Shown: piece after piece, positions 1 through 64,000 of the stretch | Position numbering within the stretch: the stretch's first letter is position 1 | Layout: each line of letters begins with the position of its first letter | Origin: Agelas oroides | Taxonomy: Eukaryota; Porifera; Demospongiae; Agelasida; Agelasidae | Direction: 5' to 3' | NCBI GenBank assembly: GCA_949130485.1 | Contig: OX422185.1 | Coordinates: forward strand, 12,348,467-12,412,466 | Length of the DNA stretch: 64,000 bases | The notes under the pieces: generated by a model | What the model was told of the DNA's origin: nothing | The model's input: the letters and a program-made list of their open reading frames with translations, nothing else | Databases searched by the model: none | Translations under genes and position numbers: made by a program

Positions 1-299
1 TGAAGATTATGGAAGAAGAGAAGTGATTGAGGAGTTGACAGCAGGAATCACGAGGGATGTGTAGCCAGGTTATCAGGACATGTACTCATAGTGAGTAGTC
101 TGTGAGGGACCAAACTGGTCATTGTTGAGAAACTAATAACAATTGTAGCCCACAATCATAACAAGTCATAGGTACATGCTACCAGCTGTGCAATGTATGT
201 ACTTGTATATGCACTTCCACATTTACAATGTCCTTCATACATTTACATGTGTGTGTGGCAATATACCTCCCCTCCTTCTCTCTGTGACCTTCTACATGT

Positions 300-558
300 G
301 TGGCAGTCCCGAATAGAAATCGAATATTATTCCGTCGCGTATTTCGAGCGCATCACCAACTTTGACGCACTATAGCGCTGAGCTTCCACTAAGGGTGGGA
401 CTCATACGCGCTTCATAGATACATCAGATATTCATGTGTTTACATGTCACGTATGAGCCCCGCCCTTAGCGGAAGCTCAGCGTTATAGCACGTCAAACTT
501 GGCAATGTGCTCGAAATACGTGACGGAATAATATTCGATTTCTATTCAGGACTGCCAC
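300..558. mobile_element. 259-bp foldback MITE with about 100-bp inverted ends
   Basis: gtggcagtcccgaatagaaa at the left pairs with tttctattcaggactgccac at the right, and pairing continues inward through the tattccgtcgcgtatttcga region. Related partial copies are at 1186-1296 and 30125-30198, so this is a family. No coding capacity. Confidence 0.85.
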
Positions 559-1185
559 ATGTACTTTCCTTCCTCCCTTAGCTTCTCTGTTCTCCAACCC
601 ACTAAACACCCCTCCCTCTTCCTCCATCCTTCCCCACCCCCCTCTTCTTCCTTCTCTCTTCTTCCTCACTTCCATTTCCATTTCCTCCCCTCCTCATTTG
701 AATCCCTTCCCATATGTACATGTATGTATGTATCTATACTCACAAATCTTGGAAGTCAGCAAGTGACCTGCTTGGACTGAACAAGTTCAGTAACCCAATG
801 ATCTGATGAGGGAGAGAGAGGACAGAAACGTATGCACACATGAGGGCAATCAAGTACATGCACAATATTATATTGTAATACATAATGGTCAGTCACAGAA
901 AAATCACACAGCAGAGCTTGAAATAACGGTCGGACATTTTCCAACCATTTCTTGACTTTGTCCGAGCAAACTTTACTCTGGTCGGCCAAACTGTCCGAAC
1001 ACACTGATGTCACCAACCATGTGATTGCGAATAAAATAATCATTAACAAAAAGATCGAGATGATATGTTCCGGCTCAATGTCAAGTTTAGCTTCCGTGAA
1101 CTGGGTATAATGAATACGGTTAATTGCATGCCTGGCAGATCCACACTGAGAAATGGCCGACCAAAATTGAAGGTGCTTGGACATT

Positions 1186-1296
1186 TGTGGCAGTCCCGGA
1201 TAGAAATCAAATATTATTCCGTCGCGTATTTCAAGCGTATCACCAAGTTTGACGTGCTATAGCGCAGGGCTTCTGCTAAGGCGGGGCTCATACGTC
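1186..1296 (+). mobile_element. Half copy of the gtggcagtcc MITE
   Basis: Matches the left arm of the 300-558 element through ctatagcgcagggcttctgc and then stops. No right arm is nearby. Confidence 0.75.
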
Positions 1297-3768
1297 CGTG
1301 AAAATCACTCAAACAGGTGATTAACCAATTTAACAACTCGTGTGTGGCTCACAAAACTAATATCTAAAATTCAAAACAATTACTGAGCAAACTAGATAGA
1401 CATGAAGGCAAATCAAGTACGATGTGATCACACACACATGTACTGCACTCACGAGTTGTTAAGTGCATACGCTTGTATCTCCACAGAGTCTACGGTGTTT
1501 CTCAAATCTTACAACTTACAAATAGTCTCAAATGGATCACTGTACACGCACTCTAAGTAGTCACAGTTTCATGAAGTGTTCGTACAGTATGTGTACGTAC
1601 ATGTAACATACAAGTATTGTTACAAGTATTCTAATTGCAACTGCTTGTGACAGTTTGCAGGTAGCCTCTTTCCCAGGCTCTCCCTGCGAGGCCTGCAAAA
1701 GAGGTTGCGTAGCAATGCTCCCAGACCCAGCAATTTCAATCGCAATAAGTAGTTATAGGAATGTCTCAAAAATGCTTCATGTTAAGCAGTTTGCAGCTAG
1801 AGTGCCAGTGGCAGTCTTTCTGCCACTACGTTCCAAGTTCAAGCAGCTCTACAGTGAGGGGGTTGAACAGGTTTTGAATCTTCTCTTTCGAATGATACCA
1901 ATATCTTTGAGATAAGCACTACAGGGAAAATTCATCTCCTGTGCAAATTCACCTATGCATACCAGATTGGTGCATGGTCTGGGAACAAGACTAGTATCCC
2001 ACATGACCATGTCCAACCTCCTCTGAATCATCCCCACATGTACTACACACGTACTTCCTTGCTCTAAAAACCATAACCGATAGCAAGGGGGTTCCACCTA
2101 ATATGGCCAAAATTAGCTTGTGTATACAGTACATACATTTGTATGTGCATGTTAAACACACAAACTCACACGGTTGTTTGCTTAGCTGCAGTCTATTGTA
2201 GTCTCTAGATGGCACTTTATTGGGCCACTTTGGTTCCAGGGCATTTTGGCCCGATATGCAGCTGACCCGAAACGTCGCATATACAATGTAGTTATGATGA
2301 AGTTGTGTGCACTCAAAGATTGTTTGTTCGCGAATACCCTCGTATAACGTACCCGCACAATCTTTGGTCGAGAGATCGGTTGTTCGAGATTCAGACTACC
2401 ACAAACTAAAGCGGCTGACCCGAATAGACAAACTTCCGGCATGATGTCACAAACATTAACCACAAACAATGATGCTAAACCTATGAAGGAAGCGATCTAG
2501 AGTACTCGTCTACAGTCATAACTCAGTATGGCCAGGACATCCTGGGTTTCCACCAGTTGCCACATCCAGATATGGACAGTTGTAAGCAAACATGCATGGA
2601 CATTAAACTTTGTGTTTTTCCCCACATCCCTGCATGCCTTTTTTGTCCTAGAAGCCTTACTTGCAGGGCATTTTCCCTACATACTAGCCCACTGACATCA
2701 CCTAGCTAATAATATCCGCTTTTGGTCGTATTTCAATCACATTAGTACCGTAATGTATAAACTCTGTTAAGGCCGAGGTAATAAAATTACCGGTTTCTCA
2801 GACAACTTTGGGATTCTCAACCATGCGGGCAGGTGGCCTTTTTTTCCTTTATTATCTGCAATGAATATCATTAAATGCTATGAGCGGCGATTGCTCTATT
2901 GTTTGGCTGTTCTTCAATAAACGGTGATACATAGTTATTTGCTGTAGTGCTACACATTGCATCAGGTTTATTCATGCAGCACGTACATGTATGAGCCCTA
3001 CCCTTAACAAATTTTGGCACTCAAAACATGCAAATGAATGACTCAGAACAGCTATACCGCATGCTAAACACACACACACACACACACACACAATTCAGCA
3101 CTTACACTACATGTACATGTAGAATAGGAATTGGGACCGGAGGGTGTTAGGATAAGTGGAAGAATACTACTCGAACACAAAGCATATTACTTTTCATTAA
3201 TCCACAGCAAAAAAAATTAGTTATATATATCCACAAATATCATTATTTGGAGGTTTTGGACGACTGAAGTTTGGATAAGCCACAGATGTTTGTGTGTGGT
3301 ATACTGCCCAGCTGGTATGGAATCTCATATGGTCTGATGATATCAGATAAAGACACTGGTTGTACACAAACATAATTCCTGGAATCTGCGTTCTTCTCAC
3401 ACCGCAGGTTTTGTTCTGAAAACCACAATTAATCCCAGGGGATTTTCCCTAAATACCAGCTGGTTGCTGTCACCAAACACGACAAACAAGATTCTCATAA
3501 GAATTCGGTAGTCACACTTACACACGTTTGTAAAGTGCAGATACATGTACATGCACAGCTAACAACAGAATTTGAAACATCCGGTACATGCATGTGCATG
3601 TACACGTACAGACATAAACAAAACCATACACAGGTTGGTACGGATGTTTATTCAGCTGTAGTCTATATATGGTTGCTACACCTGAAAGCACATGCACTCA
3701 CACACACCCTGTGGGCTTGAACCTATTGAACCTAGCCTTTCATTGTTGATTTTGTCATACATGTACAT
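1297..3768. other. No gene seen
   Basis: Apart from the CA repeat and a possible fragment of the tggtctgggaacaagacta MITE end near 1976-1996, I find no coding exon or RNA gene. If JNK extends left, this is intronic. Confidence 0.5.
3067..3092. repeat. (CA)n microsatellite
   Basis: About 13 uninterrupted CA units in otherwise non-coding DNA. Confidence 0.95.
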
Positions 3769-4051
3769 CAGGGTTTGATTTTTCCTAGGGGGGGGGATGT
3801 AGATGCGCGCATCAGTGCACCTGCGCATCAGTGCACCTGCGCATCAGTGCACCCACTAGGTTTTAATGAAATTCTAGACATATTTAAGGACAAGCTCAGC
3901 TAATTATAGACTTACATGTAATGCTATAATTATGCTTCCTTTTGTAGCTGTTGAGGCAATTATGACATCAAATTTTTGGGGAGGGGGGGAGGGGGAGTCT
4001 GACTGAGGGGGGAAACCCCAGTGCCTCCTTCCCCCTCTGTATGAAACCCTG
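3769..4051. mobile_element. hAT-like MITE with cagggtttga ends
   Basis: Begins cagggtttgatttttcc and ends ggggaaac...tgtatgaaaccctg, an imperfect inverted pair. The interior has G-runs and three tandem copies of gcgcatcagtgcacct (3805-3855). No clean target duplication was seen. Confidence 0.55.
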
Positions 4052-4555
4052 TATATTGCTACATGTACACATAGTTTTGGCAAATGATTTCGCTTGTGAT
4101 ACTACGGCCAATGTCAATAGCTAAGTACATGTAGTGGATTCAACAGCTTGGACGACTTGACACCAGGAGGACACACAGAGCTACCAATGCTCCCAGTCAC
4201 ATCATGGTGGCATGGCATCACACGTATGCAAAATCCTTTCTGACTTAACTTCTAATTTTTCTCAAAGCTGTGTAACAATGAAACTAGAAATGGAAAGCCT
4301 GGCTTCAGAGAGTTGTTGCTTAAATTAGCTGGCTAGAGTGCAGACAGCGAGACATGCTGATATCCATGCGACTCTTTGTTCGTACTCACTTCAGGGGGAA
4401 AAGTAACCATGTTCTCAGGATCTAGTGTGGGGGTGGAGAGCCTGGGAACAAGGCTAGGGTAAAGTAGCAGGTAATTCAAAGGTGAAGAGTCTCCTTTGTT
4501 TGGTGTAACAAATTAGGATCCGTGTGTGCCAGTCTGACACATATACATGCACACC

Positions 4556-4841
4556 CACCGTATAGCGGGTATTTTTGCGACGCAAAATTTTCGCGGAACC
4601 ACGATCTATTGCATTACGGCGCACTGATAGCAGCAGGCTAAACCAAGAAAGAGAGTGCATGGGCCCTTGGACTTTGGTAACTGTTTTCGTGTGATGGCTA
4701 TTGTAGCAGTGACGTGTTTCATGGACAGAACTGTCTGTAGAACTACACACACGTGGATACAAGAAATAAATTTTCGCGGGTTAATTTTTCGCGGATCCCA
4801 TTCGACTGCGAAAAATTACACCCCCGTGAAAAATACCACTG
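4556..4841. mobile_element. Foldback element with tttttcgcgg-rich ends
   Basis: Left gcgggtatttttgcgacg and right tgaaaaataccactg are related inverted ends. The interior has repeated aattttcgcgg words. It resembles the 27572-27985 element in its ends and cgcga-rich content. Confidence 0.5.
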
Positions 4842-5227
4842 TGTGTCTACACAACATTTAAAGGAACTGTATGCACATACATGTGAAAGTCCTGAGTAAC
4901 GGTCAAACATTCCATTGCATAGCTGTGTACTTCAATCGCATTGCTGCATAGCACAGAACTTCCAGGGTTCACACACGCTGTTTAAATGTGTCAATATGTC
5001 AGGTATTCATGCATCGATCTACACAGCGCATATGAGCCCTGCCTTTAATGGAAGTTCTGTATCACAGTGCTTTGAATGCAGTAACGCAACTGAAATTCAC
5101 AACAGAGTAATGTTTGATTTCTATCTGCAACTGTCATTCAGTTACTGATGGCCCATTTCAGTTCACAGCCTGAACAGGTTGACAAACGCAAATTTGCTCT
5201 TAACAAGCTCTAATAGCATCTCCACAC

Positions 5228-8089
<2,862 letters not shown>

Positions 8090-8540
8090 TCAAGGTGGCG
8101 ACAATTTCGACGCAATAAAACAAACACTTCAACAAAAAAAAAAATTGGTGAAATCTGGTTATCGTGGATTCTAAATCATGGTGTTAGTCACGTGCACGTA
8201 ACCACACCCATAACGTGGACTAGTCTCGTTCCCAGGCTCGACCATCAGCCTGGCCCTGGGAACATTTGCAAACACACACGTCATGTGCACTGCTGAGATC
8301 GAGACATGTATTCTCGCCATATGCCATCCACCCTCACAAGATACATGAGATGTGAAGCACTCAGACTCATCATCCTGCTTGTACTCCAAACTTAGCATGG
8401 TGGAAGAGGCTGCATGCACTGGTCCTGGCTTCCTCGTGTTCCATTCTGCTTGTGGGAAGCAGATACCGGTAGCAATAGACTACTGTAAGACCGGTTTAAA
8501 GTCTGTCAGTAGCCTCTGAGGGTCAACCTCAAGGCCTGTA

Positions 8541-8700
8541 AGCAGGGCCGTGGAGCTGGCAGCTATAAGTTCCATCAAAGTTGAACTTATCCAACAACTG
8601 AGAGATTTAGAAGGGAGGTCGTTAAAATGCAAACAGGCTACCATGAAGCATCAAAGGAGCTATGTTGCTCATTTTGAGAAACATGTGCTGCTGTTTTAAT
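8541..8700 (+). pseudogene. Possible coiled-coil exon relic upstream of kinase relic A
   Basis: An open stretch reads AISSIKVELIQQLRDLEGRS and then KCKQATMKHQRS, with amphipathic Leu/Ile spacing like the coiled-coil exons of the kinase genes. It sits just upstream of kinase relic A on the same strand. No convincing acceptor or donor frames it. It may be chance or the remnant of a front-end exon. Confidence 0.3.
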
Positions 8701-8957
8701 TCAGTTGAGTTCTCTGTTCTTTTTGCACTGAGATCTTCTTCACCACTTATGCTATATACTCAGGTAGCTAATGCTTGGTGTTCCTGTGTTGCTGTTCATG
8801 TATGGCAGTTGGTGTTAAAAGATGAGCTTCTCAGTACAAGCATGAACAGCTAGCTGCATGAAGCAGTAGACATAAGAGAAAGATTTATTCATATGGAACT
8901 TGCAAGGTGGAAAGAGAGCGCTGAACAGCAGGTGTATCATTACTTGATAAATTAGCT

Positions 8958-9172
8958 ACAATGCTTCACCAGAGTGATTTTGAGAAACTTCCACAAGCAA
9001 AACATGGTTTGCACTGGTGCCTTGCTGAGGGCATATTTCGAGACCAGCAAGTGGCAGTAAAATGCCTACATGTCATGACTAATGTTTGTTGAGGTTATGT
9101 GTAAGGAGACTGGCAGGTCCGACATTCCAATCTTGCTGTATACGTACCCTCATTGTTGCACTGAGTGATGGA
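8958..9172 (+). pseudogene. Kinase relic A (N-lobe start of the family)
   Basis: Aligns by eye to gene 3 from the HQSEFWEV segment through the glycine loop and VAVK: cttcaccagagtgattttga, then ggtgccttgctgagggc, agcaagtggcagtaaaatgc and caggtccgacattccaatct match the family at DNA level. It has internal deletions (much of the loop is missing) and in-frame stops, and nothing of the C-lobe follows. About 25 bases upstream, 8905-8934 reads ELARWKESAEQQ before a gt, perhaps the remains of a coiled-coil exon. It lies on the plus strand, divergent from JNK and 11.7 kb upstream of gene 1, so the array once reached further left. Confidence 0.7.
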
Positions 9173-9179
9173 TCACCAC

Positions 9180-10400
9180 TGGAGTTGAGCATTAAAATGT
9201 AGTTGGTATAGCTATAGCTACTAAACATGCACAGTCACTCAGCCTACATATTTTGTGGTACACACAGACATCAACATAATAACTGACTTTGGGATGCCTG
9301 ACAAGTGATCAAATCGATACATACATCCACAATAACGTTAAGTCTGCAAAAATTCATTCATTCTTATTACTGCAAAAACAAAGGAAAGTATTTGGCTACT
9401 ACAGTGACTATCCTTACTATGAAAATTTTATGAGGCAGGGCTGGAAAAGGAGCTGATACTTGAGTAATTTTTACTAGTCTCCCGCAAAATGTTTTACAAG
9501 CACCACATTCTTTGAATTGCCATACAAAAGACAGTCACGCAATTGTAGTAACCAAACAATTTGTTAAAGTTATGATTTGTTTTTACAGTGATATATATAT
9601 GCAAGAGTAATTACTCTGCAATGCTAAATTGGGTTCCTTAGAGGCTTTCATGCACTGCTTGTTGCAAAGAATAATGTTGCACATTCACCTTTTCCATAAC
9701 TTTCTGACAATTTTTGAAATCATTGCTAGCAACAAAGCTGTACAGCTAGTGTACATGTAGCTATAAGACATTTTGTCATGGTATTACTCCTACTTGTAAT
9801 ATTCAACCAGCTATTGGTCACACCACTGTTTCCTCATTAAGACTATACTATATAGTTGTCCAATTAGGCAGTGCTGGTTTTGAACGGAACTTTGATTAAC
9901 TTCTGTGAAAGTGCTGTTACCAAGCAAAAATGGTTGGTACTGAACTTATTCCTTTCATTCCAGCACACAAGTCCGGTGAACAGAGCTAGACAATACATGC
10001 AGAGTTGGTCGATGGTAACTTGATGCAATATACTGTAAAATCACATTTTCAATACTCTTGTGGTAGCTATTTGTTGCTGCTGATTAGCCAATACATGACC
10101 AACTGATTTTCAGCTTCAGGTGACTATAGTGCTCATTGACTTCCTTATATTTAATAAACACTCTGTATAACAAACTCACCCTGTTTCTGCAGCTCACTGA
10201 TTATATTTGTAATTGTAGACACCTTTCTTTAACAGTTATCCAAAATAGAGGGTTTTGAATGGGCTACATACATATATTATATAATACAGTGTACCATCCT
10301 GAGAAGCTAAAATGTGCACATAGCTATAATATATTTATATTCGACAATAGCGTGTATATGGCCCGCGGACTCCCTTAGCTAGCTAGCTACCTTCACGGGT
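9180..10400. other. No gene seen
   Basis: AT-rich intergenic DNA between kinase relic A and the 10.4 kb TATA/exon-like block. No coding signal or clear repeat was recognised. Confidence 0.5.
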
Positions 10401-10409
10401 CACTAGCTG

Positions 10410-10624
10410 TATAAATTTGGACAAACGGATCTACCCAGTAGCTCAAAATCCGATCATTTGTTTCGTGCGTACAGCTCCTCGGATCGCTGGGACCCAGATA
10501 TTGAACGTGACGCAAAAGGGAAATTCCAAGGAATTCGAACAGTTTCCTTTGTTTGGGCGTGAGAGGCAAGCGTTGACAGAACTGGACTACGACGGTAGTT
10601 ACCGGTATTGCAACTCGAAATCTG
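10410..10624 (+). promoter_or_regulatory. TATA box and CpG-richer exon-like block with strong donor
   Basis: tataaat at 10410-10416 is followed by a 200-bp block richer in CpG than its surroundings, ending at ctg/gtaagt (10624/10625). One frame is open through the donor (FEQFPLFGRERQALTELD within it), but I recognise no family. It could be a first exon, mostly 5' UTR, of a plus-strand transcript whose next exon I cannot place. Confidence 0.3.
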
Positions 10625-11085
10625 GTAAGTATATAAGTCTAAGGATGGGATACCTTCCAACGTGCGGGTAGACAAAGTGAAAAGTTGTACCTACACGCCC
10701 CACATTAGCCGTATTACTACATATAATTTTGCATATTCAAGCAATGCATGTGCACGGCCTTCGGCGCAGGATAATGAGGGAATTACACTTGTACTCGTTT
10801 TTATTACCTGTATAGGAATTCCACTGTACATCAAATGATCGCATCGCGCCCGCTTCATTCTGAGACTCTGACTTGTCGCCTGAATTGATCGCCTTCCGAA
10901 CCATGACACACCCACTTTTAACGGCTGTAGCGCTGTAGATTTGCTAAGCTTGTATAGCGCTTGCTAGTAACAAATAACGACTCTAAGGGAATGCAGTGCA
11001 TTGTGGGGTGAGTGTGAGCGAGTGCATCTGTGTTATGTAACAGTACCTTGCACATGTAACACTACCATTTACAGCAGTTTTCCAA

Positions 11086-11843
11086 GGGTGTATGGAAAAC
11101 CTGGAATGCCGGAACGGCTGGAACAGCCGGAACAAGCAGAAATTAAGAGCTTGAAGTGGTAATATGGAAGTTGGGTGCATGTGCCTCCAAGACAAGCACG
11201 CACATGCAACTCTTGTCTCATACATACATACCCAGGCTGAAAAATAGACGAAGCAGTCCAACACTATCCTAGAAAAGACCTTCAAGCGACGGCTAAAAGG
11301 ATTGTTGAGGGTCAGGGAGTTTTACGTACCATCGCTGGGGTGAAATTGTGTTGGAGGTTTACCTGCCAATCGTTTTGTACCATAGTACAGCTTATATTCT
11401 ACACACTACTTGTTCTACTGAGTTTAACTGGCTATAATCATCTCAGCAACTGTCCAACGTACCTTCGCTGGAACTGCCAGCCAACTTTTATCATGGGTTA
11501 CCAGTCAGTTTCCGAGTACATAGTACCCGCCGTTGCAGTTGGTTGGAGTTCATTCGGAGTTCACTGTCAACTGGTCTGACTACTTTCCGAGTAAGCAGAT
11601 TTCTTCAACCAAACAAATGCAAATGCCTGAATGCAGCTAGTTCACAAGATATAATGCACCTACCAATGTTATCCCCCACTACCTCCAGTATGGGATTTGT
11701 CCATAACACAGTGAATCAACGCTACACAAAACTGCCATTTTTCAACGAGAGCATGATAGATTTCTGCACATGTGCATTGGAGTATAGGATTAATTTCCTT
11801 GCTTGTTCTGGGCGTTCCGGCGTTCAGGGTTTTCCATACACCC
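11086..11843. mobile_element. 0.76-kb TIR element
   Basis: The left end gggtgtatggaaaacctgga with ccggaacggctggaacagcc pairs with the right end ggcgttccggcgttcagggt followed by tttccatacaccc. The TIRs are about 57 bp and imperfect. Short open frames inside carry no recognisable transposase. Confidence 0.7.
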
Positions 11844-13016
11844 ACACAGATGTGCTGTTCGAAAATACCTGGTGTCTGTTTTACGATCACTGTCCTCTAT
11901 ATATCACAAAATGTGTTTAGCTATTGACTTCCTGTATGTATACAGGCTATCATCAGTAAATCAGTAAATCTGGGTGACTGGGTCAGCTGTCATCAAGCTA
12001 AATCTGTAATCACATTTGCAACTAGCAGTAAAGCAAAGTCATTTGCTCTAGGCAGTTCTGTGCTCATGAACAATTTATATCCAGTACTTAGTAGTAAAAT
12101 GATGGTATTGACTATACTGTTTTGACTTGAGGATGGTATGATGGTTGCAGTGATTGAAGTAGCAGATTTGAGTAAAATGAGCAGGTGGAGAGCAGCATTA
12201 CATCAGTCTATGGTTGCAAATCAGTCATAAGTATATTGTATGCTCTGAAGCTGCCTGAGTCATTCAGAAATAATTATTCAGAAATCCAAGAATAGCACAG
12301 TAAGCAAAAATTCCCCCCAGGCCTATTCTGAATATAACGGCCCACAGTAGTGTATTTTTCAACAGCTTCTTACTCTAGAATTGTATATTTTTGTCTGTTA
12401 GGGAAGCTATGTAGGACTGGAGCACCTTTACTCATGTAGGTTTTGCAAGATTTGGTAGCCATCATGCTCCATCGCAACAGGTTTTTCTTTTCTGATTGTT
12501 TAGACACATGTAAAATCAAGGTGACTTCAGTCACAACCTGTCAGTCTGTTGTTCCATCACACTGCATAGTGTAAGACCATTCACTATATTTTGATGGCAT
12601 CGTAGCAGTATACCAAGCAGTGCCTAAAATTTGAGAAAGTCATCACTGCCCATGTAGTTCATTCAAGTGGGAAGACATAATATCTGGAGACATAGCTACT
12701 AGATCTCTACCCAAATGCCTACGAATGGCCTGGATACGAGGCTAGAGTGGTGCACAACTTCAGTCATTGGTACTACCAGTTTCAAAAAATGAGGCCACAT
12801 ACTCTTGGTGTATGAATCTCGTCATGCATGTCCCTATTTTGCTGTGGCTTTCTTTGAGAGTCCTTGACATCCACTCCTCTACCACTTGCTTTTACATAAA
12901 CTTTGCATGCAGTCAATGCACTGAGTCGTATGTCAAACCTCACTGCCCAATTACAGTTTATCACTGCCCATTTGGGCAGTGATACCCCCATATTTTATTA
13001 GGCACTGATACTAAAT

Positions 13017-14304
13017 AGACAAGACTTAAAAAACATTAAAAATGTAAAAAGATGTAGGGATGGCATGCCAAAAAGTATGCAAACAAGGTAGGGATGATGC
13101 ATGAAAGCAAAGGTCTACATATTGGCAAAGCCCCATCCCTACATCTTTTCCACACTGCAGTTAGACAGTGCATGGGTAGTCTTTACTGGCAGTTCATGGC
13201 TGTAGCCTCGTTCTACCAACTAAGTTGGAGAAATAGGTGTACCGCGACCTATAGCTTCCCCCGCAATGTTTCTGAAACAAACCGAAAGTAAATCCCTGCC
13301 TGACCCTATACCCTACCCTTTGTTTCTGAAACACACTTCCTGTTGGGGGAACTATACGTTCTCAGGCCATGCACTTCCTAGCTCCTCCCATATGGCCTGG
13401 GAACGAGACTGTGTACCTTGGAGGTGGCTACCAAGGTTAGTAGTTTTATTGCCAACATACTACTTGTTATATGCCTCTGGTATAACCTAGACAGTGAGCT
13501 CGAGTGGGCTGCAGACTGGTCATAGTAATCAGTGTGCAAAACTCAAGCACTCATGCACAGCATTAATAACTGCATGGATGGGTGCAGATTCAACTCTCAA
13601 GCACTGTCTAACTGCAGTGTGAAAAAGATGTAGGGATGGGGCTTTGCCGGTCATGTAGAAGTTAGTTTAAAATGGGGTTTTGAGCCTAGAGTTACTCTAG
13701 GGGAAACTTTAAATGAGCAAAACCTAGAGTAACTCATGGGGCAATTTTAAACCAGCACAACCTTGATGTACTCTAGGGGGAATTTTAAACCAGTGTAAAG
13801 AGTGTAAAAATCCCAGGATATATGCATAACATTGCTACTTATATGGGACAATTTTAAACCACTTCAGGATGAATGGCTTACGAAGGGGCACACTCACACA
13901 AATGAACCCAGGATTAATGCACTGCATTGCTACTTATATGGGACAATTTTAAACCACTTCAGGATGGATGGCTTACGAAGGGGCACACTCACACAAATGA
14001 ACCCAGGATTAATGCACTATGTTATGAAGGGACGTACTCGATTTATGGGCATAGTCACAAAATTTACCTCGATCAGATTGCAGTGACACTGTTGCCAAGT
14101 GTTTAAAGCATTTGACTGTGGACCAAAAGGTCCCAGCTGTGAATCCCACCTGTCACTTCGCAGATAGTTTTTTGTTTGCACCGCAGGTAAGTTGTCTTTT
14201 TCATCCCTGGGATATCAGCCTTTGCCTGAAAGTAAGTATTATACATGTTCAGCTTTTAACTGTTCTTGTGCATAAATTATGGCAAATTTACACCTAAAAC
14301 AACA
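13017..14304 (+). repeat. Left arm of large inverted repeat
   Basis: Pairs with 14886-16318 on the other strand. Shared landmarks are tatgggacaattttaaacca, ccaggattaatgcac (twice per arm), gaccaaaaggtcccagctgt and cacctaaaacaaca at the inner edge. An insert at about 13128-13640 with its own inverted ends (ccacactgcagttagacagt) interrupts it. Confidence 0.88.
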
Positions 14305-14707
14305 AAGATAAGTAGTTCTTTACTGTCTGGTTCTAGCGCATGCATTTCAACTTGCTTATCAACCTGTGCAGACCCCACAAGTACGCATGGAATTCCTTTG
14401 CTATTCAGTGCATGCACTTGGTCTTGCATTAGACTAATGGTTGGAGTTACTACAATTGCTTTCTTGTTCTGGTAAACCGGGGGAAACTGGAAACAGAGAC
14501 TTTTACCACTACCAGTAGGATGAATAACAAGTGTATCCCTTCCGTCTAAAGTTGCACTGATTACGTTCTTCTGAAATGGTTTAAAAGAAGTCATTCCAAA
14601 CTTTTCAGCCAACGTAGCGATAAGTGTGGCCTGCTGGAATGACTCTTCCACTGACGGCGAGTTGAAAATATCATCGTAATCATCCATACCATAATCATCC
14701 TGATCTT
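14304..14707 (-). pseudogene. Captured RecQ-like helicase exon fragment
   Basis: Minus-strand frame with acidic head DYGMDDYDDIFNSP, then FKPFQKNVISATLDGRDT, the Walker A motif HPTGSGKSLCFQFPP and motif Ia VVTPTISLMQDQV, all typical of the first RecA-like lobe of RecQ ATPases. An acceptor-like ctttgcag precedes it at 14708-14715, so this is an internal exon. The coding frame departs from the family after LLIFV, close to where the left inverted arm begins. DEAH box, RecQ-Ct and HRDC parts are absent. It lies in the loop between two long inverted arms, so it reads as a host or element gene piece trapped in a transposon, not a working helicase. Confidence 0.75.
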
Positions 14708-14951
14708 CTGCAAAGGTGAAAGGTAACAGCGAGCCTACCGAGAATTTAGCTGGAGGTACAGTACAGGTTCAGTACGTTACGTAGTGTTGTAACAGTTTAG
14801 TAGTGAGGCTAAGTGTGTAGCTAAAACCTTCCTGAAGTGGTCAGCAATACATGTAAAAGTCTGTTGGAGCTTAAGACATCCAGACTGTTGTTTTAGGTGT
14901 AAATTTGCCATAATTTATGCACAAGAACAGTTAAAAGCTGAACATGTATAA

Positions 14952-15604
14952 CAGTGGCGGATTTAGGGGGGGTAAGGGGGGTGCAAATGCACCCCCCTTT
15001 GGCGGCTAGTAATGTATTTTGCGTACATAACTGCACGAGTCCATCAAATGATTATGCAGCAGTGGCATGTAGCAACAACAACCAGGCACAGTTACACACT
15101 CACGTATCAGTTCCTTACTGATCTCCAGACGTTTGACTAGGCCTAGAGTTGCTTCGAGACATTCAGTTCGGCCCGAGGGGTCCGCCACGGCGCGCCTCGG
15201 CGTACGAGATTTCGAAATCCACTGGATTTCACGTGGACTTCGGATTTCAGAGTGGATTTCACAGTGGATTTCTGGATTTCAGTTTGGATTTCTGCCGACA
15301 GGTTTCTTCTTGTATGTTCTTGGATATTTTAGTTATAGTTCCCAGCTTAGCAAAAAATTTTAGTTAGTTGTATAGTTTTGGTTAACTAAATTTTAAAAAG
15401 GCCATACTAAAATTATTCTAAAACAACACTGTCGGACAGTGTACGAGATTTCTTTTGTGACGGACCCCTCGGTTCGGCCTTCCAGCTATATTGTGTATGA
15501 ATGCGTTCACGTGACCGAAAGTGGGCGTGGTAACCCAAAAATTTCCGGCGCGCTTCGCGCGCAGTCACTGAACCCCCCTTTCTAAATTTCTAGATCTGCC
15601 ACTG
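14952..15604. mobile_element. hAT-like MITE with cagtggcgg ends, inserted in the right arm
   Basis: Starts cagtggcggatttagg and ends tctagatctgccactg. The opposite arm gives the empty site (aacatgtataatactta), which proves insertion: tataa is present on both sides, so the duplication is 5 bp as read, shorter than the usual 8 bp of hAT. Confidence 0.8.
15174..15471. mobile_element. Nested 298-bp MITE with exact 8-bp target duplication
   Basis: Ends cgaggggtccgccac and gtgacggacccctcg, flanked by gttcggcc at 15166-15173 and 15472-15479. The interior has repeated tggatttc words. It sits inside the cagtggcgg element, giving a clear order of insertion. Confidence 0.85.
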
Positions 15605-17032
15605 TATAATACTTACTTTCAGGCAAAGGCTGATATCCCAGGGATGAAAAAGACAACTTACCTGCGGTGCAAACAAAAAACTATCTGCGAAGTGACAGGT
15701 GGGATTCACAGCTGGGACCTTTTGGTCCACAGTCAAATGCTTTAAACACTTGGCAACAGTGTCACTGCAATCTGATCGAGGTAAATTTTGTGACTATGCC
15801 CATAAATCGAGTACGTCCCTTCATAACATAGTGCATTAATCCTGGGTTCATTTGTGTGAGTGTGCCCCTTCGTAAGCCATCCATCCTGAAGTGGTTTAAA
15901 ATTGTCCCATATAAGTAGCAATGCAGTGCATTAATCCTGGGTTCATTTGTGTGAGTGTGCCCCTTCGTAAGCCATTCATCCTGAAGTGGTTTAAAATTGT
16001 CCCATATAAATAGCAATGTAATGCATACATCCTGGGATTTTTACACTCTTTACATTGGTTTAAAATTCCCCCTAGAGTACATCAAGGTTGTGCTGGTTTA
16101 AAGTTGTCCCATGAGTTACTCTAGGTTTTGCTCATTTAAAGTTTCCCCTAGAGTAACTCTAGGTTTAAACTCTATTTTTACACTAATTTCTGTACGACCG
16201 GCTTTGCCAATATGTAGACCTTTGCTTTCATGCATCATCCCTACCTTGTTTGCATACTTTTTGGCATGCCATCCCTACATCTTTTTACATTTTTAATGTT
16301 TTTTTAAGTCTTGTTTCTGTATTTTTTTTTGATGTTAATCTCAGTTACAGTTAGACCTAAGCCTAAGAAGAATATTTCAAGTGTAACCACAATTTAACAC
16401 CAGAACGTGAAACGGCGTTGACAGTTTAGTAGTGATTCCAGGCATGTAATAATTATGTGCAATATAGCCAGCTAGAACCTGATGAAGGGCCAACCACTCT
16501 CCATACCAAACTTTGTGAAACCACTTTCATGATTCAGTTGTCAATCACGTGACGACTGACCAGCTGCAGCACAGAAAACTATCATACTGACAACTGACCA
16601 TCCTAGCTTTACAGTTCACTAAAGCTGTGAGTAGGCTATTTTTAGTGTATCTACAAGTAGGCAGCTGAATGCAGCGCCTTACCTACGTGGTGTTCATAAG
16701 CCTTGCCCAATGGCGCGGGGGGAAAAGACCGTGCCAGTCATCACGCCCGCTCGCTTGTGTACTCTCGCTTCCAGACCAATGACCGTGGTCATTGGTCTGG
16801 GAACGAGACTTCGTGTGCGCATGCGTACAAAATTAGAAAATGGCGTCCTAAGCAACGGACAGCAGCCTCAGAGTGTTGTGAATGGCTTTTGTTGACCAGG
16901 GTGAGTTTGAAGCTATGAAGACGCTGAGTGGTCGTAGAGCTCCGCGCTGTGATAAGCATCAGTTTCGTGCTAAAATGACGGTGAGTACTTAAACCGTTTG
17001 CGAGATATCGTTGTTGAACATAGTGGTCTTAA

Positions 17033-17033
17033 C

Positions 17034-17085
<52 letters not shown>

Positions 17086-17086
17086 A
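17033..17086. repeat. (GAAA)n microsatellite
   Basis: About 13 gaaa units inside the right part of the composite element. The sister copy near 24374 has only three. Confidence 0.95.
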
Positions 17087-17345
17087 GAATACGAAAAATG
17101 GCACTTTTGCTACCGCACACTTTTGCGTTTAGCTGTCTTCCGCGTAGCTTTTGGCCACTTCTATGAGTCTTGCTGATCACAAAGACACTCAAAGAGGAAG
17201 CCTGGGCGCTTAAATAAGCTTTTAGCGTGAAGTTATACGGCTTTTGCATATATTGCGCGTCGGTGCCATCCCTACATAGAGAGTCTACCGACTCTCTGAT
17301 AAGAGCAGCATTTATCAAATAGCCATTTCTTATCAGTCACCTGCA

Positions 17346-20300
17346 TTAAGGTAGGACAACCTCGAATCGCGAATCGGGCCGATTCCGCTCATGAATAAGT
17401 AATGAGTCGGGTGACCATAATGGCGCGATTGAAATTCATTGGCTTGTTTACACTTTCCCTTGGCGGCAACCGGAATCAACAGGGGTTCACTAAGTTCACT
17501 CAACTCCATGTGGTGACGTCATAAACTGTATGTGCGCATTGCGCGCGCAGAGCGCCATGGAACTGGATCCAGACATGTACATGTAGCACATTAGTCTCGC
17601 AAGCCACACCTCTCTGCGAAGGGTAAATAGCTCCTCGAGTCGAGTTTGAGTTGCTGGAGGGCACGCAGCAACAAAACACCAGTTGAACAAGACATCAGGT
17701 AGTCTGTATTGTATTCAAAGAGATTGTGCAACTTAATTTTATAGCAAGAAAATTATGTAGCTAATACTGGACTCGTGTAAAACCCCCCAACAGGTTCAGT
17801 CAGTATTTTAATATTGAATACTGTGATCATGTTCGTCCCTAGCTTGTGAGCTAACCTGTTACCTACTGAGACTAAGACTTTCCTACTAAGACCAAGGGGT
17901 AGTCACATGCCGTGTGTTCAAGCGTTTGCGACTGGGATCAAGGTTTTTGATTGGCAAAAAGTTTGCTTAATTGCTTGATCGGTCCCTTCTGTGTTCTTGA
18001 TCCATTGATTTAAGCAGTTCAGAGGTCACCTTGATCAGCCCCCAAAAAGGGCTTTGATCGCTTGATTCAATTTTGATCCGGGTCGCAAATGCTTCTACAT
18101 GGGACATATAAGTGACTACCCCTTGTAAGACTGAGGTCCCAGTTAGACAGGATTCCTCATGACAAAGTGTAGCCTCCTTCCCAGACTCTCAGTGTATCCT
18201 CACTTGATTTATTGCAAGCTTATTAGTGGAGCCCGGAAATGAGTTAGGCCATGTAGTCATGTACCCATCGTTGGTTGCTTGCTGTTTCCAGAGCAGAAAC
18301 TGCAAGCAGCATATTAAAGTTGGATAGAAACCAGGGTAAGTGTCTTAGCATCAGGCTTATGTAGCCTCATTCCCAGGCCTTCCCCATTTTTACCTTCCGT
18401 TTGTGTTCACAATAATACACGGGAGCGGAAGACCAGCTGGTCTTCCGCTCCCGTATATTATTGTGAACGCTGGTCTTCCGCTACCGTGTATTATTGTGGA
18501 TGCAAACGGAAGGTAAAACGGGGGAGGCTGGGAATGAGGCTAAGGCTTATGCTAGTTTAAACTTAAGTCTGTGGAGCAATTCGACACACACTGTACCCCA
18601 AACGAGAACATTGTCATGGAAAGAGGCTTTTGTGATAGGGAGGAGCAAGGTAAAATTAAAAAAGATGTAAATGTTCTTCAGCACTAAACTGTCGGCATTT
18701 TGAGATCAAGATTTTAAATGCAATTATGACATTCTTTGTGTAGTAAGCAACCATTACATTTGACAAGACATGTCCCTCAGAACATGAGACATTTGAGACT
18801 ACTTTGGGAGTACACTTCAACAGATAGCACTGTGCATGATTCAGTTTGCAAGAGCGGTTTTCTCTGAAAATAGTCTTAGAGTTCAGTATTCTTGTTAAAA
18901 TGTTGCACATCTTTGGACACAATACAGACTCTGTGATTTTTTTCTGGTGTTTTGTTTTGCTGCATGCCTTCCAGCAACTGTTTTGCATGACTTGCTGAGG
19001 GACAAGTTTTTAGTATCTTAAATAATGCGGTCAAGTGAAACTGTACCCCAAGATGCTCACACAAAATTTGTTCTTGTAGCTACTCAGATTGTAGTAAACA
19101 TTTAGGTCATCACATGCAAACTAGAACTTACTATAAAAAATCTGCACATGGCTCATGATCACTAGTATAGACTGGTGAAGCTAGACCTGAGCGTGAAAGA
19201 CTAGACTAGTAAGTCACACAGCATGTTAGCTAGCTGTTGGCACTCACAAGCTACAAAAAAGGCATGAGAAAAATACTGAAGCTCTTCAGGTCCAGAAATT
19301 ATGCTGAATTTAGTTTGCAGAGTTACTGTAAGTATAAAACTACGACCCGTAAAACTATAGCAAGCTGTAAGTGAAAGTTTACCTCACAAAGGGACTTTAT
19401 ACTGACTTCATACTGAGCTTCTTCGGATCCAATTAACATGTCTGGATCCAGTTCCATCTTCGATCCGCATGCGCAATGCGCAAGGAATAAACATTACAAA
19501 TTGTGATGTCACCACATGGAGTTGGGTGAACTTAGTGAACCCCGAATCAACAAGGGGGGCATGTCCCTTTGATGTGGCCTGCGGCCCTTTGTAGTGGTCT
19601 GGCGGCACTTTCATGTGGCTGGGTGGAACTTTGAAGAAATCCTCCAACACTTAAAAAAAAAAGAAAAAAAAAAAACACAGTAAAAAGATTTTCTAGCTTG
19701 TTGAATGTGATGGTTGGCTATTTGTGTGTGCAAAGCTTGCCTGAGTGGGCTTGAATGTTTGTGAGTGTGGTGGAAAGGCAGAGAGCCTCCTGGAAGACGG
19801 GTGTCATCACACAGTTGTCTGGCAAAGGTACTGTAGAAAGCTGACTTTTCGGGCTTGTAGGCCCCGCCCGATTTTATGCTAGCGGGAATGTGTGCAACTT
19901 GGCTCCATTCTAGGGGCAATGACAGGGAGTAGGTTTGTGGGCATAACTCCCTGGCCTGGAGGTGAGCGGGAAAAAGCATACGTAGTTTTGTAGGGGGTGA
20001 GTTGAGCTTTCTGAAACTGGGCTCAGTGTTGGTTGGTTTTGAGTGGAGGTGTGTTGAATTTTTCTTGAAAGCCAGCATAGCCAAAATTACTGCTTTTGAG
20101 GTCAAATGTGTGTTTTGGCCTGTAGACTGGAACTGAAGTGGTCCCAGGACAAACCCATACGTAAAGTTTTTACTTGTTTTGTGTGTGTGTTGATGATGTG
20201 GTCAGACTGGGGGTGGAGCCTTGGAGAGGGTGCAAATTTTTATTTTAGCTGAGGGACTAAAAATTGATTTTTTTGGCATTATCAGCTAGAGAAAGCAGTT

Positions 20301-20389
20301 TGGTACAAAATCTTGTGTACGCTTAGACATTACCCATCAGTCCGTCCACATGGCTCGGAGATTTGTGATTCAAGGTTGTCCTACCTTAA
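17346..20389. mobile_element. 3-kb TIR element next to kinase gene 1 promoter
   Basis: Outer ends ttaaggtaggacaacct and aggttgtcctaccttaa are exact inverted copies. Inner inverted blocks 17470-17580 and 19430-19560 share actccatgtggtgac and ggatccagacatgt. A minus-strand open stretch (19611-20105, 164 codons) lies inside but resembles nothing I know. A partial relative of the right end occurs at 45795-45836. Confidence 0.6.
18362..18542. mobile_element. 181-bp Mutator-like MITE with 9-bp target duplication
   Basis: Ends tagcctcattcccaggc and gctgggaatgaggcta, flanked on both sides by aggcttatg (18353-18361 and 18543-18551). The interior is a long palindrome built on ggtcttccgctcccgtatta. It lies inside the 17346-20389 element. 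Confidence 0.85.
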
Positions 20390-20453
20390 GTTTGGGCCAC
20401 CGTCATTGTGCATGCAGGGTGAATTGCTAATTGTCTCAGCATTAGCTGTCTAC

Positions 20454-20462
20454 TATATAAAG
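20454..20462 (+). promoter_or_regulatory. Candidate TATA box of kinase gene 1
   Basis: The word tatataaag lies about 225 bp before the ATG and about 65 bp after the outer end of a TIR element. The intervening DNA to 20686 would be a 5' UTR of roughly 200 bp with no intron needed. Position and motif only; no transcript support. Confidence 0.4.
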
Positions 20463-20686
20463 AGTTGTGCATGGCACAAAGGTAATATCCCTTCCACCTG
20501 CCCACAGGACTTTATGGAAAACTACCTTATGCGAAATCTATCAGAAACCACAGCATCGTGTGTTATACTACTAGAGGAGTAAACCTCAGCAGTCAGGTTA
20601 CAACAAACAGCAACCACCGCAAGTACCTTGCAAGACTGCTTCTTTACTTCTTCTTGGCTAGTTCTACACTCTATGGAAGGATATTA

Positions 20687-23600
20687 ATGTGGTCATTACC
20701 GTGGACTCCTTGGGCATCTTGGTCATCTCAGGACAAGGAACCAGAAGAGGTGAAGAAGCAAACAAAGGCAGGAGAGGGACAGAGATCACAGCGTGGTGTA
20801 AAATACTATCAGAGAAGTAAATCCGAGAAGTCAGCCAACATTGATGAGACAGCAGGCATGGATAAAAGAAAGGTGAAACCTCCTGGAGGAGCTAAAAGAG
20901 CTTCAGGTGATCAGCAGCAAGGTGATAGTACAGAGCTGGTTGATGAATGGCAGGTTGTTCGGGAGGAAGAACTGCAGGTAATAAGCACTTGCAAACATAA
21001 AGGTAGAAATAGTTCCATTTTGGGATACGTCCCAGATGTACTTGTTTCAATATGTATTTAGGGAGCCATAAATTTAATTTGATGTATTATCCATAGGCTA
21101 GAGGTGGTTCCCAGGCATTAACTCTGGAAGGAAGGGAAATGACATATTTAGGATCTGAGCTGATGGCAGGGTCTGGCCCTGCATCTACGCTATCAACAGA
21201 CAGTGAAGCATATCGTACCCCACTGAGCAGCCTCTCGGAGCAAGATAGAGGTGTACATCGAGGTCTAGTTCAGGCTGGTTCCAGTGATTCTGGTGTGATC
21301 TTGAGGTTACAGGAAGAGAGCATAGCCAAAGACGCCACTATCAGAAAACTTCAACTAGATGTGAATCAACTCCAACAGAGGTTGAAATATGCTGAACAGC
21401 TGGAAGAGCAAAATTTAAGGCTTACTACAGAAGAGAGTAAACATGAACGGGAGAAGCAGCTTATGAAGGCAGAAATCCAACAATTGCAGCGTAAAGCTAG
21501 TGTTAGTCGACCTTACACTCGAGGCTATGCACACGAGCAAAAGCTGCAAGAATTGGTTAAACGCTATGAGCAACAGTACAATGAAGAATTGGAAGAGAAC
21601 AGCAGACTACGTGATAAGATTTTTCAGCTGGAGAGAGAGATGCAGGAGCTGGAAGGAGGAACCACCTACCTGGGTGATGTGGGTTATTCAGACCTCAAAA
21701 TTGAGCTAAAGAAGAAGGAACAGCATATTCATGCTTTGCAGACCCAGGTGGGGTCGCTGCAGCAACATTCCACGGGTCAGAGCAGGCAGGTACTGCAACT
21801 GAAGCAAGAGCTTGAGGCTCTGAAGGTCAGTAATGTTGTAATATTCCTAGTTGAGATTTTTTTTAGTAACCCAGTTAGTTAATAGACCACTTCCATGTAT
21901 GGCATTCAGTTTGGAAACACTTACATTGTAATGTACTTCTAAGTACAAAAACTGAATGTACCATGCTAGTTGGATAGCCTGGCCCCAAGTTATTGCCTTG
22001 CCTCGTTGTAGCCACGCTCATGAAACTAAAAACATTTTTGTGTACACCAATTTAACAAGGGATGATGGAAATAACCCTACCATACAGCCATGGTTGTATA
22101 CCTAGCTGTTTCAAGCGTTATCACCTTCCAAGGCAATCATAAAGCCCAGCTACACAACAACCAATAGCACTTTCACATGTGACTGCTTTGTATGTAGGTT
22201 CTTCCAAAGAAATGTTGAAATTATAGTGGTAATAGGCGACCGTATCAAGTACATATCGATGAGAATCTTGGCAGTTCTTTATTTAGCTATAGCAAATGTA
22301 ATTGCAAATGGGTCAATCCAAACACCTTCATCAGTACATTGACATGTTGAAGAAAATGTACTATGTAGTGTTTGTTTGCTTTTTCAGTGGGTGTCATGCA
22401 TCAGCTTTGGATATTATAAAAAGAGTTCATTGAGCTCTGTGAATGTGTATATACATGAAAAAAAAACAAAAACATTAAAAATGTAAAAAGATGTAGGGAT
22501 GGCATGCCAAAAGGTATGCAAACAAGGTAGGGATGATGCATGAAAGCGAAGGTCAACATATTGGCAAAGCCCCATCCCTACATATTTTTCACATTACATT
22601 TTGAATGATTTTTATTTTCTTGTTTCTATACTTTTTTGATGTTAAACTCAGTTACAGTTAGACCTAAGTCAAAGAAGTATATTCTTTCAAGTGCAGGAGT
22701 AACCACAACCCCAGAACTTGAAACAGCATTGACAGTAGTTGTTCCAAGCATGTTATGTGTAACATTGCCAGCTAGAACCTGATGAAGGGCCAACCACTCT
22801 CTGTACCTCCCTTTGTGAAGCCAATTTCCTGATTTTCTTTCACACGACAACCGTACTCAGGCAACTGATCACCCTAGCTTTACTAAATTTGCGAGCCAGT
22901 AAGCTATTTTTTCAGCATAGCTATTAGTAAGCAGCCGAATGCAGCACTTTACCTAGGTGGTGTGGACTAGTCTCCCTCCCAGACCAATGACCGTGGTCTT
23001 TGGTTTGGGAATGAGACCATGTGTGCGCATGCGTACAACATTAGAAAATGGCGTCCTACGCAACGGAGAGCAGCCGGGCAGTGCTGTGAACAGCTTTATC
23101 GACCAGGGTGAATTTGAAGCTATGAAGACGCTGAGTGGTCGTAGAGCTCTGCGCTGTGATAAGCATCAGTTTTGTGCTAAAATGACAGTGAGTACTTGAA
23201 CCGTTTTTGAGATATCATTGTTGAACATAGTGGTCTTAACAAGAAATTACACCCCAAGTATGAAAAGCCACAAAAGTGCATGGGTATATCCAATGTTTTA
23301 TCCTTTCTTTCCAAGCCTGAGAGGACTTACTGAAGTTTGACACCACAGCTTGAAACAGTTATCATTGAAGTATCTACTGTGCAAGCGCTAAGCTTGGGAG
23401 CTAATCCACAGCGATTGCACGGGGCCATACATTTGCCATCATTGAATTGGACCTATATAGTGTGACACATGATTTACAGTGGCCAAACTAGTTATCTTGA
23501 CATGAAGGTACTTACATTTGCTAATAATGAGAATATGCAATTTTTTTTAAACCACTGCTAACCTGAGTTATGATAAAAAATGTTGACACTTCAGTGACCA

Positions 23601-26600
23601 CACAAACTTCATCCCGACTTGCAACTCTGGAACCTTGTATAAAGGCTAAGGTATGTACATTGTTAACAAGCTAGCTACAACTTTCTGGTAGCAGACTACC
23701 GATACAGCACAGCCACACCGAGCTACAAGTCACTTTGATACTTTGGTGAAGTGCGCACTTAGCTACTGGCTTGCAGCACTACAGCACATCCCGTGCATCC
23801 ACAGTGCTTTTGATGGCAATGGCGCTTCTTTACAACGCCAAGCGACGTCTCTCAAAAGGCTTTGTGTGGTGTTTTTAGCTCCTTATACCGCACAAATTGG
23901 CAGCTTGGCCATCTTTCTGCCCAGCCTGTCAACACTTATGAAGTTGGCTGGCTTGTTTATCATCTCACCTCTACATGGCTTCAATTACCACCAATTAGGA
24001 ATACTTGATAGTGGAGTGACATACCTGAGCTCCATGTGCAGTTTTAATACCCAGCTAGTGTACATCACAATACATGTGAAGAACGCATTTAGCACACTTG
24101 TTAGAACTTGTTGCTAGATAACAGCTAACGTACTGTACCAGCTCAGTGGCTGATTTCACCAGTTGGCACAATCTTTGTTGTCAGTAGGACCATGTCTTCA
24201 TTTAACCCTCTGTCTTTCACCAACCACACCCTTCATACCCATGGCCTTTCTCTTAGTCAAAGTTTGTGCTCTAATGGCCTGCCACCTATACCTGATACTT
24301 GCACTTGGGATGCAGTTACCACCTGCACCCCAGTCACCATTTTCTTCCCACTTGGGTTGCGGTTATGCTCGGAAAGAAAGAAAGACTACGAAAAATGGCA
24401 CTTTCGCTACCACAAACTTTTGCATTTAGCTGTCTTCTGCATGGCTTTTGGGCACTTATATGAGTCTTGCTGATCATGAAGGCACTCAAAGAGGAAGGCT
24501 GGGCGCTTAAATAAGCTTTTAGCGTATTTGTGGTCAAGTTATACGGCAAGTAAGTATTGCATATATTGCTCGTCCACGCCATCCCTACACAGAGAGTCTA
24601 TTGACTCTCTGATTATGCATGAAAGAAAAATGTGCACTTTGGCTCAGACTTGCTTTGGGCACATGCATACATGCATAATGCATACAGGTTCACATTATTG
24701 TAGGTGTTTTGTAAGCCCAGGTACCCATGTAACTGCAAGCTACAAATATCTACACTTGTAAATCAGTAGGAGAACATTGTGGAAGGTTGATTGCTTCAAA
24801 GCTAGAAATTTTGAGCAAGTGTAATGAAGACAAAGTGAAGCTAAGAACCACAGATTAACATAATGTAATGTCTGGAAATACACTGGAATTGTGTGCAAGT
24901 GTAGAAAGTCAAAGCTGCAATTCCAGGACCACGACACAGACCTGTTTTTTCAACTCTACGAGATAATTGTATCCAGCTATTGCTTTAGCATTGCCAGGAT
25001 TTTTATAACTAGGTGAATGCAGTACATTATGGAGTGAGCTTGATTTTGACATGGGATGGTAACTTTGCATTAATTTTATACCATATTTCCTTGAATGCTT
25101 CCCGTCTTAATTTCTTCCCATCCTTGAAATATACCTGTGCTAATAGGTACCTAGCCTGGTACCTGGCTTTTCGCGCGCACCAGGGACGAGGCTAATAGGT
25201 ACCTGGCTGGCTAGTTCTGTGTGTCAACTCTTGCCATGCATATTTGAATCACTTTGTGGTGTTGCCATAGAAACATGTCAGGCTGTTTACTGAATGCCAT
25301 CAAGATTTTATTATCTAAGCTCAGAAAGAGAACCAGTGAACCAATAAACCAGTGGTGTAGGAACCGTAGTGGCCGTAGCGGCTTTGGCCGCTACACTTTT
25401 TAGGCCGTAAATTAATATTCATGACCTGCATGCATGCTATAAGTTAGCTCAAGCTAGCCTCGTTCTCTGGGAGCAAGGCTAAGGTTAAGCAGCCTCTTCG
25501 TTGCATCAGTCTCATATGCAATTACATGCGTACATTTCCGATTAAAAGTGATCGAAATCTTGGCAGTGAGATGGCTAGGTACGAAGCTAATGCAGATTTT
25601 CAAAGAGACTACTACAAGCGACGAAAGCTAGCCGGGCGGTCTCCTGGGAACGACGACGAAGTCAGTATGATCTGTTTTCCACATAAATTTAATATTGTAC
25701 TGGAGGGTTGTTAGGGTCTGAGAACGAGGCTAGAATATTACACAGCGTTGAAAAAAGGCTTTATTTTGCACTCTAAAGGTGCACACTTTGAAAAAATTCG
25801 CTGCCGTACTTTCCATTTTTTTAGCAGCGCTTCGCACAGCACAGTATGGCCTCTACACTTCAAATTTGCTTCCTACGCCTATGTAAACCATTACTGTACT
25901 ACATTTTTAGGAAGAGAACAGGAAGCTGTCACTGGATGTGGGTGGCCTGCATCGAGATAAGCACTTCTTGGAAAAGTCAATACAAGCCCTTAAGGTCAGG
26001 AATGTGGAAGTACCATCACTATATTTTAGTGTGTCTGTGATGTATAATTTGTACTATTGTATAGAAGTGTAAACTGCACCCCAAGATGCCGCAAGTCACA
26101 GAATCTAGGGTTTAGTGCTGCGGAGTTTCTTTAGCTAAAATATGCTTCAGAGTTTAGTGCTACTTAGCTAAAACACTTAGCATCAGATTAATTCACGCTG
26201 AGGGAGCAGTGAGGCAGTTTACCTACTATGACTTAAAAGGCACACATTCACTGCTTTACATACGTGCTCATTTCATCATTAACCCAAAGCACCAAAGCAG
26301 TAGTGCGCTCAATGCGCATAGTATTAGTTTCTTATGGAGGCATATGGAACACATGATGTCACATAAGTGGGAAAATATACTTTTCAGCAACTAGAATTCC
26401 TTCACCAGCTACATCATCGTTAACTCTCATAATGACTTCAGAAGGGATTTTCTCCTAAGGTAAGTGCACCATGGTATTAACAAATGCATGCTCAGGCTGG
26501 ATGTCTATCACGGCTTGACAATTACCCATTCATTACATTGATTGACCAGCTACATGGATCTTTCTTTTTGCATCTTGGGATGTAATAAATATAGTTATTT

Positions 26601-27479
26601 AATGAGTTAGCGTGTAATATCGTGAGTTATTGCACGAGTGGGCGGGGTATTTTCACGAGCTGAAGAAATATCAACTGGATTAGCCAGTTGATATTTCTAC
26701 AACAGTATTTTCCTATTCCTGTGCAATATCACATGGTATTGCACAGGCACGGGCCCTGGGCCTACACGATATCATAGCAACCACGATGTGCTTCATAATT
26801 AGAATCAATCAGTGGGTTGCTTGATACTTTGTGTGAGAAGAGACACGACACTGTTATGGTAAAGAATAATAAATGTTTTATTACACTCGTTAGCATGCAC
26901 ATCGTGGTTATTGCATGCTAACTTGTGTAATAAGGTATATGTACCACATTTATTCTAGTTATAAAGTGCAGATGCTTAATAAAGGCTTCAGTGAATGGCA
27001 CACCCAGTATAGGTTATGGCATGTGACCACACAGTGTGCCCAAGTCCTGCTTGTATAAGAGACCATTGTAACATGAGTTGGTGAGCATTGGGTCACCTAC
27101 TGCTGTATCTCTGATCAGTCTGCTCTTTTGATTCACACGTGGAAAGACCTTGTGGTTTTGTTAAAACAATCGCTTTTTTCCTAGCCAGATGCTATCATGC
27201 GCAGGAATGGATGGCACCCATTGTCATATAGAATTCCCTGTCTACTACATCAGTGTGGGGCTTGCTCACCAACAGGTACAAATACCTGCATTTATTTTCT
27301 ACCTATAATGCAGGCACAACTGGGAGTCAAGGAAGAGCAGCTAGATTCAGAAGTCAGGAAGCTAGAAGGAGAGAAGGAAGCTCTTCAGAATGAAGTACAG
27401 GTTGCAAAGGCTGAGGTATGTATTTATCTCCATCAGTTTGTCTCTCTACCTATGTATGTATGCATGTATGTATGTTGTA

Positions 27480-27514
<35 letters not shown>

Positions 27515-30500
27515 GTATCGATTATCCATTTATCTATCTATCTATCTACCTACCTACCTATCTAATATCTACTGTATAGCGCAAAATTTTTTTGCGGGTC
27601 TTTAATTTCGCGAATTTTCAGCTGTTCGCGAAAATATTTCAACGAAAATTTTTGATGCACGACACAGTTTTCACGCTCTGACTGCAAGAGCGTTGATGGA
27701 CAACATCCCAGGACTAAGCTGCCGAATCCGCAAGGAACTCTCTCAAGGAGACACCTTCAAAGTAGGCATAATTGCATTGCTTTGCTGACAGCTGTGAGCT
27801 CGAGAGGACGATAGTGTGATGGTACGATGCATGTTAGATAAACCGGCCAGGTTTGTGTGTCACGCCCATAACATATTACGTGTGCAGCATGCACATGCAG
27901 TGAATTCGCGAAATTATTTCAACAAAATCTTCAAAAATTGCTATTCACGAAAATTTAGACCCTCGAAAATTTTTGTGCTATACAGTATTTATCTATCTAT
28001 CTATCTATTGATCTATCTATCTATCTACCTATCTATCTAATATGTATTTATCAATCAATCAATCTATTTATCTATCTAGCTGTATCTATCCATGTGTCTA
28101 CTGATTGTATTGTCATATAGGCTGAGCTCTATAAGGAGGAATTTGAATCAGAGCAACTTGACCGAGAAGTAGCCCATTGGAAGATAGCTGATCATGAGAA
28201 GAAGTATGCCCACGATGTCGGTGAGCTGAAAGCAAAGCTGGCTCAGATGGAAGAAGACGTTGAGCAGTTGTACCAGAGAAGGGAGAACGAGATGAGAAGT
28301 GTTCTAGAAGAAGCATCAAAGAACCAACAGGAGGTGCAGACATCCCAAGTCAAACAGTACAAGAAACAAGTGGACATATTGAAAACCCAGGTTCGCCTCT
28401 ACATTTGATTTCATGACACATAAGTATCTTGGTTCCCTATTTGAAGGACACCACAATTTTAAGGAAAGCAAAGTTCCTAAAATTGAAAATGATGATTCAA
28501 AAAACTAAAACTTTGTTTCTAAGTAGTGTGTTTTTCACAGATGTTGTGATCATTTGAAAATTTTGTGAAGATAAATACCATGCCTCAGCTGGAAATAAAA
28601 ACACGTTTGATGTTATGAGACGAAGGAAAGAAAACCCAGCATGCAGCTACCGACCTTTCAACAAAGCATAAAATGTGTTTGTACATGTTTGTATATATTG
28701 AACTTGGTGTTGCTAATTGCCATGGCTTTGTACAACTACTTTCAAGTCATGTAGAAAGGGAGTTCAAGTGTTGGATTTGAATGGGCTCTCTATCAAAGCA
28801 GGAGCAATATCTGCAATCTTGCCTATCTGTTGCACCAAGTGTGAGGTGAAGGCAACAATACAACAGCCTACTTTCAGGGCTGACTATCCCTCCCGATTTA
28901 CATAAAACTACCACTACACGGTTACGTACCTACACCACATTATGGTGGAATTTTAAGTGTAATGACTTGAGCATTGAAGGCAGGAACACTTGAAAGAGTG
29001 CCCACCCTCCTCTTTGGTGAGCTTGTAAGGTACATGTAAGATGGGCAGTCTTTTGTGAGACCACGGTATCAGTAAGCTAGATTTCTTAACTGATATTGAT
29101 TGGTTGATTGGGCCTGGGAACGAGGCTACAAGTGCAACAAGCAGGAGTGTGCTGAATTGAGAAGTTGTTCCATGTGTATATATATACCTTATTACACGAG
29201 TTAGCGTGCAATAACCGCAATATGCACGTTAACGAGTGTAATATTATCCATTACCACAACAGTGTCGTGTCTCTTCTCACACAAAGTACTGACTAACTTG
29301 CCGTTTGAACGCACCGGTTCTAATTAAAGCACATTGTAGTTGCTAGGATACCGCATAGCCCCAGCCCGTCCAATAATACCCGTGCAATAGCACACATTGC
29401 ACGGCACGGGAATAGGAAAATACTGTTGTAGAAATATCAACTGGATAATAAAATTATTCGATGAATTTCACAAATTGAATCATGTGCAAAACAATTCCAG
29501 TAAAAAGTTTGATATAAACCTTCATGAGTACATGTAGAACAACAAGATGTCTCTGAGGAGGATGAAGAGAGGCCTTATTTACCAGAATTTGGAGATTCTT
29601 TGCTTTAAATACTGATCTATAAGCAGTATACGTATTTTAAGCTGTTGAAGCCTGGAACTGCCACATGCAAATTATCATTGAAACTATTTCTTCCATTCTG
29701 CAGTCCATGACAGATAGTTTACTGGGGGATGACTCGCGGTGTCCATCTAACCGCATTTTCTGCCAGCCATCATCAACTGTAAGTACAAACCATGAAGTAT
29801 CTAGTCTATTGAGCTAGACTGTTTCTCTCGCTCACTGGAGAGAAATTGGTCAAGACGGTGAGGTAGCTAGCTATATGCATTTGCAAGAGTGTGTGGACTC
29901 TGGTTGACTAAATGTACGGTAATGCTACAGCAAGACAAAAATCATGCGATTTCGGGATTTTTAACACTCTGAAGAATGATCTTAATATTGTGGTTGGCTA
30001 CGTCAGCTATCCGTTGCGATGCTGCGGTACCAATGAGATTACCCCCAGAGATGATTGATAGAATGACTAGTCTGCGCTTACAAACAGACCAACTGTCATC
30101 CACTGTCATTACTCGGTACTGGTGACGTGTGTCGAACTTGTTGATGCACTGAAAATACACGACGGAATAATATCCAATTTCTATTGAGGACTGCCACATT
30201 TATTAATTCACATCTTGTAATGTCACATTTTCAGCAGTAATAGAAGTTGTATATACATGTATATACATGCTATTGTTACATCACAGGATAGTGTGTCGAA
30301 GGTGGTGATTGAAGGAAGGCCACAGGGCTCCGTAAAGCTTGAAGATTTCCAAAGGGCTATGTCGAAGGAACCAATTGAAATCAGTCCAGCTGAATTAGCC
30401 AGCCTTGGAGCTAGAGATCACAGAAGTGTCGAGAAGAAAATTCAACAACTTCAAGTTGCAGTAGATCTCAAGGACAATGAAATTGAAACTCTGTCATGTC

Positions 30501-33500
30501 AACTTGACCAGAGAGGGCAGAGGATCGAAGCTTTGAGTAAAGTCCTTGAACACCACAAAACCTCCCAGAGGGGACTGCGACATGATGATGAAGATACCTA
30601 TCTTGAAAACATTGCAAAAATGACCGAGCAGTTGAGTGGATATGAGATATCTGACCGAGAACAGAAGAATGAGTTGGTAAAGCTTCGTGCAAAAGTGAGG
30701 GAAGCAGAAACTGTCACTGAGCAACTGGATGGAGCCATTCAACAAATGGATGAGCTAGAGACGGAGAATCGGATGTTGAAGGAACAGATTGCAAGGCAAA
30801 GTGGGAGTGGGGCTAAGCTCAGCGAAACGGAGGAAGAAAGCCGGAGGGTTCATGCTGAGTATCGTCACCTTGAAGGATCCTATAAGATGTTATACAATGA
30901 CATTGCAGAGTTCCAGCAGCTCCTGCAAGAGAAAGATGCCATGATTGAATGCATGAGTCGACAGCTTCAGACATACAAGAAGACAGTAACTGATTTGATG
31001 AAAATTGTTGAGCACACAAAAGGGCAGAGCCGGATTGTTAAGGATTTCAGACAGCAGCTAGCAAAAACAGAGGTACATGTATGTGTGTTGTATTATTAGA
31101 AGTGCATCTGTTGCTAGGGCAGATGTTTAGGTGTTACATATGGTGTGCTATGCATTCTATTTACTGCCCACCCAGGGAGAACTGAAAAAGAAGGACAATT
31201 TAACTGCAGCAAAAGACTCTGTCCAGGACGAGTTGGAGAGATTGCAGGTATGTGTGAATTTTTAAAAAACCTTTTGTTTGAAGGACAATAACCTCATGTG
31301 CTAGGTTTTGATGACCAGTCCCAGGATTTCATTAATTATATATATATACCTACAAATTCGTGTGCTATAAACCGTAGAGCGAGTTTCTTGCTGGTGAAGT
31401 CAAGTACTGTCGATCTCGTGAACGTCTGGGGTCCGGGCTGTCGTTGGAGTGCTTGATGATGAAGCCAGTACGTTATTTGAATGTGGACCCCTCCCCCCCC
31501 CCTACGTCCACCTCGCGTCCACCAGACGTCATTCACATGACAGGTGTTCCCAGGCCTTCCCCAGTTTTCGCGCTCTTCCGCTTCTGTGTATTGTACAACG
31601 CAAACTGAAGAGCAAAAAACGGGGGAGACCTGGGAACGAGGCTATAATGTGTACATATATACTGTCATTAGAATGGTAGGAAATTAGATAAGGCTTTTTT
31701 TTAGAATTTCAGAAAACCCATTTCTTCAGCTAGATTAGATTTACCAGTACTCTTGTAATGCAAACATAATCTCAAGGAAAAGCACTAGCCATACATGTGG
31801 CTTCCTAGCTAGGAGTACTAAATCTTTCCCAGAAGTTTGCATATGCAGGCAACTTTGACTGTCATATCAGCTCTCTCCATCTGCCAGCCACTTTTGCCAG
31901 TACTTGTTTGTAATAAAACATGATGCACTACAAACCCTCTGCCTGTGACTTCATAAGTGTTGTTTTCATAAGAACACTTCCTTGTGCACTAAACAGCCTC
32001 CTTTGGCCAGTGACTTTGTGGTTTTGTCTGTTAAGAATACTTTCACGTCTAGTGTAGCAGTCTTCTGCATAACTGGATTTGCAAAAATTCCAAGAATTGA
32101 ATTTTTTCTACTAGATTGGATCTACCATTTTTGTATTAGCCAAAACGTGTCCCGCACAGTGCATGAATTTGTCTTACATCAGATGTGCCTTTTTTCAGAT
32201 GTTGCTCATTGATTGCTCATGTTTTTAGTTTGGTTAACCAATTAAGTTTAGAAGTGTTTTAAGATGGTGCACCACCTGAGCTGACCAGCAGTCACAGCTG
32301 CAAACCTGCACAGACGATCCACACAGCTGAGCTAACCAACATGTTGATTTTTATGTAGTGAGAAATGCCTCCTCCCCAACTCAGTGCTATCTTCTGTACA
32401 CTTACTAAGTGTACTTCATGCCACATGTGCATGCACCAAGTTTATAAAATTCTGCTTGAAACACTGACATCTTTCCCTCTTTCTCTTGGACTGTTCAATG
32501 TCTCTAATGTTGCATGTCTACAGGAACTGGCACAGTCTCGTAGAGATGTGACTCAGCTGACCACTGACGTGGAACAACTTCGCAAAGAGAAGGCGAACCT
32601 CGTGGAAGAGGTGGAGGCACATGAATTCACTGTAAGATCTAGTGTTGTGGCCACTGAAGCAAGGTTACCCTTCTCATGTGATGAGAAGGGGCTGTGTGTG
32701 CTAAAAATAGTTGTAATTAAATACAGCACTTGAGTTTTCTGAATGTGTACACACTCAGAAACACTAGCCTCATTATGCAACCCACTACCATGCTAGCTTT
32801 ATGTTAATCACAGCATACCCAGAATAACATTGGCTGCACGCATTTGACAAACTAGCCTATTTTTAAAGAGACCAATCATGCATACATTTTAGTGGTCTTT
32901 GAAAATGTTCATTGGTTACTTAGTACTTGAGAAAGATAAAAAGTACGTAGAATTACAACAGAAACAATTCAGTTTGGTTGAGTTTTTCAACTATCCATGC
33001 TCACCCGTTTGTTTCCACTCAGTTTGCATGGTAGGCAGCAGCGTAAAATGAGGCTACTAGTAAATTGTCTTGAAACCTGGATGTTGGTTCTTGACTGACA
33101 GATTGAGACATTTGCAAAGGAGACTGAAGAATGGAGGAGTGCATGCGATGCAGAAAGATGTCGAAGAGAGGCACTTGAGAGAAGGATTGCTGAACTAGAG
33201 AAAGTGAATGATCAGTTACGACAGGCAAGTATCATATACAAAAGTGCATGTCAAATGCCCCAAGTACAGTAAGTGCATGCTAATACGCCCCCTTCTGACA
33301 GTGCATGCTGAGTGGCTACGGAGGTGCAACCTAACCATTCAGTACTGCCTGTGTAACACCTATACAGAGCTCTGAAGGCTGGTGGGTGTCCAGTTGTGGT
33401 AGCTCAGTAGCAGAGGAGTGTTGTCTCAAGCCAGGTCTCGATTCCCAGTGACTGCTGGCTTTTCACTTTTCTCTATTTTTGCCTCATAACATGTCTTGAA

Positions 33501-34317
33501 GCTTTGTTCTAATAGTCTCTTTATGTTCATTTTGCAGTATGAATTCTGGAATATCCCAAGAAGTGAGGTGCATCTTAACATGGAGAAATTTCTTGGCACT
33601 GGAGCCTGGGGTTTTGTGGTGGAGGGCACATTTCAAGGCCAACGAGTGGCTGTGAAATGCCTACACGACATGATCCGATCACCAGAGTTTGCTGAGGTCA
33701 TGCGCAAGGAGATTGCCATTATGGCCCAGGTCCGACATCCCAATCTCGTGCTACTCATTGCTGCAGTGTTGGACACAAAAAATTGCCCCCTCATTGTCAC
33801 AGAATTGCTTGACACTTCACTACGAAAAGCATATGAGGAAAACTTCTTGCAAGGCTCCAGCAAACTGAGTATCTTCCGAGACATTGCAGCAGCCCTCAAC
33901 TACCTTCACCTTCGCCACTGTGGTGAAATCATCCATCGAGATGTCAGCTCTGCTAATGTTCTTTTGGAAGGCAAACCCAACAGTCAGTGGAAAGCTAAGT
34001 TGTCTGATTTTGGGTCCTCAAAGCTTGCAATTGAGGCCAAGACAACAGCCCCAGGAGCACCAGTGTACTCAGCTCCTGAAGTCCGAAAAGATATGGGAAT
34101 CCGCCACACGACAAAGTTGGATGTCTACAGCTATGGAATTCTTCTATGTGAAGTTACTGTGGAACAATTTCCAGATGAGGAGAGTTTTCCTAGCATGATG
34201 CAAAAGGTTCAAGGCAAGTGGGCCTTTATGCATCGCCTCATTACCTCATGCATACAGGATCATCCAGATAGGCGACCAACAATGTCTTCCATATTGAGCG
34301 AGTTCAGTAAGCTTTGA
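20687..34317 (+). CDS. Kinase gene 1: long coiled-coil protein with C-terminal TKL-type kinase domain
   Basis: Model of 12 coding exons, all joined in phase 0: 20687-20977, 21097-21825, 25571-25660, 25911-25994, 27314-27415, 28121-28390, 29704-29778, 30287-31072, 31176-31247, 32524-32631, 33102-33224, 33538-34317 (stop TGA), 1169 codons. The N-terminus (MWSLPWTPWASW) is Trp-rich, then basic, with DEWQVV at residues 86-91. Residues about 150-520 and 560-910 are Glu/Gln/Lys/Leu-rich coiled coil. The kinase domain is about 927-1165: loop GTGAWG, VAVK (Lys 950), HRDVSSAN (1043-1050), DFG (1067-1069), APE (1089-1091) and RRPTM. All catalytic residues are present, so it should be active. The catalytic loop has Ser where Ser/Thr kinases have Lys, so specificity is open. 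Intron 11 uses a GC donor. Exon 3 (30 codons) is the least certain exon, chosen because its acceptor keeps phase 0. Introns 2, 5 and 6 carry transposons. A TATA box lies 225 bp upstream of the ATG. Confidence 0.8.
22474..24612. mobile_element. Second copy of the composite element, in intron 2 of kinase gene 1
   Basis: Shares the left edge (acattaaaaatgt, gatgtagggatggc) and right edge (gccatccctaca, gagagtctattgactctct) with 13016-17302, plus most of 16316-17300. It lacks the giant foldback and helicase exon but has an extra interior block (23237-24370). The piece 23086-23187 is exon-like (IDQGEFEAMKTLSGRRALRC) with a gtgagt donor. Confidence 0.75.
26600..26945 (+). mobile_element. Intron 4 repeat, inverted partner of 29187-29455
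   Basis: Contains agaaatatcaactgg, cctattcctgtgcaatatc, gtgagaagagacacgac and a terminal hairpin cgttagcatgc/gcatgctaac. All occur in reverse order and strand at 29187-29455. Confidence 0.8.
27476..28080. repeat. (CTAT)n tract split by a MITE
   Basis: Tetranucleotide repeats flank the 27572-27985 element on both sides within intron 5, showing that the repeat was there first. Confidence 0.85.
27572..27985. mobile_element. 414-bp mariner-like MITE in intron 5 of kinase gene 1
   Basis: Ends ctgtatagcgcaaaattttt and aaaatttttgtgctatacag, flanked by TA on each side. It has landed in a ctat tetranucleotide tract, which continues on both sides (27476-27560 and 27988-28080). Confidence 0.75.
29187..29455 (-). 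mobile_element. Intron 6 repeat, inverted copy of the intron 4 repeat
   Basis: Reverse-orientation relative of 26600-26945 with hairpin cgagttagcgtgc/gcacgttaacg and ttctacaacagtattttcc in inverted order. The two copies bracket exons 5 and 6. Confidence 0.8.
30125..30198 (-). mobile_element. Right-end fragment of the gtggcagtcc MITE in intron 7
   Basis: acgacggaataatatccaat and tttctattgaggactgccac match the right arm of the 300-558 element. It stops about 90 bp before exon 8 of kinase gene 1. Confidence 0.7.
31543..31650. mobile_element. Truncated Mutator-like MITE in intron 9 of kinase gene 1
   Basis: gttcccaggccttccccag pairs with gggggagacctgggaac. Same family as 18362-18542, but the left terminal bases are missing. 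Confidence 0.65.
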
Positions 34318-34539
34318 CCACAGAACTAAAGTGGACGTTTTCTTTCTTTTTCTGACCTGCACACTATTACAGATGTTAGGTTATTTCGGGTATATTATAT
34401 GTACAATGGAATTCTTAGTATCATGCTGTTTTTATTGTTAGTATGTTTTTGAGTGTTTGTTATCCATTGTAATTAACGTCTTCATTTCCATGACTCACTT
34501 GGACCTGCACACTAGTACTTGTAGATATGCACATGCCAA

Positions 34540-34545
34540 AATAAA
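34540..34545 (+). terminator. Candidate polyadenylation signal of kinase gene 1
   Basis: AATAAA 223 bp after the stop, followed within 25-80 bases by T-rich and TG-rich sequence. It lies upstream of the 38-bp minisatellite, so the array would be outside the mature transcript. Confidence 0.5.
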
Positions 34546-34740
34546 AATTGTAGACTTAGTAATTGTTTTTTTTAATTGTCTAATAATGTAATAATGTTAC
34601 ATTGTGTACCTTGTATAACATGACATGTTGTGTGTGTATATATATAGTACATGAACTTCATATATATATATGTGGTACATGCACTATGCATGTATGTCAA
34701 AATTTTGCATGAAGTATCAACTAACAAGAATCTATGGTAA

Positions 34741-35715
34741 GTTTTGTTTGTGTTATCGCACTGAGCTCCTATCGACAGGTTTTGTTTGTGTTATCGCACT
34801 GAGCTCCTATCGACAGGTTTTGTTGTGTTATCGCACTGAGCTCATATCGACAGGTTTTGTTTGTGTTATCGCACTGAGCTCATATCGACAGGTTTTGTTT
34901 GTGTTATCGCACTGAGCTCCTATCGACAGGTTTTGTTTGTGTTATCGCACTGAGCTCCTATCGACAGGTTTTGTTTGTGTTATCGCACTGAGCTCCTATC
35001 GACAGGTTTTGTTTGTGTTATCGCACTGAGCTATCGACAGGTTTTGTTTGTGTTATCGCACTGAGCTATCGACAGGTTTTGTTTGTGTTATCGCACTGAA
35101 CTCATATCGACAGGTTTTGTTTGTGTTATCGCACTGAGCTCCTATCGACAGGTTTTGTTTGTGTTATCGCACTGAGCTCCTATCGACAGGTTTTGTTTGT
35201 GTTATCGCACTGAGCTCATATCGACAGGTTTTGTTTGTGTTATCGCACTGAGCTCCTATCGACAGGTTTTGTTTGTGTTATCGCACTGAGCTCCTATCGA
35301 CAGGTTTTGTTTGTGTTATCGCACTGAGCTCATATCGACAGGTTTTGTTTGTGTTATCGCACTGAGCTCCTATCGACAGGTTTTGTTTGTGTTATCGCAC
35401 TGAGCTCCTATCGACAGGTTTTGTTTGTGTTATCGCACTGAGCTCCTATCGACAAGTTTTGTTTGTGTTATCGCACTGAGCTCCTATCGACAGGTTTTGT
35501 TTGTGTTATCGCACTGAGCTCCTATCGACAGGTTTTGTTTGTGTTATCGCACTGAGCTCCTATCGACAAGTTTTGTTTGTGTTATCGCACTGAGCTCCTA
35601 TCGACAGGTTTTGTTTGTGTTATCGCACTGAGCTCATATCGACAGGTTTTGTTTGTGTTATCGCACTGAGCTCCTATCGACAAGTTTTGTTGTGTTATAG
35701 CACTGAGCTCCTATT
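34741..35715 (+). repeat. 38-bp minisatellite, about 26 units, downstream of kinase gene 1
   Basis: The unit begins gttttgtttgtgttatcgca and ends ctgagctcctatcgacag. Units vary at one spot (ctcctatc, ctcatatc or ctatc), and some read gacaag. It starts about 425 bp after the stop of gene 1. No spacers and no coding function. Confidence 0.97.
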
Positions 35716-37138
35716 AACAACACGGATTATAAAAGAGATTGACCCAAATTAAAAAGGGAGTCCAATGATAAACAAATCTTAGAGAGGAGAGAGTTCGCAA
35801 TGAGAAATGGGGCAATCTCCTGGTGTTTCTTGTACATGGTCAGTCATAGCGGTAGCTAATGTTCTCAACAAGTGACTGGCAGCAGGGTACAATGCACTTC
35901 CTGTCTCCCTACACTGGATAGCACCTTGAGAACAGCAAGGGCTCTCATGTATGTACCAGTGTTTCCTCTGTGAATGGTACATATTTTCTTACTTGCATCC
36001 AACTACACTGCTTTCCCGCTAATGAACTTACACGTGTGAGTAGGTGGAGTTAAACTCTTGAACCACAAATGTTTGCTAATATCCCCTTGTTCTTGTAGTT
36101 CAGTGCAGTAAAGGCATTCAAAAATATCAGCAAGTAGTATTATACAAGCATTGTGGATTTTGTTATCTGTATTTCTGACCCTGCATGCATTGCAATTGCA
36201 ACTACCAGTTGTGCATTCAGACAAGTTACACTATTCTTTTCTCTATAAAAGCTTGTTATGGTGCAACAGCACTGCAAGCTTGGCTCATAAGGAATGCAGT
36301 GTTTCCTCCATATGTTGGCTGCATTGAAACCAGAAAACCACACCTACTGAGTCATGTGCTTCAGTGGACAATGTCATTCTGGGTGAAATCCATGGTTTTA
36401 TTAGTCTCACTCAGGAATGAGACTAAGGTTTTGTCAAATCAGTACATAAATAATCCCTAGTTTAGTTATGCACATACATAAATTATGTGTATAGTCATGT
36501 GTCATATATGTTCATAGCAGAAGGATTACCAGCTAAGGTGTCTGTTTGCATATGCTATGTTGTGGTTACTTTACTGTATTTACACCTGCTTTGTTGTACT
36601 TGTGCATGAGTGCTCCTCTTGTGTTATGTAAAGCTTTTGTACTGGTGTTCTTTGTACTCAGGGGCCTGCTCCCTGTGAGGCCTGTTTGTCCTTGTTCTAT
36701 CACTGCTTATATATAGGGCTGTTGAGTTGAGATTAGGGAGTTGAGATTAGAGAGTTGAGATTAGAGTGTCACTGTTGTGCTATCGGTTGTTTGTGTGCAG
36801 TCTAGTTCGGGATATTACAAGAACTGAGATTGTGCATCTAGGATGGATGTGTGTAGGCCATCCTGGATGTACCTGGAGACAATTAATGCACTTGTCCTGG
36901 AAGGTAGTACATTGTGTCAAGATAGGGAGCACCAAAACCAATAGACACACCAGTTTTTTTATATAGGTAGCTACTATGCAAAAGTTCTGCACACAGATTT
37001 GGAGTCGAACTTAAAGTTTGCAGGTATATAGAATAATGTGGTTGTAAAATTATATCCTGTTATGTACTAGTGCTAGCTACTATAAGTTACTAGTTAGAAA
37101 TTTGCAGCATTAAGTGTCAAAACTACTGCATGGTATCT
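35716..37138. other. No gene seen apart from TATA-like site
   Basis: Intergenic DNA between the minisatellite and the duplicated leader block. A short ttagtctcactcaggaatgagactaa palindrome sits at 36399-36424. Nothing else was recognised. Confidence 0.45.
36708..36715 (+). promoter_or_regulatory. TATA-like site with triple gagattag repeat, possible gene 2 promoter
   Basis: tatatata followed by three near-copies of gttgagattagggag (36721-36770). It lies 0.6 kb before the leader-exon-like block at 37320-37388. If that block is a 5' exon of gene 2, this is a plausible core promoter. Inference only. Confidence 0.25.
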
Positions 37139-37312
37139 AGGGGATTCCCTGTCGCATATCAGTCTGTCTATATCTCCAAGCAATGTGATACGTACCTAGT
37201 GGTGTAATCTACTTGTGGCTTGTACTTCATGTCCATGTGACAATTTTACCGTAAAAGGTCAGTCACCTCAATAGTGTTATTTTAATTGTCTGAGTTTCCA
37301 GAGTGGCTTCAT

Positions 37313-37388
37313 GATCTAAGCTGAGGTGGAGAAACAGAAAAAGCAGAGGACAGTTGCCCAGCAGACAAAGATAAAGAATACCACCCAG
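37313..37388 (+). other. Leader-exon-like block upstream of kinase gene 2
   Basis: 37320-37388 reads AEVEKQKKQRTVAQQ followed by TKIKNTTQ and a clean donor cag/gtaagc. A stop lies just before it in frame, so it is not a complete coding exon. A homologous block precedes gene 3 (53180-53297), and homology extends through the flanks (37140-37480 and 53020-53420). It is either a 5' UTR exon or the remnant of a coiled-coil exon carried by the duplicated unit. Confidence 0.4.
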
Positions 37389-38111
37389 GTAAGCCTTATA
37401 CTTAGACTCTGTGGCTGTAGCTATAATCACAGACAACATAGCATGACATAAATTCCCCAGCTGCAGCTAACTTCATGATTTGTGGGATGAAGGGCTGGAC
37501 TGTTTGCATGGGTTGTTAGCTACACTTCTAAATTTTCTGTGAGATCCTTTGCTTGTGACTTGTTGAAACTGTCAGGGCATCAGTGCCAACACAGCTATAG
37601 TTACATAATTTTGACTCTACAGTTGAAGCATTGCTGTTTTGAATGTGGTTTAACTTGTAAAAAAAATCATTCTCAGGAAGAAAGAAGGAAATGAATGGCT
37701 CATTAAATAACTTCCCTAACTAATACAAATGAAGTGAATGGAAGAGCATCAAGATTTATGGTGACATGAATTAGCTAATTTTCAGCTAGTCTAGGCAGAG
37801 CTATGCTCACTTCAGTTTTTGCTGTTACAGCACTAATGTTGTTCTAGAAAAGCACTGTTGGTACATATGTAGCTAACTATATAACCTGCATAGTTGGTCC
37901 AAGGCACCATGACAGCTAAGGAGTGAGTACCAGCAGGTGGAGGCATGCTACGTAATTACTCAGATTCTGCATACATTATAAATTTCTGCCTTTTCAATAC
38001 CTATATAGTAGTTTTTTTTGCAGCTTCTTTTCTACTTACATGTTGGTGTAAAGTAGCTAGCTAGCTATTGCATGACATTGGTTGTAAAGTATGGGGTGTT
38101 CATAAGTGTAC

Positions 38112-38224
38112 TAGTCTTGTCCCCAGACCTCATCTGGCGTGTAGCTATATCGCATCCAGTATAATGCGCGGGATACTGAAAGCGATCTGCACTGGGGTTG
38201 GTTTTGGGTCTGGGACCGAGACTA
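38112..38224. mobile_element. 113-bp Mutator-like MITE with 9-bp target duplication
   Basis: Ends tagtcttgtccccagacc and ggtctgggaccgagacta, flanked by taagtgtac at 38103-38111 and 38225-38233. Same terminal pattern as 18362-18542. A further imperfect member is at 38392-38448. Confidence 0.85.
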
Positions 38225-39167
38225 TAAGTGTACACACTCTGCTAAGATGCACCCTAATGGTTACAGCACTAGCTAGTCTAGTTCCTGGAACTGGATTTTG
38301 TCAGTTCTGTTTGAAACAGCCCTTTTTTGTTCCCAAGTATTTACGCTTCCCTTATAGCCATTATAGGTTGGGAGGGGGTGGTTATTTGTAGTCTCTTTCC
38401 CAGACTGCATTTTTCGCACCCACCGGAAAGTGGTCTGGGCACAAGACTATTGTCAGATCAGTGATAATAGCCAATTTGTGGCAGTTGTTGACCCTCAACC
38501 TTAGCTTTATTTCACATAGCCGAAGGGTTTTCAGTGGGTAATTAGTACAGGCATGAAAGTTTGAATTACATACTACATGAATATTGAAGTGTGCATTAAA
38601 TAGAATGTGAGTGGCAGTGACCTTACCCTCCACTCATTTTGTATACAAATAATTGGTTGCAGCCCACACATAGAGTTGGGAATCAATGATTTTAGGTTTT
38701 GAGCTTGTTGATCATTGGAAATAGTCATATCAATAAACGTGTAGCTAATATCATTTGTGCAAATTAAGAAGAAAAAACCCACATGCTTTAACCAAGGTGT
38801 AGCTAGTACAAACGTTCTTTTCACTCTCCCACTGTCTCATCCTTTTGGCCGGTGAAGTACCCTCTCCATTAATACTTCTGCCACTGTAGGCAGTTGACAG
38901 GTGTTTGCTGGTTCAGACTGTTGAAATTTGCTAATCAGTGGGCATGGTTTGTTTGAGCCATATGAAGGGCTATAAACTGCATGTATATCTGATCGAGATT
39001 TCAACAAAACTCAGTACTTAACATGTTACCATAATTAGCTACTAGTTCTGTTTGTCTTGCCAGCTAGGCCCTAATAGAATTGATTGACAAGACACATGTA
39101 GCTATACAGCTATGTGTGTGCTGTGCTGTTTGTTGCCTATGTGCTACTTACTGAAGTGAACTCCACA

Positions 39168-39338
39168 ATGATAGCTGTGGCCAAGGTTTTCAGGCCAAAT
39201 GTTATGGAGTAGGTTATAGGCCCCTACATGCTACATGCAGTATGTAGACTTTGGCCACACCACCTTGAAATAGCTTGCTACGGTCCTGCTCCATAACATT
39301 TGCCCTGAAAAAAATAAAACCTTGGCCAAAGCTATCAT
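39168..39338. mobile_element. 171-bp palindromic MITE
   Basis: atgatagctgtggccaagg pairs with ccttggccaaagctatcat, and aaatgttatggagtagg pairs with cctgctccataacattt. No coding capacity. Confidence 0.8.
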
Positions 39339-40521
39339 TGACGCTCATGGTCATGCACAACAGTATCAGTCTCACTATAAGGCAGAGGGGCACACGTTTT
39401 GAGGCATGCTCCCCAAGGAAAATCAGATGCTAGGAGATCACTTCTGAGGCCATTTAGTTCTTATTTGTATTCAAAGTGCACATGTGCATGTTTAGTCTAC
39501 GAAAAAGTGGTCGGGCCAAAACCCAACTAGCCTGGCCTGACTGCTATTCTGGGTGCTGTTGTGTGAATACACTCCTTATATAGTATGTGTGCACAATAGA
39601 ATTTAAATGTTGGGACTATCATGTAAGATATAATTTGAAAGTGTGTGATCAAGAGTTCAAATGAGTAGCTATGCAACTCTTTTTTTTTACTGCATGAAGC
39701 CATTCTAGATGCAAGTGTACATAAGCTGCCTGTGTGAACACCTGTAGTAAATCTTATCATGGTCACTGGCTGATCAATATTGCTGATTTCAGTTTGCTTT
39801 GAACAGCTAGAAACCACAAAGCAATGGTTACCTAGTCACGAGCCACCAACCAGCATATGGTTGAACCACCAAGTTGTGAATTCTTACACAGACAATATTA
39901 TTGGGTTTTGAGAGACTGCAGGATGCAGTGTGAGTACTACAGTAGTGTACTGACTTTTGCAAACAAAGAGCTGTTCACATGAATATAAGATAATGTACGT
40001 GGTCAAACTTTCTTACACACTGTACAGGAAGCCTAACCACGTATTTATTAAACAATTTTTTGTTACATTGGAGCGGAGCTAAATTTCTGATGTACAAAAC
40101 AAGCTACCTCTGGTTTTTCAAAGCTGGCTTTTCCTTATTAAATCAAAGACAGGCCAATTTTGAGTCATTTGTGATATTTATATAGTTGCAGGCTGTTAGC
40201 TAAGTGAGGGAGGGATGGGAATGGGAGGGCATAGCACAAACCGATACACAAAGATACCCTACATAAACAAAGTGTGTGTTGTTGATTCTAAAACAAAACC
40301 ACTGAGACTGCAGTAAATTTCATGTAGATGGCCAGCTGTATTTACATAAGGTACATATACACCCACTCGTTTGTATTGGATTTCTAATCTACTGAACAGA
40401 GGCTAACATAACAGTGCACTCTGTGTGTACAGAACTAGCTTGGCATCATAGCAATACACTCCTTGAGCCAACTTTGATACATTTGATCGTACTATTGAAT
40501 GTCGTGATCTCTCCTTAATTA

Positions 40522-40782
40522 CAGGGGCGTTTCTAGAATTTTTGTTATACTGAGACCGGCCGAGCCGCGCGTGCATCAATGGCCGCACTTGTCGATGCTT
40601 CCCGTGCATGCATGCAGCTTGCAAAGTGGCAAGTTCTCTGATACTAGATGTTTGCCGACTGGAACAGTAAAGGGCGCGCTGTCACTGTACACACCAACAC
40701 AGGATTGGTCTGATCAACCTTAATTGAAGATTTTTTCACCGAGGCAACTGCCTCCATTGCCTCAATGGTAGATACGCCCCTG
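40522..40782. mobile_element. 261-bp MITE with caggggcgt ends
   Basis: caggggcgtttctaga at the left and tagatacgcccctg at the right. Flanks are AT-rich, with no clean target duplication. The interior is CpG-rich compared with its surroundings. Confidence 0.65.
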
Positions 40783-41529
40783 AATTAACTGTTGAATATG
40801 ACTATTCTTTGCACTTCTATCATTTCACTTTTCGCCATAGCAAAATACATATAGGAGGCTTTGTACATAAAAAAGACCCATATAGTATAGGGAACTTCGT
40901 ACATAAAAAAGACCCATAGTGCAATTAAGACTTGAAAAAAGAGGAATGGTGTGACATACTGTATACCAAACATTGTTAATACATCATAGAAAGTTTTTGT
41001 ATGAAGAAGAGCCATGGGTGACTTTGCATAACATCTAGGCCTGTTTTATAAGGGAGATGTGGTTCGTTGATTGTTCATGCAAATGGGATAGGTAAGTTAT
41101 AGTTATTGGTAGCTAATTAGGTGCTGTAGCTGTCAAAGAGGTGATTTACGCTGGTGATGTAGCAGCATTGTGGTAGCTACCATCCACTGTAAAGTTGGTG
41201 GAAAGGCAATAGTAGAATAGAACAAAGAAGACTGAAAGCTACAGTGTGAGTCATTCTTTACACATTGCTCATGTATAGCTGAGTAATTATTGTGAGCTAA
41301 ACTTCTTGGATAACTATAAACATGCTTTAAAAATTCTTGATTTACTGTAAAAGTGAAGGTAAATTAGTGTACAAAGCTGAGAACCTTCAACACTTCTCTT
41401 GAGCAGAAAATACCATTATCCAGAAACACACACAAGTTTAACATTCACCATTTCTGTGCATGCAAGTTGGTAATTTCCGTGGTATTGGTAGCTAGGTGCT
41501 TTAAAAAGCATCATTTTTCTCTGCTAGTG

Positions 41530-44500
41530 ATGGATGAAAGTGATGTTTGGCGACGCAGCCACGGTCAGCACTCCCGTGTAAAGAAAAGATGGCCACATGA
41601 GGCAGACGAGAGCAAAACTGGTGAACCTCTGACTGAAAATGAAAGCTGGCTACAAAGCGTTGGTCGTCGATCCAGCGTAAAAAACAGATGGCCACATGAG
41701 GCAGACAATCCCTCAGATTCCTCAAAATCATCAACAAGTAGTTTTAGAAAGGAGAGTAGTTCTGATTTGCAAGATGGAAGCAAACAAGAGCAATTGTACC
41801 ACCACACTAAAAGCAAAACTGGTGAAGTTTCAAGTGGAACTGGTAGGAATGTCAGGATGATACCAGGCACAACCCGACCCAAAACAACCTCTCATATGTC
41901 ACAGTCACCTCCAGTTGTTACCCCGACACCAGCACCTAGGATGCAATCCAAATCTAGGGAAACAGGTGCTCTGAAACACAAGGCTGGTCATACAGAGGTT
42001 AGTACATCTGGAGTACCAGCTGTGCTTATCAGCATTCTATTTGGTGGAGTACTCTATTGAGTATATGTAGTTAAACATACAAATTATGTCTACAAAGCTA
42101 GGTATATCTCTGTGCATAAATGTGTGTGTGTCTGATTGACTGTTCACTGTAGTATGTAAGGATACAATTGACAGTGGTCACTATGGAAAGGTTTCACTCC
42201 TCACAGGGTCGTCATATGTCAGAAGGTGCATCGACCACTCCCACTAGTCCCATGGCTGGATTTTCTTTACCTGTGGCAGTTGGAGACCACACACAACCTG
42301 CCAATATGGCTGGCAATAGGGCTATCATGTCAATGCCAGCAGCAGGCCAGGAGCACTTTGACCCTGGAGCTGTTTATAGCAACATAGAGATCCACACACA
42401 ACCTGCCAATATGGCTAGCAATGGAGCTACCACGTCAATGCCAACAGAGGGCCAGGACGGAATTGAGAAGCTGGACAAATTGCCTCACTTTGACCCTGGA
42501 GCTGTTTATACCAACATGGAGGTCATACAAAGTCACCTGCAGGTATAAATGTATACCACACTCTGTGTGTGTATCAAAAACTGTACAGTATGTGTTTGTA
42601 TAGTTTCTTTCCTGCTATTATTAAAAAAACGCAGACTTAGTGTTCAAAGATGGTGTTCACCTAGGCACAGAAGCTAAGGCTGGTTTGGGGTTTCTGAATT
42701 CAAAGTGCACATTAAATACTTCTATCATGCTGCTATTTACAAAGAAATAGCTAGTATGCAAGCTAATGGGCATTCCGTGTGCTTTCCAACAGTACTAGTG
42801 GCATGAATAGCTGCTAGGGTGAATATATCGACATGGCTTTTGAAGAAAGCATGCAAAGCAAGTGATTGTAGGGAGGTCTGGGGGTATGCTCCCCCAGGAA
42901 ATTTTGGACATCTTCATGCTCTGACATCACTTCTGGTGGCTTCCGAGACTGCCTGTACGGATTCTTCAAGACATACATACAGGTCTTCTGTGAACTTCCT
43001 CCTGTGTTTTACAGCCAAACAAAGTGCACCTCGTTGCAAGACTGGCAGACTCCAACGCCGAAGCGTCTTTTAGACCGTCTAGCTAAACGTCAAAGCTCAA
43101 GCACAAGACTGCCTAGGTAATGACATATGCGTGCACTATTATGCCACACACAACCAGCCCCTCCTACTTTAGTTAATAAGGTCAGCGGAGTTGTTGTTGT
43201 GGCTTCAGCCATACTTAGCCACCCCTTGGCTACGCTACTGTTTTCCAATACAGTTCACACGCTCCTACTTTGCTCTCCCAACAAACAGTTCTAGTCACTT
43301 ATGCTAAATACATGTGACACTTATGTACATAGGTACACATGCTCTCTGATTTACACACAGCCTGACCTGGAAGATGAGTACGAAAACCTTCCCGTGGGTG
43401 TAAAGAATGGATACAAAGAGGAACAGGAGCATGAGGAAGTTTGGCAATCAGCATCCTTCAGACCACCAAAACCACGATCTCGTATGAAAGATTCTTCTTT
43501 AGGTTCATCAACTGACAACCGTCACTCACTTGACCCCCCAACTGATGTAGCCGAGTTGCAGCAGCTACTGCGAGAAAAAGATGCCCAGATTGAACAAATG
43601 AGTCAACAGCTTCACGAGACAGCAGCTGATTTGACGAAAACTGTCAAGCATACAAGGGAGCAGAATCAGATTATTGAGGATCTCAGAGAGCAGCTAGCAA
43701 GGAAAGAGGTACTCCTCATGATGTGTTGCTAGAATCATAGATAGTAGAGAATGCTAGAATTAGTGCTTTTAGCTCAAGTTTAGAGCAGAGCTACATACGT
43801 ATAGACATACTTGCTACCTAACCCAGAGGTATAACTACAGTAGGTCAACTATATCCATAGTGTCTTATTCAGTATCTTATACTGTAGCCACACCCCTAGC
43901 CTCGTACCCAGACTCATTTCCTCTTTCTGCCCATGGAAGAATGAGCCTGCATACGAGGCCAGCCACACCCCACTTTAGGTGCATGTGCTTTAATTAAAAT
44001 GTCTCTTCACATGTTTGTACATGCAGAAATCTTGTACTGGGAAAGATGTGTCCACTCGACATGACAACGACCAGCTGAAGGTGATAGATCAGCTAAAGAA
44101 AAGAAACGCACAGTTAGACTTCCAGCTGAGGCAGCTTCAGGTACTATGTGTGACCAAGGGTGTAGGAATAGGGGGGGCTATAGGGGGGCTACAGCCCCCC
44201 CCTTCACAACTACTGGGGAGGCTTAGCCCCCCCTCCTTCACTGTATTTATATATAGGTACTCGGATAAGTAGCGGTACTCGCCATTTTATGTGCCACGTA
44301 CTCTTTGTACGGCAACAGGTTGCAAATGAAGCGATTATCGTCTTTTGAATCATGCCTGTATCCGATTCCATGTTGGAGAAGAGAGCGTATCCAAAGGCGA
44401 GTTTTTCACTAATTAGTGGGCATGGTTTAAAAAATTCCCTGCACAGCAAATTAGCGCGGTATCTTTTACTAACACTTGGCCCCACCTCTTTCCTACGCCA

Positions 44501-47500
44501 CTGTGTGTGACTATTATGTTATTGCATGAGCTGAAATGTCAGCTAGCACTAGTCTTGTACATACTGTATTGCCTCATGCAAATGCTCCTGGAGCACTTGC
44601 AGCACAACCAAGAAAAACTGGGCATGGGCACTTGTACAATGAAGTGCTTGTGTCTCGTGCCCTCTCACGAGGAAAGGGTCTGGTGTCACAAGCCTGAATC
44701 CTTGGGCTTGCGGAAGTGTTGAAGCCTTGTAATTGTTAGTGTAGAATTACAAATTGCTTAGTGTTGGATAATGAATCTCATAACACGCTTTGAGCGGTAT
44801 GATTGAAGTTCTTGTTCTCGCTTCTGCATTATTCCAATAAACGCTGCTCTGCGATTTGATTGGCCACTCCACACTTCTGGAGCTAGCCCAAGGATTTGGA
44901 CTTGTGACACCAGACCCCTTCTCCTCGCGTGAGCTGGGTGGGGTCTGGGCACGAGACTACTTGAATAGTTTGGACAAGTGCCCAACCCCAACACCCCAGT
45001 AGATTACAAGACCAGTAGCCACACTCTAAAGCATTCTTGCACAATGGCCCTATGCCTGAATTACTTGAATGTCTTGTGGCTTTCTACCGTTATCTCTATA
45101 TCCTCAAAGTGTAAACTGTGATTTTAGCGCAGTTTGGCTTCATAGTAACACCCCCTGGAAAAGGGCCTGTTTTGCACTTTTGCAGATTCCCACCTTTTGT
45201 GAAATATCTACTCGTTTCTCTGGTCTGGTCTTCCCTTACACATGTATAGCCTCCCCCAGCATTTAATTAATACAGCCGTACCATTGCCGCCGGCCCTGAA
45301 GACAGTGCAGACACTTGTGTTGTTTTTATAACCATCTCTGAGAAGTATGGGAGTCACCTTTAAATGGTGTTCAATATTTTTATCACTGTACAGGGAAAAC
45401 TGCATCAGGAACGCTCAACGGCCTCATCACAAGAACATGCTAGCCTGGTCAGTCTACTACCAACAGTCTGCAGAACTTCACAAATACCACAATCAGATCT
45501 TTGTGTGTTGTTCACCATGAATGTCCCGAACACCAACTGTATATGTGTACCAAAACCTGTTGAATACACTGACATCTGTACCCCCTCCCACCCCCTTACC
45601 ATTTTTATATATCTACAGGAACTGGCACAGTCTCGTAGAGACGTGACTCAGCTGACCACTGAAGTGGAGCAGCTCCGCAGAGAGAAGGCTGACCTTGTGG
45701 GAGAGGTGGAGGCACACAAATCATCAGTAAGGGTCTGGTCATGTGACTGCTACCATAAGTTACATAATACAGGTAGAAATATTGTGAGCATTAAAGTTGG
45801 AAAGCCTTGGATCACAAATCTCCGAATCATGTGGACAGCTAAAATTGGCAAGGTTAAAGTCTGTGATCATGCTGGAAAGGCCTCCATGGACCTGATTATA
45901 CACACATGACATTACATAAAAGTATGTAAAAGTAAGACTTACATGATACAAAGTTGGTAGTGGGCCAAAGTGAGTCTTTCCTTCCTCCTGGACTGCTCCC
46001 GCATGGATGGCAAAGTCCAATGATGGACATCTAAGTTGGAGTCTGTGGTGGTTCTCCACAACAAACAGCTCCAACTCTACTTTCCAGCTGTTATTCCAGC
46101 CCTTAATGGATATTTGCAGTTCTAGGGCTCTTGTAAGGTCTTTCTGGAAGGGTGGGGTTTACAACCTTCAATGTTTTGAAAAGCTTTTCGTACCAGTATA
46201 AATGTCAAACGTGGTTGCCTTGACCATTTTTTTTTCTTGCTTGAGTCATCATTTTCATCCATTAGCCCACTGGAAGTGCTTTTCATCCATTTCTGAATAA
46301 GTGTTGGAATGCTGTTTCTCATGTGGTGAGGACTTCCCAAACCACACAGAGGTTGTCTTAGAGTTCTTCCCACTCCTATCAGATCTGTGTGGTTTCAGCA
46401 TGGCTGGGCTTCTCCCTTTGGCTGTCCATATATAGCTGGTGTCTGGCTGCTTGATGAGTAACCTGATCTGCATCTAGCTGCTGCTTGTAAGTTGGTAGGC
46501 CAATTGTCACAATAATCTATTCCAAGGCCTCTCGCTGACCAAGCATAGTTTTTACATGGCTACATTCAACAAGACTACGGGTATTACATAGCCTGGTAAC
46601 CACTAACCAGTATAGCATTTGACACCAGCGTTCTCCATGACACTCCGGCAGTACATTGTTTGTAGTAGAGAGGCCTTTGTCAGTACTGTTGATGCTCGTT
46701 CGCACGGTTGCTATAGTTAGAGGGTGCTTTGAGCTCACTGCGTGTACACCATGGATTCATGATGGACATCCGTCCATGTAGTTTGTGCATTGTGCACTCA
46801 TGTACATTCCCTAGCATGCAGTGGGAAGATGAAGTGCAGTTACTGTAACCAAATTTACGACATTTGATTGGATGTAAGTCATGTGATAGGAACAAATTAA
46901 GTCCAGTAATCCAGTCCATCAGTCCAGTCCAGCAATCCAGTCCACAATCCAGTCCAGTGATTAGATACGACCCATCTAGCTGCAGCTCCTCAAAGAGTGT
47001 TGTGTCACAGACTCACTACACTAATCATCTCCTCATGCAATCTGGCATTACCGCAGTACTCAGCTAATGTTTTGTACCATCTCCTCATGCAATCTGGCAT
47101 TACCGCAGTACTCAGCTAATGTTTTGTACCATCTCCTCATGCAATCTGGCATTACCGCAGTACTCAGCTAATGTTTTGTACCATCTCCTCATGCAATCTG
47201 GCATTACCGCAGTACTCAGCTAATGTTTTGTACCATCTCCTCATGCAATCTGGCATTACCGCAGCACTCAGCTAATGTTTTGTGACATCTCCTTATGCAA
47301 TCTGGCATTACCGCAGTACTCAGCTAATGTTTTGTGCCATCTCCTCATGCAATCTGGCATTACCGCAGTACTCAGCTAATGTTTTGTGCCATCTCCTCAT
47401 GCAATCTGGCATTACCGCAGTACTCAGCTAATGTTTTGTGCCATCTCCTCATGCTATCTGGCATTACCGCAGTACTCAGCTAATGTTTTGTACCATCTCC

Positions 47501-50500
47501 TCATGCAATCTGGCATTACCGCAGCACTCAGCTAATGTTTTGTACCATCTCCTCATGCAATCTGGCATTACCGCAGCACTCAGCTAATGTTTTGTACCAT
47601 CTCCTCATGCAATCTGGCATTACCGCAGCACTCAGCTAATGTTTTGTACCATCTCCTCATGAAATCTGGCATTACCGCAGCACTCAGCTAATGTTTTGTA
47701 CCATCTCCTCATGCAATCTGGCATTACCGCAGCACTCAGCTAATGTTTTGTACCATCTCCTCATGCAATCTGGCATTACCGCAGCACTCAGCTAATGTTT
47801 TGTACCATCTCCTCATGCAATCTGGCATTACCGCAGCACTCAGCTAATGTTTTGTACCATCTCCTCATGCAATCTGGCATTACCGCAGCACTCAGCTAAT
47901 GTTTTGTACCATCTCCTCATGCAATCTGGCATTACCGCAGCACTCAGCTAATGTTTTGTACCATCTCCTCATGCAATCTGGCATTACCGCAGCACTCAGC
48001 TAATGTTTTGTACCATCTCCTCATGCAATCTGGCATTACCGCAGCACTCAGCTAATGTTTTGTACCATCTCCTCATGCAATCTGGCATTACCGCAGCACT
48101 CAGCTAATGTTTTGTACCATCTCCTCATGCAATCTGGCATTACCGCAGCACTCAGCTAATGTTTTGTACCATCTCCTCATGCAATCTGGCATTACCGCAG
48201 CACTCAGCTAATGTTTTGTACCATCTCCTCATGCAATCTGGCATTACCGCAGCACTCAGCTAATGTTTTGTACCATCTCCTCATGCAATCTGGCATTACC
48301 GCAGCACTCAGCTAATGTTTTGTACCATCTCCTCATGCAATCTGGCATTACCGCAGCACTCAGCTAATGTTTTGTACCATCTCCTCATGCAATCTGGCAT
48401 TACCGCAGCACTCAGCTAATGTTTTGTACCATCTCCTCATGCAATCTGGCATTACCGCAGTACTCAGCTAATGTTTTGTACCATCTCCTCATGCAATCTG
48501 GCATTACCGCAGCACTCAGCTAATGTTTTGTACCATCTCCTCATGCAATCTGGCATTACCGCAGTACTCAGCTAATGTTTTGTGCCATCTCCTCATGCAA
48601 TCTGGCATTACCGCAGCACTCAGCTAATGTTTTGTACCATCTCCTCATGCAATCTGGCATTACCGCAGTACTCAGCTAATGTTTTGTACCATCTCCTCAT
48701 GCAATCTGGCATTACCGCAGTACTCAGCTAATGTTTTGTGCCATCTCCTCATGCAATCTGGCATTACCGCAGTACTCAGCTAATGTTTTGTACCATCTCC
48801 TCATGCAATCTGGCATTACCGCAGTACTCAGCTAATGTTTTGTACCATCTCCTCATGCAATCTGGCATTACCGCAGCACTCAGCTAATGTTTTGTACCAT
48901 CTCCTCATGCAATCTGGCATTACCGCAGTATTCAGCTAATGTTTTGTGCCATCTCCTCATGCAATCTGGCATTACCGCAGTACTCAGCTAATGTTTTGTG
49001 CCATCTCCTCATGCAATCTGGCATTACCGCAGCACTCAGCTAATGTTTTGTACCATCTCCTCATGCAATCTGGCATTACCGCAGTACTCAGCTAATGTTT
49101 TGTACCATCTCCTCATGCAATCTGGCATTACCGCAGTACTCAGCTAATGTTTTGTGCCATCTCCTCATGCAATCTGGCATTACCGCAGCACTCAGCTAAT
49201 GTTTTGTACCATCTCCTCATGCAATCTGGCATTACCGCAGTACTCAGCTAATGTTTTGTACCATCTCCTCATGCAATCTGGCATTACCGCAGTACTCAGC
49301 TAATGTTTTGTACCATCTCCTCATGCAATCTGGCATTACCGCAGCACTCAGCTAATGTTTTGTACCATCTCCTCATGCAATCTGGCATTACCGCAGCACT
49401 CAGCTAATGTTTTGTACCATCTCCTCATGCAATCTGGCATTACCGCAGCACTCAGCTAATGTTTTGTACCATCTCCTCATGCAATCTGGCATTACCACAG
49501 TAATCCCTGCAGTTTCGCGATAAATGAATCCACCAACTCACTTCTTCTTGTCCCTCTCAAACCTCGCGCATTCATAGATCACATTTTAGTGCTTGATAAA
49601 GTGTCCATAAGATTTCTTGTGTCATGCTTTTTAGCACAAAGAGTGGAGGGTCTGCTTCATCGGCCATCGAGTAGAGTAAGGTGCTGAATTGGGCTTCCTC
49701 ACCTTTCCCTATAAGCCCTTCTGGAATCTTTCAAACTTTCTCGTCCACTTGGCTGTTCCTTTTAGGATGACTAAAATTGAACTGCTCAGGTGCTGAAACC
49801 TGGTAAGTGGCTGGGTACCTATAGTTCTGATTTGCGCTAGCTCACAAGTCTGTGTGTTTGGCACTTCACCAATGATCTTAGCTAGGGGTGAAAGAGTGCT
49901 CTTGTATTCATGACTCCTGCCCTTGCAATGTCATCAAAAACCAATTGTCACTGTGTCGATGTGATGTTATGTATTTGAGTTCTCTCTGTTGTTGGATCTA
50001 CTTTTGACTTAACCTTGCTCTCAAGTTGTCCCTGTTTTTTACTTTTTCACATGAAAGCGAAACAAACGCAACAACTGGTTAAAGCCATGGGTCATTCATA
50101 ACATGAATGATTTCAGGTGGACACATGGTGAATGTACAAGGGAGGCACCCAACTTCAAACTACCTATTTCACTAGATCATCCATTTGAACACTCCATCAC
50201 TACATATTTACATGGATTACATATTTGAATATTGGCTCCACCTTAACGTATCTCATGATCAAGTAATGAATGCCTTCTTTTTTTGTTTGCCACTGTTTTA
50301 CTTATTGTGAATGCAAACAGAAGAGTAAAAACTGGGGAAGTGACTAGTTTTCATTGTCATTTTGTACAGTTAAGATCTTCTGATTGTACACACATATGAT
50401 TACATAAGCGTATCCATACCCAATGATGATGTAGTACAAGCGCATACCTAGACATGAATATACCTTCATTTGTTTCTCATGTGACTCTTACCTAACTTGA

Positions 50501-51785
50501 TAATTGACCTCATCTGACAGAAGCTCCCTGCTTATGTGACATTGTGCATTTTATGTAGTAACAATCTGAAGAATTATTGCCAGATAGTGAAGAGAGTGCT
50601 AGATCTAGAGTGTTGATCCAGTTGCCAATTAGCCTTTACCAAAATGTAGTATTTGATCTCCAGTTGAGCCATGAATCAGCCTTGAAGTGGACACATTTTA
50701 AGTAATTATGTAGAGACTTTCAGTTAATGAAGGTGGTGTAATAGAGTGTTTTATATTCTAAAGACAGTCACTACTCCTCTGGAATGATATCTCATGTTGT
50801 TGTTTTTATGTGACAGTTGGCAGAGAAAGATGACCTCCTGAAAACAGCTCTTGATGACCAGCTACAGCTACAACAGCAGACACATGAGAGAGATCGTTTG
50901 ATACAGAGTTTGCAGAGTAAAAACGAAGAGTTGAAACGGCAGGTATCCCTGCTTTGTGAGCAAGTGGAGGACTTACAATCCCAAAAATCCCAAGAAACTC
51001 ACGATGCGGATTTCTGGGAAGTCCCACGAGAGCAAGTAAACTGTAACATGCAGAAAATCCTTGGCATTGGAGCCTGGGGGTATGTGGTGGAGGGTACATT
51101 TCGAGGTCAGCAAGTGGCTGTGAAATGCCTACACGACATGATCCGATCACCAAAGTTTGCTGAGGTCATGCGTAAGGAGATTGCCATCATGGCCCAGGTC
51201 CGACACCCCAATCTCGTACTACTCATTGCTGCAGTGATTGACACTGAAAATGATCCTCTCATTGTCACAGAGTTGCTTGACATTTCACTGCGAAATGCGT
51301 ATGAAAAAAAGCGTCTGCAAGGCTCAAGCAAACTGAATATCTTTCGAAATATTGCAGCAGCCCTCAACTACCTTCACCTTCACCATTGTGGTGAAATCAT
51401 CCATCGAGATGTCAGTTCTTCTAATGTTCTCTTGGAGGCCAAACCCAACAATCAATGGAAAGCCAAACTGTCTGATTTTGGGTCTGCCAAGCTTGCAATG
51501 GAAGCCAAGACAACGGCCCCTGGAGCATTTGTGTATGCAGCTCCTGAAGTTAAAAGAGAAATGGGGATTCCTCAAACAGCAAAGATTGATGTTTACAGTT
51601 ACGGAGTTCTCCTCTGTGAAGTTTCCGAGGAACGGTTTCCCGATGAGGAGAGCATTCCTAGCATGATGAAAGTGATTCGAGACAAGTGGGCCTCTATGCA
51701 TTGCCTCATCAATTCATGCATACAGAATCGTCCAGACAGGCGACCAACTATGTCCTACGTGCTGAGTGAGCTCAATAAGCTTTGA
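41530..51785 (+). CDS. Kinase gene 2: tyrosine-motif adaptor head, coiled coil and TKL-type kinase
   Basis: Seven coding exons, all phase 0: 41530-41997, 42207-42542, 43361-43708, 44027-44140, 45394-45447, 45619-45726, 50817-51785 (stop TGA), 798 codons. Exon 1 (residues 1-156) is Ser/Pro-rich and disordered, with a repeated RWPHEAD motif (Trp 21 and Trp 54, period 33). Exon 2 (157-268) holds two copies of an HTQPANMA...HFDPGAVY repeat giving AVYSNIE (Tyr 213) and AVYTNME (Tyr 257). Exon 3 opens with DEYENLP (Tyr 275). These fit SH2-ligand patterns (YxN; YxxM for YTNM). Exons 3-7 carry coiled coils shared with gene 1. The kinase domain starts about residue 555: GIGAWG, Lys 579, HRDVSSSN (672-679), DFGSAK (696-701), AAPE. 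It looks active. The last intron is 5.1 kb and contains a 2.5 kb minisatellite. The exon equivalent to gene 1 exon 11 was not found. I do not recognise a named orthologue. The function of the head is inference. Confidence 0.8.
43897..43961. mobile_element. 65-bp Mutator-like MITE in intron 3 of kinase gene 2
   Basis: Ends tagcctcgtacccagactca and cctgcatacgaggcca, flanked by gccacacccc on both sides (9 bp plus one matching base). This is the third member here with a duplication of about 9 bp. Confidence 0.75.
44155..44503. mobile_element. 349-bp hAT-like MITE in intron 4 of kinase gene 2
   Basis: Starts caagggtgtaggaa and ends ttcctacgccactg, flanked by an exact 8-bp duplication tgtgtgac (44147-44154 and 44504-44511). 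It begins 14 bases after the 3' end of exon 4, so it sits almost on the donor. Confidence 0.85.
44650..44958. mobile_element. Imperfect foldback element, Mutator-like ends
   Basis: gtctcgtgccctctcacgag pairs loosely with ctcgcgtgagctgggtggggtctgggcacgagac (read as two parts), and ctggtgtcacaagcc pairs with gacttgtgacaccag. Intron 4 of gene 2. Confidence 0.6.
45770..46919 (-). mobile_element. Decayed antisense coding remnant in intron 6 of kinase gene 2
   Basis: Several minus-strand open pieces follow one another (46919 down to 45960) with coding-like composition, for example ELFVVENHHRLQLRCPSLDF ending at a catgtaagt donor-like site. The segment at 45795-45836 is related to the right end of the 17346-20389 element. 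Probably an old transposon gene; I cannot name the family. Confidence 0.35.
46900..46958 (+). repeat. Short ccagtccag tandem tract
   Basis: Irregular repeats of aatccagtccag just upstream of the 52-bp array. Confidence 0.8.
47022..49500 (+). repeat. 52-bp minisatellite, about 48 units, inside the last intron of kinase gene 2
   Basis: The unit runs accatctcctcatgcaatct, ggcattaccgcagcactcag, ctaatgttttgt. A single site alternates between gcagcactc and gcagtactc. The central block (about 47520-48460) is uniformly the C form, while the flanks are mixed. Copies are nearly identical, so homogenisation is recent. It occupies half of a 5.1 kb intron. Confidence 0.97.
49501..50816. other. No exon seen in the rest of intron 6 of kinase gene 2
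   Basis: I looked for an equivalent of gene 1 exon 11 (FAKETEEW) and found none before the kinase exon. AT-rich, no clear repeat. Confidence 0.5.
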
Positions 51786-52310
51786 CCACAAAACTAGAGT
51801 GGACGTTTTCTTTTCCCTTTGACCTGCACACTATTGCAGATGTTTGGTTATTTAGAGGTGGAATTGTTGTAGTTATTGTTATTGAACTATATTGTTTGAC
51901 ATGCATGACTAACTTTAGACCTGCACGCTATTACTGGTTGTTTTTGAGCACCTATATAGCATTGTATGTGTGCACTTATTACTTATTCTGGTTTCCTGAA
52001 ATGCAGTGAGGTACGCATTTTTTTTACATATACTATACTGTACTGAAAGTACCAATTATTTTTGTGCAGAATTTGTTGGTTTCTAACTTTTAAAATGAAC
52101 AGTAAATCAACAGATCAACATAATTATCAAAATTTAATATGTAAATTAGGAAACTGGGGGTACCTCCAGTGTGGTTCTCATTACTCACGCCACTCTGGAG
52201 AAGGCGATGAATTCTGTGAGAAGCAAAACAACAGTAAACTATTGTTTCAACGATCTTGATTCTGCTGATCAGCTTGCCTTTCAGAAGATGAGTGATACAA
52301 ACCTCTCATG

Positions 52311-52316
52311 AATAAA
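52311..52316 (+). terminator. Candidate polyadenylation signal of kinase gene 2
   Basis: AATAAA 525 bp after the stop of gene 2 and upstream of kinase relic B. No closer canonical hexamer was seen. Confidence 0.35.
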
Positions 52317-52662
52317 GACAGGCTGCACTGCATAGGTCTGTGTGTATTGATGGACCCATTACAACTAGGAGAGTTTAAATGTTCGATCCCCAAACTGAAG
52401 AGTTTCAGCTGGGATCAACCTGCCCAGATGTGTGTATTTCATACACTGTAGAGGATGGAATGCTTCAATGCAAAGAGGATATTGGTCTGTAGAGAAATGA
52501 GCTCTGACACTAGCTACTACATGTAGGGAGTCAATCCCCAGTATGCAACATCACCTGCCTCCTGAATACACACGTTTTTGCCACAAATTCAAAGTCCTGC
52601 CAAGTATTCACAAGTAGGGTTCACTATTGGCAGTGACGGTTTTCCTCACACACTCTTCATAT

Positions 52663-52790
52663 AGTGAAAAGTGAAGCTCTAGAATTCTTGGGTCTGCTAA
52701 GACCCACAGCACTGTGACCATTTGTGCATGCAGCTCTTGAAGTCCTAAAGGAGATCAGAGTTTCTGAGACTGCACCTAGAGACAACTAAA
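52663..52790 (+). pseudogene. Kinase relic B (activation-loop segment)
   Basis: Between genes 2 and 3. The stretches ttcttgggtctgctaag, atttgtgcatgcagctcttg and aagtcctaaaggagat align with the DFGSAK, FVYAAPE and EVKREMG coding region of gene 2 (51474-51580). Frame is broken and flanking parts of the domain are not recognisable, apart from a weak continuation to about 52850. It closely follows the 3' end of gene 2 and looks like an internal remnant of a former extra gene copy. Confidence 0.65.
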
Positions 52791-53179
52791 ATCATCCTGC
52801 TTCGATCTACCTAGGAGTAACCGAATGCCAGCTTCACAAGCCAGACCTAGTGCTAGTTGCATTTGTATTGTCTAACTTTATAGATCACTTTTGAGGTGCA
52901 ATGTGGAGAGAAGGATAACATCATTTTGCTGAGTCTGATGTTAATGTGTAGTGCAGTGCACATCAAGGTGTGGCATGCGAAGGATTAAAGAGTTTTTGCA
53001 TGGATGTACAGTACCACTCCATATCAAATCTGACTCCCTATCTTCCAAGCAGTGAAACCTGAGAGGTAGGTAGCTACATGTACTTGTGGCTTATGAATTT
53101 ATGTCCATAATCATATTATATCTGTAAAGGTCAGTCACCTCAGTAAAGAGTTGTCTGTAGGCCAGAATGCATCAGGAAT

Positions 53180-53297
53180 TTACCAAAGTAGCTTCATCAC
53201 AAAGGCAGAATTTGGTCCGTGTTTGCTAAGCTGAGTGAGGTGGAGCAACAGAGAGAGCAGAGGACAATTGCCCACCAGAAAAATACCAGCTACCCAG
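53180..53297 (+). other. Leader-exon-like block upstream of kinase gene 3
   Basis: Homologue of the block at 37320-37388: LSEVEQQREQRTIAHQKN ends at a gttagt donor. The next likely acceptor (cccacag, 53790) leads into the exon bearing the gene 3 ATG. The frame upstream of that ATG is closed, which favours an untranslated leader exon. Confidence 0.4.
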
Positions 53298-53819
53298 GTT
53301 AGTTTCATACTGAAGCTCTCTGTGGCTGTACTGTGAAAAGCTACTCGCAGATCTGTATGGCATGGCAAAATTGTCCCAGCCAGCTTCATGATTTGAGTGT
53401 GAAGCTTAGCCTTCAGCCATAGTGTAGCTTCCTGAGAAGAATGAATGGCTCTATTGTCTATATGTTGAGTTGAACATACAATATTAACAAACTTCCAGAA
53501 GTATAACAAATTTACTACAAAGCACTGGTGCTACTGTGCTAGCACCACTTAGCTTGAAAAATTCTCATCCTTACTGCTTAAGAATTCCTGGCTATACAAA
53601 CACAAGTGAACTGCAAAAGCCTGGAATGCATACAGCCAAGTGGCAAAAATCAAAAAGGGTTATTAGAACTATAACTACACTCCTTGACTGTATACTAGTA
53701 GAGCATTACTAACTTAAGATCTTGATTATACAATAAAAATCTGGACTAACACAAAGATACTCCATCATTCAAGTATATGCTCCACCCACAGCTTAAAAAG
53801 CTTTACTGAACCAGTAAAG

Positions 53820-56800
53820 ATGGCTGCCATTGCTACTGAGAATGAGCAGCTCCGACAGGAGGTGTTGTCAAAGACACAGCAAGTGAAGCAGTACAAGAAA
53901 CAAGTAGACCAGTACAAGCAGAAGGTGGAAGTTCTTAAATGTCAGATTGAAATACAGATACAGCAGGTAATTATTGATTGCACATGCCACTTGTAGCTAT
54001 GTCACCCTGCATGAAACCAGACATTCGCTATAAATTTTGAATTTGTATTAGTCATCTTGAATATTCAATTTCTACTAAACAAGCAGTCCGCCAGCGGCCT
54101 ATGTAGAAACAACCAATACATAGATAAAGACTGTTATCCCAGGACATAGCTACAGTCAGTTGGCTAGTGGTAGAGTGAGTAGCATTGTCAGAGACTGTTT
54201 ATGAATTCAACATATCATGTATCCTTGTATGCCATTGATGGCATACAAGGTAGCAGTCTGGGATAGCAGTCTTTATCTACATCTATGTACTGGTTGTTTC
54301 TACATAGGTCTGCTTGTTTAGTAGAAATTGAATATTCAAGATGACTATTTGCTTGACAGGTTGAGGCATTTGCAAAGGAGGCTGAGGAATGGCAGAGTAA
54401 CTACAATGCAGAGAGAAGTCGGGGAGAGTCGTTAGAGAGAAGGATTGTTGAACTAGAGAATAGTCAGTTACACCAGTGCAACGGTGTAAATGTAAGCGTC
54501 ACCCCAACCCTAACCCTTGCCTTCTCCTTTCCATTTTCATGCACACATACTCTTCCCTTGTTCTTTTTTTGTTGTTGTTTTTTGTTCTTTGGTTTACATA
54601 ATACATGGGTAGAGAGTGGATTGCCTGGGAACACTTACCTATCACGTGATTGACGTCAGGTGGACAGAATAACATTCATCATTTAAAGTTTCACTGCTAG
54701 ACAGGGCCCCAGACATTCACAAGATTGAGAGTTCTCAGTTTGACCAATAAGAAACTTGCTCTGTGGTGGGACTGGCTCAAGAAAACCAGAAAAGTTCTTG
54801 AACTTATGTTGATGAGGTCAATTTGGTGACTCGACCACTTTTGCAAGCTCACTGTCTTTTGTTACCTTCCCCTTTTTGGCATTTTAAGTCAGTTTGTAGG
54901 TGATAGCTCTATTGGTTGACTGCCATGATAGATAGCAGATGTCAGAAAAAATTGTTCAGCTGGAAATAGGCTGGTGATGATCTGAAAAAAATGTTATTTT
55001 TGACCAGCTTTTGAATCATTTGAAGAAGTACTTGTAGTTGTTAAAATACTGTCTGGAATTTAAAGCTGTCAGCAGTTGACCTCATTATCATGCCTCCCCC
55101 ATTTGTGTGGTAATCGGGGCAAGCATGAGTGAGCCCCAAGCCAGTGAGTTGAATGGCAGGATTTTTTGGATACCGTGTGAGACTCTTGGTTGCAAAACAG
55201 ATATCTTATGTGAGCTGGAGAGATGTTCTGTGGAAGGACAAGGTAGATCTTGAAGTAAAGCATTTTGCCTCCAGGACTTGGACTATGCATGAAATACAAG
55301 TCAGAAAATTCACTGCTTGATTCATGGTTTGAATGTCATCAATTAGTTCATCCCTTTCTCATGCTAGCCCCCTCAATATTTTAGTGCACTTGTATATTTT
55401 AGTGGGTGGGAGGAAACAAGTCAAGAAAAAGTTTTCAAATTGAGATGACTCAAAGGTTATGGCTAGTGAGTCAGAATATTCAGTGAAGGATAGCTGACTG
55501 TATTTAGCTAGATCTGTAAGTCTAGTTGACGATCATCTGTTGACATTTTTATATTAGCATGCTGATCTAGAAGGCCACAACACTGAACTGTTGAAAGAAA
55601 GGGATAAGAAAGCAGAGACCGAAAAAGCAAAGAAGGAGGCTGAGAAAGTGAAGAAGGAAACTAAGAAGAAGCTATCAGACAAGGGTGCTACATCTCCTGA
55701 ACCAACTGGAGTGTCCATGGCACTTGAAAAAAAACTAGCCCAAAATGAACAGCTTTATGAGACACTTAGAAATGAGAATGATGTAAGTGGTTACAATCAG
55801 TTTACAAATGCATGCATAGTGGTAATGTGCCCAGTGCATAGACATAAGGACGACATATGTATGTGGTTTAAAGGAAAATTCAAATGTTGACTCAAGTTCT
55901 ATTAAAATTGAGGTTTCCAGCAATGGAAGGACTCACAGGCTATTGAAGTAGGTTTCATCATCTACAGATGTGCAGGTATATTACTAGCTAGTACACATAT
56001 AACCCAGTGAGTGGTAGCCACACCCACCTTAATTGGCACTTGGTGGTATGAATATTGCTAACATTTGAATTTTACTTGAACCCTTCACATAAATTATAAA
56101 AGTAGACAGTATAAGACTATGTGACAACTGTTGTGAGATTTAAATGCCTGTGTGTGCAACCACAGGTGTAAAAAAAGTGACAGCAAACATATCATATAAT
56201 TTATAACCAATTTTTCTAACTGTAGTACCATGGAAACATGCTATCAGTAATGCAGTAAAAAATATATCTGATAGTCTGTAATATATTCCTGCCATAATAC
56301 AGGATCTGCGAGATGAACTAAATGCATTTCGCACAGCAAACATGAGTCTAAAAGAGATGTTGACACATGTCCCTCAAACACTGCCACTGCCACAGAGTTG
56401 TGTGAGTTAGATTCATGTTTTTTTTTATGTACACATTTCTAGTGGCTCCTATACTTAATTCTTATACACTCCCAAGTGCAAGTGCTGTCTTTTCCTGTGT
56501 AAAAAAACATGCAGTCCTTAGGTCTTAAGTTAGCCATTAATCAATGATTGTTTACTTACAGAAATCACCGGAGCCTCTAATGACACCCCCAGCTGTTGAT
56601 CTATGTGGAGCAACCCTTACTGGACATCAATCTACTGTAAGTACAATCTTAACTCAGGTTATCTGGGCCCCGTATGTTGGGTTTGGAGGTAACAATGGTG
56701 CTACAGTGTTGTTCATGTCTTTCCAGTATGGTTACACTGAATAGCTGCATTAATTTTCAGTATGGATGGCAACTTAACTCTTGACTTCTCAAAACTGTTT

Positions 56801-57982
56801 CAAGTGATTTGTATTTTTTGGCTTTTGTTTCAAACACTTTTCTGGTCTGGAATGTCAAATGACCAATCTGAACTCAGAAGGCATAATTAAGTGCCATTAC
56901 ATCACTGAGCAAATGCATCGTATGTTGCAAACCATTCTATAGTCAGCTCATTCTAGTGAAGAGCATTACTTACTACAACAACTGTTAATTGACATACTAT
57001 GCATATTGCTGTATATGTACAGCTTGTGCAGCAGTTGGAAGAGAAAGATAAACTTCTACAAGAAGCTCGAGATGAACAGCTACAGCTGAGACAGCAGACA
57101 GATCAAATCATGCAAAACCTGAAGGGTGAAAATAAATTATTGAGACAGAAGCTTGGTGGGCAAACGGAAAAGTTACAAGCTCAACAAACTCACCAGAGTG
57201 AATTCTGGGAAGTCTCACGAGAGGAAGTAGACCTTGATATGCAGAAATTTCTAGGCACTGGTGCCTGGGGTTTTGTGGTGGAGGGCACATTTCGAGGTCA
57301 GCAAGTGGCTGTGAAACGTATGCATGATATGATTCAATCACCAGAGTTTGTTGAAGTAATCCGTAAGGAGATTGCCATCATGGCCCAGGTCCGACATCCC
57401 AATCTTGTACTACTCATTGCTGCAGTGATGGATGCAGAAAATGATCCCCTCATTGTCACAGAATTGCTTGACATTTCACTGCGAAAAGCATACGAGAAAA
57501 AGCGTCTGCAAGGCTCCAGCAAACTGAGTATCTTTCGAGACATTGCGGCAGCCCTCAACTACCTCCACCTTCACCAAAGTGGTGAAATCATCCATCGAGA
57601 TGTCAGCTCTGCTAATGTTCTCTTGGAGGCCAAACCCAACAATCAATGGAAAGCCAAGCTGTCAGATTTTGGGTCTGCCAAGCTTGCAATTGAAGCCAAG
57701 AGCACAGCCCCAGGGGCGCCAGTGTACTCAGCTCCTGAAGTTCGAAAAGAGATGGGAATTCGTCAGACAGCAAAGTTGGATGTTTATAGCTATGGAATTC
57801 TTCTGTGTGAAGTTACTGTGGAACAGTTTCCTGGTGAGAAGAGTCTTCCTAGCATGATGCAAGTGGTTCGATGCAAGTGGGCCTTTATACATTGCCTCAT
57901 CAGTTCATGTATACAAAGTCATCCAGACAGGCGACCAACAATGTCTTATGTATTGAGTGAGCTCAATAAGCTGCAGTCATAG
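53820..57982 (+). CDS. Kinase gene 3: short coiled-coil protein with C-terminal TKL-type kinase domain
   Basis: Six coding exons, all phase 0: 53820-53966, 54360-54491, 55558-55782, 56303-56401, 56562-56636, 57023-57982 (stop TAG), 545 codons. The ATG sits in an exon that likely begins at 53791 after acceptor cccacag. The frame upstream of the ATG is closed, so the start is reasonable, and an untranslated leader exon near 53180-53297 is possible. Residues 1-95 and 227-285 are coiled coil. Exon 3 is very Lys/Glu-rich (KKEAEKVKKETKKK). Exons 4-5 are Pro/Ser/Thr-rich linkers. Kinase domain: GTGAWG, Lys 324, HRDVSSAN (417-424), DFG (441-443), APE, RRPTM, with a complete catalytic set. The kinase exon is closest to that of gene 2 in layout, because both keep about 60 coiled-coil residues in the same exon as the kinase. 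A 299-bp foldback element ends 12 bases before exon 2. The tail of this gene is duplicated at 63547. Confidence 0.8.
54049..54347. mobile_element. 299-bp foldback MITE ending 12 bp before exon 2 of kinase gene 3
   Basis: tagtcatcttgaatattcaa pairs with ttgaatattcaagatgacta, and pairing continues inward (tttctactaaacaagcag; tatgtagaaacaacca; aagactgttatccca). Inside is a second palindrome, ccttgtatgccat/atggcatacaagg. Confidence 0.88.
54492..55557. other. Intron 2 of kinase gene 3, nothing recognised
   Basis: 1.07 kb intron with T-rich runs. No repeat family or RNA gene identified. Confidence 0.5.
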
Positions 57983-58131
57983 AGAATATCATCTAAAGTG
58001 AACATTTTCTCACCCATGACTCGCAAAGCTTCATTTTAATCGACCTGCACACTCTTACAGATATTAAGGTAATTGTTATTTAGAACATGACTGTACATAG
58101 CCAGTTTTTATGTATGTACATTGTAGTCTCA

Positions 58132-58190
58132 TTCCCAGGCTCCACCATCCAAGTGGCAAAAAGCTGTGGGCAGTAGCCTGGGAATATGTG
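58132..58190. mobile_element. Decayed Mutator-like MITE in the gene 3 tail
   Basis: tagtctcattcccaggctcc faces cagtagcctgggaata. The same remnant recurs at about 63918-63975 in the duplicated tail, so it predates the duplication. Confidence 0.6.
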
Positions 58191-58199
58191 CACTGTAAC

Positions 58200-59003
58200 A
58201 CAGGCTACCTGTAATGTTGTTATGATGTCCTTTAATGGAAGTTTCTTTTAATGAGCACATCCAAGATATTTTTTCGGGGTTAAACCACAACCCAAGATGC
58301 AAGAGGTTATTGCAGTTATATTAGCTAAAAGCTTTAAAGTATAGTGCTACTTATAACTTTAGCTAGAATGTTGTTCTTCTTAGTTTCATCATAAAGCTTC
58401 ACCTACAAGAGAGAAGCCAGATGTGAGTGTAACACTGCTGGTATAAGCTTGTTGGTGAACAAAAGTTTCTGAACTCACAGTGTATGTGCACCATGGCACT
58501 AACAAAATGCACTTAGATTAGCTATATGTTCAGCGCTTCCTCTGACTGGCCTTTGTATTATTTTACATAAATTCTTTATTCACATCTTGGCCATGGGGAG
58601 TAATTGCAAATCTATGAATGTCTAACAAATCAGCTATATGCATCTTTAACCTATTACTTTTGCTCTTGAAGACTGAGTTGACCCGGAATAATGTGACTCT
58701 GAATATATGATGGTATCAAGCATTGTCAAAGCAAACACTATGAATGTCTAACAAATTAGCTACATGTATAGTACTAAGTTTCAGAGACCTGAAGGTCTCG
58801 TTGAGCTAAGCACAGCAGGTGTGCTACTAGCAATTGCTGAGCATTGTTTCTAGTATATATTCATTCACTGCAGGCCTTGGTATTGGTTGTTGCAACTAGG
58901 ATTTACAAAGTCTGGATTTATTATTGCCAGAAAACTAGAAAGAGTAGTATTCAGCAACAGTGATGGTTGTGGCTAGCAAGGTTCTGACTTGGAAACACTG
59001 CAA
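58200..59003. other. No gene seen between kinase gene 3 and the satellite
   Basis: A short direct repeat (gaatgtctaacaaat at 58615 and 58742) is present. No exon found. Confidence 0.5.
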
Positions 59004-62000
59004 TACCTTATAGAGCTGGTCTACAAGTGGTTCGAATAGATTCGAAACTTGCGAAACACATCAAATTCATGTGAAAGTACCTTATAGTGCTGGTCTACCA
59101 CTGGTTCAAACAGATTTGAAACTTCCGAAACGCATCTACGTCATCTGAAACTACCTAACAGTTCTGGTCTACTACTGGTTCGAACAGATTCGAATCTTTC
59201 GAAACACATCGAATTCATGGGAAAGTACCTTATATTGCTGGTCTACAAGTGGTTTAAACAGATTCGAAACTTTCAAAACACATTGAATTCATGTGGAAGT
59301 ACCTATAGTGCTGGTCTACCACTGGTTCGAACAGATTCGAAACTTTCAAAACACATCGAATTCATCTGAAACAACCTAACAGTGCTGGTCTACTACTGGT
59401 TCGAACAAATTCGAATCTTTTGAAACACATAGAATTCATGTGATAGTACCTTATTAGTGCTGATCTACAAGTGGTTCGAACAGATTCAAAACTTTCAAAA
59501 CACATCGAATTCATCTGAAACAACCTAACAGTGCTGGTCTACTACTGGTTCGAACAAATTTGAATCTTTTGAAACACATAGAATTCATGTGATAGTACCT
59601 TATTAGTGCTGATCTACAAGTGGTTTGAACAGATTCAAAACTTTCGAAACACATCGAATTCATCCGAAAATACCTAACAGTGCTTGTCTACTAGTGGTTC
59701 GAACAGATTCAAAACTTTCGAAACACATCTAATTCATGTCAAACTACCTAACAGTGCTGGTCTACTAGTGGTTCTAATGGATTCTAAACTTTTGAAACAC
59801 ATCGAATTCATCTCAAACTACCTAACAGTGCTGGTCTACAAGTAGTTCGAACAGATTCGAAAGTTTTGAAACACATTGAATTCATGTGACAATACCTTAT
59901 AATGTTGGTCTACTAGTGGTTCGAACATACCCAGAACTTTCGAAACACATCGAATTCATGTGAAACTGCCTTATAGCGCTGGTCTACTAGTGTTTTGAAC
60001 AGATTCGAAATTTTCGAAACACATTGAATTCATCTGAAACTTCCTTATAGTCCTGGTGTACTAGTAGATTCGAAACTTTCAAAACACTTCGAATTCATGT
60101 GAAACTACCTTATAATGCTGGTCTATTAGTGGTTCAAACAGATTCGAAACTTTCGAAACACATCGAATTCATCTTAAACTACCTTATAGTGCTGGTCTAC
60201 TAGTAGTTCGAACAGATTCGAAAGTTTCGAAACACATCGAATTGATCTGAAATTACATTGTAGGGCTGGTCTACTAGTACATCGAATAGATTCGAAACTA
60301 CCAATTCGAAATCATGTGAAGATACCTTGTAGTGGTGGTCTACTAGTAGTTCGAACAGATTCGAAACTTTCCAAACACATTGAATTCATCAGAAACGAAC
60401 TTGTATTGCTGGTCTACTAGTGTTTCGAACAGATTCAAAACTTTCGAAACACTTCGAATTCATGTGATACTACCTTCTAGTGCTGGTCTGCTAGTACATA
60501 GAATAGATTCGAAACTTTCGAAACACTTCGAATTCATCCTTATAGTGCTGGTCTACTAGTGTTTCGAATAGATTCGAATCTTTGGAAACACATCAAATTC
60601 ATATGAAACTACCTTGTAGTGGTGGTGTCCTAGTAGTTTGAACACATTCGAAAGTTTCGAAACACTTCGAACTCATGTGAAACTACCTTGTAGTGGTGGT
60701 CTACTAGTAGTTCGAACAGATTCGAAACTTTCGAAACACACCAAATTCATCTGAAACTACTTTATAGTGCTGGTCTACTAGTGTTTCGAACAGATTTGAA
60801 ACTTTCGAAACACATCGAATTCATCTGAAATCAACTTGTAGTGCTGCTTCGAACAGATTCAAAACTTTTGGAATTCATGTGAAACTAGTAGCCCTCTAGT
60901 GCTGGTCTACTAGTATATCGAATAGATTCGAAACTTTCGAAACACTTCGAATTCATCTGAAACTACCTTATAGTGCTGGTCTACTAGTGTTTAGAACTGA
61001 TTCGAAACTTTCGAAACACATCGAATTCATAATTATGAAACTACCTTGTAGTGGTGGTCTACTAGTAGTTCGAACAGATTCGAAACTTTCGAAACATATC
61101 GAATTCTTCTGAAACTACCTTATAATGCTGGTCTACTAGTAGTTCGAATAGATTCGAAACTTTCGAAACACATCGAATTAATGTGACACTACCTTATAGT
61201 GGTGGTCTACTAGTACTTTGAACAGATTCGAAACTTTTGAAACACATCGAATTCATGTGAAACTACCTTATAGTGCTGGTCTACTAGTGCTTCGAAAGGA
61301 TTCTAAACTTTCGAAACACATCGAATTCATGCGAAACTACCTTATAGTGCTGGTCTACCAGTGGTTCGAATTCATCTTAAACTACCTTACAGTGCTGGTC
61401 TACTATATATAGTAGTTCGAATAGATTCGAAACTTTCGAAACACATCGAATTCATGTGAAACTACCTTATAGTGCTGGTCTACTACTATATCGAATAGAT
61501 TCGAAACTTTCGAAACACTTCAAATTCGTGTGAAACTACCTTATAGTGCTGGTCTGTGTTTCGAACAGATTTGAAGCTTTCAAAACACATCGAATTCATG
61601 TGAATCTATGTTGTAGTGCTGGTCTGCTACTGTTTCAAACAGATTCGAAACTTTTGAAACACTTCAAATTCATCTGAAACTACCTTATAGTGCTGGTCAA
61701 CAACTGTTTTGAACAGATTCAAAACTTTCAAAACACATCGAATTCATTTGAAACTACCTTGTAGTGCTGGTTTATTAGTGTTTCAAACAGATTCGAAACT
61801 TTCCAAACACATCGAATTCATCTTAAACTATCTTATAGTGCTGGTCTACTGGTAGTTCGGACAGATTCGAAACTTTCGAAACACTTCGAATTCATATGAA
61901 ACTACCTTATAGTTCTGGTCTACTAGTGTTTCGAACAGATTTGAAAGTTTCGAAGCACATCGTATTCATATGAAACTACCTTATAGTGGTGGTCTAGTAG

Positions 62001-63544
62001 TGTTTCGAACAGAGTTGAAATATTCAAAACACTTCAAATTCATGAGAAACTACTTTAGAGTGCTGGTCTACTAGTATATCGAATAGATTCGAAACTTTCG
62101 AAACACTTCGAATTCATCTGAAAGCACCTTATAGTTCTGGTCTACTAGTGTTTTGAACAGATTTGAAACTTTCGAAACACATCGAATTCATATGAAACTA
62201 CCTTATAATTCTGGTCTACTAGTGTTTCGAACAGATTTGAAAGTTTCGAAGCACATCGTATTCATATGAAACTACCTTATAGTGGTGGTCTAGTAGTGTT
62301 TCGAACAGAGTTGAAATATTCAAAACACTTCAAATTCATGAGAAACTACTTTAGAGTGCTGGTCTACTAGTATATCGAATAGATTCGAAACTTTCGAAAC
62401 ACTTCGAATTCATCTGAAAGTACCTTATAGTTCTGGTCTACTAGTGTTTCGAACAGATTTGAAACTTTCGAAACACATCGAATTCATATGAAACTACCTT
62501 ATAGTTCTGGTCTACTAGTGTTTTGAACAGATTTGAAAGTTTCGAAGCACATCGTATTCATATGAAACTACCTTATAGTGGTGGTCTAGTAGTGTTTCGA
62601 ACAGAGTTGAAATATTCAAAACACTTCAATTTCATGAGAAACTACTTTAGAGTGCTGGTCTACTAGTATATCGAATAGATTCGAAACTTTCGAAACACTT
62701 CGAATTCATCTGAAAGTACCTTATAGTTCTGGTCTACTAGTGTTTCAAACAGATTTGAAACTTTCGAAACACATCGAATTCATATGAAACTACCTTGTAG
62801 TGGTGGTCTATTAGTAGTTCGAACAGATTCGAAACTTTCCAAACACATTGAATTCATCTGAAACCATCTTGTAGTGCTGGTCTACTAGTGGTTTGAACAG
62901 ATTCGAAACTTTCGAAACACATCGAACTCATGTGAAACTACCTTGTAGTGCTGGTCTACTAGTTGTTCTAGCCGATTCAAAACTTTTGAAAGAAATCGAA
63001 TTCATCAGAAACTACCTTCTAGTGCTGGTCTACAAGTGCTTCGAACAGATTCAAAACTTTCGAAACACATCGAATTCATCTGAAACTACCTAATAGTGCC
63101 GGTCTACTTGTAGTTCGAATAGATTCGAAACTTTCGAAACACATTGAATTCATATGAAACTACTTTGTAGTAGTGGCCTACTGGTAGTTCGAACAGATTC
63201 GAAACTTTCGAAACACATTGAATTCATCTGAAACTACCTTGTAGTGGTGGTCTACTAGTAGTTCGAACAGATTCGAAACTTTCGAAACACATCGAATTCA
63301 TCTGAAACTACCTAACAGTGTACTAGTGTTTCGAACAGATTCGAAACTTTCGAAACACATTGAATTCATGGGAATGTATTATACCTTATAACCTTAGTCT
63401 AAAAGTGGTTCGAGCAGAGTCGAAAGCTTCGAAACACATCGAATTTATGTGAAACTACCTTATAGTACTGGTTTACTCAGTCAAGTAGTGGTTCGAGCAG
63501 ATTCGGAAATTTCGAAACAGATCGAACACATGTGAAACTACCTA
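59004..63544 (+). repeat. 74-bp satellite array, about 61 monomers
   Basis: The monomer reads accttatagtgctggtctac, tagtggttcgaacagattcg, aaactttcgaaacacatcga, attcatgtgaaact. TTCGAA recurs about every 10-13 bases within each monomer. Monomers differ by 5-20 percent by eye, so this array is older or less homogenised than the 38- and 52-bp arrays. Confidence 0.97.
61920..62800 (+). repeat. 296-bp higher-order repeat within the satellite
   Basis: The diagnostic variant gaagcacatcgtattcatat occurs at 61952, 62248 and 62544, exactly 296 bp (four monomers) apart. Neighbouring variants (gagttgaaatattcaaaac; tactttagagtgctgg) recur at the same spacing. Confidence 0.9.
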
Positions 63545-63546
63545 GG

Positions 63547-63835
63547 AAAAGAAGAGATGGGAATTCATCTGCCAGTAAAGTTGGATGTTTATAGCCATGG
63601 AATTCTTCTCTGTGAAGTTACTGCGAAAGAGTTTCCTGGTGATGAGAGTCTTCTAAGCATGCTTCAAGTTGTTCAATGCAAGTGGGCCTTTATACATTGC
63701 CTCATCACTTTGTGTATACAAGATCATCCAAATTGGGGACCGACAATGTCTTATGTACTGGGTGAGCTCAATAAGCTGCAGTCATCATCTAAAGTGAACA
63801 TTTTCTCACCCATGACTCACAAAGCTTCATTTTAA
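63547..63835 (+). pseudogene. Kinase relic C: C-lobe and 3' UTR duplicate of gene 3
   Basis: From 63547 the sequence matches gene 3 from its codons for KEMGIR onward (57751 on), including DVYSHGILLCEV, and continues through the 3' UTR to the window edge. The catalytic loop, DFG and N-lobe are absent. The conserved HPDRRPTMS reads HPNWGPTMS here. A small deletion removes the gene 3 stop, so the frame runs on to 63835. It begins exactly where the 74-bp satellite ends, so the missing front was probably lost in a satellite-associated rearrangement. Confidence 0.85.
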
Positions 63836-64000
63836 TCGACCTGCACTTTCTTACAGATGTTTAGTTTGTTTAGTACATGACTGTATATAGTAAATGGCCT
63901 AGTATGTATGTACATTGTAGTCTCATCTGGGCTCCACCTTTCAAGTGAAAAAAAGCTGGGCAGTAGCCCGATTATGTGCATTGTAACACAGGCTACCTGC

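Follow-up and report, generated by a model that had tools for sequence, protein, structure and literature searches.

A plus-strand array of coiled-coil and TKL-like kinase genes in the sponge Agelas oroides, with front ends akin to nearby UBAN adaptor genes

Kinase exons, relics and gene models

The window, by which we mean the whole 64,000-nucleotide stretch of DNA analysed here, carries three open kinase exons on the plus strand, each with a Pfam Pkinase match, as well as decayed kinase pieces at 9.0 and 63.5 kb. The original prediction of three intact genes in the same orientation, accompanied by kinase relics, is therefore upheld.

33538..34317, plus strand: gene 1 kinase exon (Pfam Pkinase, 1.3e-36)
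50817..51785, plus strand: gene 2 coil and kinase exon (Pfam Pkinase, 3.8e-36)
57023..57982, plus strand: gene 3 coil and kinase exon (Pfam Pkinase, 2.7e-35)
9027..9168 (about), plus strand: relic, kinase scrap (70-71 % DNA identity to the three kinase exons; stops in all three plus-strand frames)
63548..63835, plus strand: relic, kinase 3' fragment (72 % amino acid identity to the gene 3 kinase end; 84 % DNA duplicate of 57747-58211)

The three exons are as strongly alike as had been claimed, with 78-82 % pairwise identity and the motifs HRDVSSAN or HRDVSSSN, DFG and YSAPE or YAAPE; blastn among them gave E = 0, a likeness beyond chance. VAVK, RKE, HRD and DFG were invariant in 3/3 kinases and the Lys-Glu pair was present. 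Pairwise dN/dS between the three exons was 0.23-0.25. The N-lobe is missing from the downstream relic (fragment 63548-63778), which is preceded by a 4.5 kb minisatellite. A genome search gave at least 125 matches and revealed further clusters of the same kinase elsewhere. An AlphaFold model from the three-row kinase alignment displayed a mean pLDDT of 41 and was set aside.

The codon-model gene finder split the coil exons; the final gene models were built site by site and checked against paralogues where these exist. Every splice join given below is modelled from sequence, and some sites are weak. Exon candidate lists were restricted to multiples of three in length, which makes phase 0 partly a product of selection, and an all-phase run returned the same phase-0 coil exons among the best.

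Front ends and their kinship to neighbouring adaptor genes

Two paralogues, designated P1 and P2, were identified on the same contig, 128-160 kb past the window. Their exons match the window fronts, and no kinase match was detected at either in the genome kinase search. Both bear a UBAN coil of the NEMO/optineurin/ABIN kind (CC2-LZ 23.1; for P1, IFT57 outranks CC2-LZ), and P2 additionally contains a proline-rich stretch and a NEMO-like C-terminal CxxC...H...C finger. Gene 1 was modelled with nine exons ahead of its kinase exon.

20687..20977, plus strand: exon 1, Trp-rich head, ATG at 20687 (90 % amino acid identity to the non-kinase paralogue P2; dN/dS 0.64; donor CAG|gtaata)
21097..21825, plus strand: exon 2, coil (90 % amino acid identity to P2, the sole other genome match at E <= 0.01; phase 0/0; dN/dS 0.26)
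25911..25994, plus strand: exon 3, coil of 28 amino acids (basis only splice sites, phase and coil composition)
27314..27415, plus strand: exon 4, coil ahead of the UBAN exon (homologous to a P2 exon, 82 % amino acid identity over 34 codons)
28121..28390, plus strand: exon 5, UBAN exon, AELYKEEFESEQLDRE (83 % amino acid identity to the P2 UBAN exon)
30287..31072, plus strand: exon 6, long coil (81 % amino acid identity to the non-kinase paralogue P1; end matches gene 2)
31176..31247, plus strand: exon 7, coil (95 % DNA identity to P1; phase 0/0)
32524..32631, plus strand: exon 8, coil common with gene 2 (90 % DNA identity to 45609-45716)
33102..33224, plus strand: exon 9, coil common with gene 3 and P1 (81 % DNA identity to 54354-54460; 59 % amino acid identity to P1)

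Genes 2 and 3 were modelled with five exons each ahead of the coil and kinase exon.

41530..41997, plus strand: gene 2 head exon, ATG at 41530 (P1 head match, 60 % amino acid identity; 66 % over 82 aligned codons)
42207..42542, plus strand: gene 2 exon carrying a pair of YxN motifs, YSNI at about 42372 and YTNM at about 42504 (open reading frame, splice sites and motif position; no Pfam match found for this exon)
43361..43708, plus strand: gene 2 exon, coil behind a YENL motif (the coil resembles gene 1 exon 6 and P1)
44027..44140, plus strand: gene 2 coil exon (gene-finder score, phase 0/0)
45619..45726, plus strand: gene 2 coil exon common with gene 1 (90 % DNA identity to gene 1)
53820..53966, plus strand: first modelled coding exon of gene 3, a UBAN exon tail without the core (86 % DNA identity to the P1 UBAN exon in its 3' part)
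54360..54491, plus strand: gene 3 coil exon (common to gene 1 and P1)
55558..55782, plus strand: gene 3 Lys/Glu coil exon (79 % amino acid identity and dN/dS 0.35 to P2; weak acceptor, 0.1)
56303..56401, plus strand: gene 3 exon (phase 0/0; region 56298-56656 has 69 % DNA identity to P2)
56562..56636, plus strand: gene 3 exon (phase 0/0; within the P2-matching region 56298-56656)

The original prediction held the N-termini to be unrelated. This did not survive blastn comparison, as the three genes have coil exons in common: gene 1 30905-31076 resembles gene 2 43550-43712 (76 % DNA identity), gene 1 32514-32621 resembles gene 2 45609-45716 (90 %) and gene 1 33096-33202 resembles gene 3 54354-54460 (81 %). 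At their far N-terminal ends, genes 1 and 2 have heads that do differ from each other. Compared with P1 and P2 exons, amino acid identity was 60-90 % for the heads, 83 % for the UBAN exon and 59-82 % for the coil exons, with a pooled front dN/dS (window vs P1/P2) of 0.31 against 0.23-0.25 for the kinases. Judged by this homology, the window fronts are putative subsets, different in each gene, of exons matching one kind of neighbour, namely ABIN/NEMO-like UBAN adaptor genes.

Exon 5 of gene 1 scored 21.3 bits (E 3.2e-5 in 13,194 peptides) against a profile of ten other UBAN cores that included P2 and left gene 1 out. The top Pfam match of exons 4 and 5 together was CC2-LZ (19.5 bits, E 0.0013, under the cut-off of 35.3), and the top PDB match of the UBAN exon was ABIN2 (E 0.043). 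The ubiquitin-contact residues of OPTN are D474, E478, R479 and R482, according to PMC4999505, which also puts the affinity of OPTN for Met1 chains at about 1 uM. With D to E and R to Q changes, gene 1 keeps two of these four, and its predicted UBAN core is weakened. Profile and pattern searches of the window did not find a UBAN core in genes 2 and 3, gene 3 keeping the tail only. Exons 33102 and 54360 (WRSACDAERCRREAL, WQSNYNAERSRGESL) were considered as UBAN candidates and rejected as plain coil, their core lying 13 codons into the exon rather than 6 and key residues differing.

Gene 1 is composite in its affinities. Its P2-like part stops at 28513 and its P1-like part starts at 29679, the donor behind the UBAN exon is weak (-1.0), and the P1 counterpart of exon 6 sits behind a different head. 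These features favour a reading in which the fusion of adaptor and kinase is real on contig 2 (see below), but in the window a truncated adaptor gene (20687-28390) precedes a separate coil-kinase gene at 30287-34317. We consider this unlikely, though worth keeping in sight: all ten gene 1 exons are open, with every modelled join in phase 0, the zinc-finger pattern was not found in the window, and the pooled front dN/dS argues against a relic that died long ago, although part of that value comes from constraint on the P2 side.

UBAN exons in the contig 2 cluster and across the family

The predicted fusion is at its cleanest in a cluster of the same kinase on contig 2. Five of its six full-length kinase genes carry a UBAN exon with a DFxxER core (126 bases, phase 0/0), which ends 109-484 bases ahead of a phase-0 acceptor in frame with the coil-kinase open reading frame; the core was not found in the sixth. 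Relative to DFxxERxxRE, the E of RE is replaced by Q, and all four OPTN contact residues are present in four of the five UBAN genes. Splice sites in this cluster are partly weak (UBAN donors 0.1-5.5, one acceptor 0.3). Among five peptides tested, that of gene 1 included, CC2-LZ was the top match for three and exceeded its cut-off in one, from contig 2 (35.6 bits vs 35.3, E 1.3e-8). A PDB search with a contig 2 UBAN peptide returned ABIN1 (8e-7), NEMO (3e-5), OPTN (4.5e-5) and ABIN2 (0.005); UBAN proteins filled the top 20 of the 26 rows. An AG exactly six codons ahead of the core D/E was present in 9/10 UBAN exons, gene 1 among them, the tenth being a decayed copy; the P1 and P2 UBAN exons also have it. 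Core pattern and AG occurred together once in the window and in none of 60 mononucleotide shuffles, which contained three bare cores.

Scanning the genome with CC2-LZ gave ten matches, none of which passed the cut-off, and 2/14 prokaryote controls also gave sub-cut-off matches; weak CC2-LZ scores alone therefore mean little. No UBAN was found in the contig 7 array by profile searches, which covered a minor part of the upstream sequence and one of which also missed the diverged P1, P2 and gene 1 exons. One contig 7 kinase coil (8395939-8396166) reached 24.0 bits on CC2-LZ, but its locus (L045) scored just 3.9 bits against the UBAN core profile, and the coil was therefore dismissed as noise. No report of a UBAN-kinase fusion was found among titles and abstract openings of open-access literature on UBAN, NEMO and optineurin or on sponge kinases.

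Could this be an ordinary expanded coiled-coil TKL family, in which the coils resemble UBAN only as coils in general resemble one another, and serve just to dimerise the kinase, like MLK leucine zippers? The coils match many Pfam coil models weakly, and other members, including contig 7 loci and window genes 2 and 3, have coils in which no UBAN core was detected. We nonetheless judge this improbable, given a contig 2 peptide that passes the curated CC2-LZ cut-off, PDB matches to UBAN proteins well above other coils, contact residues and an intron position in common, and kinase-less UBAN genes nearby, one with a finger. Still less credible is a single adaptor locus that can end in either finger exons or kinase exons through alternative 3' ends; the modelled exons are all in phase 0 and would permit such a swap, yet the finger pattern of P2 was found neither in the window nor in the examined parts of the contig 2 cluster, which have gaps.

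Kinase affinity and proposed origin of the family

The closest PDB neighbour of the kinase was CTR1 (3e-27), followed by EGFR (2e-20) and then LRRK2, MLK, TNNI3K, Raf, Csk and Src close together, among the best 60 of 2049 rows. In a tree restricted to this genome, window and contig 2 kinases formed two groups (SH-aLRT 92 and 86) inside one ten-row clade (96). The kinase end is described as TKL-like, its likeness to TKL kinases (MLKs, Raf, TAK1, LRRK, plant CTR1) being that of the kinase domain by sequence. It departs from them in the catalytic loop HRDVSSAN, without the Lys usual at HRD+2, and in the UBAN carried by some members of the family. MLKs likewise combine coil and kinase in one protein. 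However, MLK (MAP3K9-11) has an SH3 domain ahead of the kinase and a zipper behind it, whereas in the window genes the coil precedes the kinase and SH3 is absent among the Pfam matches listed for the modelled exons. The original picture of a constant TKL-like kinase end, variable fronts and birth and death draws support from the genome kinase matches, blastn and the kinase tree.

ABIN1/ABIN2 (TNIP1/2), NEMO (IKBKG) and optineurin hold the UBAN core inside a long coil, as here, and their proline-rich stretch and C-terminal finger recur in the non-kinase P2. In contrast, the chains modelled for window and contig 2 genes terminate in a kinase domain, and a finger was not detected in any of these genes. 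The family core DFxxERxxRE occurs on contig 2, is degenerate in gene 1 and was not found in genes 2 and 3. In vertebrates, adaptor (NEMO, OPTN, ABIN) and kinase (IKK, TBK1, TAK1) are separate proteins, and TAB2/3 is the reader that brings TAK1 to ubiquitin chains. For NEMO-IKK and OPTN-TBK1, a ubiquitin reader similarly brings the kinase to chains (PMC11854354). The logic proposed here is the same as in these three systems, with two or more proteins there and one proposed chain here.

The DNA itself shows a common kinase, common coil exons, fronts homologous to neighbouring non-kinase UBAN genes and, on contig 2, a UBAN exon beside the kinase exon. At a probability of roughly two in three, we interpret the array as a local offshoot of a family that arose when a TKL-like kinase exon replaced the end of ABIN/NEMO-like UBAN adaptors, with its proline-rich stretch and zinc finger, yielding single-chain ubiquitin-receptor kinases that then underwent birth, death and UBAN loss. 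In such a protein the long coil would mediate dimerisation. An intact UBAN would bind ubiquitin chains linked through Met1 or Lys63, on cargo or at a signalling complex, and crowding along the ubiquitin chain would turn the kinase on through trans-phosphorylation. Tandem duplication, in-phase exon loss and exchange with neighbouring adaptor genes could have produced the variable fronts, and some copies, including window genes 2 and 3, would have lost the ubiquitin reader while coil and kinase remain.

The original suggestion of a sensor family is thereby made concrete, in that the candidate ligand may be ubiquitin chains; no result spoke for or against a part in self-recognition. We lean towards the view that this animal evolved single-chain ubiquitin-receptor kinases, with the exchange of finger for TKL-like kinase preceding the parting of the two clusters, and that birth and death then diversified them into a repertoire whose copies variously keep, weaken or drop the reader. 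Coils that had been anonymous and variable would gain a family identity, with a probable donor and ligand and a history of birth and death. If true, a single protein can combine the reader and the kinase that ubiquitin-driven immune signalling divides between separate proteins in vertebrates, and the family would offer a compact system for studying how ubiquitin chains turn kinases on.

Coil-kinase genes of the window and their relatives

The window, located at 12348467-12412466 on contig 3 of the 259 Mb genome, contains three open and similar kinase exons, all on the plus strand, and the modelled genes to which they belong are flanked by two decayed pieces.

Modelled coil-kinase genes of the window
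Kinase exon from 33538, + strand: gene 1, ten exons, 1,114 residues
Kinase exon from 50817, + strand: gene 2, six exons, 780 residues, ATG at 41530
Kinase exon from 57023, + strand: gene 3, six exons, 545 residues

All modelled internal exon boundaries were phase 0/0, a phase that one search of exon candidates favoured and another did not, so an exon could drop out or be exchanged with the reading frame kept. Comparing the window with itself identified two coil exons common to genes 1 and 2 (76 and 90 % DNA identity) and one common to genes 1 and 3 (81 %); the fronts of the three genes are therefore different selections from a set of related exons. At the outermost head, genes 1 and 2 were unlike each other. 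Gene 2 also carries YSNI, YTNM and YENL, which we take to resemble SH2-docking YxN motifs. Close to each kinase exon is a large minisatellite, and these are possible sites of unequal exchange:

34741-35714: 38 bp unit, 26 copies
47026-49500: 52 bp unit, 48 copies
59004-63543: 74 bp unit, 62 copies, between copies of a duplicated kinase 3' end

The kinase exons matched Pfam Pkinase and PK_Tyr_Ser-Thr (E 4.5e-34 to 1.3e-36). Among the PDB matches listed, plant CTR1 ranked first (3e-27), with EGFR, LRRK2, MLK, TNNI3K, Raf and Csk following at tight spacing, and on this ranking the kinase is read as TKL-like. VAVK, HRD and DFG are all retained. Ser/Thr kinases usually have a Lys in the catalytic loop, which here is HRDVSSAN, without that Lys.

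Searching the genome with the window kinase returned at least 125 matches, including four in the window, six on contig 13 and further ones elsewhere. Contig 2 held ten within 70 kb, six of them full-length and open, and contig 7 held 26 at 9.02-9.81 Mb, where the kinase is a related one with HRDISSAN. In a kinase tree of 31 rows (26 loci, the three window genes and two outgroups, with decayed locus L020 excluded), the window's kinases and the six full-length ones of contig 2 formed two groups (SH-aLRT 92 and 86) within one 10-row clade (SH-aLRT 96) that also includes decayed L018, with no supported branching order among them. Twelve contig-7 loci (L027-L038) were almost identical in this tree; in the seven of them compared for it, the coil comprises AEQRATQ-like heptads that vary in number between copies. 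Coil length also varies within the contig-2 kinase exon, from 960 to 1281 bases as modelled, and such differences are a second source of variation.

Other kinase-like sequences were also observed. Two close kinases of another family lie just downstream of the array on contig 3 (L043 776-1603 at 12.413 Mb and L058 2832-3941 at 12.444 Mb, the latter with the motif HRDLSANNVLL). Genome-wide there were at least 129 Pkinase matches, several of which sit in arrays where each ORF is single and long (about 650-800 aa), as at contig 3 18.14-18.33 Mb. The window itself further contains:

5312-5620, - strand: ORF that presumably reads like JNK/p38 kinase subdomains
13646-14245 and 15603-16202: two 600-base arms of an inverted repeat (97 % identity), both containing a tandem unit of 95 bases
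14277-14768, - strand: DEAD helicase exon (Pfam 8.4e-15), which we take to be RecQ-like

A UBAN exon in the contig-2 cluster

Upstream of the contig-2 kinases, a 126-base exon codes for LRVFKEDFEAERHDRQRMNDEKLHCESEIAKLRQEQDRYKKQ and variants. This peptide scored 35.6 bits against CC2-LZ (cut-off 35.3), the Pfam model of the UBAN, the ubiquitin-binding coil of NEMO; a second, longer peptide scored 29.7 bits. PDB matches were ABIN1 (8e-7), NEMO (3e-5), OPTN (4.5e-5) and ABIN2 (0.005). Five of the six full-length contig-2 genes carry the exon with AG at its start, GT at its end and phase 0/0, and in these the coil-kinase ORF has an in-frame phase 0 acceptor 109-484 bases further on; some of the splice sites in these modelled joins score weakly. 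A sixth, decayed copy accompanies a broken kinase. Pooled dN/dS was 0.31 for the UBAN exon (10 pairs; 0.13 to 1.05 by pair) and 0.19 for the kinases (15 pairs). The OPTN ubiquitin contacts described in the available part of a crystal study are D474, E478, R479 and R482 (PMC4999505); four of the five exons retain all four residues, and the fifth has Gln at R482.

Adaptor-like paralogues and the probable continuity of gene 1

In four genome searches with the window front exons, every match outside the window fell within 12.544-12.572 Mb of contig 3, on its minus strand, where DNA mapping and ORFs delineated two genes, P1 and P2. P2 comprises the gene 1 head (90 % aa), a homologue of the gene 1 UBAN exon (AELYKEDFDSERRDRE, with all four contact residues), the gene 3 Lys/Glu coil, a proline-rich part and a C-terminal LTCPMCDKRFRYGEIQKYRLHVNKQC finger. 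P1, examined as a partial sequence that stops short of the gene's end and is interrupted in the middle, comprises the gene 2 head, gene 1 exons 6 and 7, the UBAN exon AQTFQEDFQQERKDRE, the exon common to genes 1 and 3 and a proline-rich part. PDB matches were ABIN2 then NEMO for P2, and ABIN2 and ABIN1 only for P1. Both scored 23.1 bits against CC2-LZ, under the cut-off, and for P1 IFT57 outranked it. None of the at least 125 kinase matches listed fell at P1 or P2. By eye, proline-rich ORFs with a CxxC finger-like end come after two further UBAN exons, one at 13.75 Mb of contig 3 and one at 7.97 Mb of contig 15; another UBAN exon lies at contig 3 12.50 Mb. From the P1 and P2 exon matches, gene 1 therefore has a P2-like front and a P1-like rear, gene 2 is P1-like and gene 3 is mixed, its first exon being what is left, after loss of the core, of a UBAN exon of P1 type, namely the tail.

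The gene 1 UBAN exon (28121-28390, + strand) begins AELYKEEFESEQLDRE. Together with the preceding exon, its top Pfam match was CC2-LZ, a weak one (19.5 bits, E 0.0013), and against PDB (177,635 sequences) ABIN2 ranked first (E 0.043), followed by bacterioferritin, a lipoprotein and NEMO. Among 13,194 peptides from 70 sources, the exon was found (21.3 bits, E 3.2e-5) by a profile built from ten UBAN cores other than its own, that of P2 included. An acceptor lies exactly six codons 5' of the core in gene 1, P1 and P2, and the same spacing held in nine of ten UBAN exons compared, gene 1 among them, the tenth being decayed. The window has a single occurrence of the pattern [DE]Fx2Ex3R[EQ], and there the AG stands at this spacing; across 60 mononucleotide shuffles the pattern came up three times, never with the AG. 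Gene 1 retains the E and second R contacts; D has become E and the first R has become Q, so it may bind ubiquitin weakly or no longer at all.

dN/dS between the gene 1 front exons and P2 was 0.31 pooled (463 codons; 0.64 for exon 1 alone), that between exon 6 and P1 was 0.44, and values for the window kinases were 0.23-0.25. These ratios favour coding constraint on the front of gene 1, and are no proof of the 28390-30287 splice join. Since likeness switches from P2 to P1 between 28513 and 29679, gene 1 might instead be two genes, an alternative that we consider the less probable one.

A proposed union of adaptor and kinase

Domains, modelled exon phases, homology and constraint are supported directly; beyond these, we infer that the coil would dimerize the protein, the UBAN would bind ubiquitin chains and crowding would activate the kinase. 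The available part of a review names NEMO, OPTN, ABIN1-3 and CEP55 as the UBAN family, with no kinase among those named (PMC11854354), and no report of a UBAN-kinase fusion was found in the literature, as judged by titles and abstract starts. As modelled, the genes combine two known parts in an arrangement for which we found no description. Wide tandem and segmental duplication is described in the part seen of a freshwater sponge genome report (PMC7385117). Whereas vertebrate NEMO and OPTN operate with separate kinases, according to the same part of the review (PMC11854354), adaptor and kinase would here be united in one chain, and copies lacking the UBAN would work as coil-kinases.
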